Assembly (NCBI GenBank): GCA_905236985.1
Contig: CAJORF010000067.1
Span: forward strand, 1-52,406
Direction of reading: 5' to 3'
DNA: 52,406 nt
Origin: an uncultured Bacteroidaceae bacterium
GTDB taxonomy: Bacteria; Bacteroidota; Bacteroidia; Bacteroidales; Bacteroidaceae
Shown in pieces: positions 1 to 52,406 of the stretch; the stretch's first letter is position 1, and the number at the start of each line of letters is the position of its first letter. The notes under the pieces were generated by a model. That model had not been told where the DNA came from. It worked only from the letters and a program-made list of their open reading frames with translations, and made no database searches. The translations under genes were made by a program, and so were the position numbers.

Positions 1-373
1 CGTCCTCGCTAAAGAGTTGGATGTCGGAGGCTTTCACCTTGGCGTCAAAGATGAACTGTTCGTCTGTCTGGCGATAGAGCTCTTTCGATTCGGGAGAGGT
101 CACTTTGTCAGGCAGGCTGCCGCCGGAGTAGGTGAAGCGGAGCACCTGCTGGGCATCGTAGGAGAACGTAGCCACAGGCGAGGTGAACACCACACGGTCG
201 CCCTCGAAGGTGACCTGGGGACGGGTGTAGAGCTGAATGGATTGCACCGTGCCGTCGGACAAATGGATGTTCAACGTAACAGGGTCGTCGGCCAATGCAG
301 CAACCGACGATAGCGCCCATACGACAGCGAGAAGGGTGTGACGTAGGCAGGAATGGGAATGAAACTGTTTCAT
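1..373 (-). CDS. Secreted protein, N-terminal part (runs off the window)
   Basis: An open frame of 124 codons runs from an ATG at 373 to the window edge with no stop, so only the N-terminus is visible. It begins MKQFHSHSCLRHTLLAVVWA, a basic start and hydrophobic stretch ending near SSVAALADD, which reads as a Sec signal peptide cleaved around residue 28. The mature part starts with DPVTLNIHLSDGTVQSIQLY followed by 'PQVTFEGDRVVF'. This short beta-rich 'hydroxyl-rich ligand on DGT' pattern is common at the start of secreted Prevotella proteins of unknown role. No catalytic motif is visible. No clear -7 box was found in the short region upstream. The frame and signal peptide are directly seen; an extracellular or periplasmic location is inferred. 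Confidence 0.7.
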   Translation of the reverse strand, partial: MKQFHSHSCLRHTLLAVVWALSSVAALADDPVTLNIHLSDGTVQSIQLYTRPQVTFEGDRVVFTSPVATFSYDAQQVLRFTYSGGSLPDKVTSPESKELYRQTDEQFIFDAKVKASDIQLFSED

Positions 374-441
374 GTAAATATAGAAATTATGATTAGTGAT
401 TGAATGTAGATGGAAAGTTTAGAAGGAAAAACGTGGACTCC

Positions 442-732
442 TTACATCGTCAACGTTCTTCGAAGTATCTGGAAGTACTCATGAACGATATAATTGCTCA
501 TTCCCTTTACCATCTTCCATGGGGTTTCAGGATGGGTCTGTTGAAAGTCCTGTGTCAACATATTGGCCGCCTCACCAATGATCTCAATATTCTTAACAAC
601 AGCATAATACATCATATCATCTGAGACCATGTCTTCGTAAGTCTTGTCTGTTACATAACGCGAGATACGATCTATTGCACCTTTGATGTGCTCAAGTCTT
701 TCTCTGTCTCTAAGCGGTTCTCTAATATACAA
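442..732 (-). CDS. HEPN (DUF86/HepT-like) protein, probably degenerate
   Basis: The product resembles the HEPN half of MNT/HEPN toxin-antitoxin pairs: YIREPLRDRERLEHIKGAID, then KNIEIIGEAAN, then GMSNYIVHEYF. It overlaps the MNT gene by 11 bp if a TTG at 732 is used (ATG at 765 is the alternative and overlaps more). Two defects are visible. In the RX4-6H RNase motif the Arg expected before NYIVH is Ser (codon AGC). Directly after HEYFQ the frame becomes LRRTLTM and stops, while another frame continues DTSKNVDDV..., which looks like the lost C-terminus, with a stop at 419-421. At 96 aa it is shorter than usual for HepT (roughly 110-140). It is probably an inactive toxin. Family assignment is firm; inactivity is inferred. 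Confidence 0.75.
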   Translation of the reverse strand: MYIREPLRDRERLEHIKGAIDRISRYVTDKTYEDMVSDDMMYYAVVKNIEIIGEAANMLTQDFQQTHPETPWKMVKGMSNYIVHEYFQILRRTLTM

Positions 733-1006
733 GCATTTTATCGTGATTGACACTATCCCTTGCAAAGGGAGCGAGTGTTCGCTCGGACACTAAATCTACA
801 TTACGTTCCAGCAAGTTTTTCAAATCTTCGTACATGCCGAAAAAACGTAATCCTATAGGCTGGTCGTAGTCTAAGGCCACAAGGATGTCCACATCGCTGT
901 CTGGCCGCTCCTCGCCACGAGCGAAGGAGCCAAAGAGCCATGCCTTCAAGACGGGTTGCGTCTTGAAGTATTCAGCGATGATTTGGGTCATGGCTTCTGT
1001 ACTCAT
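722..1006 (-). CDS. MNT-family nucleotidyltransferase (antitoxin)
   Basis: A 94-aa minimal nucleotidyltransferase with the full polymerase-beta signature GSFARG then SDVDILV (residues about 26-43). It matches MNT antitoxins, some of which AMPylate the partner HEPN toxin near its active site. The start MSTEAMTQIIAEYF is natural, and a good Bacteroidetes promoter lies 28 bp upstream. It is the first gene of a two-gene operon with the HEPN gene overlapping its 3' end. Catalytic Gly-Ser and both Asp residues are present, so this half looks intact although the HEPN partner looks damaged. Confidence 0.88.
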   Translation of the reverse strand: MSTEAMTQIIAEYFKTQPVLKAWLFGSFARGEERPDSDVDILVALDYDQPIGLRFFGMYEDLKNLLERNVDLVSERTLAPFARDSVNHDKMLVY

Positions 1007-1033
1007 AGGTAATCAAATCTGTTTTATCGGCGA

Positions 1034-1065
1034 CAAAATTAATCAAGATTTCTATTTCCTCCAAA
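1034..1065 (-). promoter_or_regulatory. Bacteroidetes promoter for the MNT/HEPN operon
   Basis: On the minus strand TTTG (1065-1062), a 20-bp spacer and TAATTTTG (1041-1034) match the TTTG-N19-21-TAnnTTTG consensus exactly. The start codon lies 28 bp downstream. Confidence 0.75.
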
Positions 1066-1196
1066 AGAATCGTCTTTTATTTGAATTTTAGGAATGAAAA
1101 AAGACTTTATTGAGGGAGAAAAAAGACCGATATGAACAAATAGAAGGGCAAAAATAGGGTGAAAATTACGTGTTTTTGTGGGTTTTTAGTGATTTT

Positions 1197-1286
1197 CGTC
1201 ACCTCGTCACCCTCGCGTCACCCTCGCGTCACCTTATTATCTATTTGTATATCTGCATATTAACACCTAAAGGTGACAAGGTGACG
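1197..1286. repeat. GTCACC direct repeats facing inverted GGTGAC copies
   Basis: Four GTCACC units occur in 1197-1233, two of them inside a tandem 'ctcgcgtcac' decamer, and two GGTGAC units occur at 1272-1286. The two groups are inverted and could pair across about 40 bases. Function unknown: possible operator array, replication-type iteron or RNA hairpin. Confidence 0.6.
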
Positions 1287-1390
1287 CTTTTTTGAGTATT
1301 TTTTATATTATACACGTGAATGTAGGATTGTCCGATTCGTATATAACAACAACAGCTGATACATATAGTCATAATGACTGAAACGTATAT

Positions 1391-1430
1391 AGGTTTAGAC
1401 TGTTTGACCCGGGTCAAACAGTCTAAACCT
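1391..1430. repeat. Perfect 40-bp palindrome without spacer
   Basis: The 20 bases at 1391-1410 are the exact reverse complement of 1411-1430, centred on CCCGGG. There is no loop and no T-tract follows, so it does not look like an intrinsic terminator. It could be a binding site for a dimeric protein, a recombination site or a cruciform. Confidence 0.9.
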
Positions 1431-1639
1431 GAAAAATGATAAGGTACAAGGACGGATGGGTACGCACCATTTGTTTATATTAAAGATGATTGAAGACTGA
1501 CGTATTGATTGACGTCGATTTGATGCGTTTTGTCGCGTTTTAATGCATTATATTGCCTTAAATCGACAAAAAGCAACAAATTTACCCTATTTTAACCTTT
1601 TTTCTCTCGCTCATTCCACTTATAAAGAACATTTTTATT

Positions 1640-1647
1640 TAATTTTG
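1640..1647 (+). promoter_or_regulatory. Probable -7 box for the decarboxylase
   Basis: TAATTTTG fits TAnnTTTG and lies 26 bp before the first ATG. No clear TTTG box is seen at the usual distance. Confidence 0.5.
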
Positions 1648-1673
1648 TACCCTCTAAAAGGAATCATTTGTGA

Positions 1674-2915
1674 ATGAATATACACAACAACAAACATAAT
1701 ATGGCAATACCAACATTTGAAGCTAACATGAAAGACACCAGCTCTGGCTTCCCCAAACTGGACGAATGGGTGAGAATATGGCGGGAAACGCTTCCCAAAT
1801 ATTTCGGCTACCCCTTTAACGAGGTGTCGCCGTTGCGCGATTTCTACGAGTGGTACTACGCTGCCGGCATCAATCTGATGAACCTGAATAATGCCGGCGA
1901 CCCGTTTACCGACACTCCCTGGGAGGTGTCGTCGCAAGTGTTCGAACGCGAGGTCATTGAGTTTTTTGCACCGCTCTACGACTTCGATGACGACAACCGA
2001 TGGGGACTTGTAACCCATAGCGGATCAGACGGCAACAATCACGGCATCTACTTCGGCGTCAACTACCTGAAACATAAGACGGGACAGGCACCCATTCTTT
2101 ATGTGAGCGACGAGGCACACTACTCGAATATGCGATTAGCGCACCTGCAGAACCTTGAGACACGACTGGTGAAGAGTGACACCATGGGACGTATGATAGC
2201 CGAGGAACTGGAACAGCAGCTCGACACGTCGCGGCCAGCTCTCGTGGTCTATGCTATGGGATCGACTTTCAAGGGAGCCATTGACGACATTCCGGCTCTG
2301 AATGCCGTACTCCTCCGCCACCCCGAGCTACCTGCCGTCTATCGTCATGTGGATGCGGCACTCTTTGGCGGCTACCTGCCGTTTACGGAGCACCGACACT
2401 TGGTGAGCTGTAAGAAGATGGGCTTTGAGTCGATAGCCGTCAGCGGCCACAAGTTCTTCGGTATCGACTCGCCGTGCGGACTTTTCATCTGCACACGTGA
2501 GGTGTATGACAACCAGTCAGACTTCGACGTTCCCTATCTCAACAAGAACATGCGAATGATCAACTGTTCGCGCGACCCCATCCAACCGCTCAAATACTGG
2601 TGGGTTGTTCAGAAAGTGGGTGTCGAAGGATGGACACGCCAGGCATGTCGCATCATGGAGTTGACGGCCTATCTGAAGCAGCAGCTCGATAAGATAGGCT
2701 ATCCCTCGTGGGTGAACGAATACAGCAACACGGTATTCATGCGATGCCCGTCGCCAGTACTGGCCCACAAGTACCAGTTGGCGCAGAACGAGGATGAACG
2801 CTTCGGCGGCAAACTGGCTCATGTAGTGGTGATGCAGCACTTCACGGAGGAGGCGATTGATACGTTCGTGGACGAACTCAGCAAGGAGTGTCCACGTCCG
2901 ACCGTAATGACATAG
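1674..2915 (+). CDS. PLP-dependent group II decarboxylase, histidine-decarboxylase-like
   Basis: A 413-aa fold-type I PLP enzyme of the group II decarboxylase family. Seen in order: WGLVTHSGSDGNNHG (about residues 110-125, cofactor phosphate region), DEAHYS (about 147-152, His that stacks on the PLP ring), HVDAALFGG (about 225-233, PLP-binding Asp) and SGHKFFG (about 259-265, Schiff-base Lys). The spacing and the 'GSDGN...' loop match bacterial PLP histidine decarboxylases (about 380 aa), but tyrosine, aspartate or other amino-acid substrates cannot be excluded. The first ATG gives a 10-15 aa extension; MAIPTFEANM at 1701 is an alternative start. There is no adjacent antiporter, so acid resistance by exchange is not supported locally. 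Soluble, cytoplasmic. Confidence 0.85.
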   Translation: MNIHNNKHNMAIPTFEANMKDTSSGFPKLDEWVRIWRETLPKYFGYPFNEVSPLRDFYEWYYAAGINLMNLNNAGDPFTDTPWEVSSQVFEREVIEFFAPLYDFDDDNRWGLVTHSGSDGNNHGIYFGVNYLKHKTGQAPILYVSDEAHYSNMRLAHLQNLETRLVKSDTMGRMIAEELEQQLDTSRPALVVYAMGSTFKGAIDDIPALNAVLLRHPELPAVYRHVDAALFGGYLPFTEHRHLVSCKKMGFESIAVSGHKFFGIDSPCGLFICTREVYDNQSDFDVPYLNKNMRMINCSRDPIQPLKYWWVVQKVGVEGWTRQACRIMELTAYLKQQLDKIGYPSWVNEYSNTVFMRCPSPVLAHKYQLAQNEDERFGGKLAHVVVMQHFTEEAIDTFVDELSKECPRPTVMT

Positions 2916-3037
2916 CCATTGACCAGAAGTCAATATCTACATAACCTGCAGCGTGAGGCTGTGCGACAGCGGAGGAAATGTAGAGTGAAAGCGTGAGAAG
3001 TGAAAAGGCTTTGCGTTTCAAAGTAGAAAACTCTCAG

Positions 3038-3655
3038 CTATCGGATGAAGTTCGTAGCAACACGGGATTCGAGCTGGGGATGTCCATCTTCCCGGACGTT
3101 GAGCCGCTTGATCATCCAAGCCATATTACGTGCAAGGGTGCGCATGGTTTGAAGACCCTCCTCATCCTGAGCTGCCTGACCGGGTGTTTGGCCATAGACC
3201 ATGTTCCAGTACTGCGAGCTGACAAGTGGCATATTCATCATGGTGAAGTACTTGTTGAGACGGTCGAAGGCGGCTGAAGCTCCACCGCGACGGCAAACTA
3301 CGACGCTGGCACCGGGTTTGAACTTCAAGTCGGCGCCGTGGGAGTAGAAGACGCGATCAAGTAGGGCGCAGAGCGATCCGTTGGGGCCGCCGTAATAGAC
3401 GGGTGATCCGACGACGAGACCGTCGATACCGTCCTTGATCTCATGCATCACCTGAAGGTAGAGGTTGTCATGGAAGGAGCAACGGCCTGTACGACCGCAC
3501 ATGGCACAGGCTATGCAACCTTGCACAGCCTGCTTGCCAATGTTGACGATGACGGTCTCTATGCCCTCTTCGTTGAGGGTCTTAGCTACTTCACTGAGGG
3601 CGATGAAAGTGTTCCCTTTCTCGCGTGGGCTTCCGTTGATGAGAAGGACTTTCAT
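3038..3655 (-). CDS. NADPH-dependent FMN reductase / iron-sulfur flavoprotein-like
   Basis: A 205-aa flavodoxin-like protein. It starts MKVLLINGSPREKGNTF, the FMN phosphate loop of the FMN-reductase superfamily, and has VVGSPVYYGGPNGSLCALLDR, the usual flavin-ring segment. Between them lies CIACAMCGRTGRC (Cys47, 50, 53, 59), matching the CX2CX2CX4-7C cluster motif of iron-sulfur flavoproteins, so a [4Fe-4S] cluster is likely. It follows the outer-membrane efflux gene on the same strand after 56 bp and may be co-transcribed with the RND operon. The electron acceptor is unknown; quinone, nitro-compound or O2 reduction are possibilities. It lies convergent to the decarboxylase. Confidence 0.85.
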   Translation of the reverse strand: MKVLLINGSPREKGNTFIALSEVAKTLNEEGIETVIVNIGKQAVQGCIACAMCGRTGRCSFHDNLYLQVMHEIKDGIDGLVVGSPVYYGGPNGSLCALLDRVFYSHGADLKFKPGASVVVCRRGGASAAFDRLNKYFTMMNMPLVSSQYWNMVYGQTPGQAAQDEEGLQTMRTLARNMAWMIKRLNVREDGHPQLESRVATNFIR

Positions 3656-3685
3656 AGGAAGAGTATGGTTTTCAATGATTTAATT

Positions 3686-3714
3686 ATCAGGACTCAAGTT
3701 TCAAGTATCTATCA
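3686..3714 (-). repeat. Stop-anchored AT-rich spacer repeat (CTTGA type)
   Basis: Directly after the stop codon of the efflux gene the minus strand reads ATACTTGAAACTTGAGTCCTG. Related strings occur in the gaps at 17201-17224 and 38448-38465. It fills much of a 56-bp intergenic gap. Confidence 0.6.
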
Positions 3715-5139
3715 TTCTTTCAGCGATCCGCCGCCGAGTGCCTGATAAAGCTCGATGGTGGCAGAGATGATAGCGTACTGGTTGGCGAGTTGGCCGAGCT
3801 GTGCGCTGAGCAGACCCGTCTGAGCAGTGAGGACATTGATGTAGTTCACCTGACGGCTGACATTGTCCCTGTAGAGTGCTTCGGTAGCACTAACGGCTTC
3901 GTTGAGCGCGTTGATTTGTCCGTCGATGGCCTGACGCTTGCCCTGTGCAGTCTGCAATTTCACGAGAGCGGTGTTGACCTCGTTGCCCGCTGCGATGAGA
4001 CTCTGCTGGAAGGCCAGTTTGGCTTCCTCCTGTTGCATCTCAGCTACGCGCTTCTGTGCACGCAAACGTCCGTTCTGGAAGATGGGCTGTATCAACTGTC
4101 CAAGGGCGTTCCAGATCCACTTGCCCGGATTCAGCTCAATACTGCTACCATTGTTGGTGAAACCGAGCGTACCGCTGATGGTGAGCGAGGGATAGAAATC
4201 GGCCTTGGCACTGTTGACAGCGTAGAACTTGCTGGCAAGGGCGAGTTCGGCCTGACGCACGTCGGGGCGGTTCTGCAGAAGAGCCATCGGAATACCTGTC
4301 TCGACAGCAGCAGGAACCTGGAAACTGTTGAGGCCACCACGCTCGATGTGGTGAGGAGCTTCGCCGAGGATGGTACAGAGGGCGTTCTCAGCCTGAATGA
4401 TACCTTCGCGCAAGTCGTACAGGTTGGCTTCGACACTGAAGCAGTTGGCTTCGGTCTGTGCAACGGCAGCTTTGTTGGAGCGACCAGCGGCCATGAGCTT
4501 ACGGGTAAGCTCCACGTTCTGACGCCAATTGGCGGCTGTCTGCTCACTGATGGCCAGCTGAGCATCGAGCATACAGAGCGAATAGTAGATGTTAGCGATA
4601 TTGGCCACGAGTGCCTGCTGAACAGCCTGACGGGCGGTCTGCGTCTGTTCCACAGCCACCTCAGCACTCTTCTTGGCGTTGCGCAGTTTTCCGAAGCTGC
4701 CAATCTGCCAAGAGGCTGAGAGCGGTACGGTGTAGAACTTCAGCGGCTTGCTCCAGTCCATGCTGGAGAGCTGTCCCTGCGGCGCAATGGCGAGGGTCGG
4801 GATGTAGGCGAGCTTGGAGCACTTGAGGTACTCCTGTGCCTCCTGAATTTGAAGGTCGAGCTGACGCATGGAGAGGTTCTGCGACAGGCCACGCTCGATG
4901 AGGGCTTGCAGCTGCGGGTCGGTGAAGAACTCACGCCAAGCCTTGGCACCCAGGCTCTGCTCGGAGTTGCCAACCTGCGCAGATCCGTAGAGACCATCGG
5001 TCTGCAGGTCACTAGGACGCTCGTAGGAACGGTAAATGCCGCAGGAAGACATCAAAAGTGTGGTAAGGAGAAGAAGACCCACCCGCCTGCCCCTCCCCTT
5101 AAGGGAGGGTAGTATATTCTTTTGCAAAAAGATACTCAT
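3712..5139 (-). CDS. RND efflux outer-membrane lipoprotein (NodT/TolC family)
   Basis: A 475-aa outer-membrane factor that forms the exit duct of a tripartite efflux pump. The lipoprotein signal ends LLLLTTLLMSSC, with the lipidated Cys at about residue 33, followed by GIYRSYERP. The rest shows the duplicated TolC pattern: coiled-coil helices rich in Ala, Gln and Leu, 'NRPDVRQAELALASKFYAVNSAKADFYPSL' split over the usual OEP repeat, and a C-terminal YRDNVSRQVNYINVL...QLANQYA helix. The first 20 residues, including ILPSLKGRGRR, are encoded by an arm of the inverted-repeat element at 5075-5225. The element therefore supplies the charged n-region of the signal peptide. A GTG at residue 21 is a possible alternative start but would lack that charge. 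Confidence 0.92.
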   Translation of the reverse strand: MSIFLQKNILPSLKGRGRRVGLLLLTTLLMSSCGIYRSYERPSDLQTDGLYGSAQVGNSEQSLGAKAWREFFTDPQLQALIERGLSQNLSMRQLDLQIQEAQEYLKCSKLAYIPTLAIAPQGQLSSMDWSKPLKFYTVPLSASWQIGSFGKLRNAKKSAEVAVEQTQTARQAVQQALVANIANIYYSLCMLDAQLAISEQTAANWRQNVELTRKLMAAGRSNKAAVAQTEANCFSVEANLYDLREGIIQAENALCTILGEAPHHIERGGLNSFQVPAAVETGIPMALLQNRPDVRQAELALASKFYAVNSAKADFYPSLTISGTLGFTNNGSSIELNPGKWIWNALGQLIQPIFQNGRLRAQKRVAEMQQEEAKLAFQQSLIAAGNEVNTALVKLQTAQGKRQAIDGQINALNEAVSATEALYRDNVSRQVNYINVLTAQTGLLSAQLGQLANQYAIISATIELYQALGGGSLKE

Positions 5140-5225
5140 ATTAATAAATATATAATGTGTTTTTTAATACTATTATCAGAGGTAATCGCCCCGTCCCTCA
5201 CAAGGAGGTTGGAGGGGGAGCTTTC
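5075..5225 (-). repeat. Intercistronic inverted-repeat element, copy A
   Basis: The left arm (5075-5114, AGACCCACCCGCC...) and right arm (about 5181-5225) are imperfect inverted repeats. Each carries its own CCCTCC/GGAGGG mini-palindrome. The right arm carries GGTAATCGC and overlaps the last bases of the RND pump stop codon (5224-5226). The left arm lies inside the next gene and is translated. Same transcription-relative orientation as copies C, E and F. Confidence 0.85.
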
Positions 5226-8200
5226 AGTTTTTTGCATTTTCACGCTCCATCCTGCTGCGTTCCTGTTCCTTGAGGAACTGCTGGTCGGCATCAACCTTCA
5301 TAGCGGGGCGGATCTTCTCCTGCAGGTACTCGAAGAAGATGAAGAAGACGGGCACAGTGAAGAGAATGGCCAGCGTACCGACAATCATACCGCCCACGAC
5401 ACCAACGCCGATAGTACGGTTGCCGTTGGCACCGGCACCGACAGCGAAGAGCAGCGGCATCATGCCGAGCACACAGGTGAGGACGGTCATGAGGATCGGG
5501 CGCAGACGAGCCTCGGCAGCTGCGTAGGCGGCCTCAACGATGCCCATACCTTTGCGACGGCGCTCAAGGGCGTACTCCGTGATGAGGATAGCGGTCTTGG
5601 CCAACAGGCCGATAAGCATGATGACACCGGTCTGAAGATAGATATTGTTCTCAATCTGTCCTAACGGAGAGAACGGAATAGCCTCTTCCAACACAAAATA
5701 CTTGAAGGCCGTGATGCCGACCGAAGACATATTCCACAGCCAAGCAAAGCCGAAGGAACCCATCAAGCCGGCCGGCACGGAGAGGATGACGGCGAAGGGC
5801 ACGAGGAAGCTCTCGTAGAGACAGCTGAGGATGAGGAAAATGAGGACGACGCAGATGGCATAGATCAGGATGGTCTGATTGGAACCCATCTGCTGGTGCT
5901 CCTCACGGCTGATGCTACCGTATTCGTAGGTGATGTGGTCAGGCAGTGTCTGGCTGCGCACCTCGTCGATAGCCTTCATGGCATCCGAGGTCGTGAAACC
6001 ACTGGCAGGCTGCACCATGCAGGTAATCTCGGAGAAGAGGTTGAAGTGGGTATCAATTTCAGGACCGAGCACGGGGGTCAACTTCACGAACTGCGAGAGG
6101 GGTGCCATCTCCTTGCCGCTGCGGACATACATATTGGAGAGGTCGGCTTCAGAGACGCGGTACTTGGGATCGGTCTGCAACATGACGCGATAGACCTTAC
6201 CGAACTGGTTGAAGTTGCTGGCATAGGAACCGCCGAGATAGCCGCTCATGGCCGACAGCACAGCTTGCGGAGAGATGCCGGCGAGCTTGCACTGGGCTGC
6301 ATCCACCTCGACGCGATACTGGGGATAATTGCGGGCGTAGGTTGTCATGGCTGTCTGAATCTCCTCGCGTTCGTTGAGGGCTGCGAGGAAGGCCGTGGTC
6401 TGCTCAAGGAATACTTCCTTGTCGCCGTCAGAGCGGTCTTGCAGGTGAAGGTCAACGTTGGAGCCCATACCATAGCCGGGGATCATACCGGGCTCGAAGA
6501 GGAAGATCTGTGCCTCGGGAATCTCAGCCATCAGCTCCACCATCTTCAGGATTTTCAAGTTACTGGACTTATGGTTCACACCGTCACGTTGACTCCAATG
6601 CTTGAGCTTGAGAATGAGCATGGCATTGGCAGCACCCTGACCGCCCATGAAGCTGTAGCCCGTCACGCGGGAGATGCGCTCAATGTCTTCGCTCCTCTCA
6701 ATAATGGCCTGCGCACGGTCAACGACGCTCTCGGTATAAGCCAAGTTGCTGCCCGGAGGACAGGTGACATTGACCATCAGCACGCCCTGGTCTTCCTGCG
6801 GCACAAGTCCCTTGGGAAGCGCGGTCATAAAGAAGACGAGCAGCACGGCGGCAACGACGAAGGCAAGCGGGGCTACCCATCGGTGGTTAATCACGCCGCG
6901 AAGGTTGCGGTTATACCTGCGCATGACCCTGCCATAGAACGCCTCATAAGCGCTGCGGGTCGTTCTATTTGTGGCAAGCAGGAAAGCACTGAAGGCGTTA
7001 TTGGCCTTGCGGTCTTTCTTGGCCGGACGCATGAGCATGGCGCAGAGGGCAGTACAGACGACGAGGGCACTGATACAGGAGATACCGACGGCGGTAGCCA
7101 GCGTGACACCGAACTGCGTATAGAACATACCGCTCGTGCCAGGCATCATTGTGACGGGGATGAACACAGCCATGAAAACGAAGGTACACGAGATGACGGC
7201 CATCGTCACATCGCCCATAGCATCCTTTGTGGCCTTATAAGCGGAGGTGTAGCCCGCGTCAAATTTCGCCTGCACGGCCTCCACGACAACGATGGCATCA
7301 TCCACAACCGTACCGATGGCCAACACCAAAGCGAAGAGCGTCAGCAAGTTCAGCGTGAATCCGGCTACCGCCAACGCGGCGAAAGTGCCGACCGTGGAAA
7401 TGACCATACTGATGAGCGGGATGATCGTGGCGCGGAAATCCTGCAAGAAGAAATAGACCACCAGAATGACGAGGAAAGCTGCAATGAAGAGGGTCTCCTC
7501 GACATTGGCAATGGAGGCCAGGAGGAAGTCGTTGGTGGACATCATCTGCGCAAAATGAAGTCCCTTGGGCAACGTCTTCTCAATTTCGTTGAGCGTGTTG
7601 GTGAGGCGGTCGTTGGTCTCCTTAGCATTGGCACCAGCCACCTGGAAAGCCATGAAGATGACCGAGGGCTTGCCATCGACCATGCCATTGTATCCGTAGT
7701 CAACCTGTCCGAGCTCCACCTCAGCCACATCTTTCAGACGTAGCAGCGAGCCGTCGGCCTTGGCCAGGATGACGATGTTCTTGAACTCTTCGACCTCCTT
7801 CAGACGACCCGTATAGCGGAGAGTATATTGATAGACATTATTGACGTTGCCACCGCGACCGCCCTGCATGGGCTTCTCGCCCAGCTTGCCGACAGCAGCC
7901 TCAAGGTTCTGTTCGGCCAGACAGGCGGTGATATCCGACGGTACGAGGCTGTATTGCGCCATGATCTCGGGCTTGAGCCAGACGCGCAGCGAGTAGTTGG
8001 CACCCATCGCCTGCACCTCACCGATACCCTGAATACGCTTGAGCTGAGGCGTGACGTTGATGTTCATGTAGTTGGCCATGAAGTTCTGGTCGTACTCGGG
8101 AACATCGCTCACGAGGGCGTTAATCTGGAGCATGGAGGTCTGACGCTTAAAGGTCATCACACCAATCATCGTGACTTCCTGCGGCAGCAGGCCCTGAGCC

Positions 8201-8541
8201 ATGGATACGCGATTCTGCACGTTGACAGCGGCCATATCGGGATTGGTGCCTTGTTTGAAATAGACCGTGATGGTGGCAGAACCGTTATTGGTGGCTGTGG
8301 AGGTCATATAGGTCATGTTCTCCACGCCGTTGATGCTTTCTTCCAAAGGTTGGATGACAGCCTTGGTCACTGTTTCAGCCGAGGCACCAGGGTAGGAAGC
8401 ACTGACCATCACCGTAGGTGGTGCGATATCAGGGAACTGTTCTACCGGCAGGCTGAAATAGCTGATAGCGCCTAAGATAAGGATCATGATGGCTATGGAA
8501 AGAGCCATCACAGGGCGCTTGATGAATATATTACCTTTCAT
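5224..8541 (-). CDS. RND efflux inner-membrane pump (HAE1/AcrB family)
   Basis: A 1105-aa proton-driven multidrug exporter of the hydrophobe/amphiphile RND family. It starts MKGNIFIKRPVMALSIAIMI, the usual first transmembrane helix, followed by SLPVEQFPDIAPPTVMVSASYPGAS (split here from a longer conserved block). TM4 contains GTVVDDAIVVVEAV (about residues 400-415) with the paired Asp residues of the proton relay. TM segments, duplicated periplasmic domains and a C-terminal VLGMMPLLFAVGAGANGN...GTLAILFTVPVFF match AcrB-type pumps, and the length is slightly above the usual 1030-1060. The C-terminus ends in a charged tail ERSRMERENAKN. It lies between the adaptor and outer-membrane genes in one minus-strand operon. 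Substrate not predictable. Confidence 0.95.
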   Translation of the reverse strand: MKGNIFIKRPVMALSIAIMILILGAISYFSLPVEQFPDIAPPTVMVSASYPGASAETVTKAVIQPLEESINGVENMTYMTSTATNNGSATITVYFKQGTNPDMAAVNVQNRVSMAQGLLPQEVTMIGVMTFKRQTSMLQINALVSDVPEYDQNFMANYMNINVTPQLKRIQGIGEVQAMGANYSLRVWLKPEIMAQYSLVPSDITACLAEQNLEAAVGKLGEKPMQGGRGGNVNNVYQYTLRYTGRLKEVEEFKNIVILAKADGSLLRLKDVAEVELGQVDYGYNGMVDGKPSVIFMAFQVAGANAKETNDRLTNTLNEIEKTLPKGLHFAQMMSTNDFLLASIANVEETLFIAAFLVILVVYFFLQDFRATIIPLISMVISTVGTFAALAVAGFTLNLLTLFALVLAIGTVVDDAIVVVEAVQAKFDAGYTSAYKATKDAMGDVTMAVISCTFVFMAVFIPVTMMPGTSGMFYTQFGVTLATAVGISCISALVVCTALCAMLMRPAKKDRKANNAFSAFLLATNRTTRSAYEAFYGRVMRRYNRNLRGVINHRWVAPLAFVVAAVLLVFFMTALPKGLVPQEDQGVLMVNVTCPPGSNLAYTESVVDRAQAIIERSEDIERISRVTGYSFMGGQGAANAMLILKLKHWSQRDGVNHKSSNLKILKMVELMAEIPEAQIFLFEPGMIPGYGMGSNVDLHLQDRSDGDKEVFLEQTTAFLAALNEREEIQTAMTTYARNYPQYRVEVDAAQCKLAGISPQAVLSAMSGYLGGSYASNFNQFGKVYRVMLQTDPKYRVSEADLSNMYVRSGKEMAPLSQFVKLTPVLGPEIDTHFNLFSEITCMVQPASGFTTSDAMKAIDEVRSQTLPDHITYEYGSISREEHQQMGSNQTILIYAICVVLIFLILSCLYESFLVPFAVILSVPAGLMGSFGFAWLWNMSSVGITAFKYFVLEEAIPFSPLGQIENNIYLQTGVIMLIGLLAKTAILITEYALERRRKGMGIVEAAYAAAEARLRPILMTVLTCVLGMMPLLFAVGAGANGNRTIGVGVVGGMIVGTLAILFTVPVFFIFFEYLQEKIRPAMKVDADQQFLKEQERSRMERENAKN

Positions 8542-8555
8542 TGTTGTTTGTTAGA

Positions 8556-8711
8556 AGACCCACCCCGCCTTGCGGCACCCCTCCAATAATGGAGGGGAGG
8601 CTGGCGCATAGGGATTTACAGGGCCATTATTATTGTTGTTGTTCGAATAGATCTTTTCACTCATACATCCCGCAGATTCCCCTCCTTACGGGAGGAGACT
8701 GGGGGGGGTCT
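8556..8711 (-). repeat. Intercistronic inverted-repeat element, copy B
   Basis: 156 bp from AGACCCACCCC on the pump side to GGGGGGGTCT on the adaptor side. It ends exactly one base before the adaptor's stop codon (8712-8714). The arm next to the stop carries CATCCCGCAG, as in copy D, and the inner sequences of B and D also align loosely (GGCT..CGC, TAYAGGG.CATT). The other end stops 14 bp before the pump ATG, in the ribosome-binding region. Confidence 0.88.
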
Positions 8712-9839
8712 TTACTTCACAAGTGCTCCCTCCTTGACCATACCAGCACCGTCGGCAATGATCTCGTCGCCAGCCTTGAGGCCGCTCAACACAATGAATT
8801 CCTTACCGGTGTTGTAGGGTGCTATGGTGATATTCGTACCTTCAGCTACGCGCTGACCATCCTTCTTGACGACCTTGAATACCTGATGAACGGTCTGGAG
8901 CTGCTTGACGGCTGCGGCAGGTACGATGATGTGATCCTTGATCTCAACGGGAATAACGACGTTACCCGTGGAGCCGCTGTGGAGGATTCCATTAGGGTTG
9001 TTGAACACGGCACGGAGAGAGACGCTTCCTGTAGCCTGGTCCACGACACCCGATGCCGTCTCAACGACGCCTGTCTCCTCGTACTCACTGCCATCAACAA
9101 GCTGCAAGCGAACGGCGGGCATAGCCTTGACAGCTGCGTCCGAGCTGCCTGCTTCGCGAATTCTCTCCAACATCTGAGACTCGTTGATCGAGAAATAGAC
9201 ATACATCTGATGATTGTCGGAGACAGTGGTCAGAGGGGTGGGAATGGAGGGGCCGACGAGAGCTCCGACACGGTAAGGCAATGTACCGACAACACCGTTG
9301 GCAGGGCTCTTCACCACGGTGTAGGAGAGTGAGTTGGCGGCATTGGTGACAGCAGCGGTGGCCTGAGCTACAGCAGCCTTTGCCTGAGCAAAGGAGTTCT
9401 GAGCCGTCTGAAGGTCGAAGTCACTGACGACCTGTTGAGCGTGCAGGTTCTGCGTACTTTCCAAGGAGAGTTTGGCTGTGGCCTCAGCGGCCTTGGCGGC
9501 TTCGAGATTAGCCTTGGCGGTATTCAGGGCAGCCTGATAGGGCACCTGATCGATGATGAAAAGGGTCTGACCCTTAGTGACCTTCTGGCCTTCGGTGACG
9601 CACAGCTGCTGTAGTGTACCGCTGACCTGCGGTAACACCTGAATGTCCTGACGGCCACGGATCGTAGCGCTGTACTTGGTGTCAATAGTTCGATCTTCGG
9701 CCTTGACCTTCAAAGTCTTATAGGCTACAGGAGTGTTTGTAGCGCTTTGTTGCTGATTTCCTTTACAGGAGATGAGCAGAGTCATCCCAAAGGCTACTGC
9801 AAGTAGCACGAGTGGGGTAATGCTTCTTTTCATTTTCAT
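8712..9839 (-). CDS. RND efflux periplasmic adaptor (membrane fusion) lipoprotein
   Basis: A 375-aa adaptor linking the RND pump to its outer-membrane channel. The signal peptide ends LLISC-KG, so it is a lipoprotein with Cys at about residue 26. Then come the lipoyl/barrel-sandwich half VLPQVSGTLQQLCVTEGQKV, a long Ala/Gln-rich alpha hairpin (about residues 100-170), the second half-motif VVKSPANGVVGTLPYRVG, a beta-barrel and a membrane-proximal domain ending ADGAGMVKEGALVK. First gene of the operon adaptor-pump-channel-(flavoprotein). ATG at 9839 is followed by a second in-frame ATG (MKMK), so the start is uncertain by two codons. A -7 box lies 41 bp upstream. Confidence 0.95.
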   Translation of the reverse strand: MKMKRSITPLVLLAVAFGMTLLISCKGNQQQSATNTPVAYKTLKVKAEDRTIDTKYSATIRGRQDIQVLPQVSGTLQQLCVTEGQKVTKGQTLFIIDQVPYQAALNTAKANLEAAKAAEATAKLSLESTQNLHAQQVVSDFDLQTAQNSFAQAKAAVAQATAAVTNAANSLSYTVVKSPANGVVGTLPYRVGALVGPSIPTPLTTVSDNHQMYVYFSINESQMLERIREAGSSDAAVKAMPAVRLQLVDGSEYEETGVVETASGVVDQATGSVSLRAVFNNPNGILHSGSTGNVVIPVEIKDHIIVPAAAVKQLQTVHQVFKVVKKDGQRVAEGTNITIAPYNTGKEFIVLSGLKAGDEIIADGAGMVKEGALVK

Positions 9840-9880
9840 ACCAATTATATTATATTTAGTAGTTTCTTTATTTGCGGGTG

Positions 9881-9888
9881 CAAAGGTA
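9881..9888 (-). promoter_or_regulatory. -7 box for the RND efflux operon
   Basis: TACCTTTG on the minus strand, 41 bp before the adaptor start. No good TTTG box at 19-21 bp. It is divergent from the promoter at 9961-9992. Confidence 0.6.
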
Positions 9889-9960
9889 CTGCTTTTTTTT
9901 AAACAGCGAGCAGAAAAAACAAACGAAGATATAAAAAAATATGTGAATTATCACATTTAT

Positions 9961-9992
9961 TTTGTTTTTAAATCTTTTTATAACTATTTTTG
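9961..9992 (+). promoter_or_regulatory. Promoter for the DUF5687 permease operon
   Basis: TTTG (9961-9964), 20-bp spacer, TATTTTTG (9985-9992). Transcription should begin near 9999, which rules out the upstream ATG at 9962 as the permease start and favours the ATG at 10019. Confidence 0.75.
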
Positions 9993-10018
9993 CACCCACA
10001 AACAAAACAATAAATGAT

Positions 10019-11482
10019 ATGAATGTAGGCTTATCTACACTTATCCGCTTGTGGGCGACACAGAAACGACACGATTTTTCATGGCGGACTTTTTTCGTAG
10101 GGTTGATCCTCGTTGTCTATTTCATCACGATCCTGTTAGTTGTCTATTTTGGGGTGCGCGAACGGCTGCAGGAGATGGGGAACCTCTTTGAATGGCCGGC
10201 CTTAGCACCCTTGTTGGCGGTATCCATCATGCCCAGCGACCTCATGATGAAGATCTTCTGGCGACGTTCACCAGTGGAGATGGACGACTACCTGCGCACA
10301 CGTCCGGTCTCGCAACGCGACTGGAGCCGTTTTATCCTTTTTGACACGTCCCTCGGTGGACTGCAATGGCTAATGCCGTTAATCATGACCTTCGTGGCAG
10401 GTCTCGTCCTTCCCTGGTGGGCTGCGATACAGACCTTCGTGCTGACATACTCCATTGCAATGGTCAACGCACTGTTCCAGAACTGCTGGCGACGCGCTCC
10501 GGGCAATCAGTGGACGTTGCCACTCCTCCTCTCCTACCCCATTTGGATGATTGTCAGCTACGCTATAGCCATCGCAAGCTTCATCATCATCGGGCTGGCG
10601 GGTGATGACCCATCTACGCCAGTTGAACCGACCTCTGTGATCTTCGGTCTGGTCGTTAGTACGGCAGCGATGCTCGCTGTCAATATCCTCGCCGGTGCAC
10701 TGCTACAATGGTACTTTGTACGGCTGCGCAACCACAACGAGGAAACGCACGCGCCCGTTCATACCACCACTGTTCACTCGCTGGGGGAGGTCTCAGTGTG
10801 GAGCATCGAATGGGTGCAGCTTATACGTAGCAAACGGCTCAGATCCAGTTTTCTGTCCATTGCCATCGTCTTCTTGCTCAACGTCTATCTGCAACAGATG
10901 TCACCATCGATTGGAAATGATTCCTTCCTTCATGTCAATCCGATGCTCATGTTTGGCATTGGTTTCCCAAGCCTTATCCTGGCTCAGTGGGTGCTGGGCA
11001 TTGAGGCCAATTTCTTCTCTTGCATCTGGACTAAGCCTTGGTCTGTAGAGGGTATTCTTCGCCGCAAGTACGTATTTTTCTGCATGATATGTATTTTCAT
11101 GGCCTTGCTCATCCTTCCTGCCGTGCTATTCATGAATCTCTCCGTTTGGGCTTGGCTGGCCACTCTGCTCTTTTCCTGCGGCGTTTTCATCCTGCCCTTC
11201 ATGTGTACCTGTCTGTTCAGTTCGCGCATGGATCTGTTCGCGTCGGCTTTCTTCAACTATCAAGGCGGCAACAAGCAAATCAATGTCTTTTCCTTCGTGA
11301 TGTTTATACCTCTTTTAATATACTTCTGTGCCTATATCTTCCTCCCCATTCCCTGGGCGCACCTAACCACCGCCGTCCTCGGCATCGCTGGTCTCCTGCT
11401 CCACCGCTGGTATATCCATTGGGTTGCAACCCTCTGGTTCAAAAGACGATATAAGATCATGGAACGCTGGCTGACAGAGTAG
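10019..11482 (+). CDS. DUF5687-type ABC transporter permease
   Basis: A 487-aa multi-spanning membrane protein beginning MNVGLSTLIRLWATQKRHDFSW. At least ten hydrophobic segments are visible, such as FFVGLILVVYFITILLVVYFG and ILPAVLFMNLSVWAWLATLLF (each part of a longer run). The pattern is that of Bacteroidetes DUF5687 proteins, which pair with a single ATPase as an exporter. The ATP-binding gene follows after 42 bp, supporting this. The frame could extend back to 9962, but the promoter lies inside that extension, so the ATG at 10019 is chosen. Substrate unknown. Confidence 0.82.
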   Translation: MNVGLSTLIRLWATQKRHDFSWRTFFVGLILVVYFITILLVVYFGVRERLQEMGNLFEWPALAPLLAVSIMPSDLMMKIFWRRSPVEMDDYLRTRPVSQRDWSRFILFDTSLGGLQWLMPLIMTFVAGLVLPWWAAIQTFVLTYSIAMVNALFQNCWRRAPGNQWTLPLLLSYPIWMIVSYAIAIASFIIIGLAGDDPSTPVEPTSVIFGLVVSTAAMLAVNILAGALLQWYFVRLRNHNEETHAPVHTTTVHSLGEVSVWSIEWVQLIRSKRLRSSFLSIAIVFLLNVYLQQMSPSIGNDSFLHVNPMLMFGIGFPSLILAQWVLGIEANFFSCIWTKPWSVEGILRRKYVFFCMICIFMALLILPAVLFMNLSVWAWLATLLFSCGVFILPFMCTCLFSSRMDLFASAFFNYQGGNKQINVFSFVMFIPLLIYFCAYIFLPIPWAHLTTAVLGIAGLLLHRWYIHWVATLWFKRRYKIMERWLTE

Positions 11483-11514
11483 AAAAAGCGAAAAATAAAA
11501 AGTGAAAAATAAAC
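11483..11514 (+). repeat. GAAAAA-type stop-anchored spacer repeat
   Basis: Begins directly after the permease stop codon and reads GCGAAAAATAAAAAGTGAAA and onward. Similar strings occur at 19010-19046, inverted at 19107-19140, and in the 33069-33101 gap. Confidence 0.55.
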
Positions 11515-11524
11515 TATTATCGCA

Positions 11525-12271
11525 ATGGAACTCAAGATAGAAAACCTCAAGAAAGTCTATGGCGAGAAAGTCGCCTTGGACATCAACGACCTCACTATCC
11601 AGAGCGGCGAACTCGTCGGACTCGTCGGCAACAACGGCGCCGGAAAGACCACGCTGCTGCGTCTTATCCTCGACCTCATCAAAGCCGACAACGGACGCGT
11701 GCTCTCCGACGGGCAGGACGTCACCAGCACCCGCGACGGTCATCCCGCCGACTTCAAGGCCGCCGACTCCTTGGCCTGGAAGCGCTACACCGGCTCCTTC
11801 ATCGACGGCCGCTTCCTCATCGACTTCTACACCCCAGAGGAGTATTTCACGTTCATCGGCAAGCTCTACGGACTCACCCAAGACATCGTGCGCGAACGCC
11901 TGAAGACCTTCGAAACGCTGATGCACGACGAGATCCTCGGCACCAAGAAGTACTTGCGCGACTTCTCCGAAGGCAACCGCCAGAAGATCGGCATTATCGG
12001 AGCTATGATGATACGACCCAAGGTGCTGCTCCTCGACGAGCCCTTCAACTACCTCGACCCCTCGTCGCAGATCGTCGTGGCGCGCCTCATCGCCGAAATG
12101 AACCGCGAGTTAGGCACTACCGTCCTCATCTCCTCGCACAACCTCTCCTTCGTTTCGGACATCTCCACCCGCATCCTCCTGCTCGAAAAGGGACGTCTCA
12201 TCAAAGACCTACCAAACAGCGCGGGCAGTGCCATCGCCGCCCTCAACGATTACTTCAACGCCGAGGCCTGA
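11525..12271 (+). CDS. ABC transporter ATP-binding protein
   Basis: A 248-aa ATPase that would power the DUF5687 permease just upstream. Motifs in order: Walker A GNNGAGKTT (residues 35-43), a signature-like FSEGNRQKIGI in place of the LSGGQ form (about 148-158), Walker B KVLLLDEPF (about 168-176), D-loop LDPSS, and the switch His in ISSHN (about 203-207). The 'SEGNRQK' variant is typical of gliding/Cu-type bacterial exporters such as GldA/CcmA-like proteins. Start MELKIENLKKVYG is typical. Soluble, membrane-associated through its partner. Confidence 0.93.
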   Translation: MELKIENLKKVYGEKVALDINDLTIQSGELVGLVGNNGAGKTTLLRLILDLIKADNGRVLSDGQDVTSTRDGHPADFKAADSLAWKRYTGSFIDGRFLIDFYTPEEYFTFIGKLYGLTQDIVRERLKTFETLMHDEILGTKKYLRDFSEGNRQKIGIIGAMMIRPKVLLLDEPFNYLDPSSQIVVARLIAEMNRELGTTVLISSHNLSFVSDISTRILLLEKGRLIKDLPNSAGSAIAALNDYFNAEA

Positions 12272-12383
12272 TTCAACTCACGCCGGACATTTTCGTCCAG
12301 ATGAAGCAGGAACTTTTTCACTGAGCCCGAAAACACAAGAAAATAAAAAAGTGATAACTGAAGTGAATTTTTTTATCGTTTTG

Positions 12384-12416
12384 TTTGCCAAATTCAAATA
12401 AATTGTCATACCTTTG
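12384..12416 (+). promoter_or_regulatory. Promoter for nrdDG
   Basis: TTTG (12384-12387), 21-bp spacer, TACCTTTG (12409-12416). The untranslated leader would be about 115 nt. Confidence 0.75.
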
Positions 12417-12442
12417 CAGCCAGAAAAGTTGACCGAAACGGA

Positions 12443-12474
12443 AAACTTTTTCGGGCGGCGGAAGAAAAAAGTTT
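12443..12474 (+). promoter_or_regulatory. Hairpin in the nrdD leader
   Basis: AAACTTTTTC (12443-12452) can pair with GAAAAAAGTTT (12464-12474, one bulge) around a GC-rich loop. There is no T-tract after it, so it is not a standard terminator. It may affect mRNA stability or regulation of the anaerobic reductase. Confidence 0.4.
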
Positions 12475-12535
12475 CCCAAAACGGAACACTTCCGCTCCAG
12501 TTTAACGCTGCTAAACAAAACAAAACGATACATAT

Positions 12536-14635
12536 ATGGAAATTAAAAACTTTACCATTACGAAGCGCGACGGTTCAAAAGACAGCTTCTCTCTGGACAA
12601 GATCATGAACGCCATCGTCAAGGCATTTGATAGTGTCAAAGAACCTTACGACCTCGCTTCTATATCCAAGATTATCAGTTTGTTGGATATTAAGGACGAT
12701 ATCACTGTAGAGGATATCCAGAATCAGGTGGAAGAGGCACTGATGCGCGAAGGGTTCTACAAGGTTGCCAAGTCATTCATGCTCTATCGCCAGCAACATT
12801 CTGAGGATCGCGAGACACTGGCCAAGCTGCAGTTCCTCTCCGACTACTGCGAGTCAGTCAACCCTGCCACTGGTTCAAAATATGACGCCAATGCCAACGT
12901 TGAGCACAAAAATATTGCAACGCTGATTGGCGAGCTGCCCAAATCCAATTTCATCCGTCTCAACCGTCGTCTGCTGACAGACCGCATCAAGAAGATGTAC
13001 GGCAAGGAGCTCGCAGATGAGTACATTGATATGTTGACTCACCATTTTATTTATAAGAATGATGAGACCAGCCTGGCCAACTACTGCGCCTCTATCACGA
13101 TGTACCCTTGGCTCATCGGCGGCACACTGGATATCGGCGGCAACTCCACAGCTCCAACTAACCTCAAGTCCTTCTGCGGTGGATTCGTCAACATGGTATT
13201 CATGGTGTCAAGTATGCTCAGCGGTGCTTGTGCTACTCCTGAATTCTTGATGTATATGAATTACTTCATCGGTCTGGAATACGGCAAGGACTACTGGAAG
13301 CGCGCCAACGAACAGGCCGACCTGAGCCTAAAGAAACGCACCATCGATAAGGTCATCACCGACTATTTCGAGCAGATTGTATATACGCTCAACCAGCCCA
13401 CTGGCGCCCGCAACTATCAGGCCGTGTTCTGGAACGTCGCCTACTACGACCGCTTCTATTTTGAGAGCATCTTCGGCGAATTCTACTTCCCCGATGGTTC
13501 GCAACCCGATTGGGAAAGTCTCTCCTGGCTGCAGAAGCGCTTCATGAAATGGTTCAATAAGGAACGCACCAAGACCATGCTCACTTTCCCAGTCGAAACC
13601 ATGGCATTGCTCGTAAATGAGAACGGCGAGTGCAAAGACCCTGAGTGGGGCGATTTCACCGCTGAGATGTACGCTGAGGGACACTCCTTCTTTACCTACA
13701 TGAGCGACAACGCCGACTCGCTGTCCAGCTGTTGCCGTCTGCGCAACGAGATCACCGACAACGGTTTCAGCTACACGCTTGGAGCGGGCGGTGTATCGAC
13801 GGGATCCAAGAGCGTGCTCACCATCAACCTCAACCGATGCATCCAATACGCCGTCAACCATAAGATGGACTATTTGGAATACTTAGGCAGCGTCATCGAC
13901 CTCTGCCACAAAGTGCAGTTAGCTTACAATGAGAATCTCAAGGAATTGCAGGATCATGGTATGTTGCCGCTGTTCGACGCAGGCTACATCAACATCGCAC
14001 GCCAGTACCTCACCATCGGCATCAACGGTCTCGTGGAAGCTGCAGAATTCATGGGCTTGAAGATCACACCCAACGACGATTACCTCCATTTCGTGCAAAG
14101 CATTCTGAGTCTCATCGAGAAGTATAACAAGAAGTACCGCACCAAGGAAGTGATGTTCAACTGCGAGATGATTCCAGCTGAGAACGTCGGCGTGAAGCAC
14201 GCTAAGTGGGATCGCGAGGACGGCTATTTCGTACCGCGCGACTGCTACAACAGCTATTTCTATGTCGTCGAGGACGATTCGCTGTCCATCATCGACAAGT
14301 TCAAGCTGCACGGTGCTCCCTACATCGAACACCTCACTGGCGGATCGGCCCTGCACATGAATCTCGAAGAACACCTGTCGAAGAAGCAGTACCAGCAGCT
14401 GTTGAAAGTGGCGGCCAAGGAGGGATGCAACTATTTCACCTTCAACATCCCCAACACCGTATGCAACGACTGCGGTCACATCGACAAGCGCTACCTTAAG
14501 GAGTGTCCCATCTGCCATTCAAAGAACGTCGATTACATGACCCGCATCATTGGTTACCTCAAGCGCGTCAGCAACTTCTCGCAACCGAGACAGGAAGAAG
14601 CCGCACGCCGCTACTATGCGCACGCCAATCAATAA
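12536..14635 (+). CDS. nrdD: Anaerobic ribonucleoside-triphosphate reductase
   Basis: A 699-aa class III reductase that makes deoxynucleotides without oxygen. An ATP-cone is at the N-terminus (FTITKRDGSKDSFSLDKIMNA region, about residues 5-95), then the barrel with SSCCRLRNE (active-site Cys region, about 398-406). A zinc site formed by CNDCGH and CPIC lies at about 643-663. The glycyl-radical motif is TRIIGYLKRV near the C-terminus (about 670-680). The length matches the family (about 700). nrdG follows after 2 bp. The start is fixed by the promoter, leader and ATP-cone alignment. Confidence 0.96.
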   Translation: MEIKNFTITKRDGSKDSFSLDKIMNAIVKAFDSVKEPYDLASISKIISLLDIKDDITVEDIQNQVEEALMREGFYKVAKSFMLYRQQHSEDRETLAKLQFLSDYCESVNPATGSKYDANANVEHKNIATLIGELPKSNFIRLNRRLLTDRIKKMYGKELADEYIDMLTHHFIYKNDETSLANYCASITMYPWLIGGTLDIGGNSTAPTNLKSFCGGFVNMVFMVSSMLSGACATPEFLMYMNYFIGLEYGKDYWKRANEQADLSLKKRTIDKVITDYFEQIVYTLNQPTGARNYQAVFWNVAYYDRFYFESIFGEFYFPDGSQPDWESLSWLQKRFMKWFNKERTKTMLTFPVETMALLVNENGECKDPEWGDFTAEMYAEGHSFFTYMSDNADSLSSCCRLRNEITDNGFSYTLGAGGVSTGSKSVLTINLNRCIQYAVNHKMDYLEYLGSVIDLCHKVQLAYNENLKELQDHGMLPLFDAGYINIARQYLTIGINGLVEAAEFMGLKITPNDDYLHFVQSILSLIEKYNKKYRTKEVMFNCEMIPAENVGVKHAKWDREDGYFVPRDCYNSYFYVVEDDSLSIIDKFKLHGAPYIEHLTGGSALHMNLEEHLSKKQYQQLLKVAAKEGCNYFTFNIPNTVCNDCGHIDKRYLKECPICHSKNVDYMTRIIGYLKRVSNFSQPRQEEAARRYYAHANQ

Positions 14636-14637
14636 CC

Positions 14638-15117
14638 ATGCTCAAGTACGTCAACACGGGCGTTGTCTTCCAGGAGATTCCTGACGAGGTGACGCTGGCC
14701 ATCAACATCTCCAACTGCCCCTGCCGTTGCCCAGGATGCCACAGCCGCTACCTGTGGGAAGACATCGGACTGCCGCTCGACACCGATGCCATCGATGACT
14801 TCGTTGAGAAATATGGTCACGACGTCACCTGCATCGCCTTCATGGGCGGCGACAACGACCCTGCCGGTGTGGAGATGCTTGCCCAGTATATCCACGAGAA
14901 CCATCCGCTGTATCATGTCGCTTGGTACAGCGGACGGCTACGGTTGTCCAGTTCCATTCATAAAACGGAGTTCGACTACATCAAAGTTGGGCCTTATATC
15001 AAGCACTTAGGTCCCTTGAACCATCCCACCACGAATCAGCGATTGTTCCGCCGAAAGAGTGACAACACCTTCGAGGACATCACCTCTCGTTTCTGGCAAA
15101 ACGTTAATGTATGCTAA
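14638..15117 (+). CDS. nrdG: Anaerobic ribonucleotide reductase activating protein
   Basis: A 159-aa radical-SAM enzyme that installs the glycyl radical on NrdD. CPCRCPGC (residues about 27-34) provides the CX3CX2C ligands for the [4Fe-4S] cluster, followed by SRYLWE. FMGGDND (about 77-83) replaces the usual 'GGEP' SAM-binding turn. The ATG at 14638 lies 2 bp after the nrdD stop; the frame extends further upstream inside nrdD, but this start gives the family N-terminus MLKYVNTGVVFQEIP. It ends at FWQNVNVC, close to the usual length. Confidence 0.93.
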   Translation: MLKYVNTGVVFQEIPDEVTLAINISNCPCRCPGCHSRYLWEDIGLPLDTDAIDDFVEKYGHDVTCIAFMGGDNDPAGVEMLAQYIHENHPLYHVAWYSGRLRLSSSIHKTEFDYIKVGPYIKHLGPLNHPTTNQRLFRRKSDNTFEDITSRFWQNVNVC

Positions 15118-15166
15118 AATCCGAGGGATTCAGCCGTCATTAAGGGAATTTTTCATCAGAAGTTGC

Positions 15167-15174
15167 TATCTTTG
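15167..15174 (+). promoter_or_regulatory. Probable -7 box for the zeta-like toxin gene
   Basis: TATCTTTG, 65 bp before the ATG. No canonical TTTG box at the usual distance. Confidence 0.45.
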
Positions 15175-15239
15175 TCGCGTAAAAGCCTCTCGAAGATTCT
15201 TCTCGAGGGGGAGAATTTGTATTTTTTCGACTCACCACT

Positions 15240-15854
15240 ATGGCAAGCAACGAAAGACTTCATCTATACATCATCGCCGGTTGCAACGGTGCGGGCAAGA
15301 CAACGGCCTCGTTCACCGTCTTGCCCGAGATGCTCAACTGCCGAGAGTTCGTCAATGCCGACGAAATCGCCAAAGGTCTGTCGCCCTTCAACCCCGAGGG
15401 CGTAGCAATTCAGGCCGGACGACTCATGATTGACCGCATCCTGCACTTGCTAAAGGAAGGCGAGACCTTTGCCTTCGAGACTACGCTGGCCACCCGCTCT
15501 TACATCAAGCTCATCCAACGTGCTCAGAAGCGCGGCTATTTCGTCACGCTCCTCTTCTTCTCGCTCTCTACACCGGAGCAAGCCATCGCACGAGTAGCCA
15601 AGCGCGTCAGCATGGGCGGCCACAACATCCCCACCGAAGTCATCACGCGCCGTTACGAGGCCGGTCTGCAGAATCTCTTCCAGCTGTATATCCCCGTGGT
15701 GGATTATTGGACGCTCTATGACAACTCCAACATCCCGGGTGAAAAGATTGCCTTTGGCTGGAAGGACACACGCATCAACGTTGTCGATGAGGAGAAATAT
15801 ACACGTCTGTTTACTCAATACAATCAACCCGTAACACCGAAAAGCAATGAGTGA
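15240..15854 (+). CDS. Zeta-toxin-like P-loop kinase
   Basis: A 204-aa P-loop protein of the zeta-toxin / COG4185 type. Walker A is GCNGAGKTT (residues 14-22). FVNADEIAKGLSPFNPEG (about 38-55) carries the Asp that in zeta toxins acts in substrate phosphorylation. FETTLATRSY (about 78-87) matches the conserved 'ETT.S' substrate loop. Classical zeta toxins phosphorylate UDP-N-acetylglucosamine; whether this subgroup does so is not established by the sequence. The gene overlaps a 51-aa gene by 8 bp at its 3' end, unlike epsilon/zeta pairs where the antitoxin is upstream. Confidence 0.85.
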   Translation: MASNERLHLYIIAGCNGAGKTTASFTVLPEMLNCREFVNADEIAKGLSPFNPEGVAIQAGRLMIDRILHLLKEGETFAFETTLATRSYIKLIQRAQKRGYFVTLLFFSLSTPEQAIARVAKRVSMGGHNIPTEVITRRYEAGLQNLFQLYIPVVDYWTLYDNSNIPGEKIAFGWKDTRINVVDEEKYTRLFTQYNQPVTPKSNE

Positions 15855-16002
15855 CAGAGAGATAAAAGATATGCAGCGACGCATTGATCAAGGTATCGTG
15901 CTCGCACAGGAGCGACTCGTGGAACGCTCACGTCTTTTCAATTCCACGCTTGTTGTCAACCGTGGCGGTCGCGTCGTAGAACTCCTTCCCGATGAACTCT
16001 GA
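15847..16002 (+). CDS. Small protein overlapping the zeta-like gene (candidate antitoxin)
   Basis: A 51-aa frame: MSDREIKDMQRRIDQGIVLA, then QERLVERSRLFNSTLVV, then NRGGRVVELLPDEL. The ATG overlaps the toxin's stop by 8 bp, and its own stop overlaps the next gene by 11 bp, so the three genes are tightly coupled translationally. The N-terminal half is a predicted charged helix and the C-terminal 'NRGGRVVEL.P' is a short beta hairpin. I recall similar small proteins beside COG4185 genes in Bacteroidetes but cannot verify this here. An antitoxin role is inferred from position and size only. Confidence 0.7.
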   Translation: MSDREIKDMQRRIDQGIVLAQERLVERSRLFNSTLVVNRGGRVVELLPDEL

Positions 16003-17191
16003 TACAAACCTTCCATCGAACAAGCGAGTATTCGTTTCGGGCTGCTATGACCTTTTGCATAGCGGTCACGTCGAATTCTTCAGACAGGCATCACAGTACG
16101 GCGACCTCTATGTGGGCATCGGTTCCGACAAGACAATCCTCCACTACAAGAACCACAAGACGGTCTATCCCGAACAAGAACGCCTGTTCATGGTCAAAAG
16201 CATCCGATACGTCAAGGATGCTTTCATCAATGCCGGCGACGGCGTGATGGATTTCGTTCCTACACTGGATATCGTGCAGCCTGATTACATTGTGGTTAAC
16301 AGTGATGGGGATAATCCCGACAAGCGCCGCATCTGCCAGGAACGAGGCATAGAGTACATCGTATTGCCCCGCACGCCTCATGAGGGGCTCACAGCTCGCA
16401 GTTCCACTGACTTGAAGAAGACCACCTGCCTGTTGCCCACGCGACTGGACTTGGCAGGCACATGGATCGACCAGCCTTCGGTGAGCCAATTTGCTCCAGG
16501 CTGGGCACTGACCATCTCGCTGGAACCGACTTTTGAGATCCGCGAACGTTGCGGTCTCTCCACTTCCACGCGCAACATCATCCGTCGCATCTGGCCTTAC
16601 CAACTGCCCTTGATGGACGCAGAAATCTTGGCGAGACTGGTGTTCTGCTTCGAGAACCATCCCGAGCGCGACGATGGCATCATCAGTGGCGCACAGGATG
16701 CTATCGGCATCTGCGTCCCTGGACTTTGCCGCCATTTCTATGCAGGCCATTTCTGGCCGGAACGCATCGAGACATGCAACGATGAGCGCATCCTCGCCTG
16801 GCTGGAGCAGCACCTGGTCATGATTCCTATGGAACCGCGCAAACCTAGCTGTTCTGTGGTTGAAGGACAGGACGTCACCAAGGAGAAGGTGATTGCCCTC
16901 ACTCTAGCTGCCGAACAGTGCTGGAATGCTATCATGGCACTCGACCTCGAAGGCTTTGCACAGAGCTATCTCGATTCGTTCTACGCGCAGACGGCGATGT
17001 TCCCCGCTATGATTCAGGGATGCGTGCAGGATTACATCAACCGCTACTCCTCCCTACCCGATGTCCGCGCCTGGAAGATGCCAGGAGCAGGCGGCGGAGG
17101 ATACCTCGCGTTGGTCGTCAACGACAAGGATGCTTTCTGTGCGGTTCACCCCGAAGCCATCGCGCTCACCATCCGACGCACTGGGCATTAA
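15992..17191 (+). CDS. Cytidylyltransferase-like / GHMP-kinase-like fusion
   Basis: A 399-aa two-domain protein. Residues about 11-140 form a nucleotidyltransferase: VFVSGCYDLLHSGHVEFF with the HxGH motif (23-26), and ending EYIVLPRT...RSST, the ISSTxI-like region. Residues about 148-395 resemble a GHMP sugar kinase: LPTRLDLAGTWIDQPSVS (first motif), ISGAQDAIGICVPG, and PGAGGGGYLALV (third motif near 363-374). The central phosphate-binding loop (PxxxGLGSSA) seen in active kinases is not visible. It could make and activate a sugar-phosphate like heptose or fucose, but with the P-loop missing the kinase half may only bind. It overlaps the upstream small gene. Confidence 0.72.
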   Translation: MNSDTNLPSNKRVFVSGCYDLLHSGHVEFFRQASQYGDLYVGIGSDKTILHYKNHKTVYPEQERLFMVKSIRYVKDAFINAGDGVMDFVPTLDIVQPDYIVVNSDGDNPDKRRICQERGIEYIVLPRTPHEGLTARSSTDLKKTTCLLPTRLDLAGTWIDQPSVSQFAPGWALTISLEPTFEIRERCGLSTSTRNIIRRIWPYQLPLMDAEILARLVFCFENHPERDDGIISGAQDAIGICVPGLCRHFYAGHFWPERIETCNDERILAWLEQHLVMIPMEPRKPSCSVVEGQDVTKEKVIALTLAAEQCWNAIMALDLEGFAQSYLDSFYAQTAMFPAMIQGCVQDYINRYSSLPDVRAWKMPGAGGGGYLALVVNDKDAFCAVHPEAIALTIRRTGH

Positions 17192-17200
17192 ACCCGCAAA

Positions 17201-17224
17201 CTTGAATCCTAAAACTTGATACTT
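17201..17224 (+). repeat. CTTGA-type spacer repeat
   Basis: CTTGAATCCT then AAAACTTGATACTT, starting 9 bp after the upstream stop and before aspS. Related to 3686-3714 and 38448-38465. Confidence 0.55.
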
Positions 17225-17243
17225 CATACATTCATCTCCAAAT

Positions 17244-19010
17244 ATGTACAGAACACACACTTGTGGCGAGCTCAGACTCGCCAACGCAGGCGAGACAATC
17301 ACACTCGCCGGTTGGGTGCAACGCACCCGTAAAATGGGCGGTATGACCTTCGTCGATGTCCGCGACCGTTATGGTATCACTCAGGTCGTCTTCGAGGAGG
17401 CTGCCAACGCCGACCTCTGCGAACAGGCCAATAAGCTTGGACGCGAATACGTGATCCAAGTGACAGGAACCGTCAACGAGCGTTCCAACAAGAACGCCAA
17501 CCTACCTACCGGCGACATTGAGATCATCGCCTCTGAACTGCGCGTGCTGAATGTCAGCGTGACACCCCCCTTCACCATCGAGGATCAGAGCGATGGCGGC
17601 GATGACCTCCGCATGAAATACCGCTACCTCGACCTGCGTCGCACACCCGTTCGCCGCAATCTTGAGCTTCGTCATCGCATGACGATGGAAGTGCGCCGTT
17701 ATCTTGACAGCCTCGGCTTCCTGGAGATCGAGACACCGATGCTCATCGGCTCTACGCCCGAGGGAGCTCGCGACTTTGTCGTTCCCTCACGCATGAACCC
17801 CGGTCAGTTTTATGCCCTGCCGCAGTCGCCTCAGACGCTAAAGCAGCTGCTGATGGTTTCGGGCATGGATCGCTACTTCCAGATCGTCAAATGCTTCCGC
17901 GACGAAGACCTGCGTGCTGACCGCCAGCCGGAGTTCACACAGATCGACTGCGAGATGAGCTTCATCACACAAGAGGACATCCTCCAGACCTTCGAAGGGA
18001 TGGCCAAGCACCTTTTCCGCGAATTACGAGGCATTGAAATCGATGGTGCTTTCCCCCGCATGACTTGGGCTGATGCTATGAAATACTACGGTTCCGACAA
18101 GCCTGACACACGTTTTGAGATGAAGTTTGTGGAACTCAAGGACGTCTTCGCTCAGGCTCCTGGCTTTGCTGTTTTCGACGATGCCAAATACATCGGCGGC
18201 ATCTGTGCCACGGGGCAGGCCGTCTATACCCGCAAGCAGCTCGACCAGCTCACCGACTTCGTCAAGCGTCCGCAGATCGGTGCCAAGGGGCTCGTTTATG
18301 CACGCGTCAACGAGGACGGATCGGTCAAGTCCAGCGTCGATAAGTTCTATGGCGAGGACATCCTCAACGCCTTGAAACAAAAGATGAACGCTCAGCCCGG
18401 CGACCTCATCCTCATCCTCAGCGGTGATGACATCATGAAGACCCGCAAGCAGCTCTGTGAACTCCGCTTGGAGATGGGTGCTCGCATGGGACTGCGCGAC
18501 AAGAACAAGTTCTCCCTCCTCTGGGTCATCGACTTCCCGATGTTCGAGTGGAGCGAAGAGGAGGGACGCCTCATGGCAACCCACCATCCCTTCACACACC
18601 CCAAGGACGAGGACATACCCCTGCTCGACACGGATCCTGCAGCCGTGCGTGCGGATGCCTATGATATGGTCTGCAATGGTGTCGAAGTGGGCGGCGGATC
18701 CATCCGTATCCACGACCCGGAGCTGCAGGACAAGATGTTCCGCATCCTTGGTTTCACCGAGGAGCGTGCTCAAGAGCAGTTCGGCTTCCTCATGAACGCC
18801 TTCAAGTACGGTGCACCGCCTCACGGAGGACTCGCCTACGGCCTCGACCGCTGGGTCAGCCTCTTCGCCGGCCTCGACAGCATCCGCGACTGCATCGCCT
18901 TCCCGAAGAACAACTCGGGCCGTGACGTCATGCTCGATGCTCCTGCCTGCCTCGAACAGAAGCAGCTCGATGAGCTCTATCTCAGCCTCATACCTGTCGA
19001 GAGCGAATAA
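17244..19010 (+). CDS. aspS: Aspartate--tRNA ligase
   Basis: A 588-aa class II synthetase that charges tRNA-Asp. The N-terminal OB anticodon-binding domain starts [20 protein letters not shown]. Motif 2 is visible as [20 protein letters not shown] (about residues 212-231), and motif 3 as GLAYGLDRW near the end (about 530-538), preceded by KYGAPPHG. The GAD insertion domain lies between. Length is standard (about 585-590). The upstream gap is short and partly filled by a spacer repeat; the stop overlaps the start of a possible longer frame of the lipoprotein gene. Confidence 0.98.
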
Positions 19011-19140
19011 TGAAAAATGAAAGTGTGAAAAATAAGAATATGATTCACCATACATGGACTACGCAAGCCTGTAAACTTTGGCATGAAAGAGTGAAAGGTA
19101 TCTATTATTTTTCACTTTTCACTCTTTCATTTTTCACTCT
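19010..19140. repeat. Inverted GAAAAATGAAAG repeats around a start site
   Basis: The stretch at 19010-19046 (TGAAAAATGAAAGTGTGAAAA) is repeated inverted at 19107-19140 (TTTTTCAC/TTTTCACTCTTTCA). The second arm lies in the next gene and encodes the hydrophobic core of its signal peptide. Confidence 0.65.
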
Positions 19141-19495
19141 CGTAGCCTGCACTGAATCCTTTGAGGATCGCTGTCGGCGCGAGGCCCGTGAATTCACCGA
19201 GCGGATGTGTCCGCGTGCGATGACACCCGGCATGGTGATGGACAGTATGGTGTTCGTCAGCGACCCCATCGGCTTCAACTATTTCTACACTCTCGACGGC
19301 GCACTCGACGATTCCGAGCTGCTTACCCAGGAGGTGCTCTCGACCTTCCACGATGAGCTGCTGAAGAACCTGCGCGAGGACATCAGCCTAAAGAAATACA
19401 AGGAGCGCGACTTCACCTTCACCTACACATACTACTCGCAGAGCACGGGCGAAGTGCTCACCGAAGCCGCTTTCGGACCTGAAGAATATCATTAA
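19091..19495 (+). CDS. Small lipoprotein of unknown function
   Basis: A GTG start at 19091 gives MKGIYYFSLFTLSFFTLVAC, a compact lipoprotein signal with Cys at residue 20 and a lipobox LVAC; the 134-aa product follows. An ATG at 19010 in the same frame, overlapping the aspS stop, would add 27 polar residues, which is unlike a signal peptide. The mature protein (CTESFEDRCRREAREFTERM) has charged helices and a C-terminal beta-rich KERDFTFTYTYYSQSTGEV. No family is recognised. The hydrophobic core is encoded by the TTTTCACT-type repeat, an unusual origin for a signal peptide. Location: membrane-anchored, probably periplasmic or outer surface. Confidence 0.7.
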   Translation: MKGIYYFSLFTLSFFTLVACTESFEDRCRREAREFTERMCPRAMTPGMVMDSMVFVSDPIGFNYFYTLDGALDDSELLTQEVLSTFHDELLKNLREDISLKKYKERDFTFTYTYYSQSTGEVLTEAAFGPEEYH

Positions 19496-19530
19496 CAATA
19501 TACAAACAACAACTAATAAATCACAACATT

Positions 19531-22176
19531 ATGAACAGACTCTCCCTTGCACTTGCTGCTTTCTGCCTGGCTGTTGGCACCTATGCTGACAACAGCAACC
19601 AGAGCGTAGGACAAGTGAACGAGGCCATGAGCCTCACCGCTGATGTCGATTTGCATATCACCGGCGCTGAACCCTTCACCGAGACAGGTAGCATCGACAT
19701 CGTCAACACCGAACATGCCGTTGTCATCTTTGATGCTCTCAAGCCTTCATTGGCCAAGGCGTTCCTCTCACATATTATGATTAACGGCGAGGCCGCGCAG
19801 GACAACCGCAACTGCCAGCTGAAGCTCTACAACCGTGGTGCCATCATCCTCCCCTATGGTGGCACATCTTTCCGTCCCCTCACCGTGTTTGAAGAGGCTG
19901 GTTTCGGCGGCGAGAGCGACAATAACTTCACCGAAGGCCATAGCAACGGCTTCATGAAGAACGTCCCCAATGCCTGGAACAACCGCATCAAGAGTTTCCG
20001 CCTCAAGCGCGGATATATGGTCACCTTCGCCCTCAAGAAAGGGGGCTACGGATACAGCCGCTGCTTCATCGCTGCCGACAAGGACCTGGAGATGGATCTC
20101 CCGCCACTTATGGCTGGACGCATCTCCTCGTATCGCCTCTTCAAGTGGTACGATGCCAATAAAGTGGCACTCGCCAACGACACGCGCGCCAATTCCGTCA
20201 ACCTGCTCAATGTGACCAGTTGCTACAGCTTCGGCAAGGGCGAGAGCCGTCTGCCAGATGCCGAGTGCATCCCCCATCACATCTACGAGGACTGGCCTTC
20301 CTCTGGCGACTGCGGAAATCAGAACTATTCCTGTCACCTCAAGACCAACAACGAGCCGGGCAACAGTGCCGACGACCACCCACAGAGCGTGCAGGAAATC
20401 ATCAACAACTGGGAGAATCTCATGCGCACTGGTCTGCGCCTCTGCTCACCCTCATCCCACGACGGCAGCCTCAATCATCTCCGCGAGTGTCTCGATGAGA
20501 TTGACAAGCGCGGCTGGCGCTGCGACATCATAGACCTCCACTGCTATTGGCCTGAAAGCTCGTTCAACACATGGAGCTTCTACGACCAATGGGCCAACCG
20601 CTATGGACGTCCCATCTGGATCTCCGAATGGGTATGGGGAGCTTCGTGGAACAGCAACGGAGCCTTTGCCAACGGTGTCACCGAGGCTCAGAACCGCGAA
20701 GCCATCAAGCGCATCACCAACAACCTCAACAGCTGGGACTGCATCGAGCGCTACTTCTATTGGAACAGCGAGCGCGACCCGTCAAAGATCCTCCGCGACG
20801 ATGCCCTGACAACAACAGGCGCATACTACGCAACCATCAACTCCGGCCTCGCCTACAGCAACTACGGTAACTACATCCCCAAGGCACCTCCCACCACAGC
20901 AGTCTCCGACCTCACGGCCACCTTCAAGGTCGCCCGTATGACCTGCACCCTCGAATGGACACACTCCAACGGCGACCTATCCGACAAGGTTCAACTACAG
21001 CGTCGTGCTGGCACAGGACGTTGGGATACTATTGCCGAATGGACGGGCAGTGAGATTGAGGACAAGACCGACATGAGCTACACCGACGAGATTTCCGAGC
21101 CTGCAGCATACGAGTATCGCGTGGTAGAGACCACCTACAACGGGCGTACCCTCACTTCCAACTCTGCCTTCAACCCCTTGGCTATCAGCGAGGGCACCGC
21201 CGACATCCAGTATGGCACCATCTCATCGGTCAAGGAAGAGGAGAACATCGTCTTCTTCGCATATCCCTTCGAGGAGGAACCCGTCATCGTCATGGGAAGC
21301 CCCTCCTACATCACTCCGGGTCTTGTCGAGAATTATATGGCAATACAGCAGAACTCTGACCGCACCGCCTACACACAGTTCAAAATGCGTTTCCATGTAT
21401 GGCAAAGTGACAAGGATAATGAAACGACCAGCAAAGTTACCTCCCACTTCATCGCAGCCAAGCCCGGACGCGGCAAAATCGGTGCCATCAACTATGAGGC
21501 TGGTCGCATCAACGATGGCGTCAACCTCTCCTGCAAACGCGTCTATGAAGTCACCTTCTCCGAGCCCTTTGCCACGACGCCCGTCGTGATGTGTACACCC
21601 AAAATCAGCACCTCCAGCCTCACAGCTGTGATGTGGCGTATCTTCGATGTCACACCCGAAGGTTTCAAGATCCAACTGCTTAAGGAGAGTTCAGTCACCA
21701 ACACCATCGGAGGAGCATGCGGTTACATCGCTTTCGAAGAAGGCCGCGGCAGCAATGGAATCGGCACCATTTTCAACGTTGGCAGCCGTGAGATCACCTT
21801 CGGACGCTCGGGTGAAACCATCCAATACGGTTACGACGATGAGCTCATCAACCCGCGTCCACTAATGCAGCTGCAGACCAACGCCAACGAGGCCGCTGCC
21901 AATCTCCGCTTCTACGGCAGCAAAGCCACGGATTTCAGCGTTCGCATGATGGTCGATAAGTCCGACACAGAAAAGGTTCTGTCCAGCACCGTCACCACGA
22001 CCGAGCGCGTGGGCTTCATCACCCTGAGCGAAGGTGAGATAGAATACGATGCCATTGCCGCTCCGCGAGCTGTCGCTAACGCTGACTCCTTCACCACCCT
22101 CACTGGCATCCGCCTCCAACAGCCCACCCGCCGTGGCATATACATCATTGGCGGAAAGAAGGTTGTCCTGAAATAG
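19531..22176 (+). CDS. Secreted glycoside hydrolase, GH128-like, multidomain
   Basis: An 881-aa secreted protein with a Sec signal peptide (MNRLSLALAAFCLAVGTYAD). Residues about 40-190 are a beta-rich N-terminal part. The catalytic core (about 200-440) has a Glyco_hydro_cc (GH128) look: NNEPGN with Glu275 as probable acid/base, SHDGSL, DIIDLHCYW, and WISEWVWG with Glu366 as probable nucleophile. The C-terminal half carries a fibronectin-like segment (about 450-550, DLTATFKV...YEYRVVETTYNGRTL) and two further beta-sandwich regions. It ends RRGIYIIGGKKVVLK, a tail also seen in the glycosidase at 23487-26198. GH128 members are mostly endo-beta-1,3-glucanases; substrate here is inferred. Confidence 0.78.
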   Translation: MNRLSLALAAFCLAVGTYADNSNQSVGQVNEAMSLTADVDLHITGAEPFTETGSIDIVNTEHAVVIFDALKPSLAKAFLSHIMINGEAAQDNRNCQLKLYNRGAIILPYGGTSFRPLTVFEEAGFGGESDNNFTEGHSNGFMKNVPNAWNNRIKSFRLKRGYMVTFALKKGGYGYSRCFIAADKDLEMDLPPLMAGRISSYRLFKWYDANKVALANDTRANSVNLLNVTSCYSFGKGESRLPDAECIPHHIYEDWPSSGDCGNQNYSCHLKTNNEPGNSADDHPQSVQEIINNWENLMRTGLRLCSPSSHDGSLNHLRECLDEIDKRGWRCDIIDLHCYWPESSFNTWSFYDQWANRYGRPIWISEWVWGASWNSNGAFANGVTEAQNREAIKRITNNLNSWDCIERYFYWNSERDPSKILRDDALTTTGAYYATINSGLAYSNYGNYIPKAPPTTAVSDLTATFKVARMTCTLEWTHSNGDLSDKVQLQRRAGTGRWDTIAEWTGSEIEDKTDMSYTDEISEPAAYEYRVVETTYNGRTLTSNSAFNPLAISEGTADIQYGTISSVKEEENIVFFAYPFEEEPVIVMGSPSYITPGLVENYMAIQQNSDRTAYTQFKMRFHVWQSDKDNETTSKVTSHFIAAKPGRGKIGAINYEAGRINDGVNLSCKRVYEVTFSEPFATTPVVMCTPKISTSSLTAVMWRIFDVTPEGFKIQLLKESSVTNTIGGACGYIAFEEGRGSNGIGTIFNVGSREITFGRSGETIQYGYDDELINPRPLMQLQTNANEAAANLRFYGSKATDFSVRMMVDKSDTEKVLSSTVTTTERVGFITLSEGEIEYDAIAAPRAVANADSFTTLTGIRLQQPTRRGIYIIGGKKVVLK

Positions 22177-22195
22177 TACTTTTTTCTCTGACTAC

Positions 22196-22227
22196 AAAAA
22201 GACTCCCCTTATAAGGGGAGTCTTTTT
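22196..22227. terminator. Bidirectional intrinsic terminator
   Basis: AAAAAGACTCCCC, TTAT, GGGGAGTCTTTTT form a perfect stem with A-tract and T-tract at the two ends. It lies between the convergent glycosidase and TlpA genes and suits both. Its AGACTCCCC stem end resembles the arm of the inverted-repeat elements. Confidence 0.88.
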
Positions 22228-22279
22228 CTGTGAATGGATGTAACTCTGACTTATCCACGTGGTTATGCAGGTGACCCAC

Positions 22280-23383
22280 TTATTCACGTAAAAGATTCTC
22301 TAACCGCGTGTGAAGTGTTTTTCCACGAAGGCCGCGGTCGATAATCTTACCTTGCGGGTCGATGAGGATGTTGTCGGGAATGCCATCAATCTTATAGATG
22401 GAGGCTGCAGCACACTGCCAGCCTCTCAGGTCGGAAATCTGCAGCCACGGCATCTTGAGCTGTCCGATGGCCTTGACCCAATCCTCCTTCTTCTGGTCGA
22501 ACGAAACACCTATCACCTCAAAGCCTTTGGCGTGATATTTGTTGTATGCCTCGAGCACGTTGGGCATCTCAGCACGGCAAGGACCGCACCACGAAGCCCA
22601 GAAATCTACGAGCACCCAATGCCCCTCGCCCACGAGCTCGCTGATCTTGTGCATCTTCCCGTCAGGGTCGGCCATCTCCAAGTCGGTGAACTGCTGACCG
22701 ATGAAGGCGGTCTTCGGACTGTCCTTCGGTTTCAGCACGGCTTCTACTGCGTCTCTGGTAGATTTCAGATAGGGATGGTTGGCAAACACCACACCCTCCT
22801 TGACCAGTTCATCGTATGCCTCTACACCCTGGTCTATGAAGTAATAGCCACAGAAAGCCACGGGTAACAGCGAATTGCGCTCCTCCTTAAACACCTTGTT
22901 GGCAAAGGCAAGCTCTGCGCTTATCACATTGTTCATTTCGTCCACAAGCTCTTCCTGATGTGCTATGATCTCAGCCTCAGTCATATTGGCTGTCTTCAAA
23001 TTCATCTTTCTTCGTGGCAAGTCCTTTTCTACGTCAAGCTTCACCAAACGCTCGTTCAGCAGCGAACCCTTCAGCGTGCTGTCGTTAATGTTTATGATTA
23101 CGGGCGTGCCGTCATTGAAGAATTGCGTCATCCATTTTTTCTTCTTTGCACGGACGGCCAGCAGGGCATCCTTATCGGCAATTCCCGTGAAAGAGAACTT
23201 GCCGTCAGCAACGAACGTACTGTCGATAGCCTTTCCTTTCAACTGGTCTATCAGATAGACCGTTGTGCTGTTCTCGGTGAATGATCCGCTGACAGAATAC
23301 TTTACCTGCGCCATTGAAGGCAGCGCTGCGATAATAAATGTAGCTAAAAAAAATAGCATCAAAGTCAATATTCTATTTCTCAT
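22280..23383 (-). CDS. TlpA-like thioredoxin with DUF4369 domain
   Basis: A 367-aa secreted thiol-disulfide protein. The signal peptide is ILTLMLFFLATFIIAALPSMAQ. Residues about 25-130 resemble DUF4369 (YSVSGSFTENSTTVYLIDQ), a beta-rich domain common in Bacteroidetes. The C-terminal AhpC/TSA-type thioredoxin domain (about 230-367) carries DFWASWCGPCRAEMP with the CXXC pair, and a cis-Pro in DGIPDNILID. Likely role: reducing or oxidising periplasmic protein thiols. It lies between two oppositely oriented glycosidases with its own -7 box. The substrate is not visible from sequence. Confidence 0.92.
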   Translation of the reverse strand: MRNRILTLMLFFLATFIIAALPSMAQVKYSVSGSFTENSTTVYLIDQLKGKAIDSTFVADGKFSFTGIADKDALLAVRAKKKKWMTQFFNDGTPVIININDSTLKGSLLNERLVKLDVEKDLPRRKMNLKTANMTEAEIIAHQEELVDEMNNVISAELAFANKVFKEERNSLLPVAFCGYYFIDQGVEAYDELVKEGVVFANHPYLKSTRDAVEAVLKPKDSPKTAFIGQQFTDLEMADPDGKMHKISELVGEGHWVLVDFWASWCGPCRAEMPNVLEAYNKYHAKGFEVIGVSFDQKKEDWVKAIGQLKMPWLQISDLRGWQCAAASIYKIDGIPDNILIDPQGKIIDRGLRGKTLHTRLENLLRE

Positions 23384-23469
23384 AATAAGATCTGGTTACC
23401 AAAGAATCTGCCAGACAGCTTTTAGGATATGAATGTCCATATCCATGTTGGAAAAATCATTATTTGGTA

Positions 23470-23477
23470 CAAAGTTA
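23470..23477 (-). promoter_or_regulatory. -7 box for the TlpA gene
   Basis: TAACTTTG on the minus strand, 86 bp before the start. A small hairpin (GGATATG/CATATCC, 23425-23444) lies in the leader. Confidence 0.5.
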
Positions 23478-23486
23478 GGATGAGGA

Positions 23487-26198
23487 TTATTGGATTCTCA
23501 CTTTGCGTCCATTGATGATGTAGATGCCACGCGACAGATGGGAAATGTTGGCCTTGCGTCCGCTGAGATCGAAAACGGAGTTAGACGAGAGGTGATGTGA
23601 CGAACAGTCATCCAGAAGTTCACCTATTCCATCTTCCATGTTGGCAATGGAGGCGATGTCGTCGGCAGAGAGCGAATAGTTGAAGATGCGAATGTCATCG
23701 AGATAGCCTTTGAGCATCGGATCAGCGGTGAATTGGCTGCGACCTACATAATTGAAAATGGGACTGAAGTCAGCAGGACGGTCGCTGATACTGGTGTTGG
23801 AGGTCACGGCCTCACCATTGAGATAGACGGTGATGGCATCTGCAGCGAAAGTCACGGCGACATGAGTCCAAGAGTTGGAACGCAAGGTCTTAGAGATGTC
23901 GAAATACTGCTCACTGCCGCCATTCTTGATGGCCAGACGCATCCTCGACGAAGAACCTGCGCAGGGACTGAGGAAGACATAGTGGTCGGTGTCGTTGCCG
24001 AAATCAAAGATACGTTGCCAAGAGGAAGTCGAACGCAGGTTCACCCACGCTGTAAAAGTTAGGTCACGGCTGGCTACGATGGTGGCAGGCAGTTGCAGGA
24101 ACTGCTTGCCCGTGATGTTGAGTGCTTTGTCGAGCTTGCCTGTCGTTGTGGCAAAATCGCCGAAGAGGGCGGCGTGGTTGCCGTTGACAGTTACATCGGT
24201 GAGGCTGTCGCAATCCAGACGCATGATGCAGGCCTGCTCGCCGGAGGGTGAGGCCATAGCGATGTCGCTGGGCTCGGAGTGGTTGAGGCTCTTGTCCTGT
24301 GCCAAGACACGATACTGATAGCTGACGGAGAGATCTGTGGCGGTGTTATCAACGTAGGACGTTGATTCGATGTAACGATTGATAACATTCCATGTGCTGC
24401 CGCCATCGCGCGAACGTTGGATGGTGTAGCCACGCAGATCACGGTCGGAGGGAGCCGTCCAGGTGAGGAGTACGCTGGCGGGCTGAGCCGTAGCCGTGAG
24501 TTCTGTGGGAGGGGCTGGAGCCACAGCATCGTAGGTAACACCTTCGGGCAGCAGTCGCCACTGCTGATTGGGCTCGCCAGTGAACACGCCCTGGTTGACC
24601 TTACGTCCAGCCACCTTCATCTGTGTCTCGGTGCCGGGCATGGTCTGCAGATACATGGCGCTGTGACGTGAACGGATGTAGAACCATCCGTTGTCGGCAT
24701 ATTCAATGAACCATTGCTCGTTGTTGCCGAAACCTCCGTTAAAAACAATGAGTTCGCCGCCATCAGAGAGGCTCCAATCCCTGACATCAATGAGCAACGA
24801 GGTGTTCTTGGCGTTCTCGATGCGGAAGTAGTTCCAATCGTAGGCCCAGGTGTCTGGCAGTGCCTTAGTCAATGGAGTGATGATCCACTGCTGGGCGGCA
24901 TTATTAGCGTTCTTTACCTGCGCCAACGTAGTGCCAGCACTGGCACTGTTGTTGGCCGGAGCGAGCACGTGTCCACTGAAGCGATTGACGATTTTGTAGG
25001 TGGTAGCCTCGGTGGGCAGAGGTGGCATAATATCCTCGCCACCCTGAATGTTAACGAGTCCCTCGGCATTCTTTTGTCCCTGCTGATAGCCAGTTCCGCC
25101 TGGCAGCGTCATGATATACTCACGCGTGGGACCTTGACCATCGTAGAATACATCGTGATCGATAGCAGCGAAGCGATAGTCGGTCTCGTAAGCCTGACGC
25201 TCCGAAGTGCCGCCGAAGCCCTGCACGGAGCCGTCGGTGTGTCGATAGACGCTGGCAGCCGTCCATTTGCTTCGGTTTTCGGCATAGCCCATACGGGTGC
25301 CGCGCGTAGCTTTCATAAACTGGCTGCGCGTGTACTCTGCCGTTCCCCACCAGATTCCAACTGTCATACCATATTCAGAACCTACCATACATTCCAAGAT
25401 GTTGTGCAATTCGTCGCCAACGCCAACTTTGCCGTCGGCTGCAACCCTCTGAAAGAACGAAGCGAAGTTGTCGAACGAACCGGCAAGCTGATGCGTATTG
25501 CCTTCATCGAGGTACTGCTTGCAAGTGTTGTACCACTCCAAGGCATAGTCGTTATTGAGCGTATTGCCACCGCAGACACGAACTCCAGCTAAGTCAGCAT
25601 CCTCCTTGATGAGCTTGGCGATGGCCTTGAACTGCGCCTGCGTTCCCTGCTTCCAGGCCCCGTAGTCAGGCTCGTTGAACGGCGAGACGCTGGCCACCTT
25701 CAATCCCCTGGAGTTGACATGATTGGCCGTAGCCTTTATGAGACGGTACCAGTTCTTGGGAATGGTGGTATTGCTGGTGCCAATGTAGGATGCGTGTACG
25801 CCCGCTTCCTGATCGGAGTTGAGGTTGACGTCGGCATTAGGAGCATATTTCTTGGAGATGCGGATGCGTTCGTTGAGCGTTGTCTTCTGGTTGGCTGAGA
25901 GAGCGAGATCCTCGGCAACAGGATCCGTTGTCTGGAAACTCAGACGCATGATCCCAACCATGTCAGCACCCGTGTAAAGTGTACCACGCCGCACATTGTC
26001 CTCGCTCAACCACGCCAGATCGAAGCCCCACGTAAAGTCAGGCAGCTTAGTGCCGGGATCGTCGATACGGAAAGGAACGGTAGTGTGCGGCACTGCAGTG
26101 GCGATAGTGTTGGAAGCACCCGAAGGGACTTGTGCAGAAACTGAGGAAGAACCCACGAGAAGCGCAAGCGCGATAAGCATGAAATAGGGTCGTGTCAT
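23487..26198 (-). CDS. Secreted multidomain glycosidase with ricin-type, FN3 and LamG-like domains
   Basis: A 903-aa secreted protein. A signal peptide ends SSSVSAQ. The catalytic domain (about 40-385) has SPFNEPDYG with Glu176 as probable acid/base and a clan GH-A look; GH30/GH157-like enzymes are possible but I cannot assign a family. Then a ricin B-type lectin domain (about 390-555, two QQW motifs, IVNRFSGH...LLIDV), a fibronectin type III domain (about 563-655, PPTELTATAQPASVLLTW...YQYRVLAQD), and a LamG/concanavalin-like domain (about 665-850, LTFTAWVNL...YLDDIRIFNYSLS). It ends RGIYIINGRKVRIQ, like the GH128-like protein's tail. Probably binds and cleaves a polysaccharide. Follows the sigma/anti-sigma genes but behind a terminator and its own promoter. 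Confidence 0.8.
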   Translation of the reverse strand: MTRPYFMLIALALLVGSSSVSAQVPSGASNTIATAVPHTTVPFRIDDPGTKLPDFTWGFDLAWLSEDNVRRGTLYTGADMVGIMRLSFQTTDPVAEDLALSANQKTTLNERIRISKKYAPNADVNLNSDQEAGVHASYIGTSNTTIPKNWYRLIKATANHVNSRGLKVASVSPFNEPDYGAWKQGTQAQFKAIAKLIKEDADLAGVRVCGGNTLNNDYALEWYNTCKQYLDEGNTHQLAGSFDNFASFFQRVAADGKVGVGDELHNILECMVGSEYGMTVGIWWGTAEYTRSQFMKATRGTRMGYAENRSKWTAASVYRHTDGSVQGFGGTSERQAYETDYRFAAIDHDVFYDGQGPTREYIMTLPGGTGYQQGQKNAEGLVNIQGGEDIMPPLPTEATTYKIVNRFSGHVLAPANNSASAGTTLAQVKNANNAAQQWIITPLTKALPDTWAYDWNYFRIENAKNTSLLIDVRDWSLSDGGELIVFNGGFGNNEQWFIEYADNGWFYIRSRHSAMYLQTMPGTETQMKVAGRKVNQGVFTGEPNQQWRLLPEGVTYDAVAPAPPTELTATAQPASVLLTWTAPSDRDLRGYTIQRSRDGGSTWNVINRYIESTSYVDNTATDLSVSYQYRVLAQDKSLNHSEPSDIAMASPSGEQACIMRLDCDSLTDVTVNGNHAALFGDFATTTGKLDKALNITGKQFLQLPATIVASRDLTFTAWVNLRSTSSWQRIFDFGNDTDHYVFLSPCAGSSSRMRLAIKNGGSEQYFDISKTLRSNSWTHVAVTFAADAITVYLNGEAVTSNTSISDRPADFSPIFNYVGRSQFTADPMLKGYLDDIRIFNYSLSADDIASIANMEDGIGELLDDCSSHHLSSNSVFDLSGRKANISHLSRGIYIINGRKVRIQ

Positions 26199-26234
26199 TG
26201 TAGGAAAAAAGGGATAATGAAACTATTTGCGCGA

Positions 26235-26265
26235 CAAAGATAGGTATCTTTTTTTATATGACAAA
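26235..26265 (-). promoter_or_regulatory. Promoter for the 903-aa glycosidase
   Basis: Minus strand TTTG (26265-26262), 19-bp spacer, TATCTTTG (26242-26235). Confidence 0.72.
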
Positions 26266-26298
26266 AGAAATGGGTCGAAAAACAAACGTTTTGACCCA
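26265..26298 (-). terminator. Probable terminator after the anti-sigma gene
   Basis: On the minus strand GGGTCAAAA pairs with TTTTCGACCC (one G-T pair) around a small loop, followed by an ATTTCTTTT stretch. It separates the sigma operon from the glycosidase promoter. Confidence 0.55.
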
Positions 26299-26327
26299 CT
26301 TCAATATAAATGCGCTCTCGCAACGGG

Positions 26328-26660
26328 CTATGGGACTACTGTGTCAGACGCGGAAGCAGCGGCTGTACTGTCAGGAGCAGCCACGGTTTCCGGGGAGGGA
26401 GATGTCCACACGAGACTGTCAGTGACGCGAAGGCCGGGCACCATAGCTTCCATGATCAGTCCCAGGATGAACAGTGCAGCCACGGACGCGATGTTAGAGA
26501 GAACTGGCAAGATGCGCAGACGGCGCTGCTGCCGTTGACGTTCCTCCCAGCGCTGCATCGTCTGCGCCCATTGCTCCTGAGCGCCAAGCTCTCGGAAGAT
26601 GAGGTGGTCAACAGCGTCGATGCGCTCTTCATCAAGATGGAATGAGTCGTTCATTGTCAT
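26328..26660 (-). CDS. Small membrane protein, probable anti-sigma factor
   Basis: A 110-aa protein whose frame starts MTMNDSFHLDEERIDAVDHL and begins 37 bp after the sigma gene. It has a charged N-terminal cytoplasmic part (residues 1-50), one transmembrane segment (IASVAALFILGLIMEAMV, about 55-72), and a short Ser/Ala/Pro-rich outer tail ending ASDTVVP. ATG at 26654 is an alternative start. Single-pass architecture and location right after a sigma-70 family gene fit an anti-sigma factor that holds the sigma factor at the membrane, but no zinc-anti-sigma motif (HX3CX2C) is present, so the call is an inference. In B. subtilis such factors are cleaved by PrsW, and a PrsW-like gene lies 80 bp beyond the sigma gene. 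Confidence 0.6.
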   Translation of the reverse strand: MTMNDSFHLDEERIDAVDHLIFRELGAQEQWAQTMQRWEERQRQQRRLRILPVLSNIASVAALFILGLIMEAMVPGLRVTDSLVWTSPSPETVAAPDSTAAASASDTVVP

Positions 26661-26697
26661 GACGTTAGGGATTTGTGAGGTTCTTGCATTGAGTGGC

Positions 26698-27333
26698 TTA
26701 TATCGACAAGTGCAGACGTGCGAATCGTTCACGCACCTGTTCGCGCAAGCGTTGCATACACTTGTACTTGCTGGTCTTGAGTCCCTGCTTCGTCTGGTTC
26801 TCAGGACGCAAGGCGAGGATTTCGTCAAGCGTACGATGTTCGTAGTAGAAGAGGGTCAGGATCTGACGACAACGCTCGGTCATCTGCAGGACAACGTCCG
26901 TCACGATCTGCTCGCGCTGTTCGGACTCGGAGATGCCATCAGCGGTCTCTGCGAAACGGCTGCTATCGAGTGCTTCCAACGTAGTGTCGTTGTCGGCGAG
27001 CACAAGACGCTGCTGTTGTCGCACCAGCTCCCAGTGTTTCCGTTTGGCAATAGCCATGAGAAAAGTGAGCAGCGAACTGGACATGGGTCGAAGTTGGCCT
27101 TCCGTCCAGCGGCAGACACGCTTGTCAGCGAGCTCGATGCGGTGTGTCTCAATCTCCCGCCATAAGTGAATGAGCGCTTCCTGAAAGATGTCATCAACGT
27201 TGGCATCGCCGACGAAGACAGCCGCCGCGTGGTGAGCGAAGTAGCTCTTGCAGTCGTGGTAGTAGCGTTCCAAAGCTGCATTATTGCGCTGTTGCACGGC
27301 TTCCACCATATCTCTGTCAGTCCATCTGGCCAT
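26698..27333 (-). CDS. Sigma-70 family (ECF-like) RNA polymerase sigma factor
   Basis: A 211-aa sigma factor. Region 2 is visible as ANVDDIFQEALIHLWREIETHR (about residues 45-65), with YYHDCKSYFAHHAAAVF before it, and region 4 as QMTERCRQILTLFYYEHRTLDEIL (about 150-172) with a helix-turn-helix ending SKYKCMQRLREQVRERF. It recruits core polymerase to a set of promoters not identifiable here. First gene of a two-gene operon with the putative anti-sigma. A -7 box TACTTTTG lies about 44 bp upstream. Confidence 0.9.
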   Translation of the reverse strand: MARWTDRDMVEAVQQRNNAALERYYHDCKSYFAHHAAAVFVGDANVDDIFQEALIHLWREIETHRIELADKRVCRWTEGQLRPMSSSLLTFLMAIAKRKHWELVRQQQRLVLADNDTTLEALDSSRFAETADGISESEQREQIVTDVVLQMTERCRQILTLFYYEHRTLDEILALRPENQTKQGLKTSKYKCMQRLREQVRERFARLHLSI

Positions 27334-27376
27334 GATTGTTGTCAGTCAATTCTTGTCCTTGATTGTAAGTGATGGG

Positions 27377-27384
27377 CAAAAGTA
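27377..27384 (-). promoter_or_regulatory. -7 box for the sigma/anti-sigma operon
   Basis: TACTTTTG on the minus strand. No clear -33 box. Confidence 0.45.
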
Positions 27385-27415
27385 ACCCATCAATCCCATA
27401 AAAAAGAAAATGCGC

Positions 27416-28147
27416 TCACGAATTGGGATTTTTGTTGTAAACCGAATGGTCGGCATCAGCCAGTTCGCGGATGTGACGCTGCCCCAACTTGCGCAACTCA
27501 TTGCAGAACAGTAAGAGTGCGATTCCAAACACGGCCTCCAAGCCTTCGGAGACGCTTTGCGTCATGGCAATCGTGTCGTAGATGCCATGAGCTAAAACAG
27601 GTGCCGCCCAGACGAGGATGCGGTTGCGATTGGTGTTGTGCCCAAAATGAACGAGGCTGTAATAGTAGCCCATGAGCACAGCAAAGAAGAAATGAGCAGG
27701 CACAGACAGCAAACCACGCACGAGTCCCGTCACCAACCATTCATCTCCAGCGGCAAACAAATAAGTGATATTCTCAAAGGCAGCAAAGCCCAAACCGATA
27801 CAGGCGGCATAGACGATGCCATCGAGATGCTCGTCAAAGTAAGGATTCTTGCGCAAGAGGAGCCACAGGAAACACAGTTTGGCCGTCTCCTCGGGAATGG
27901 CAGCAGCACCGAAGGAGTTGAGCATCGCTTCGAACCAATTGGAGTAGTTCTGGGGCACTAAACCTGCAAGGAGCATGGGACCAGATATGAGCATGGAGGC
28001 GAATGCCGAAGCAATGCCGTAGAACAACCCTCGGATGATCCACTGAGAAGGTTCGGGATGTTCCTTGTCGCGAATCAGCATCAAGACCATGAGCACCGCC
28101 GCAGGTATCAACGCCAAGGCAAGGATGAGGAGAGATATATTCTGCAT
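27416..28147 (-). CDS. PrsW-type intramembrane metalloprotease
   Basis: A 243-aa polytopic membrane protein with the PrsW signature motifs: IPEETAK (Glu86, Glu87), FENITY (about 124-129), a His at PAHFFF (151), and AHGIYD (His187, Asp191) as metal ligands. Six to eight hydrophobic segments are visible. In B. subtilis PrsW starts the cleavage of an anti-sigma factor. Here the gene is directly upstream of a sigma/anti-sigma operon on the same strand, with its own leader, so a related role is suggested but not shown. The C-terminal tail is polar (GQRHIRELADADHS). Confidence 0.88.
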   Translation of the reverse strand: MQNISLLILALALIPAAVLMVLMLIRDKEHPEPSQWIIRGLFYGIASAFASMLISGPMLLAGLVPQNYSNWFEAMLNSFGAAAIPEETAKLCFLWLLLRKNPYFDEHLDGIVYAACIGLGFAAFENITYLFAAGDEWLVTGLVRGLLSVPAHFFFAVLMGYYYSLVHFGHNTNRNRILVWAAPVLAHGIYDTIAMTQSVSEGLEAVFGIALLLFCNELRKLGQRHIRELADADHSVYNKNPNS

Positions 28148-28296
28148 AACTCCAAATAAATAAAAAGGATCGTGCGTGCGCGCGATGGCGAAAACACTAA
28201 AACGCTTACAAAGTAAGCTAAAATCTTTTGGTCGTGCAAATTTTCAGGCATAAACTTTCATATCAAGGCGTAAAATGTGTTTTTCTTGCAAAAAAA

Positions 28297-28327
28297 TTTG
28301 CAGTATCAAGAAAACCATGTACCTTTG
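28297..28327 (+). promoter_or_regulatory. Strong promoter for the structured RNA / GDSL gene
   Basis: TTTG (28297-28300), 19-bp spacer, TACCTTTG (28320-28327). It drives the leader that precedes the GDSL hydrolase. Confidence 0.8.
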
Positions 28328-28333
28328 CATCAG

Positions 28334-28574
28334 CAAACGGGAAAAGCTTCTCCGAAAAGATCTTTGACATCAGCTACAATTACCATAGCCGCATCGGTTT
28401 GATCGGGAGACTCATCAATTAACATCAGAAAACCGAGAACGTTTCGCTGTCCAATGGCGGGCTGCGCCCTTTGGGGTAACCTCTTCACGGAGGCCGGCAG
28501 ATTACAAAGGAAGCGAGCACTCAAATCATATTTACTCGGAGTTCTCATCACATCACCGATGCGGTTTCTTTTTT
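28334..28574 (+). ncRNA. Candidate structured RNA (leader or independent sRNA)
   Basis: A closing helix CCGCATCGGT (28389-28398) pairs perfectly with ACCGATGCGG (28555-28564), followed by a T-rich stretch (28565-28574). Inside it: TTGAT/ATCAA (28399-28403, 28414-28418), CCGAG/CTCGG (28433-28437, 28535-28539), TTCGCT/AGCGAG (28443-28448, 28512-28517), GGGC/GCCC (28459-28469) and CCTC/GAGG with a TTCACG loop (28480-28493). All are nested, forming one long arm with two terminal hairpins. No coding frame fits across it. It could be a 6S-like RNA, a leader controlling the GDSL gene, or a new family. 5' end is inferred from the promoter. No Rfam family is claimed. Confidence 0.45.
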
Positions 28575-28621
28575 ATCTGCATCCACCTAACGAAACAATA
28601 ACAAACCTAAAGAACACTACT

Positions 28622-29305
28622 ATGATTCGCAAATTCACTCTCTGCGCCCTGCTCTCTTTAGTGGGCATAGGCGCTAACGCACAGAACGACTGGGGAAACT
28701 TCGGCCGCTACGAAAAAGATAATGCCGAAATCATCAAACAGCCGCAAAGCGCACGCAAAGCGGTCTTCATGGGTAATTCCATCACCGACAACTGGGCGAA
28801 CCGCAGACCTGTTTTTTTCAAGGAGAACGGTTACGTCGGACGAGGCATCGGGGGGCAGACAAGCTATCAGATGTTGCTGCGCTTCCGCGAGGATGTGGTC
28901 AAACTGCAGCCCAAAGTAGTTGTCATCAATGCCGGCACAAACGACATCGCACAGAACAATCACCCGTATGTCGAGGATCGCACATTCGGCAATATCGTGT
29001 CAATGTGCGAAATTGCCAAGGCCAACAACATCAAGGTGATACTCACTACCATCACTCCCTGCGACCACTACAATTGGCGTCCCGACATCAAGGACTCAAC
29101 CGTTAAGATCAAGAGCATCAATGAACGCCTGCGCGCATACGCTAAGAAGAACAATCTCCTGTTCGTCGATTACTTCGCAGCGATGGCTGATGAGCGCGGA
29201 TCTATGCGCCCTGGCCTCTCCGACGATGGCTGTCATCCCACAGCCGATGGCTATGCCATCATGGAACCAATGATCAAGGAAGCCATTCAGAAGATTGTGA
29301 AATAA
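28622..29305 (+). CDS. Secreted SGNH/GDSL-family hydrolase
   Basis: A 227-aa secreted esterase-type protein beginning MIRKFTLCALLSLVGIGANA, a clear signal peptide. GNSITD (residues 51-56) holds the nucleophile Ser53, INAGTNDIAQ is block III, and DGCHPTADGY near the C-terminus supplies the catalytic Asp/His pair. The frame is open back to 28454, but that extension would lie in the candidate RNA and lacks a signal peptide, so 28622 is preferred. Substrate unknown; such proteins often remove acetyl or acyl groups from polysaccharides or lipids. Confidence 0.92.
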   Translation: MIRKFTLCALLSLVGIGANAQNDWGNFGRYEKDNAEIIKQPQSARKAVFMGNSITDNWANRRPVFFKENGYVGRGIGGQTSYQMLLRFREDVVKLQPKVVVINAGTNDIAQNNHPYVEDRTFGNIVSMCEIAKANNIKVILTTITPCDHYNWRPDIKDSTVKIKSINERLRAYAKKNNLLFVDYFAAMADERGSMRPGLSDDGCHPTADGYAIMEPMIKEAIQKIVK

Positions 29306-29310
29306 GCGTG

Positions 29311-29517
29311 CTACGCCATCATCCTTTCCAAAAGAATTCGAAACGCTTCAGCTTTCGTTCTCTGTTCATCCTCGGAGAGCGAAGGCTGATCTGATAGGAG
29401 CCACTGCTTAAAAGCCTCCAAGGCTCTCATGCGAGTGATGGCCTTGCCAGTCTTCAATCCGCTGGCGTATGGCGTATGGGGCAGCAAGGCCCTGTTGAAA
29501 TTTCCGTCACTCATCAT
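29311..29517 (-). CDS. Small conserved protein of unknown function
   Basis: A 68-aa protein, MMSDGNFNRALLPHTPYASG, then LKTGKAITRMRALEAFKQWL, then LSEDEQRTKAEAFRILLERMMA. It is short, mostly helical and charged at the end. I recall similar DGNFNR-LLPH proteins in Bacteroidales genomes, but this is memory only. It lies convergent to the GDSL gene, and a TACTTTTG box at 29529-29536 (minus strand) precedes it. Confidence 0.65.
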   Translation of the reverse strand: MMSDGNFNRALLPHTPYASGLKTGKAITRMRALEAFKQWLLSDQPSLSEDEQRTKAEAFRILLERMMA

Positions 29518-29528
29518 CTTTTTTTATG

Positions 29529-29536
29529 CAAAAGTA
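29529..29536 (-). promoter_or_regulatory. -7 box for the 68-aa gene
   Basis: TACTTTTG on the minus strand, 11 bp before the start codon, so the transcript would have almost no leader. Confidence 0.4.
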
Positions 29537-29632
29537 CACAAAAAGTGGATTCGACATGTTCTTTTCTTGGGATAATTTGCACAAAAAGATGAAAAAAAGC
29601 TACAAACCGACCATGTGTATTCTTTTTTTTAC

Positions 29633-29640
29633 TACCTTTG
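29633..29640 (+). promoter_or_regulatory. -7 box for the amidase gene
   Basis: TACCTTTG, 29 bp before the ATG. Confidence 0.6.
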
Positions 29641-29669
29641 CAGCCAACAAGGAGTAAAAAAGAGATTAC

Positions 29670-30908
29670 ATGAGACGTTTTTTATGGATATGGCTGTGTC
29701 TGGCAATGGTGTCTTCATTGCAGGCTGCCAAGAAAGTGACATGGGTGATTGACCCAGGTCATGGTGGACGTGACACCGGCTGCGAGAGTAGCAAGCACAA
29801 AGAGAAAGATATCACGCTGGCTGTAGCCAAGGAACTCGGCAAGCAAATCAAGAAGAACATCAGCGGCGTGCGCGTGGTCTATACCCGCGAACGGGACAAG
29901 AAACTCTCCCTACAGCAACGCTGCGACATCGCCAACGCCCGAGGCGCGGAACTGTTCATATCAATCCACGTCAACTCAGCCTCAACTCCTTACGCAAGGG
30001 GAACAGAGTCGTTCTACGCTACCAACGTTCCGCTGAAAGGATCGCAGGCTGGCAAGAGCGAATTGTTGGCACTGCTGTTGCAACGACAATACCTCGCACA
30101 CGGTCGTGTGATCAGCCGTGGCGTGAAGAAACGAGAACTCTACGTCTGCGAACATACAAATATGCCCAGCGTGCTCACCGAGATAGGCTTCATCAGCAAC
30201 AAGGTTGAAGAGGCTTACATCACATCGAAGGAAGGACAGCGCGAGCTCGCTACAGCCATCTGCGAAGCCCTCTCTGAGTACCGCGAGTTCACGAAGAGCG
30301 GCAGCGTGAATCAACAGAAATTGAAGAGTCTGCGATATAGCCATTATGCTCCTGTGAAGATGGTCTCCGTTCCACATCCCGAAATCGTGACAGCCCAGGA
30401 GCGAGCCGAGGAAATGGTTGAACTTGAAAAGGACTTAAAGGCCAAAGCTGAGGCAGAAGCGAAGGCAAGAGCCAAGGAAAAGGTGGATGCCAAAGAAGAG
30501 GCTGAACGGAAAGCGAAGGAAGAGGCAGAACAAAAGGCCAGAGAATTGGCGGAAGCAAAAGCTGCTGCCCAACAGAAAGCTAAGGAGGATGCTAAAGCAA
30601 GGACTGAGGTGAAAACCGAAACGGAGCAGAAGGTGAAAGCAGAAGAGAAACCTTACTTTGCCATTCAGCTCATGAATACAGCCTCCGAACTGAAGGAAGG
30701 TGACTATCGCCTCAAGGGATACAAGGGCATACGACTCATTCCTGCCGCAGGACGTTACAAGGTGATTTACAGCCGCTCAGACAACTATCAGGCCATCAAG
30801 AGCGACCTCGTCCGCATCCGAGAGACTTTCCCAGAAGCTTTCATCGTTGCCTTCATCGGCGACAAACAGATTACAACGGCAGAAGCTTTGGAGAGATTAA
30901 AACAGTAA
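29670..30908 (+). CDS. N-acetylmuramoyl-L-alanine amidase with SPOR-like end
   Basis: A 412-aa secreted cell-wall hydrolase. Signal peptide MRRFLWIWLCLAMVSSLQA. Amidase_3 domain (about 22-215): DPGHGGRDTGCES (His31 metal ligand), FISIHVNSA (His ligand) and VLTEIGFISN (catalytic Glu). Then a long stretch of Lys/Glu/Ala-rich helix (about 255-330, repeated AEAKAKA-like units), a probable coiled coil or flexible spacer. Residues about 332-412 look like a SPOR domain that binds denuded glycan (FAIQLMNT...YKVIYSRSDNY...AFIVAFIGDKQI). Role: splitting septal peptidoglycan. Length is above the plain amidase because of the spacer. Confidence 0.9.
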   Translation: MRRFLWIWLCLAMVSSLQAAKKVTWVIDPGHGGRDTGCESSKHKEKDITLAVAKELGKQIKKNISGVRVVYTRERDKKLSLQQRCDIANARGAELFISIHVNSASTPYARGTESFYATNVPLKGSQAGKSELLALLLQRQYLAHGRVISRGVKKRELYVCEHTNMPSVLTEIGFISNKVEEAYITSKEGQRELATAICEALSEYREFTKSGSVNQQKLKSLRYSHYAPVKMVSVPHPEIVTAQERAEEMVELEKDLKAKAEAEAKARAKEKVDAKEEAERKAKEEAEQKARELAEAKAAAQQKAKEDAKARTEVKTETEQKVKAEEKPYFAIQLMNTASELKEGDYRLKGYKGIRLIPAAGRYKVIYSRSDNYQAIKSDLVRIRETFPEAFIVAFIGDKQITTAEALERLKQ

Positions 30909-30910
30909 AG

Positions 30911-31657
30911 TTGATAGTTGTGGACCAGCACTACCATCCTACGATTTATGCTCGCCTCCGTCAGATCTTTGACGGTGGCGATTGGGATGCGCTCCTCCCC
31001 TATCTGTCATCACTCTCCAATGCCCATTTCCGTACGGCAGGCTATATCATCGGAGAACGATTGCTGCCTGGCGTGTCGGCTGACATCTTTTGGGATGTAG
31101 CCACTCGTCTCATCCTCTGGCAACCCAAAGCTTTCACTGTCACCATGGCGAAGGCTGCTGCTCCCCTCTTTGCTGCCTCGACGCTCTCCCTCTCTGACGA
31201 TGGTCTCCATCGTCTCGCAGCATCCTTGGATGGTGACAGCCACCTCCTTGATTGCCAGAAACTGCTCATGCAGTGGCTGCCTGTCATCACCGAACCAGCT
31301 GACATGGAACAGCTTTTTGATCTTTTCCACGTCAGCGAGCCGCGTCGTCGTGTCGAATTTCTGCTTCGAGCAGAAGGGCTTACATCTGCTTTTGTTCTCC
31401 TGCGTACCCTCCGTTTTGAAGAACACGATCGCCAGTACATCACTGACATTTGTCGTCAACTCATACGCCGTGCATCCGTTTCAACCAGTTCCACGGGTCA
31501 CGCGGACAGCCTCAGCTATAACCTCGCCAGCCTACTCCGCACTTATTTCGACCTTCCCGACCTGCGCGGCATCTTCTCACTGACCCTTCAACCTTACGAA
31601 CTCTCACGTCTCGATACTGACTTTTTGGTCTTCAAACGCATTATTACGAAGGTGTAA
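30911..31657 (+). CDS. Protein of unknown function (248 aa)
   Basis: The frame opens with a TTG two bases after the amidase stop; a GTG four codons later is equally possible. The 248-aa product is largely helical, with repeated motifs such as LPYLSSLSNAHFRTAGYIIG and LRTLRFEEHDRQYITDI, and no signal peptide or transmembrane segment. There is no catalytic motif I recognise. Close coupling to the amidase gene suggests co-transcription. A HEAT/ARM-like helical repeat fold is possible but not demonstrated. Confidence 0.6.
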   Translation: MIVVDQHYHPTIYARLRQIFDGGDWDALLPYLSSLSNAHFRTAGYIIGERLLPGVSADIFWDVATRLILWQPKAFTVTMAKAAAPLFAASTLSLSDDGLHRLAASLDGDSHLLDCQKLLMQWLPVITEPADMEQLFDLFHVSEPRRRVEFLLRAEGLTSAFVLLRTLRFEEHDRQYITDICRQLIRRASVSTSSTGHADSLSYNLASLLRTYFDLPDLRGIFSLTLQPYELSRLDTDFLVFKRIITKV

Positions 31658-31714
31658 TCAGCAACTCATCGAAAAAAAACGAGCAAAATGTGCATCAGAT
31701 TCGCGAAAAAGCTG

Positions 31715-31722
31715 TAACTTTG
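31715..31722 (+). promoter_or_regulatory. -7 box for the aminotransferase cluster
   Basis: TAACTTTG, 30 bp before the ATG. Confidence 0.55.
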
Positions 31723-31751
31723 CCGCCGAAATGCAAAAATGACCACACAGA

Positions 31752-33068
31752 ATGAAAGACAGGATAGCAACTCCAATCCGTCGCGACATCATAGACACAC
31801 TCATTGAATCACTCGGCATTCAGGATTTTGCCAACGCTACCATCCGCGAAGTGAAACAGGTGGCAGCGATGGCTGAGCAGCGGAGCGGAATAGAGTTCAT
31901 CAAAATGGAAATGGGCATACCAGGCTTGCCTGCTGCAGGGGTGGGCGTGCGCGCACAAATCAAGGCACTCGAAGATGGCATAGCTCACTCCTACCCCATT
32001 ATGCAAGGTCTGCCAGAGTTGAAGACCGAGGCTTCTCGCTTCATCAAGGCATTCGTAGGCGTTGATATCGCCGCTGAAGGCTGTGTGCCTGTCTGCGGTT
32101 CAATGCAAGGCTCTTTCGCCGCCTTCCTTACCTGCTCGCAGGCCGATCACACGAAAGACACCGTGCTGTTCATTGACCCAGGTTTCCCCGTGCAAAAACT
32201 GCAGTTGAAGATCCAAGGCGTGAAGTACGAGACATTCGATGTCTTTGACTTTCGTGGCGACAAGCTGCGCAACAAGATTGAGAGCTACTTGAAGAATGGC
32301 AACATCTGCGGCATTGTCTATTCCAATCCCAATAACCCCGCTTGGACTTGCCTCACAGAGAGTGAGTTGCAGGCAATCGGCGAGCTGGCTACGCAGTACG
32401 ATGCCATCGTCATGGAAGATCTGGCTTACTTCGCCATGGACTTCCGCGAAGACCTCAGTGTGCCGTTTCAACCTCCATACCAGCCCTCCGTAGCCCGTTA
32501 CACAGACAATTATATGTTGCTCATCAGTGGCTCGAAGGCATTCTCCTACGCCGGCGAGCGCATTGGTGTGGTATGTATCAGCGACAAGCTCTTTCACCGC
32601 CACTACGACGACCTCAGTGCACGCTACGAAGGCCTGCCCTTCGGACCTGTCTTCTCGACACGTATGCTCTATGCACTCACCGCTGGCACAAGCCATTCGG
32701 CACAGTATGCGATGGCAGCGATGATGCGTGCCGCCACAGACGGCGAATACCGTTTCCGAGACGAGGTTAAGGTCTATGGCGAACGGGCACACAAGTTGAA
32801 GGAGATCTTCCTTCGTCATGGCTTCCACATCGTCTATGCCCGCGACCTTGACCGCCCCGTGGCTGACGGTTTCTACTTCACCATAGGCTATCAAGACATG
32901 ACCAGCGGCGAGCTGGCACGTGAGCTGATGTACTACGGAGTCTCAGCTATCTGCCTCATCACCACCGGTTCCCAGCAGGAAGGGCTGCGCGTCTGTACGT
33001 CCTTCATCGAGGATCATCAATATGCACAACTCGACGAGCGGATGCGCACATTCCAACTGAATCACTAA
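31752..33068 (+). CDS. PLP-dependent class I/II aminotransferase
   Basis: A 438-aa fold-type I aminotransferase. Features: YPIMQGLPELKTEASRF (pyridoxal-binding region), IVYSNPNNPAWTC (about 190-202, NPxNPxW motif), MEDLAYFAMDF (Asp/Tyr ligands) and SGSKAFSYAGERIGVV (about 258-273, Schiff-base Lys in SGSKAF). Usual length. Together with PaaK and the ACT protein downstream it probably handles aromatic amino acids (transamination to aryl-pyruvates), matching the IorAB genes elsewhere in the window. Substrate is inferred from context. Confidence 0.9.
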   Translation: MKDRIATPIRRDIIDTLIESLGIQDFANATIREVKQVAAMAEQRSGIEFIKMEMGIPGLPAAGVGVRAQIKALEDGIAHSYPIMQGLPELKTEASRFIKAFVGVDIAAEGCVPVCGSMQGSFAAFLTCSQADHTKDTVLFIDPGFPVQKLQLKIQGVKYETFDVFDFRGDKLRNKIESYLKNGNICGIVYSNPNNPAWTCLTESELQAIGELATQYDAIVMEDLAYFAMDFREDLSVPFQPPYQPSVARYTDNYMLLISGSKAFSYAGERIGVVCISDKLFHRHYDDLSARYEGLPFGPVFSTRMLYALTAGTSHSAQYAMAAMMRAATDGEYRFRDEVKVYGERAHKLKEIFLRHGFHIVYARDLDRPVADGFYFTIGYQDMTSGELARELMYYGVSAICLITTGSQQEGLRVCTSFIEDHQYAQLDERMRTFQLNH

Positions 33069-33101
33069 TTCAATTTTCTTTTTTCACTCTTCACTTTCAT
33101 C
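33069..33101 (+). repeat. TTCACT-type stop-anchored spacer repeat
   Basis: CTTTTTTCACTCTTCACTTT fills the 33-bp gap from the aminotransferase stop to the PaaK start. Same family, opposite orientation, as 11483-11514. Confidence 0.5.
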
Positions 33102-34400
33102 ATGATCTGGAATCCTAATAAAGAATGTATGAGCCGCGAAGATATTCGTGAGCTTCAAGGACGCCGTCTGCACAAGATAGTAGATTACGTCTATCACAAT
33201 GTCCCCTTCTACCGTAACAAGTTGCAAGAGATGGACATCGAACCCGATGATATACAGACTATTGATGATATAGTCCGACTGCCATATACGACCAAGCAAG
33301 ACCTGCGCGACAATTACCCTTACGGCTTACAAGCGGCACCGCAGAGCGAGATCGTGCGCGTCCATGCCTCCAGCGGCACGACGGGCAATCCGACCATCGT
33401 AGGTTATACACGTAAGGATATCGGCGTGTGGAGTGAGTGCATGAGTCGCTGTCTCACCGCCTACGGCATCACCCGCGAGGACACATTCTCTGTGGCCTAC
33501 GGTTACGGTCTTTTCACGGGCGGTTTAGGGGCTCACTACGGTGTGGAGAACCTTGGTGCCACCGTCGTGCCAGCTTCCACGGGTAACACGGAGAAACACC
33601 TGCGCCTTATCCGAGACCTCGGCATCACTGGCATTGCCTGCACACCTTCCTACGCCCTTCATTTGGCTGAGACGATGGGCAAACTGGGTATTCGCAAAGA
33701 GGATATCAAGTTGCGTATTGGAGCCTTCGGTGCCGAGCCCTGGACGGAGGATATGCGACGCGAGATAGAGAGCCGTCTTGGCTTACAGGGCTTCAATATC
33801 TACGGATTGAGCGAGATCATGGGACCCTGCGTCAGCTACGAATGTGAGTGCAAGCATGGATCACACATCTGCGAAGACCATTTCTTCCCCGAGATTATCG
33901 ATCCCGAGACACTTCAGCCCCTTCCACGCGGACAGCAGGGCGAGCTAGTGTTCACGACACTCACCAAAGAAGGAATGCCCCTGCTGCGCTACCGCACAAG
34001 AGATCTCTGCTCTCTCATGGAAGGCGAATGTGAATGTGGTCGCACGGCAGTGCGCATGACACGCATCGTGGGACGTTCGGATGATATGTTGATTATCCGC
34101 GGTATCAATGTGTTCCCCTCGCAGATCGAGAGTGTGATCCTCTCCACACAGGAGTTCGAACCGCAGTACCAGCTCATTGTAGATCGTATCGACAACCTCG
34201 ACCGCCTCACCGTGCGCGTGGAACTACGCAACGAGTTCATGACCGACTTGCTGCCCGAGCTCGCTGCCCTTGAGCATAAGCTGGCAGACAAACTCAAGAG
34301 TGTGCTCAGCATCCGAGCCAAAGTACAGTTGTTGCCGCAAGGCACTTTGGAACGCAGCCAGGGAAAGAGCAAGCGCATCATTGACAATAGAAAGATTTAA
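33102..34400 (+). CDS. paaK: Phenylacetate-CoA ligase-like enzyme
   Basis: A 432-aa AMP-forming acyl-CoA ligase of the PaaK family, which attaches CoA to aryl acetates using ATP. HASSGTTGNPTIVGYT (about 86-101) is the phosphate-binding loop. NIYGLSEIMGPCV (about 234-246), YRTRDLCSL (about 299-307) and the C-terminal lid 'LPQGTLERSQGKSKRI' match the family. N-terminus MIWNPNKECMSREDI is typical. Between the aminotransferase and the ACT protein, forming one transcription unit. Confidence 0.94.
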   Translation: MIWNPNKECMSREDIRELQGRRLHKIVDYVYHNVPFYRNKLQEMDIEPDDIQTIDDIVRLPYTTKQDLRDNYPYGLQAAPQSEIVRVHASSGTTGNPTIVGYTRKDIGVWSECMSRCLTAYGITREDTFSVAYGYGLFTGGLGAHYGVENLGATVVPASTGNTEKHLRLIRDLGITGIACTPSYALHLAETMGKLGIRKEDIKLRIGAFGAEPWTEDMRREIESRLGLQGFNIYGLSEIMGPCVSYECECKHGSHICEDHFFPEIIDPETLQPLPRGQQGELVFTTLTKEGMPLLRYRTRDLCSLMEGECECGRTAVRMTRIVGRSDDMLIIRGINVFPSQIESVILSTQEFEPQYQLIVDRIDNLDRLTVRVELRNEFMTDLLPELAALEHKLADKLKSVLSIRAKVQLLPQGTLERSQGKSKRIIDNRKI

Positions 34401-34431
34401 TTGGAATAACGAAATAACGAAATCATCACCC

Positions 34432-34857
34432 ATGATACAACAACTTTCTGTATTCATCGAGAATAAAAGCGGCACTCTGCTGCAGATCCTGGAGCTCCTG
34501 AAAAACGCTGGCATTCAGCTCGTAGCCACAAACATTGTTGATACGATGGACTATGGCATCTGCCGCATTATTGCCACACAGCCCAAGCTCGCCTGCACTA
34601 TTCTGCAGGAAGCCGGTATGAGCGCTAACCTCAATGAGGTCTTCGCACTCCAGCTCGACAACCATCCAGGCAGCGCAGCCGATGCCATAGCAGCCTTCGC
34701 TCAAGAGGGCGTAGGCATCGTTTATCTCTACTCCTTCCTCCTCGGCGGCAAGGGCATACTCATCTTCCGCACGGACAACACCGAGCGCGCCAAGCAGATC
34801 ATCAAAGAGAGTAACCTGCAGGTGATCAACGAGGAAGATCTTCAGCACCTCTATTGA
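34432..34857 (+). CDS. Tandem ACT-domain protein
   Basis: A 141-aa protein with two ACT domains: residues 1-65 (MIQQLSVFIENKSGTLLQIL...TNIVDTMDYGICRII) and 70-141 (VFALQLDNHPGSAADAIAAF...GKGILIFRTDN). It binds small ligands, often amino acids, and in Bacteroidales commonly follows PaaK, suggesting regulation of aromatic amino-acid catabolism. The frame is open back to 34270 inside paaK, but the ATG at 34432 yields a proper first ACT strand, so it is chosen. Confidence 0.9.
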   Translation: MIQQLSVFIENKSGTLLQILELLKNAGIQLVATNIVDTMDYGICRIIATQPKLACTILQEAGMSANLNEVFALQLDNHPGSAADAIAAFAQEGVGIVYLYSFLLGGKGILIFRTDNTERAKQIIKESNLQVINEEDLQHLY

Positions 34858-34867
34858 GGGCTTAGAG

Positions 34868-35821
34868 ATGTCGATGCGGCGATTTCTGACGTGCGGCCTC
34901 CTCGGCCTGACGATGGTCGCGGCGTACGCTCAACACGGGGAGCCGCTGCGCATCATGAGTTGGAATGTGGAAAATTGCTTCGACCTAGAGCATGACGAAG
35001 GCTTTCAGGATGAAGAATTCCTGCCTACAGGCTCTAATTTTTGGACACCCAGACGCTACTGGCAGAAGCTGAACGACATCATGCGAGTGATCGCGGCTGT
35101 CACGGATGATGGACGTATTCCGGATCTCATCGGACTCTGCGAAGTGGAGAACGACAGCGTGCTCACAGCATTGACCAAGAGAACGAATCTGAGGTATTTG
35201 GGTTTCCAGTACCTCATGAGCAATAGCCTTGATCCACGAGGCATTGACGTCGCACTGCTCTACCTGCCAGAGCACTTCAAGCCTTTAGAACACCAGAGCA
35301 TACGAATCCCGAGCTCAGAACATGGACTCAGCCAGACGCGTGACATACTTTATGTCAAGGGGCTTCGCTACAACGGACAAAGAAATGACACGCTTCACGT
35401 CATGGTGGTTCATCTGCCCAGCCGCACTACCGGTTTTCAAGGTGACAAGAACCGACGCTTGGCGGCACAAACACTTTGGGCTGTAGTCGATAGCATCGAT
35501 GCACGGCAGCAGGACATCGTAGTGATGGGCGATTTCAATGCCACAGCGCGCGACCGTATCTTCAAGCATCAGCCGCTACGGTTGACAGACAATCCTCAGT
35601 ATCGCGGGACCTATTGTTATCGGGGACATTGGCAATGGATTGACCATATTCTGGTGTCAAAGAACTTCAACTCCGACAGTTTAGCACGCACATTACAAAT
35701 GCCGTGGCTTCTGGAATACGATGAACGATACAACATCCAGAAGCCACGGCGGACTTATTATGGGCCTGTTTACCATGGCGGGATCAGTGACCACTTGCCT
35801 ATAGTGATTGATGTAAGATAA
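34868..35821 (+). CDS. Secreted endonuclease/exonuclease/phosphatase-family protein
   Basis: A 317-aa EEP-fold protein with a signal peptide (MRRFLTCGLLGLTMVAAYAQ). Motifs: IMSWNVENCFD (about 29-39), GLCEVEND (about 88-95, metal-binding Glu), VVHLPSR, VMGDFNAT (about 216-223), and GGISDHLPIVI at the end (catalytic His, about 304-314). It could be a nuclease or phosphatase acting in the periplasm or outside the cell. It follows the ACT gene by 10 bp, but functional coupling is doubtful. Confidence 0.9.
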   Translation: MSMRRFLTCGLLGLTMVAAYAQHGEPLRIMSWNVENCFDLEHDEGFQDEEFLPTGSNFWTPRRYWQKLNDIMRVIAAVTDDGRIPDLIGLCEVENDSVLTALTKRTNLRYLGFQYLMSNSLDPRGIDVALLYLPEHFKPLEHQSIRIPSSEHGLSQTRDILYVKGLRYNGQRNDTLHVMVVHLPSRTTGFQGDKNRRLAAQTLWAVVDSIDARQQDIVVMGDFNATARDRIFKHQPLRLTDNPQYRGTYCYRGHWQWIDHILVSKNFNSDSLARTLQMPWLLEYDERYNIQKPRRTYYGPVYHGGISDHLPIVIDVR

Positions 35822-35833
35822 AGCGTATGCTGT

Positions 35834-37786
35834 TTACCTGACACCACTGCCTCCACCACCAGAGAAACCGCCGCCACCGCCGAAGGAGGAGAAGCCTCCG
35901 CCACCGCCCCAACGTTCGCGTCGTGCTTCACGAGCAGCACGTTCACGTTTTATGCGGGCGAGACGTTCGCTATCGGTCTCGTAGTGAATAGTGCGCGTGG
36001 CAGCATCTATAATACTCTGCGACAAAGCTGAATAGAGAGCGGCATTGACAGAGGTATTGTCAATGATGTGACGCGTGAGTTCGTCGAAGATTTGTAGGTC
36101 GGGCGCAATTTTCTTCATATCGGCCCGCACCTGATCGGCGATGCCAAAGAGTGTGGCGAAGGTGAGGTATTCCTTCCACAGCGCTACCTCCTGCAAGGCA
36201 CGCTCTGCCACGAGGGTGAAATCCTTGAGGTATTTCCAGAAACCATAGACCTGCTGCGCTTCTTCCTGCTTGATCTGGCTGACATGCAACTCGGCGTCAT
36301 TGAGATCGCGCAGCTGACGGGCGAAAGAGCGTACCGTGACTGGGTCATTATCGACCAGCTGTTTCAGTTCCTTGGGCTGCAAGAGATGATCCTCACCAGC
36401 AGCTGTGTAGAGTACATGGAGAAGTTTATAGAGGATTTTGCTGTCCTCAGTTTCCAAAGTGTAAACCTCTTCAAGCTTAGACGGATCTTCGATGCGGAAG
36501 AGGCTTTCCAGATCACCCCTCTCGTTCATCTTCTGAACGACATTGATGAGTTTGTTGTCAACGAGACGCATGACGTAAGCCTCCACGAGCTTCATCTCAC
36601 TTTTATCGGCACTGGGTTCGAGTGCACGGATGATGCGACGCGAACGGATGAGATTACCTCTGAGGGGAGGCTGATCGTAGTAGGCAGGTGCATCGCCTAT
36701 CAAGCGTTTGATCTGCTTACGTTCGCGACGACGCTTGATCATACGACCGAAGATGAGATAGAAAACGATAAGGAGAGGAACACCAAAGCAACAAAGACCG
36801 CCCAGCACCATGAAGAGCGTATAAACCCATTTGGGTGTGTCGTCGCCGCCGCTCAAAGATGCTATACTACCATCGCCATCGTCATCAAGCGTGTAGTCGC
36901 TGTCGATGAAGGCCAGCTCCTTGACATCCGTTTCAAACGATTTATCGGGGTAGCGCAGCTCAGGTTCAAAGAATCCTTTCTTGAACCTGAACATGACAAT
37001 CATCTTCTCACCTTCATTCATCCTCTCCTCAGTGCCAGCAGCGACACCTCCACTATCCGTGAAGACGATATAGCCGTGGTAGCCGAAGGACCAAACACTG
37101 GTGCTGTCATGTCGAAGGCTGTCACGGACAATAGGTGCATCAGCGACAGGAACGGTAATCGGCTCATCGTTGGGGATAACTTTGTGCAGGAAGGTAATGC
37201 TGTCTCTGCTGGAGTTGTACTCGAAACTGTCATAACGCAAGGAATAGTTATAAACCGAGTCGCGAAATACAGGGCGCACCCAAGTGAAATCGCTACGATC
37301 GAGTTTGAAGACGATGAAAACATTTTCCGCCGCAGGATTAGCAGCATCATAGAAGCAGTAGTTGAAGCCGTCAAAGTCGGAATAGCTCTTGACGAGTCCG
37401 TGCAACTTGTAGTTGACTACGTACTTATGGTAGCCCTTACTGCCTACACCCCAACAGAGTTCAGGGCCATCGAAAGTGTCATTGATGCCGCAGCGGAAAG
37501 TTTTCTGGGCACGTGAGCGATCGACATTCCAAGAACTTTCACATGTATATTCTATAGAGTCTTCGTTTACATGGAAATCGGACACGCTCATGTCACCGAG
37601 ATTGTACATTTTAATGAAACACTCGGTACCCTCGGAGCCGATATACATATAACGATGCTCCCAAATATCAGCAGAACCGTCGCGATGGAGATGTACGCCG
37701 ATATGGAGGCTGTCTAACGAGTGCTGGGCAATGGCACTCATGGACACAGCCATGACTGCCAACAGGGTGATCAGTAGGCGTTTCAT
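35834..37786 (-). CDS. DUF2207 membrane protein with Gly-rich tail
   Basis: A 650-aa protein with signal peptide (MKRLLITLLAVMAVSMSAIA), a beta-rich extracytoplasmic domain (about 22-320), one or two transmembrane segments (YTLFMVLGGLCCFGVPLLIVFY, about 326-347 split here), and a cytoplasmic part (about 355-620). It ends in a Gly/Phe/Ser-rich tail GGGGGFSSFGGGGGFSGGGG (one run), typical of DUF2207 proteins. LemA, its usual neighbour, lies 23 bp upstream. Function unknown, possibly membrane signalling or envelope stress. Convergent with the EEP gene with only a 12-bp gap. Confidence 0.88.
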   Translation of the reverse strand: MKRLLITLLAVMAVSMSAIAQHSLDSLHIGVHLHRDGSADIWEHRYMYIGSEGTECFIKMYNLGDMSVSDFHVNEDSIEYTCESSWNVDRSRAQKTFRCGINDTFDGPELCWGVGSKGYHKYVVNYKLHGLVKSYSDFDGFNYCFYDAANPAAENVFIVFKLDRSDFTWVRPVFRDSVYNYSLRYDSFEYNSSRDSITFLHKVIPNDEPITVPVADAPIVRDSLRHDSTSVWSFGYHGYIVFTDSGGVAAGTEERMNEGEKMIVMFRFKKGFFEPELRYPDKSFETDVKELAFIDSDYTLDDDGDGSIASLSGGDDTPKWVYTLFMVLGGLCCFGVPLLIVFYLIFGRMIKRRRERKQIKRLIGDAPAYYDQPPLRGNLIRSRRIIRALEPSADKSEMKLVEAYVMRLVDNKLINVVQKMNERGDLESLFRIEDPSKLEEVYTLETEDSKILYKLLHVLYTAAGEDHLLQPKELKQLVDNDPVTVRSFARQLRDLNDAELHVSQIKQEEAQQVYGFWKYLKDFTLVAERALQEVALWKEYLTFATLFGIADQVRADMKKIAPDLQIFDELTRHIIDNTSVNAALYSALSQSIIDAATRTIHYETDSERLARIKRERAAREARRERWGGGGGFSSFGGGGGFSGGGGSGVR

Positions 37787-37809
37787 ATCACATGGGATAA
37801 AGACAATGT

Positions 37810-38403
37810 CTATCTGGAGGCTACGGAAGACATACCCGTGGGCGGGTTCTGGTTGGGGAAGAGGTTAGGCGCGTCGCGCTTCTTCTCGTCGTCAATCTTG
37901 ATGTACTCCATGACCTCGAAATGGAGCATCGATGCGATGATGCTCGAAGGCAGCTGACGAACGTAACGGTTGAGCTTTGTAGCACTGTCGTTATACACCA
38001 TACGGCTCATCCGCACCTTATCCTCGTAGCCGTTGATGTCGTTCATCAGGCTCTGGTACAAGGGATGAGACTTGATCTCGGGATAGGATTCTGTAACGAC
38101 CATGAGGCGGCTCATCACCTCGGCAAAGCCGCTCTGCGAGGCGTTGACGTCAGCAGCGGTCTTGACACCTGACGGGCGGCGAGCCTCAATGGTCTTAATG
38201 ATGGTGTCGCACTCGCGCGAAGCCATTTCGCGTGCAGCGCCGGTAAGATTCAAAAGAGCATCCCAACGGGAATTTAACTGCACCTCAATCTGGCTGAGGG
38301 CATTCTTACAGAGCTCTTCGAGCTTGACGAGTTCGCGCTGTGTGGAGATGAACCACATCACAACGATGACAAGCAGCGCGATAACGATAATGCCAGTGAT
38401 CAT
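37810..38403 (-). CDS. lemA: LemA family protein
   Basis: A 197-aa membrane-anchored protein: one N-terminal TM (GIIVIALLVIVVMWFI) then the helical LemA domain with LVKLEELCKNALSQIEVQL, VMSRLMVVTESYPEIKS and MVYNDSATKLNRYV, ending in an unusual Asn/Pro-rich tail FPNQNPPTGMSSVASR. Orientation and neighbours (DUF2207 downstream) fit the common pair. Precise function unknown. First gene after the YigZ gene in the same direction. Confidence 0.92.
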   Translation of the reverse strand: MITGIIVIALLVIVVMWFISTQRELVKLEELCKNALSQIEVQLNSRWDALLNLTGAAREMASRECDTIIKTIEARRPSGVKTAADVNASQSGFAEVMSRLMVVTESYPEIKSHPLYQSLMNDINGYEDKVRMSRMVYNDSATKLNRYVRQLPSSIIASMLHFEVMEYIKIDDEKKRDAPNLFPNQNPPTGMSSVASR

Positions 38404-38445
38404 AAAATATTAAAAAGTTTAAGGGTTCAAAAAATGTCAGGGTAT

Positions 38446-39123
38446 TTAAGTATCAGGATTCAAGGCTCCTTCGATTCTCAGTTTCTCCACCTTCTCTAAT
38501 CGTTGGCGAAGGCGAGGCATGAGTGAGGCACGTATGGAAAGTGTCATAAGGCAATCGTTGTCGAAAGTCTGGCTGACGATGGCGGGTTCCTCCTCTTTCA
38601 CTATGCGCATGACTTGGTTCATCAGTGTGTATTCAAAAGCGATAGTAATCTGTTCATCCACAGTCTTCTCAATGATAGTGGCGGCAGCTATCGCTTCAGC
38701 AGCTGCAGCTTTGTAGGCTTGAATGAGTCCGCTGGTGCCGAGCTTCACGCCTCCGAAATAGCGAACGACGATGATGAGTACGTCCGTCAGCTCGTTGCTG
38801 TTGATCTGCCCAAGAATGGGTTTGCCTGCTGTGCCACTCGGTTCACCATTGTCGTTAGCGCGGAACACCAGACGCTCATGGCCCAACATATAAGCATAAC
38901 ACACGTGACGCGCATCGTAGTACTTCTTTTGATGGCTCTCCACCAACTCCTTGATCTCTTCTACCGTAGATACTGGAAAAGCGAAGGCAAGAAACTTGCT
39001 TCGCTTCTCCGTATAAGTACCTTCAGAAGGGGAAGAGAGGGTGAGGTAACTATCAAAAGACTCTCCCCCCGCCCTCCCTTTTAGGGAGGGAGCAGTATCT
39101 TTAGATTGATTGCTTTCATTCAT
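38446..39123 (-). CDS. YigZ/IMPACT family protein with element-encoded N-terminus
   Basis: A 225-aa protein of the YigZ/IMPACT family: YLTLSSPSEGTYTEKRSKFL (about 26-45) is where the family normally starts, followed by ANDNGEPSGTAGKPILGQ and RYFGGVKLGTSGLIQAY, and a C-terminal DUF1949-like part. The first 22 residues (MNESNQSKDTAPSLKGRAGG and on) are encoded by the inverted-repeat element at 39058-39191; the translated arm contains APSLKGRAGGE. Either the original start was lost or the annotated start is in the element, so the extension is real only if translation begins at 39123. Role unclear; eukaryotic IMPACT affects translation control. Confidence 0.85.
   Translation of the reverse strand: MNESNQSKDTAPSLKGRAGGESFDSYLTLSSPSEGTYTEKRSKFLAFAFPVSTVEEIKELVESHQKKYYDARHVCYAYMLGHERLVFRANDNGEPSGTAGKPILGQINSNELTDVLIIVVRYFGGVKLGTSGLIQAYKAAAAEAIAAATIIEKTVDEQITIAFEYTLMNQVMRIVKEEEPAIVSQTFDNDCLMTLSIRASLMPRLRQRLEKVEKLRIEGALNPDT
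38448..38465 (-). repeat. CTTGA-type spacer repeat including a stop codon
   Basis: Minus strand CCTTGAATCCTGATACTT; the stop codon of the YigZ gene is its last TAA. Related to 3686-3714 and 17201-17224. Confidence 0.5.
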
Positions 39124-39191
39124 GATGGAACACCATTATCGAAGGTAATCGCTCCCTCCCTGATAGGGAGGGCGGGGGGAGAGTCCTGGTC
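39058..39191 (-). repeat. Intercistronic inverted-repeat element, copy C
   Basis: Left arm 39058-39104 (AGACTCTCCCCCCGCCC...) is translated in the YigZ gene; right arm about 39145-39185 ends near the DUF1015 stop codon (39197-39199). The right arm carries GGTAATCGC and the left carries the ATACTGCTCC equivalent. Orientation matches A, E and F relative to transcription. Confidence 0.88.
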
Positions 39192-39196
39192 TTTTT

Positions 39197-40444
39197 TTAT
39201 TTTAACTTATGCACCACCAAGCCGCTCCTCAACTTAGGCTCGAACCAAGTTGCCTTGGGGGGCATAATCTTTCCACTGTCGGCAATGTCCATGATCTGCT
39301 GCATCGTGACGGGATAGAGGGCGAGGGCTGCACGCATCTCACCACTATCCACACGACGCTTCAGTTCGCCCAAGCCACGTAGGCCACCGACGAAATCGAT
39401 GCGCTTCGAGGAGCGCAGGTCGCCCAAAGCAAGGATGTCTTGCAGGATCAAACGGCTGGAGATATCGACATCGAGCACACCAATAGGATCACTCTCGTCG
39501 AAGGTACCAGGTTTGGCATTGAGGGCAAACCAATGGCCATCGAGGTAAAGTGAAAACTCATGGAGCTTGGCGGGCTTGTAGATATCCGTACCCTTATCCT
39601 CCACCGTAAAGTTCTTGCGCAGAGCGTCTAAGAACTGTTCGCTCGACAAGCCATTCAAATCTTTCAGCACACGGTTGTAGTCGAGAATGGTGAGCTGCGA
39701 GGCTTGGAAGGCTACTGCCATGAAGTAGTTGTATTCCTCGTCACCTCGATGGTTAGGATTCTGCTTGGCCTTCTCTGCTCCCACGAGGGCAGCAGCGGCT
39801 GAGCGATGGTGACCGTCGGCAATGTAGAGTGACGGCATTTTACGGAACTCCTCGGTGATGAGAGCAATGTCAGCCGCGTCATTGATGACCCAGAACTGAT
39901 GGCGGAAACCATCGATGGGCGCTATGAAGTCATACTCGGGCTCAGTGGTAGCATAGCGTTTCAGTAAGGCATCGAGAGCGGCGTTGTCAGGATAGGCAAA
40001 GAAGACGGGCTCCACATTGGCGTCGTTCACGCGAACGTGCTTCATGCGATCTTCCTCTTTGTCACGGCGCGTCAGCTCATGCTTCTTGATCGTGCCGTTC
40101 ATGTAATCTTCGACATAAGCGCCGATGACAAGGCCATACTGCGTCTTGCCGTTCATCGTCTGAGCGTAGATGTAATAGTGCTCGTCCTTGTCCTGCACGA
40201 GCCAGCCCTTGTCCTGGAACATCTGGAACTGGCGAGCGGCTTCCTCATAGACGCGCGGGTCGTACTCGCTGGTACCTACGGGGAAGTTGATCTCAGGTTT
40301 GATGATGTGGTAGAGGCTCTTCTCATTGTCGCCCGCCTCCGCACGAGCCTCCTCGCTTTCGAGGACATCATACGGGCGGCTCTCAACTTGCTCAACGAGT
40401 TCTTTAGGTGGACGTAAGCCTCTAAAGGGTTTGATGGTTGCCAT
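39197..40444 (-). CDS. DUF1015 family protein
   Basis: A 415-aa cytoplasmic protein of the DUF1015 family: IKPFRGLRPPKELVEQVESR at the start, IADGHHRSAAAALVG (about 215-229) with a His-rich motif, and KIMPPKATWFEPKLRSGLVV near the end. In Bacteroidetes it is frequently encoded beside serA and serC. Function is not established, though the location suggests a link to serine or phosphoglycerate metabolism. Flanked by element C on its 3' side and element D on its 5' side. Confidence 0.9.
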   Translation of the reverse strand: MATIKPFRGLRPPKELVEQVESRPYDVLESEEARAEAGDNEKSLYHIIKPEINFPVGTSEYDPRVYEEAARQFQMFQDKGWLVQDKDEHYYIYAQTMNGKTQYGLVIGAYVEDYMNGTIKKHELTRRDKEEDRMKHVRVNDANVEPVFFAYPDNAALDALLKRYATTEPEYDFIAPIDGFRHQFWVINDAADIALITEEFRKMPSLYIADGHHRSAAAALVGAEKAKQNPNHRGDEEYNYFMAVAFQASQLTILDYNRVLKDLNGLSSEQFLDALRKNFTVEDKGTDIYKPAKLHEFSLYLDGHWFALNAKPGTFDESDPIGVLDVDISSRLILQDILALGDLRSSKRIDFVGGLRGLGELKRRVDSGEMRAALALYPVTMQQIMDIADSGKIMPPKATWFEPKLRSGLVVHKLK

Positions 40445-40453
40445 ATTAAAAAC

Positions 40454-40605
40454 AGACCCACCCCCGACCCCTCCCGTTAGGGAGGAGAGCGGCTAACGCT
40501 TGGAAGTCTATAGGGTCATTCTTTTTATACAATTAAACTAAATAGAAATAGTCACACATCCCGCAGGCTCTCCCCTCCCTTACGGGAGGGTTCGGGGGTG
40601 AGTCT
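40454..40605 (-). repeat. Intercistronic inverted-repeat element, copy D
   Basis: 152 bp between the DUF1015 ATG (9-bp gap) and serA. The serA stop codon (40606-40608) directly follows the AGTCT end (40601-40605). The arm next to the serA stop carries CATCCCGCAG, like copy B. Confidence 0.9.
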
Positions 40606-41523
40606 CTAATTTACCTGGAACTTGGTGATTCCCTTCTCAATGAAATCTACAATCTGATGAGCGGCAGCGATACCAGCATTGACATTGGCCTCAGCGGTCT
40701 GTGCACCCATCTTCTTAGGGGTGGTGAAGTAGCGGCCTTCGAACTTGGCGAAGTCGGCGTCGGCATCGGGCTTGATGTCAGTGACATACTTCAGGTCTTC
40801 ACGCTCGGCAAGTAGGGCGAGCAGTTCAGGTTCGTTAATGACCTCCTTACGAGCGGTGTTCACGAGGATGCCACCTTTCGGAAGCTTGTTGACGAGTTCG
40901 CGGTTGATGCTCTGCTTCGTCTCGGGCGTTGCAGGGATGTGCAGGCTGACAATGTCGCTCTGCTCGAACAGCTCGGCAGCAGAACCCACGGCCTTCACGC
41001 CAGCAGCCTCGATGACCTCGGCAGGGCAGTAAGCGTCATAGGCCAGCACTTCCATGTCGAAGCCCTTGGCAATGCGCGCGACGTTGCGACCCACTGCACC
41101 GAAAGCGAGGATGCCGAGACGTTTGGCCTTCAGCTCCGTGCCACTGGTTCCGTTGAAAAAGTTACGCTTAGCATAGACGAGCAAGCCGAACACCAGTTCA
41201 GCCACACTGTTGGCATTCTGACCAGGTGTGTTCATAGCCACCACTTTGTGTGCCGTAGCAGCTTCGAGGTCAATGTTGTCGTAGCCTGCGCCTGCGCGCA
41301 CAACGATCTTCAGCTGCTTGGCAGCGTCGAGCACCTCAGCATCGACCTTATCCGAACGGATAATCATCGCATCGACATCAGCGACAGCCTCCAAGAGCTG
41401 AGCCTTCTCTGTATATTTCTCGAGCAGCGCCACTTCGTAGCCAGCTGCATCAAATACTTCCTTGATGCCCTTCACGGCCACGCCGCTGAAAGGCTTCTCT
41501 GTTGCAATAAGTACTTTAGCCAT
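40606..41523 (-). CDS. serA: D-3-phosphoglycerate dehydrogenase, short type with Lys in place of catalytic His
   Basis: A 305-aa NAD-dependent dehydrogenase without C-terminal regulatory domains, catalysing the first step of serine synthesis. LGILAFGAVGRNVARIA is the nucleotide-binding loop, and SLHIPATPETK and VNTAR(KEV) follow. The usual catalytic HIGxxT motif reads TPKKMGAQT, with Lys270 or 271 where most PGDH enzymes have His. This corresponds to the 'type IIIK' group reported for Entamoeba and Bacteroidetes. The ATG at 41523 (MAKVLIATEK) is chosen; the frame extends to 41547, but those eight residues come from element E. serC lies upstream beyond element E. Confidence 0.93.
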   Translation of the reverse strand: MAKVLIATEKPFSGVAVKGIKEVFDAAGYEVALLEKYTEKAQLLEAVADVDAMIIRSDKVDAEVLDAAKQLKIVVRAGAGYDNIDLEAATAHKVVAMNTPGQNANSVAELVFGLLVYAKRNFFNGTSGTELKAKRLGILAFGAVGRNVARIAKGFDMEVLAYDAYCPAEVIEAAGVKAVGSAAELFEQSDIVSLHIPATPETKQSINRELVNKLPKGGILVNTARKEVINEPELLALLAEREDLKYVTDIKPDADADFAKFEGRYFTTPKKMGAQTAEANVNAGIAAAHQIVDFIEKGITKFQVN

Positions 41524-41533
41524 AAAAAAGACC

Positions 41534-41680
41534 AGACTCTCCCCCATTCCCTCCCTATAAGGGAGGGAGCAGAATGTTTTGCTATTGGAAGGTATGAGTC
41601 ATTATTTTGTAAATTATTAAAATCTCTTTTTGAAAGGTAATAGCTCCCCTCCCTAACGGGAGGGGTTGGGGGTGGGGCTT
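41534..41680 (-). repeat. Intercistronic inverted-repeat element, copy E
   Basis: Left arm 41534-41575 (AGACTCTCCCCC...) lies 10 bp before the serA ATG; right arm about 41636-41680 ends one base before the serC stop codon (41682-41684). The right arm carries GGTAATAGC. Same orientation as A, C and F relative to transcription. Confidence 0.9.
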
Positions 41681-41681
41681 T

Positions 41682-42749
41682 TTAGTGCATTGATTCAAAT
41701 TCCTTCATGCAAGCCACCAATGCATTCACGCCTTCGATATCCATGGCGTTGTAGCAGCTGGCACGGAAACCACCGACGTCGCGATGTCCCTTCACGCCAA
41801 CCATACCCTTGCTGGTAGCGAAAGCCATGAACTCGTCCTGCAGCTCCTGATATTCGGGTTTGAGGACGAAAGTAATGTTCATGCGTGAACGGCTGTCTTC
41901 TTCAGCTGTGCCGACGAAGAGCTTGTTGCGGTCGATCTCGCCATAGACGATATTCGCACGCTCGATAGCCAGCTTCTCCATAGCTGCTACGCCGCCTTGC
42001 TTCTTGATCCATTTGAGGTTCTGCAGTGCGCAGTAGATGGGCACAGTAGGAGGTGTGTTGAACATACTGCCCTTGCTGATATGCGTCTGATAATTGAGCA
42101 TCGTTGGGATGGGACGGCTCACCTTGCCCAGCAGGTCTTCCTTGATGATGACGAAGGTCACACCAGCCATAGAAAGGTTCTTCTGAGCACCGCCGTAGAT
42201 GAGGCCGTACTTGCTTACGTCGATGGGACGTGAGAAGATATCGGAGCTCATATCAGCTACCATAGGCACAGGACTGTCGTAGTCCTTCAGAATCTCGGTA
42301 CCGTAGATGGTGTTGTTCGTAGTGATATGGAAGTAATCGGCATCCGTAGGAATCGTGAACTCCTTGGGAATGTAGGTGAAGTTCCTGTCCTTGCTCGAAG
42401 CCACCTCGACGACCTCGCCAAAGAGTTTGGCTTCCTTCTCGGCCTTGGTGGCCCAGACGCCCGTGTTGAGGTAGGCGGCCTTCTTCTCCAAGAGGTTGTA
42501 AGGTACCATACAGAACTGCAAGCTGGCACCGCCGCCAAGGAAGATCACGCTATAGCCCTCAGGGATGTCGAGGAGCTCCTTGAACAGAGCTACTGTCTCA
42601 TCAACTACGGGTTGGAAATTCTTGGCACGATGGCTCATTTCCATGAGCGACAGGCCGCTGCCTTCGAAATCGAGGCACGCAGCTGCGGTGGCCTCCATCA
42701 CTTCGCGTGGAAGCTTGGAAGGTCCGGCATTGAAATTGTACTTCTTCAT
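41682..42749 (-). CDS. serC: Phosphoserine aminotransferase
   Basis: A 355-aa PLP enzyme converting 3-phosphohydroxypyruvate to phosphoserine. [15 protein letters not shown] at the start, [28 protein letters not shown] and [16 protein letters not shown] (about residues 187-202, Schiff-base Lys in AQKN) match SerC. Length is typical. First gene of the ser operon, with a strong promoter 50-80 bp upstream. Confidence 0.97.
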
Positions 42750-42798
42750 AAGACTTTATTAAAGTTAATGGATAAATGTTGTCTTCTATTTCTTTGCG

Positions 42799-42830
42799 CA
42801 AAAATACGCCTTTTCTGTCATTCCACCAAA
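42799..42830 (-). promoter_or_regulatory. Promoter of the ser operon
   Basis: Minus strand TTTG (42830-42827), 20-bp spacer, TATTTTTG (42806-42799); 5' leader about 43 nt. Confidence 0.78.
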
Positions 42831-42846
42831 TAAAAAGCGCAGAAAA

Positions 42847-42911
42847 CGTTTTTATGTCCTTAGAAAAGGCTTTTTACACGCGCGCAATCCTTCTTTATAA
42901 ACATAAAAACG
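42847..42911. repeat. Inverted repeat between iorB and serC
   Basis: CGTTTTTATGT (42847-42857) and ACATAAAAACG (42901-42911) are perfect 11-bp inverted repeats 43 bp apart. They lie in the AT-rich gap after iorB and before the ser promoter. Could be part of a terminator or a regulator site. Confidence 0.55.
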
Positions 42912-42935
42912 CCTTCTTTTGCCTTTTTTGTGGTT

Positions 42936-43511
42936 TTATTGTCGCCGCGCATCCCGTCCAATGGCCAGTGCCTTGACGTTCGCTTCGACAATTTCCGTAC
43001 CCTTACGTGCAAAGACACGCCTTACAGCAGCTTCGAGTTTATCGTAGTCGATACCGATAGCGTGCTGAGCGGCACCAAGCAGTATCACATTGGAAGAACG
43101 GGGTATGCCATTGTCCTTAGAAAGACGTTCGATGTCGATACTAACAACATGAGATAGCGTAGAAAGAGCATCGTTAACATCTTTCTGATCAGGATAATTA
43201 GGAATATTGACAAAAGGAACACTCGAAGTAATCACCCAACCTTCTGGAGACAGATAAGGCAGGTAGCGCAACGCCTCCATCGGTTCCATGGAAATAATGA
43301 CATCTGCACCGCCTTTAGGGATGAGATCGCTGGCAATGGGATCGCTGCTGATGCGAAGATTCGACTGCACATCACCTCCACGCTGGCTCATGCCATGTAC
43401 CTCAGCCTGTTTGATATAGAGGTTCTCGTTCATGGCGGCTTCGCCAATGATCGTGGCTATGGAGAGAATGCCTTGTCCTCCTACGCCACAGAGTATGATA
43501 TCTACTTTCAT
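42936..43511 (-). CDS. iorB: Indolepyruvate oxidoreductase beta subunit
   Basis: A 191-aa subunit of the ferredoxin-dependent indolepyruvate (aryl-pyruvate) oxidoreductase. MKVDIILCGVGGQGILSIATI (split) is the classical KGOR/IOR gamma-type start, followed by GMSQRGGDVQSNLRIS, SMEPMEALRYLPYL and VILLGAAQHAIGIDY. It pairs with IorA, 17 bp upstream on the same strand. With the aminotransferase and PaaK, the route from aromatic amino acid to aryl-acetyl-CoA is complete in this window. Confidence 0.93.
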   Translation of the reverse strand: MKVDIILCGVGGQGILSIATIIGEAAMNENLYIKQAEVHGMSQRGGDVQSNLRISSDPIASDLIPKGGADVIISMEPMEALRYLPYLSPEGWVITSSVPFVNIPNYPDQKDVNDALSTLSHVVSIDIERLSKDNGIPRSSNVILLGAAQHAIGIDYDKLEAAVRRVFARKGTEIVEANVKALAIGRDARRQ

Positions 43512-43528
43512 TTCCGATACGAGATTGT

Positions 43529-45124
43529 TTACGATTTACGATTCTCTTTTGCTTTCCTCTTGAAGGTCTGAATACACTCACGACGAGGGATGATCACGCT
43601 GACGCCATGGTAATTGATCTCCTCGCGAATGATATTGGTGATCTCTGGCATATTCTTCGGCAGTGGTACAACAACTCGCACATGTTCAGGTGCTACGCCC
43701 AAGCCGAGACAGATGGCTTCGAATTTGTTCGTTCCAGCCGAATCCTGTCCGCCTGTCATCGCCGTGGTGAGGTTGTCGGAGATGATGACGGTGATGTCCG
43801 CATTCTCATTGACGGCATCCAAGAGACCTGTCATGCCAGAATGTGTGAAGGTGGAATCGCCGATGACAGCCACAGAAGGCCACTGACCCGCGTCTGCTGC
43901 GCCCTTGGCCATCGTGATTGATGCTCCCATATCAACACATGAATGAATGGCTCTGTAGGGAGGCAGGAAGCCAAGCGTATAGCAGCCAATATCGCCGAAG
44001 ACACGTGCGTTGTCATATTCTTCCAACACTTGGTTCAAGGCGGTATATACATCGCGATGACCACAACCTTGACAGAGGGCTGGCGGACGTGGAACGACAA
44101 TACTTGGTATGCCTGAATGAGTAGATTTTGGCATACCAAGTGAGTCTGATACGCAGTCTGGAGTAAGTTCACCCGTTCGGGGGAGCTCGCCCGTGAGGCG
44201 TCCAAGGATAGTCGCACTCTCATATACGCCGCGCACCTGTTCCTCGATGAACGGCTGGCCTTCTTCTACGACGAGTACGCGCTCACACTCTTCCATCAAA
44301 CGTCTGACGAAGCGCCGAGGCAGAGGGTACTGCGAAACCTTCAGCAGGGGGAAGGGACAACCGTCAGGAAAGTTCTCGCGGACATAGTTGTATGCGATGC
44401 CACTGGCGATGATTCCCAGCGTCTTGTCGTGACCCTCAAAATAGACATTATAAGCTGAGTTGGCCGCATCTTCCTCCAACTGCTCTTGCTGAGCCACAAC
44501 CTTGTCATTCCTACGGCGAGCGTTGGCAGGCAGAAGAACCCAGTTGGCAGCTACCGCATTGTAATTGAGTTCATTCTCCTGTCTTGGTACATCTTTCACT
44601 TCAACCACTGCACGCGAGTGAGCCATACGGGTCGTGACACGCATGAGAACGGGCAGACATTGTTGTTCGGAATAGTCGAAAGCCGCTGCCATCATTTCGT
44701 AAGCCTCCTGTTGCGAGGAAGGTTCAAAGGTCGGTATCAAGGCAAACTTACCATAGAAACGGGAGTCCTGCTCGTCCTGGCTGGAGTGCATCGAGGGATC
44801 GTCTGCCACAACCACCACAAGGCCGCCGTTGACACCCGTCATGCCGCTGTTGACAAAGGGGTCAGCACAGACATTTAACCCCACATGTTTCATACAGACC
44901 ATCGCTCGCTTACCCATGAATGACATACCAAGCGCGGCTTCCATTGCCGTCTTCTCGTTGGTACACCATCGGCTGTGAATATCACGTTCGCGAGCTATCG
45001 GGCTACCTTGGATGTACTCTGTGATTTCGGTCGAAGGCGTGCCTGGATAGGCATAGACGCCAGATAATCCGGCATCTATAGCTCCCTGGGCAATGGCTTC
45101 ATCGCCTAAAAGTAATTTCTTCAT
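43529..45124 (-). CDS. iorA: Indolepyruvate oxidoreductase alpha subunit, no ferredoxin domain
   Basis: A 531-aa thiamine-diphosphate subunit. The N-terminal pyrimidine-binding half has YAYPGTPSTEITEYIQ and TNEKTAMEAALGMSFMGKRA (both parts). PPALCQGCGHRD (about 343-354) and a TPP-binding GDIGCYTLGFLPP...VIGDSTFTHSG...DNLTTAMTGGQD follow. It ends at IPRRECIQTFKRKAKENRK, whereas many archaeal IorA proteins carry two [4Fe-4S] motifs at the end; none are present here, so electrons must leave by another carrier. A 12-bp inverted repeat lies in the coding sequence at 44102-44141. In an operon with an amidase upstream and iorB downstream. Confidence 0.9.
   Translation of the reverse strand: MKKLLLGDEAIAQGAIDAGLSGVYAYPGTPSTEITEYIQGSPIARERDIHSRWCTNEKTAMEAALGMSFMGKRAMVCMKHVGLNVCADPFVNSGMTGVNGGLVVVVADDPSMHSSQDEQDSRFYGKFALIPTFEPSSQQEAYEMMAAAFDYSEQQCLPVLMRVTTRMAHSRAVVEVKDVPRQENELNYNAVAANWVLLPANARRRNDKVVAQQEQLEEDAANSAYNVYFEGHDKTLGIIASGIAYNYVRENFPDGCPFPLLKVSQYPLPRRFVRRLMEECERVLVVEEGQPFIEEQVRGVYESATILGRLTGELPRTGELTPDCVSDSLGMPKSTHSGIPSIVVPRPPALCQGCGHRDVYTALNQVLEEYDNARVFGDIGCYTLGFLPPYRAIHSCVDMGASITMAKGAADAGQWPSVAVIGDSTFTHSGMTGLLDAVNENADITVIISDNLTTAMTGGQDSAGTNKFEAICLGLGVAPEHVRVVVPLPKNMPEITNIIREEINYHGVSVIIPRRECIQTFKRKAKENRKS
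44102..44141. repeat. 12-bp perfect inverted repeat inside iorA
   Basis: ACTTGGTATGCC (44102-44113) and GGCATACCAAGT (44130-44141) separated by 16 bp. The coded peptide is around DSLGMPKSTHSGIPSIV, between the two catalytic halves where IorA proteins usually have a loop. It looks like a small palindromic insertion kept in frame. Confidence 0.6.
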
Positions 45125-45150
45125 ATTCGATTAAATAGAATCTATTTCCA

Positions 45151-45921
45151 TTATTTATCTTTCTTCAGGATCTCAAAGGGGTCGGCATCTGCGAGCACAG
45201 GGAACTTCGCACTATAGTGATCTAAGAACTCCAGATCAATGATGCCTTGTGCTCCCCACTCCGTTTTGTCCGGACAGTCAGCCATAGTGTCTCCGTAGGG
45301 ATGAATGATGGCCGAACGACCATAGTACTCACATTTCTGATCTGTTCCGATACGGTTACAAGCCGCCACATAACATTGATTTTCAATAGCACGTGCCCGA
45401 ATCAACGTGCGCCAAGCGGTGTCACGACTGATGGGGAAGTTGGCACTGAAGAGGATGCAGTCATAGTCCCCACGGTTGCGTGACCACAGCGGATAGCGTA
45501 GGTCATAGCAGACTTGCAAGAGAAAACGCACGCCTCGGTATTTCACAACAACGCGTTTGTCACCAGCTGTATAATTCTCAGCCTCACCACCGTAAGCAAA
45601 GAGGTGACGTTTGTCGTAAGTGGTGACCTTCCCGTCTGGTTCGACAAAATGAAGGCGGTTGTAATTTTTGCCCTGATCCTCAGTAGCTATGCTTCCCACG
45701 ACAGCTGCGTCAAGCTGACGAGCCTTATCCTTCATCCAATTCAGTATACGTGGTTGTGCATCCACAATGTCGGCGGCAATGTTATTGAGTCCCGTTGCAA
45801 ACATCTCAGGCAGGAGCAGTAGATCTGTAGGGGGTAGCGTGGCGATGAGTCCGTCGAGGTGGGCGAGATTTTTATCCACGCGACACCAGTCAATGTCGTG
45901 TTGTAGAATTGTAACTTTCAT
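45151..45921 (-). CDS. Carbon-nitrogen hydrolase, omega-amidase-like
   Basis: A 256-aa nitrilase-superfamily enzyme. The catalytic triad is visible: LLLPEMF (Glu about 45), YDKRHLF (Lys about 110) and VCYDLRYPLW (Cys about 144). Start MKVTILQHDIDWCRVD at 45921; a longer frame to 45948 is less natural. The closest family is YafV/omega-amidase, which hydrolyses alpha-ketoglutaramate and alpha-ketosuccinamate. Next to iorA, it may remove the omega-amide of products of glutamine-linked transaminations, but this is inference. Second gene of the minus-strand unit. Confidence 0.9.
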   Translation of the reverse strand: MKVTILQHDIDWCRVDKNLAHLDGLIATLPPTDLLLLPEMFATGLNNIAADIVDAQPRILNWMKDKARQLDAAVVGSIATEDQGKNYNRLHFVEPDGKVTTYDKRHLFAYGGEAENYTAGDKRVVVKYRGVRFLLQVCYDLRYPLWSRNRGDYDCILFSANFPISRDTAWRTLIRARAIENQCYVAACNRIGTDQKCEYYGRSAIIHPYGDTMADCPDKTEWGAQGIIDLEFLDHYSAKFPVLADADPFEILKKDK

Positions 45922-45956
45922 ATATTCAATATCTTTTATCAATACCAATTAGTCAT

Positions 45957-46706
45957 CTATCGCTCATTTTTATCTTCTTCTTTCATATGATGTATCTTCT
46001 CGGCTATGCGGTCACTCCAGGACTTCCAGTAGTCCAAAAGCGCATCACGGATCTGATTGATGTCAGCGTCAGAGAAGGACAGGCGGAGGCTCTCGACATA
46101 TTCGTAAACAGCCGTGTTGACATCCACAATTTGCTCCTGTAGCTGGGGCGAATGATACAACCAACGGCTGAGCGTATCCAAATGGCGGTCGATGCCCTCG
46201 CGTCGTATGCGTTGGTCGATGGTGCGCCGCCCTTCTTGTACAGCCCGATCCACTTCGGTCATGGGCTCAGGAGCCGGACGTCGGGGGCGTCGCCGCACAG
46301 TGTCTGCCTGCACACGCGCGCTGTGGATCTGTCCCATGAGATCACTGACCACTTGTTCCATCTCATGCAACGCATGTTCCAGGGAATCAATGACTTGTTC
46401 CGTACGCGAAGGACCTTCTGCCATCGCAGCCGCACTGTCTGAAGGTGCATCCTTGGCAGCCTTGAGCAAAGGCGTGCCAGAAGGATAAAGCGGAGCGGGA
46501 GGGGCTTGCGTGAATGCTGTGGCGGGAGACCTCTGCTGCGCCTCTGATGAGTCCCGGTCGGATGACTTGGCAACCAACACGACATCACGTGTCGGGAGCG
46601 GGGCAGATTGACGGGTGTTGCGACCCTTGAGCAAGTATGCCTCGCCTACCATCAGGAGTGCCGTCACAGGCAACATCCACGCCCATTTCCGGAGACCCTT
46701 CATCAT
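45957..46706 (-). CDS. Membrane-anchored protein of unknown function
   Basis: A 249-aa protein with a single N-terminal transmembrane segment (WAWMLPVTALLMVGEAYLL, about 8-26), a low-complexity Pro/Ala/Ser-rich region (about 30-95), a predicted coiled coil (EQVIDSLEHALHEMEQVVSDLMGQIHSARV, about 103-132 split here), and a basic helical C-terminus. No domain is recognised. It begins a minus-strand operon with the amidase and iorAB. A TAACTTTG box lies 32 bp upstream. Confidence 0.7.
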   Translation of the reverse strand: MMKGLRKWAWMLPVTALLMVGEAYLLKGRNTRQSAPLPTRDVVLVAKSSDRDSSEAQQRSPATAFTQAPPAPLYPSGTPLLKAAKDAPSDSAAAMAEGPSRTEQVIDSLEHALHEMEQVVSDLMGQIHSARVQADTVRRRPRRPAPEPMTEVDRAVQEGRRTIDQRIRREGIDRHLDTLSRWLYHSPQLQEQIVDVNTAVYEYVESLRLSFSDADINQIRDALLDYWKSWSDRIAEKIHHMKEEDKNER

Positions 46707-46737
46707 GGTTCGAAGATACTTATCCTGTTTGACGGCG

Positions 46738-46745
46738 CAAAGTTA
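46738..46745 (-). promoter_or_regulatory. -7 box for the unknown/amidase/iorAB unit
   Basis: TAACTTTG on the minus strand. Divergent with the LRR gene promoter. Confidence 0.5.
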
Positions 46746-46873
46746 ATAATAATATTAGAGTTTTATGGTTTACACAGAACGAAAAATCCCTTTTCAGCGT
46801 AAAAAATATCATAAATAACGAACTCTACGTATATTTTACCAACTCAAAACAGTCCGAAAACGAAACTTTTTCA

Positions 46874-46881
46874 TACCTTTG
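46874..46881 (+). promoter_or_regulatory. -7 box for the LRR protein gene
   Basis: TACCTTTG only 9 bp before the ATG, so the mRNA may be nearly leaderless or the start may lie downstream. Confidence 0.45.
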
Positions 46882-46889
46882 TACCGAAA

Positions 46890-47696
46890 ATGCAACGAAA
46901 ACTGACCCTCATACTCCTGCTCACAGGTCTCTGCTGCTACACCCTTGCCCACGTAGAGACGATTCCCTTTGCTGACATGACGGCCAAGCGCATCTGCGTG
47001 GAACTTTGGGACACGGATGGCGATGGCGAAATCAGTTTTGAGGAAGCCCGTGGCGTGACTGACCTGGCTGGTGCGTTCTGTCTCCGTCTGCTCAATAGTC
47101 CCTCGACATTCAGCGAGTTGCAATACTTCACATCGCTGCGCGAGATCAGTCCGCGCGCCTTCACCGACTGCTACCACCTGCGCTCCATCGCTCTACCCTC
47201 TTCCGTTCAGTTCATCCATGAGCATGCTTTCTCCTCTTGTGTCCAACTGGAGGAAGTGCAGATTCCCACTTCTGTCCAGCGTCTTGGTCAGAGTTGCTTC
47301 TTCCGTTGCACCAGCCTACAGGAAATCCTTGTGCCCCCCTCCGTACGTGACTCCATCCCCTACCAAGCTTTCGCCTACTGCTCTGAACTGCAACGAGCTA
47401 CCATTGAGGCCAATATCCGCATCATCGGAGTCCGCGCTTTCCATGAGTGCTCACGTTTGCTCACCATTACGCTCCCCTTCACCACGACCAAGGTTTGTAA
47501 CGACGCTTTTACCGGCTGTCCCGAGATACGTCAGATTTTTTGCCGCGCCACGACTCCCCCTGAGTACGACGGCAATGTCTTCGATCCTCGCGTGCTGTCT
47601 AACGCCGTCCTTTTTGTGCCTGAAGGCTGTGCAGAAGCTTACCGACAGGCGAACGGCTGGAGCAGCTTCAAGTTCATCACAGAGACCTTTGAATAG
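46890..47696 (+). CDS. Secreted BspA-like leucine-rich repeat protein with one EF-hand
   Basis: A 268-aa secreted protein. Signal peptide MQRKLTLILLLTGLCCYTLA. A full EF-hand loop DTDGDGEISFEE (residues 41-52; ligands at 41, 43, 45, 47 and Glu52) suggests calcium binding. Then about five LRR_5 (BspA-type) repeats of about 22-24 residues, recognised by IALPSSVQFIHEHAFSSCVQ and similar units (each part). The C-terminus ends YRQANGWSSFKFI, the usual end of BspA repeats. Role: adhesion or protein interaction at the cell surface. No T9SS-type C-terminal domain is visible. Confidence 0.86.
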   Translation: MQRKLTLILLLTGLCCYTLAHVETIPFADMTAKRICVELWDTDGDGEISFEEARGVTDLAGAFCLRLLNSPSTFSELQYFTSLREISPRAFTDCYHLRSIALPSSVQFIHEHAFSSCVQLEEVQIPTSVQRLGQSCFFRCTSLQEILVPPSVRDSIPYQAFAYCSELQRATIEANIRIIGVRAFHECSRLLTITLPFTTTKVCNDAFTGCPEIRQIFCRATTPPEYDGNVFDPRVLSNAVLFVPEGCAEAYRQANGWSSFKFITETFE

Positions 47697-47756
47697 CACA
47701 AATAACAGCGTCGCACTGTCATTCTTGCCATTATGATGCAGAAAAGTACACATTTA

Positions 47757-47788
47757 CTTGCATAGTTATCACATAATACGTAACTTTG
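47757..47788 (+). promoter_or_regulatory. Promoter of the his operon
   Basis: CTTG (47757-47760, weak match to TTTG), 20-bp spacer, TAACTTTG (47781-47788). It precedes hisG by 30 bp, too short for a transcription attenuator. Confidence 0.6.
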
Positions 47789-47818
47789 CACTCAATTTGA
47801 AACGAACATCTTTCAATC

Positions 47819-48670
47819 ATGATACGAATAGCTGTACAATCCAAGGGCCGTCTTTATGAAGATACGATGGCTCTGCTCGCCGAGGCGGGCATCAAAATAC
47901 CACAGAGCAAACGCACATTGCTCGTCGAGTCACCCAACTTCCCCATCGAGATCCTCTATCTGCGCGACGATGATATCCCGCAATCCGTGGCCAGCGGAGT
48001 CGCCGACCTTGGTATCGTAGGCGAGAACGAGTTTGTGGAACGCGCTGAGGATGCCGACATCGTGCGTCGACTCGGTTTCAGCAAATGCCGCCTGTCGCTC
48101 GCCATTCCCAAAGGCTACGACTACATGGGTGTCGAGTGGTTCGAAGGCAAAAAGATTGCCACGAGCTACCCCAACATCCTTCGCGCATACCTTAATAATA
48201 AAGGTGTACAGGCCAAGATTCACGTCATCACGGGTAGCGTGGAGATCTCCCCGGGCATCGGGCTGGCTGATGCCATCTTCGACATCGTATCCTCCGGCGG
48301 CACCCTTGTGAGCAACAACCTGCGTGAGGTGGAAGTGGTGATGAAGAGCGAGGCGCTGCTTATTGCCAACAAGGATCTCGACGAAGAGAAACGCGCCATT
48401 CTCGACGACCTTCTCTTCCGCATCGAAGCCGTCAAAGCTGCTGAGGATAAGAAATATGTGCTGATGAACGTGCCGAGCGCACGCTTGGACGAGGTCATCG
48501 CGGTACTACCAGGAGCTAAGAGCCCTACGGTCATGCCACTGGCCACGCCTGGATGGAACAGCGTCCACACAGTCATCGACGAGAAACGCTTCTGGGAAGT
48601 CATCTCACAGCTCAAAGCCCTTGGCGCACAAGGCATTCTCGTCATCCCTATTGAGAAAATGATTCTGTAA
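47819..48670 (+). CDS. hisG: ATP phosphoribosyltransferase, long form
   Basis: A 283-aa enzyme for the first step of histidine synthesis, joining ATP and PRPP. MIRIAVQSKGRLYEDTMALL at the start, VADLGIVGEN and GSVEISPGIGLADAIFDIVSSG (parts) are the nucleotide-binding motifs. The extra ~70 residues at the C-terminus (from about 210) form the regulatory domain that binds histidine in the long HisG form, so no HisZ is needed. First gene of the operon; hisD starts 5 bp after its stop. Confidence 0.97.
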   Translation: MIRIAVQSKGRLYEDTMALLAEAGIKIPQSKRTLLVESPNFPIEILYLRDDDIPQSVASGVADLGIVGENEFVERAEDADIVRRLGFSKCRLSLAIPKGYDYMGVEWFEGKKIATSYPNILRAYLNNKGVQAKIHVITGSVEISPGIGLADAIFDIVSSGGTLVSNNLREVEVVMKSEALLIANKDLDEEKRAILDDLLFRIEAVKAAEDKKYVLMNVPSARLDEVIAVLPGAKSPTVMPLATPGWNSVHTVIDEKRFWEVISQLKALGAQGILVIPIEKMIL

Positions 48671-48675
48671 AAGAC

Positions 48676-49989
48676 ATGTTAATCTATAGAAATCCCAACG
48701 AGGCAGAGGTGAAGGAGATCATCACACGCCCCACCAAGGACGCTGCTGATCTCACAGCCACCGTTGCCGCAGTTCTCGCCCACGTGAAAAGCGATGGCGA
48801 TGCCGCCGTTCTCGACTTCGAACAACAGTTTGACAAAGTTGATCTCCGTTCCCTATGTGCCTCCACCACGGCCTCTCCACTCGCCGTCACCCCCGCTGAG
48901 TTTGCAGCCGCCGAAGCTGCCGTCAGCGATGAACTGAAAGCAGCCCTGCAGTTGGCACACGACAACATCGCCCGATTCCACGAAGCACAACGCTACGCTG
49001 GCATTGAGGTCGAGACAGCCCCTGGCGTGCATTGCTGGCAGCGAAGTGTACCCATCGAGCGCGTAGGTCTATACATCCCTGGCGGCACAGCTCCCCTGTT
49101 CTCCACCGTCCTGATGCTGGCCACGCCCGCCCGCATCGCTGGTTGCGGCGAGATTGTCCTCTGCACACCACCCCGCCGCGATGGCACTGTGAACCCCGCC
49201 ATCCTTGTAGCAGCCCGCATCGCAGGAGTGTCGAAGGTGTTCAAGGCAGGCGGTGTGCAAGCTATCGGTGTCATGGCCTACGGCACGGAGTCTGTGCCTA
49301 AGGTATTCAAGATCTTCGGCCCCGGCAATCAGTACGTCCAGTGCGCCAAGCAGCTCGTCTCACTCGCTGACGTAGCCATCGATATGCCTGCAGGTCCGAG
49401 CGAAGTGGAAGTGATAGCCGACGAAACGGCTAATCCAGCCTTCATTGCTGCCGACTTGCTGTCACAGGCTGAGCACGGTGTGGATTCTCAGGTACTATTC
49501 GTGACCACCTCTAAGCGCCTATTGGCTGATGTGGAAATAGAAGTAGCCAGTCAGCTCGAAGCCTTGCCTCGCAAGGACATCGCTGCAGCCGCTCTCTCCA
49601 ACTCGCGTCTCGTACTCGTCGATTCCCTTGACGAAGCCATCGCCCTCTCCAACCGTTATGCTCCTGAGCATCTGATTATTGAGACCGCTGATGCCGAAGC
49701 ACTCGCTGCCCGCGTCATCAATGCCGGTAGCGTGTTCATCGGTCATCTCACGCCCGAGAGTGCTGGCGATTACGCTTCCGGCACCAACCACACGCTGCCC
49801 ACAAACGGCTATGCCACAGCCTACAGCGGTGTCAACCTCGATGCCTTCTGCCGTAAGATCACCTACCAGCACATCACCCCCGATGGCATACGTTCCATAG
49901 GGCGCGCCGTCGAACTGATGGCCGAAGCCGAACAGTTAGATGCACACAAGAATGCCATGACCCTCCGTCTGAATTCCTTAAACTTTTGA
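48676..49989 (+). CDS. hisD: Histidinol dehydrogenase
   Basis: A 437-aa NAD- and zinc-dependent enzyme for the final two oxidations in histidine synthesis. PIERVGLYIPGGTAPLFSTV, GPGNQYVQCAK and AEHGVDSQVLFVTT (parts) match the family. The C-terminal GHLTPESAGDYASGTNHTLP (about residues 355-374) carries zinc and substrate ligands. Length is standard (about 430-440). The stop codon lies in a short AACTTTTGA repeat shared with the gap to hisC. Confidence 0.97.
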   Translation: MLIYRNPNEAEVKEIITRPTKDAADLTATVAAVLAHVKSDGDAAVLDFEQQFDKVDLRSLCASTTASPLAVTPAEFAAAEAAVSDELKAALQLAHDNIARFHEAQRYAGIEVETAPGVHCWQRSVPIERVGLYIPGGTAPLFSTVLMLATPARIAGCGEIVLCTPPRRDGTVNPAILVAARIAGVSKVFKAGGVQAIGVMAYGTESVPKVFKIFGPGNQYVQCAKQLVSLADVAIDMPAGPSEVEVIADETANPAFIAADLLSQAEHGVDSQVLFVTTSKRLLADVEIEVASQLEALPRKDIAAAALSNSRLVLVDSLDEAIALSNRYAPEHLIIETADAEALAARVINAGSVFIGHLTPESAGDYASGTNHTLPTNGYATAYSGVNLDAFCRKITYQHITPDGIRSIGRAVELMAEAEQLDAHKNAMTLRLNSLNF

Positions 49990-50012
49990 ACTCCTTGAAC
50001 TTTTGAACTTCA
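49978..50012 (+). repeat. TTTGAACT-type spacer repeat at the hisD stop
   Basis: AACTTTTGAACTCCTTGAAC then TTTTGAACTT; the hisD stop codon TGA is part of the first unit. It fills the gap to hisC. Confidence 0.5.
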
Positions 50013-50018
50013 ATCAAT

Positions 50019-51056
50019 ATGCTACCCTTTGATTCCTTGGTTCGCTCCACAATCCTCGCCATGACCCCTTACTCTTGCGCTCGCGATGAGTTTAAGGGAC
50101 GTGAGGCCAGCGTCTTCCTCGATGCCAACGAGAACCCCTATAATATGCCGTTCAACCGTTACCCCGACCCGCTTCAAGAGGAACTGAAAGGCAAGCTTTC
50201 GACAATCAAGGGCGTTCCCGCCAAGAACATCTTCCTTGGCAACGGCTCCGACGAAGCCATCGACCTCGTCTTTCGCATCTTCTGCGAACCGCGTCTGGAT
50301 AATGTCGTAGCCATCGCCCCCACATACGGGATGTACAGCGTCTGCGCCGAAATCAACGACGTCGAATATCGGGCCGTACCGCTCAACAATGACTTCACAC
50401 TCAATGCAGACCGCTTGCTGGCTGCCACCGACGAGCATACCAAAGTCATCTGGCTCTGTTCGCCCAACAACCCCACGGGCAACGCCCTCGACCGCAAGGA
50501 AATAGAGCGTGTGTTGACAGCATTTCAGGGGATTGTCGTCATCGATGAAGCCTACAGCGACTTCAACGACCTCCGCCCCTTCCGCCACGACCTCGACCGC
50601 TTCCCCAACATCATCGTTCTCAACACCTTCTCCAAGCTGTGGGCTTCTGCTGCCATCCGTTTGGGTATGGCCTTCGCTTCTGAGGACATCATTGCACTCT
50701 TCAACAAAATCAAATACCCCTACAACATCAACCAGCTCACACAGCAGCAAGCCCTGAAGATGCTCGATGAGCTGCAGCGCATCAACCAGTGGCGCATGAC
50801 CCTCCTCAACGAACGCCGCAACCTCCTGCCTGCCTTCGCCGAGCTGCCCATCTGCCGCGCCGTCTATCCCACCGATGCCAACTTCTTCCTGGCCCGCATG
50901 ACCGATGCCAACAGCATCTACCACTATCTCGTTGATCATGGCATCGTTGTCCGCAACCGCTCCCGAGTACAACTCTGCGGCAACTGTCTCCGCATCACCA
51001 TCGGTACACCACAGGAAAACAACGCACTGTTAGGAGCCTTGAGGCAGTATAAGTAG
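50019..51056 (+). CDS. hisC: Histidinol-phosphate aminotransferase
   Basis: A 345-aa PLP aminotransferase: [18 protein letters not shown] at the start, [46 protein letters not shown] and [19 protein letters not shown] (parts; Schiff-base Lys in FSKLW, about residue 208). The C-terminal [21 protein letters not shown] contains the substrate-phosphate Arg. Follows hisD after 29 bp; element F begins directly after its stop codon. Confidence 0.97.
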
Positions 51057-51192
51057 GGGGCTCTCCCCCGACCTCTCTGTAGGGAGGGAGCAATTTCCCT
51101 TTACAATAAAAAAACAGGAGTGGTTATGGAAATAAAATCAAATACTCAGAAACATACTGCTCCCTCCCAAGCAGGGAGGGCGGGGGGAGAGA
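51057..51192 (+). repeat. Intercistronic inverted-repeat element, copy F
   Basis: The left arm (about 51057-51092, ends GGGAGGGAGCAATTT) starts directly after the hisC stop codon (51054-51056). The right arm (about 51153-51192) is translated in hisB. The left arm contains the degenerate GGAAATTGC form of the conserved box (on the minus strand), the right one ATACTGCTCC. Orientation matches copies A, C and E relative to transcription, although this copy is on the plus strand. Confidence 0.87.
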
Positions 51193-52295
51193 TCGCTCTT
51201 CTCTTTATTGACCGCGACGGCACCATCCTCCAGGAGCCTGCCGACGAACAGATAGACTCGTTTGAGAAATTCCATTTCGTTCCAGGTGTCATCAGCGCCC
51301 TGCGCTTCCTACGTCAGCACACCGACTACCGCTTCGTCATGGTCTCTAACCAAGATGGTCTCGGCACGCCCTCTTACCCAGAAGAAGACTTCTGGCCGAC
51401 GCACAACCTGATGCTGGAAATCCTCGCAGGTGAAGGCATCACCTTCGATGACATCCTCATCGACCGCAGTTTCCCCGAGGACAATCTCCCCACACGCAAG
51501 CCCGGCACAGCGATGCTCACCGCCTACATGGATGGCAGCTACGACCTCGCCAACAGCTTTGTCATCGGCGACCGCGAGAGTGACGCCCAGCTCGCCGCCA
51601 ACCTCGGCTGCCGTGCCATCATACTATCCTCACCCACCACATCGTTGGATGAAGTGCATTTTAGCACAGCCATTGTCCCCTCCTGGCAAAAAGCTGTCGA
51701 AATCATCTACGCAGGCCCCCGTCGTGCCACCGTCACCCGCACAACCAAGGAAACCGACATCGCCATCACCCTCGACCTCGACGGTACGGGGCGCAGCCAT
51801 ATCTCCACCGGCCTCGGCTTTTTCGACCACATGCTTGAACAGATTGCCAAACACGGCTCCATTGACCTCGACATCAACGTTCGAGGCGACCTCATCGTTG
51901 ATGAACACCACACCATCGAGGACACGGCCCTTGCCCTCGGCGAAGCACTCTCCAAAGCCCTCGGCGACAAGCGCGGCATCGAACGCTACGGCTTCTCACT
52001 CCCCATGGATGATTGCCTCTGCTCCGTGGCGCTTGACTTTGGAGGTCGCCCATGGCTCGTCTGGGATGCCGAATTTCATCGCGAGCGCATCGGAGAAATG
52101 CCCACCGAGATGTTCCTCCACTTCTTCAAGAGCCTTTCTGACGCAGCACGTATGAATCTCAACATCAAGGCTGAAGGTCAAAACGAACACCATAAAATCG
52201 AGGGCATCTTCAAAGCCCTCGCCCGTGCCATCCGTATGGCCGTACGTCGCGACATCCACAACATGCAACTTCCATCCTCCAAGGGAATGTTATAA
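51120..52295 (+). CDS. hisB: Bifunctional histidinol-phosphatase / imidazoleglycerol-phosphate dehydratase
   Basis: A 391-aa fused enzyme with two catalytic sites. The N-terminal HAD phosphatase (about residues 28-180) shows [34 protein letters not shown] and [11 protein letters not shown]. The C-terminal dehydratase (about 195-391) shows [31 protein letters not shown] and [18 protein letters not shown] with the metal His/Glu residues. The first ~24 residues ([23 protein letters not shown]) come from element F; the family normally starts near LLFIDRDGT, so element insertion seems to have extended or replaced the original 5' end. Confidence 0.95.
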
Positions 52296-52406
52296 CTGCC
52301 CCACATCTTCGGTCGCTTTTCGCGACGGCAAAAAGCGCAGTTGTAGAGGTGATTGGACACCATACCTATCCACACCCCGAGGAAAAAGTACTCTCGGTGG
52401 CAGAAG
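52296..52406. other. Window end without an assignable gene
   Basis: About 110 bp after hisB. One plus-frame and one minus-frame run to the edge without a stop, but neither is long enough or recognisable enough to name. Confidence 0.4.

Follow-up and report, generated by a model that had tools for sequence, protein, structure and literature searches.

The described systems closest to the repeats reported here are other families of palindromes that can be read as protein. Rickettsia palindromic elements (RPE), compared here as a kind, comprise several stem-loop families of ~100-150 bp repeats that, according to the accessible parts of the sources, occur as in-frame insertions in conserved protein genes as well as in intergenic positions (PMC10969869, PMC2229807), as do the repeats here. 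Judging by title alone, the protein-coding palindromic repeats of Wolbachia also rank among the closest systems. REPIN/RAYT systems share with our family many copies of paired palindromes in inverted orientation and a partner gene that is flanked by palindromes and thought to coevolve with them, and a Bacteroidetes-dominated subclass, 2.6, is described as having atypical flanking structures with copies elsewhere in the genome (PMC6006769, in the part available). The 23S rRNA IVS with S23p is presented in the available part of PMC4990558 as a selfish element that carries a small ORF, lies in rRNA and is excised by RNase III. In nematomorph mitochondria both arms of inverted repeats encode protein, as here; those palindromes are perfect, occupy mostly species-specific places and, in the available part of PMC6649704, are not described as a dispersed sequence family. 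As far as the accessible part of a 2007 review goes, small bacterial mobile repeats were hypothesised to be moved by transposases, without experimental support, and their mobility was named as a question for the future (PMC2229807).

We analysed a window (the whole stretch of DNA under study) of 52,406 nt on contig CAJORF010000067.1 of assembly GCA_905236985.1, from an uncultured Bacteroidaceae bacterium. The initial annotation knew of no named Bacteroidetes family with the layout of the elements in this window, and our literature search likewise found none, nor any description of this palindrome family. The family differs from RPE in phylum, in having a separate hairpin in each arm, in its frequent copies at stop-to-start junctions and in the nuclease ORF that long copies hold between their arms; the accessible parts of PMC10969869 and PMC2229807 mention no linked ORF for RPE. 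Unlike in REPIN/RAYT systems, copies within coding frames are abundant and the partner is DUF559 rather than a Y1 HUH transposase: PF01797 (Y1_Tnp) gave 0 matches in the window's genome, a draft that is 85% complete, while the same search found it in 5 of 14 control genomes. As for the 23S rRNA IVS, genes of the same Pfam family are bracketed by inverted arms here, but the present elements lie between or in protein genes.

All six pairs of inverted arms (A-F) that had been picked out in the window are real, lie where they had been placed and belong to a large repeat family:

Element A, 5075..5225, minus strand: divergent type 1, flanked on one side by an AcrB/AcrD/AcrF-family gene (5224-8541) and on the other by an outer-membrane efflux gene.
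Element B, 8556..8711, minus strand: type 2, immediately 3' of the stop codon of an HlyD-like gene.
Element C, 39058..39191, minus strand: type 1, with a UPF0029 gene (38446-39123) downstream.
Element D, 40454..40605, minus strand: type 2, with a 2-hydroxyacid dehydrogenase gene on one side and a DUF1015 gene on the other.
Element E, 41534..41680, minus strand: mixed type 1/2, separating a class-V aminotransferase gene from the 2-hydroxyacid dehydrogenase gene.
Element F, 51057..51192, plus strand: type 1, in the gap that separates an aminotransferase gene from an IGPD (HisB-type) gene.

Each single arm forms its own hairpin, CCCTCCC-loop-GGGAGGG, with a further C-rich part before it on the outer side, and in all six copies the upstream stop codon lies within 0-12 bp of the outer end, as had been noted (touching in A and at 0, 11, 0, 2 and 6 bp in B to F). 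The start of the UPF0029 gene falls within element C (MNESNQSKDTAPSLKGRAGGESFDSY...), a possible start of the IGPD gene (51126) lies within element F, and the gene after element B starts 14 bp past the element, its frame not entering it. A frame opened by an ATG in the spacer of element A continues across the 3' arm (MSIFLQKNILPSLKGRGRRVG...) and on into the efflux gene, for which the gene caller picked a later start, 5052. Element A is the weakest copy: it matches 13 other places in the genome by blast (E<=1e-3), has only one arm of at least 12 bits with our profiles (12.4) and is absent from the paired copies counted below. Separately, AT-rich inverted arms of 38 nt (79% complementary) at 18998..19142 on the plus strand span one stop and the next start (gene 19010-19495); they resemble in style the arms around the 23S_rRNA_IVP genes described below, and the right arm codes for hydrophobic residues and then a Cys (YYFSLFTLSFFTLVAC), by eye like a lipoprotein signal peptide. 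No known RNA family was found at the elements at Rfam gathering thresholds, the sole Rfam match in the window being Bacteroidales-1 at 28387-28572, away from the elements. Readings as attC/integron-like sites or invertible promoters, considered from the layout, were set aside because copies sit in housekeeping genes.

Arm profiles applied to 1,279,174 bases gave, at 8 bits or more, 512 type-1 and 134 type-2 matches, compared with 1 and 0 in the reversed DNA, which rules out the alternative that the arms align merely through generic GC-rich composition. These matches overlap, because one arm can match both strands and both profiles; merged, they amount to 330 arms of at least 12 bits and 123 paired copies, superseding the 38 pairs of an early regex pass. 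The scanned DNA included 681,589 bases of the window's own 2.80 Mb genome (the window and 40 further stretches, of which 35 came from contigs or contig parts picked for their blast hits), and the named loci scanned were 80 of the at least 111 that the type-1 arm pattern had brought in, so that the class shares below are no unbiased census. Compact copies measure ~114 bp and long ones 485-519 bp; pairs within genes span 84-257 bp (23 of 52 at 111-121 bp) and intercistronic pairs 115-222 bp. The family is thus a dispersed palindromic repeat of about 100-150 bp and an inverted doublet of palindromes in many copies.

The 123 paired copies comprise 64 between co-directional genes, 2 between convergent genes (both in a single locus, L126), 0 between divergent genes, 52 within ORFs and 5 at contig edges. 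Between genes, therefore, 64 of 66 copies are co-directional, compared with 65% expected from intergenic length (p = 4e-10), and 54 of 56 when one copy is kept per gene family (p = 2e-8); the 116 in-gene and intercistronic copies represent 97 gene families, 19 falling in a family already counted, so the first p-values in this work take some related sites as independent. The profile search and these counts bear out the view of the elements as a MITE/REPIN-like family with strong positional bias. The claim that they lie only between co-directional genes stands for 6 of 6 copies in the window and for nearly all intergenic copies but fails for the 52 inside open frames, which occur in either orientation and often in conserved genes, including Mfd, DnaG, PurL, MutS2 and FeoB. 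Constant orientation relative to transcription, also claimed for all six copies, could be assessed in just four of them (A, C, E and F) because the six are of two types, and beyond the window it is a bias and not a rule: by type-1 inner flanks, intercistronic copies divide into 26 same, 5 opposite and 33 without a call, and in-gene copies into 19, 11 and 22 (21/5/22 and 18/10/14, respectively, when only pairs made of two type-1 arms are counted).

Both arms can be read as peptides (DSPPALPVREGA ... APSLTGRAGGES), and the 3' arms show a preferred reading phase. Among scorable cores, phase 0 was used by type-1 3' arms in 32 of 40 in-gene and 39 of 51 intercistronic cases, and by 3' arms of all types in 33 of 46 (p=1e-7) and 42 of 62 (p=3e-8); with one copy per gene family the figures were 27 of 39 (p=5e-6) and 38 of 53 (p=1e-8). 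The 3' arms are stop-free in phase 0 in 98 of 108 cases and in phase 2 in 97 of 108 and, since both phases are equally open, the preference for phase 0 reflects more than a lack of stops. Type-2 3' arms showed no such preference, with 3 of 11 intercistronic and 1 of 6 in-gene copies in phase 0. The downstream frame extends without a stop into the 3' arm in 59 of 64 intercistronic copies, compared with ~70% expected from arm openness alone (p=1e-5), and the called start of the next gene lies within the element in 37 of 64 (in the window, C and F); in the other 27 it lies past the element, so that the called starts point to an N-terminal fusion in the former 37. In-gene copies were defined by an open frame and are therefore 'in frame' partly by construction. 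Going by these frames, we read translatability as the probable common denominator of the copy positions.

Comparison with relatives revealed empty sites. The genes flanking the site of element C overlap or are separated by <=13 bp in 8 of 13 relatives, and the gap is <=24 bp at the site of D in 11 of 18 (with reiterated units in one, L195) and <=30 bp at that of E in 11 of 19; these sites are too diverged for the junction base to be read, and no target duplication was discerned. Orthologues were compared for Mfd and CarA-CarB, and Mfd supplied an in-frame insertion in a conserved gene that the orthologues do not have. Mfd of the window's genome contains an in-frame insert of ~40 aa, and the arm peptide is absent from the insert site in all 29 relatives fetched. 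CarA-CarB is a single fused frame in 20 of the 23 relatives in which both sides were found (24 loci, 1 one-sided). Its linker folds strongly here (z -3.8) and, with z of -4.9 to -11.4, in 7 of the 19 fused linkers folded (L265, nearly identical to L264, was left out); the strongly folding linkers are C-rich or AT-rich and all in frame, different species having different palindromes. Several copies bracket native-looking sequence, such as a signal-peptide region and an Mfd segment, which cut-and-paste of a single unit does not explain.

Five longer copies enclose a gene for a DUF559 (Vsr/EDxHD-like) nuclease, the long copies having been taken as six pairs chosen by eye from the list of unpaired arms. 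By sequence homology, a nuclease of the EDxHD/Vsr-like superfamily is encoded within the element: DUF559 aligns with 3hrl (E=3e-16) and with the mobile intron protein 3r3p (E=0.0027), which we take to be I-Bth0305I. DUF559 hence shares by alignment the superfamily of EDxHD homing endonucleases, but here no intron or intein was seen, the gene lies between hairpin arms and many copies consist of arms only. A DUF559 gene is placed in the EDxHD family in the accessible part of PMC9403480. Flanking inverted arms were found at 19 of 21 DUF559 loci of the genus (24 fetched; L225, L229 and L230, partial or helicase-like, dropped) and at 1 of 138 control genes, the latter being measured outward from close to their gene ends and the DUF559 and 23S_rRNA_IVP loci from the domain ends. 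Among 29 new loci of the order (L234-L262), of which 22 were scored after leaving out seven weak or partial ones (L254-L260), arms were detected at score 30 in 9 of 16 standalone and 5 of 6 long-frame genes, and at score 36 in 6 and 2. Arm and DUF559 protein sequences co-vary, with a modest effect size (Mantel rho 0.30, p=0.001, n=25; rho 0.23, p=0.014, n=21 without near-duplicates); rho rose to 0.49 (p=0.0002, n=40) with the addition of order loci preselected for arms (16 of 22 entered, 15 kept). DUF559 also shares a single reading frame with LeuRS, IspG, phosphoglycerate mutase and HsdR. Exact arm counts set against DUF559 type across 37 genomes of the genus did not support a simple one-to-one link: among drafts that are 73-88% complete, G015 has 40 exact type-1 arms and no type-1 DUF559 was found, G018 has elements and no DUF559 match, and G010 has a type-1-like DUF559 and no exact arm.

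23S_rRNA_IVP genes are bracketed by inverted arms in 24 of 27 loci scored (30 fetched, 29 given, 2 not located), compared with 2 of 138 controls at the same threshold. Their layout is like that of the DUF559 loci, but the arms differ. As this bracketing is about as frequent, it is not nuclease-specific, which weakens a nuclease-specific reading.

The explanation that we consider probable is a translatable palindromic mobile element of Bacteroidaceae/Prevotellaceae, with DUF559 proposed as the driver of its spread: in kind, Rickettsia-type protein-coding palindromes in Bacteroidales, perhaps with mobilisation by DUF559. The element would be tolerated in genes because both arms, in either orientation, give stop-free, short Pro/Gly-rich peptides. 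Compact copies within genes would occupy linkers or loops, as in the examples compared, and junction copies, which mostly begin right after a stop codon and finish within the N-terminal part of the next gene or close to it, would supply or bracket its start. Long copies, which carry DUF559, by homology a member of the Vsr/EDxHD homing-endonuclease superfamily, between the same arms, may be the source of the compact ones as non-autonomous derivatives; DUF559 would recognise or cut its cognate hairpin arms, and spread would follow via break repair. We infer translation in the cell, mobility, this repair route and the role of DUF559 as mover. It is also conceivable, although we consider it unlikely, that the family is mobile and translated while the DUF559 and 23S_rRNA_IVP genes are passengers exploiting arms that some other activity spreads, such as a transposase missing from the draft genome or replication-fork template switching at hairpins. 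The like bracketing of 23S_rRNA_IVP genes, arm numbers that do not track DUF559 genes across the genus, and two inverted arms around native-looking DNA, which resemble template switching more than transposition, all favour passengers; the co-variation of arms with DUF559 sequence, the kinship of DUF559 with homing endonucleases and the absence of a Y1_Tnp match from the window's genome, in a search that covered the Y1 family, speak against it.

The initial annotation had proposed an RNA-level constraint, in which the hairpins would serve mRNA processing, mRNA stability or translational coupling in operons and would owe their position to selection for that role. The extreme co-directional bias between genes and the nearby upstream stop codon fit such a role, yet with 52 of 123 copies in genes and in both orientations, 37 of 64 called starts within the element, and relatives that keep the same neighbour genes with gaps of a few bp, we consider it very improbable. 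We give as little credence to the idea that the inserts are removed after transcription or translation in an intron-, bypass- or intein-like manner, so that the protein never carries them. Strong hairpins, the relationship of DUF559 to an intron-encoded nuclease and the cutting out of rRNA IVS elements by RNase III (PMC4990558, in the part available) are in keeping with it; however, the preferred phase is kept although removal would render that needless, and no splicing domain was found in six fusion proteins scanned with Pfam (three also with NCBIfam).

Returning to the translatable mobile element, these coding palindromes come with a candidate enzyme gene between the same arms, which makes the mobility question testable. 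More tentatively, and as a possibility that we would not yet call probable, it may represent an undescribed class of mobile elements, in which palindromic arms driven by DUF559, with a sister class at 23S_rRNA_IVP genes, have spread in Bacteroidales through two-way translatability, building linkers, N-termini, signal peptides and the nuclease fusions of LeuRS and IspG, and bracketing native coding segments by two-sided insertion. The findings suggest that core proteins receive peptide sequence from selfish DNA on a large scale: as linkers and N-termini, perhaps as signal peptides and, in leucyl-tRNA synthetase, as a nuclease domain. This has a bearing on how genes are called and how proteins and operons evolve in Bacteroidales.

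The six inverted-arm pairs that the initial annotation had placed in the window (elements A-F at 5075-5225, 8556-8711, 39058-39191, 40454-40605, 41534-41680 and 51057-51192) were all found there. Each ~40-nt arm folds alone into a CCCTCCC-loop-GGGAGGG hairpin, and its C-rich outer strand pairs with the partner arm of the same element. The arms fall into two classes, type 1 (GACTCTCCCCCCGCCCTCCC-...) and type 2 (AGACCCACCCCCGACCCCTCCC-...). Their profiles gave 512 and 134 matches, respectively, in 1.28 Mb (the two sets overlap), compared to 1 and 0 matches in the same DNA reversed. Among the matches listed, 79 of 80 loci of named genomes with exact type-1 arms were assigned to Bacteroidaceae, Prevotellaceae, Prevotella or Bacteroidales, one was labelled Ruminococcus, and ruminant sample names were frequent; within the genus, exact type-1 arms were present in 8 of 37 genomes. 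Further features of the window are listed below.

Other features of the window
11482-11512: lone AT-rich arm-like repeat immediately 3' of the stop codon at 11482, resembling the arms at 18998-19142
18998-19142: AT-rich inverted arms across a stop/start junction; a hydrophobic stretch with terminal Cys, encoded by the right arm close to where the next protein starts, resembles by eye a lipoprotein signal peptide
28387-28572: Bacteroidales-1 RNA, a suggested 6S RNA (Rfam RF01693, 145.8 bits)

Arm pairing across the window, another 40 stretches of its own genome (a draft of 2.80 Mb in 147 contigs, estimated completeness 85%) and the 80 loci of named genomes yielded 123 elements, which by context were 64 co-directional intergenic, 2 convergent (both in one fetched locus, L126), 0 divergent, 52 in-gene and 5 contig-edge. 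The proposal that every copy lies between co-directional genes nearly holds among intergenic copies, where 64/66 are co-directional against 65% expected from intergenic length (p=4e-10; 54/56 with one copy per gene family, p=2e-8), and fails for the 52 of 123 copies inside genes. Intercistronic copies start a median of 3 bp after the upstream stop codon and are often N-terminal coding copies of the next gene: the called start of that gene lies inside the element in 37/64 cases, ≤30 bp past it in 14/64 and farther in 13/64, and the downstream frame is open into the 3' arm in 59/64 copies, compared to ~70% expected from arm openness (p=1e-5). For example, a UPF0029 protein begins with MNESNQSKDTAPSLKGRAGGES, encoded by element C, and a HisB-type protein can begin inside element F with a 22-residue peptide.

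Because an open frame was the defining criterion of the in-gene class, these copies keep the frame partly by construction. The commonest peptide read from type-1 in-gene copies is DSPPALPVREGA-(spacer)-APSLTGRAGGES, type-2 copies read as RPTPDPSREGGE-like ... LPSLTGGVGGGS, and some copies read the 5' arm in another phase, as a 13-residue peptide. A constant orientation relative to transcription was not upheld beyond the window, as in-gene copies occur both ways round, with the spacer peptide REGA(V/I)TSE...SKHSAPSL in one orientation and REGAECFE...SKVTAPSL when reversed. Type-1 3' arms favour one phase (39/51 intercistronic, 32/40 in-gene), although the second phase is open equally often; this preference persists with one copy per gene family and all types included (38/53 and 27/39, respectively), and none was found in type-2 3' arms. 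By Pfam, in-gene hosts in this genome include altronate dehydratase, Mfd, a GH2 enzyme, PurL, FeoB, MutS2, serine dehydratase, a U32 peptidase, an ABC-F-like ATPase, DnaG and a fused CarA-CarB; names given to hosts beyond the Pfam and NCBIfam assignments are putative.

Some orthologous sites in relatives lack the elements, and others hold different palindromes. In Mfd of this genome the arm peptide stands between host residues (IFEDSPPK-GSPPALPVREGAITFENEGLLSSKHSAPSLTGRAGGES-SLLSFTPV) and is absent from that site in 29/29 fetched relatives (e.g. IFEASPDALTFTPV). The closest relatives, L191 (genome G003) and L192 (G016), carry divergent palindromic copies at sites C, D and E, and other relatives have near-touching genes there, the gap being ≤13 bp in 8/13 relatives at C, ≤24 bp in 11/18 at D and ≤30 bp in 11/19 at E. 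In relative L195 the internal units of the element are repeated head to tail between the same two genes at site D, and in L195 and L206 an ORF of the 23S_rRNA_IVP (IVP) type with CATTGAACATTGACC-type repeats occupies the place of element E. CarA and CarB share one frame in 20/23 relatives, and their linker (junction loci L263-L287) contains different palindromes in different species, with the frame kept in each fused case.

Palindromes in the CarA-CarB linker
This genome: C-rich
G028, G015: a second C-rich palindrome
G016: a third C-rich palindrome
G018, G005, G029, G003, G030: AT-rich

The folding z of this linker is -3.8 in this genome, -4.9 to -11.4 in 7 of the 19 relative linkers folded and between -2.4 and 1.2 in the remaining 12. 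Several copies flank native-looking DNA on both sides. At the L051 site, relatives without arms run uninterrupted from the start through a signal-peptide-like stretch into the mature protein; in this genome and G018 one arm precedes the start and its partner lies in frame directly past the signal-peptide-like stretch, G016 has right arms in tandem and G003 has AT-rich sequence. A second arm pair in Mfd likewise surrounds a segment that relatives carry without arms.

Five of six longer pairs (485-519 bp), chosen by eye, enclose an ORF of the small nuclease family DUF559, which is placed in the Vsr superfamily; the sixth lies in L126, where arm-like repeats are dense, and encloses further such repeats and no DUF559. 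In this genome the DUF559 ORF is flanked on one side by the gene for the small subunit of acetolactate synthase, which terminates in the 5' arm (QTLPPPSL, stop), and on the other by an acyl-ACP thioesterase gene, which begins MIDNNTSIHSAPSLIGRAGGES. Of the solved relatives of DUF559, 3hrl is the nearest (E=3e-16), along with 3r3p, a mobile intron protein (E=0.0027). Inverted arms lie ≤200 bp from the domain in 19 of 21 full-length DUF559 loci (from 9 of the 10 genus genomes searched), compared to 1/138 control genes, and arm sequences vary from locus to locus and co-vary with the DUF559 protein, with a modest Mantel effect. DUF559 occurs in 28/79 genomes of the order, where, among 22 scored loci, an arm score ≥30 was reached by 9/16 standalone and 5/6 long-frame copies, and ≥36 by 6/16 and 2/6, respectively. 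DUF559 shares a frame with leucyl-tRNA synthetase at two sites in different Bacteroidales (L235, L256 and, at the second site, L257 by Pfam; L236, L241, L242, L246 and L259 by eye) and with HsdR in L249. Fusions within the genus place it behind phosphoglycerate mutase (L213 by Pfam, L220 by eye) and C-terminally on IspG (L226 by Pfam, L228 and L232 by eye), the IspG joints being palindrome-type linkers.

IVP genes were also flanked by inverted arms, in 24/27 scored loci compared to 2/138 controls at the same threshold (score ≥30), with arms that are mostly AT-rich and made of short tandem units (L288-L317, 10 genus genomes); bracketing alone therefore does not single out the nuclease. Exact type-1 arms did not track type-1 DUF559 genes across the 37 genus genomes. 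The elements match Rickettsia palindromic elements in way of life, as these are portrayed in PMC10969869 and PMC2229807. Their architecture is similar to that of REPIN/RAYT, but DUF559 stands where the HUH transposase would, and by host the nearest relative in print is the Bacteroidetes subclass 2.6, whose flanking structures are atypical (PMC6006769). An HUH transposase had no match in the 85% complete draft of the window's genome. A search of the open-access literature found no description of the palindromic family or of a palindrome-bracketed DUF559. Overall, the IVP bracketing, the arm distribution and the modest Mantel effect weigh against the nuclease reading. DUF559 is therefore put forward as the leading candidate for the mover of the elements, and their reading as coding palindromes is the firm one.
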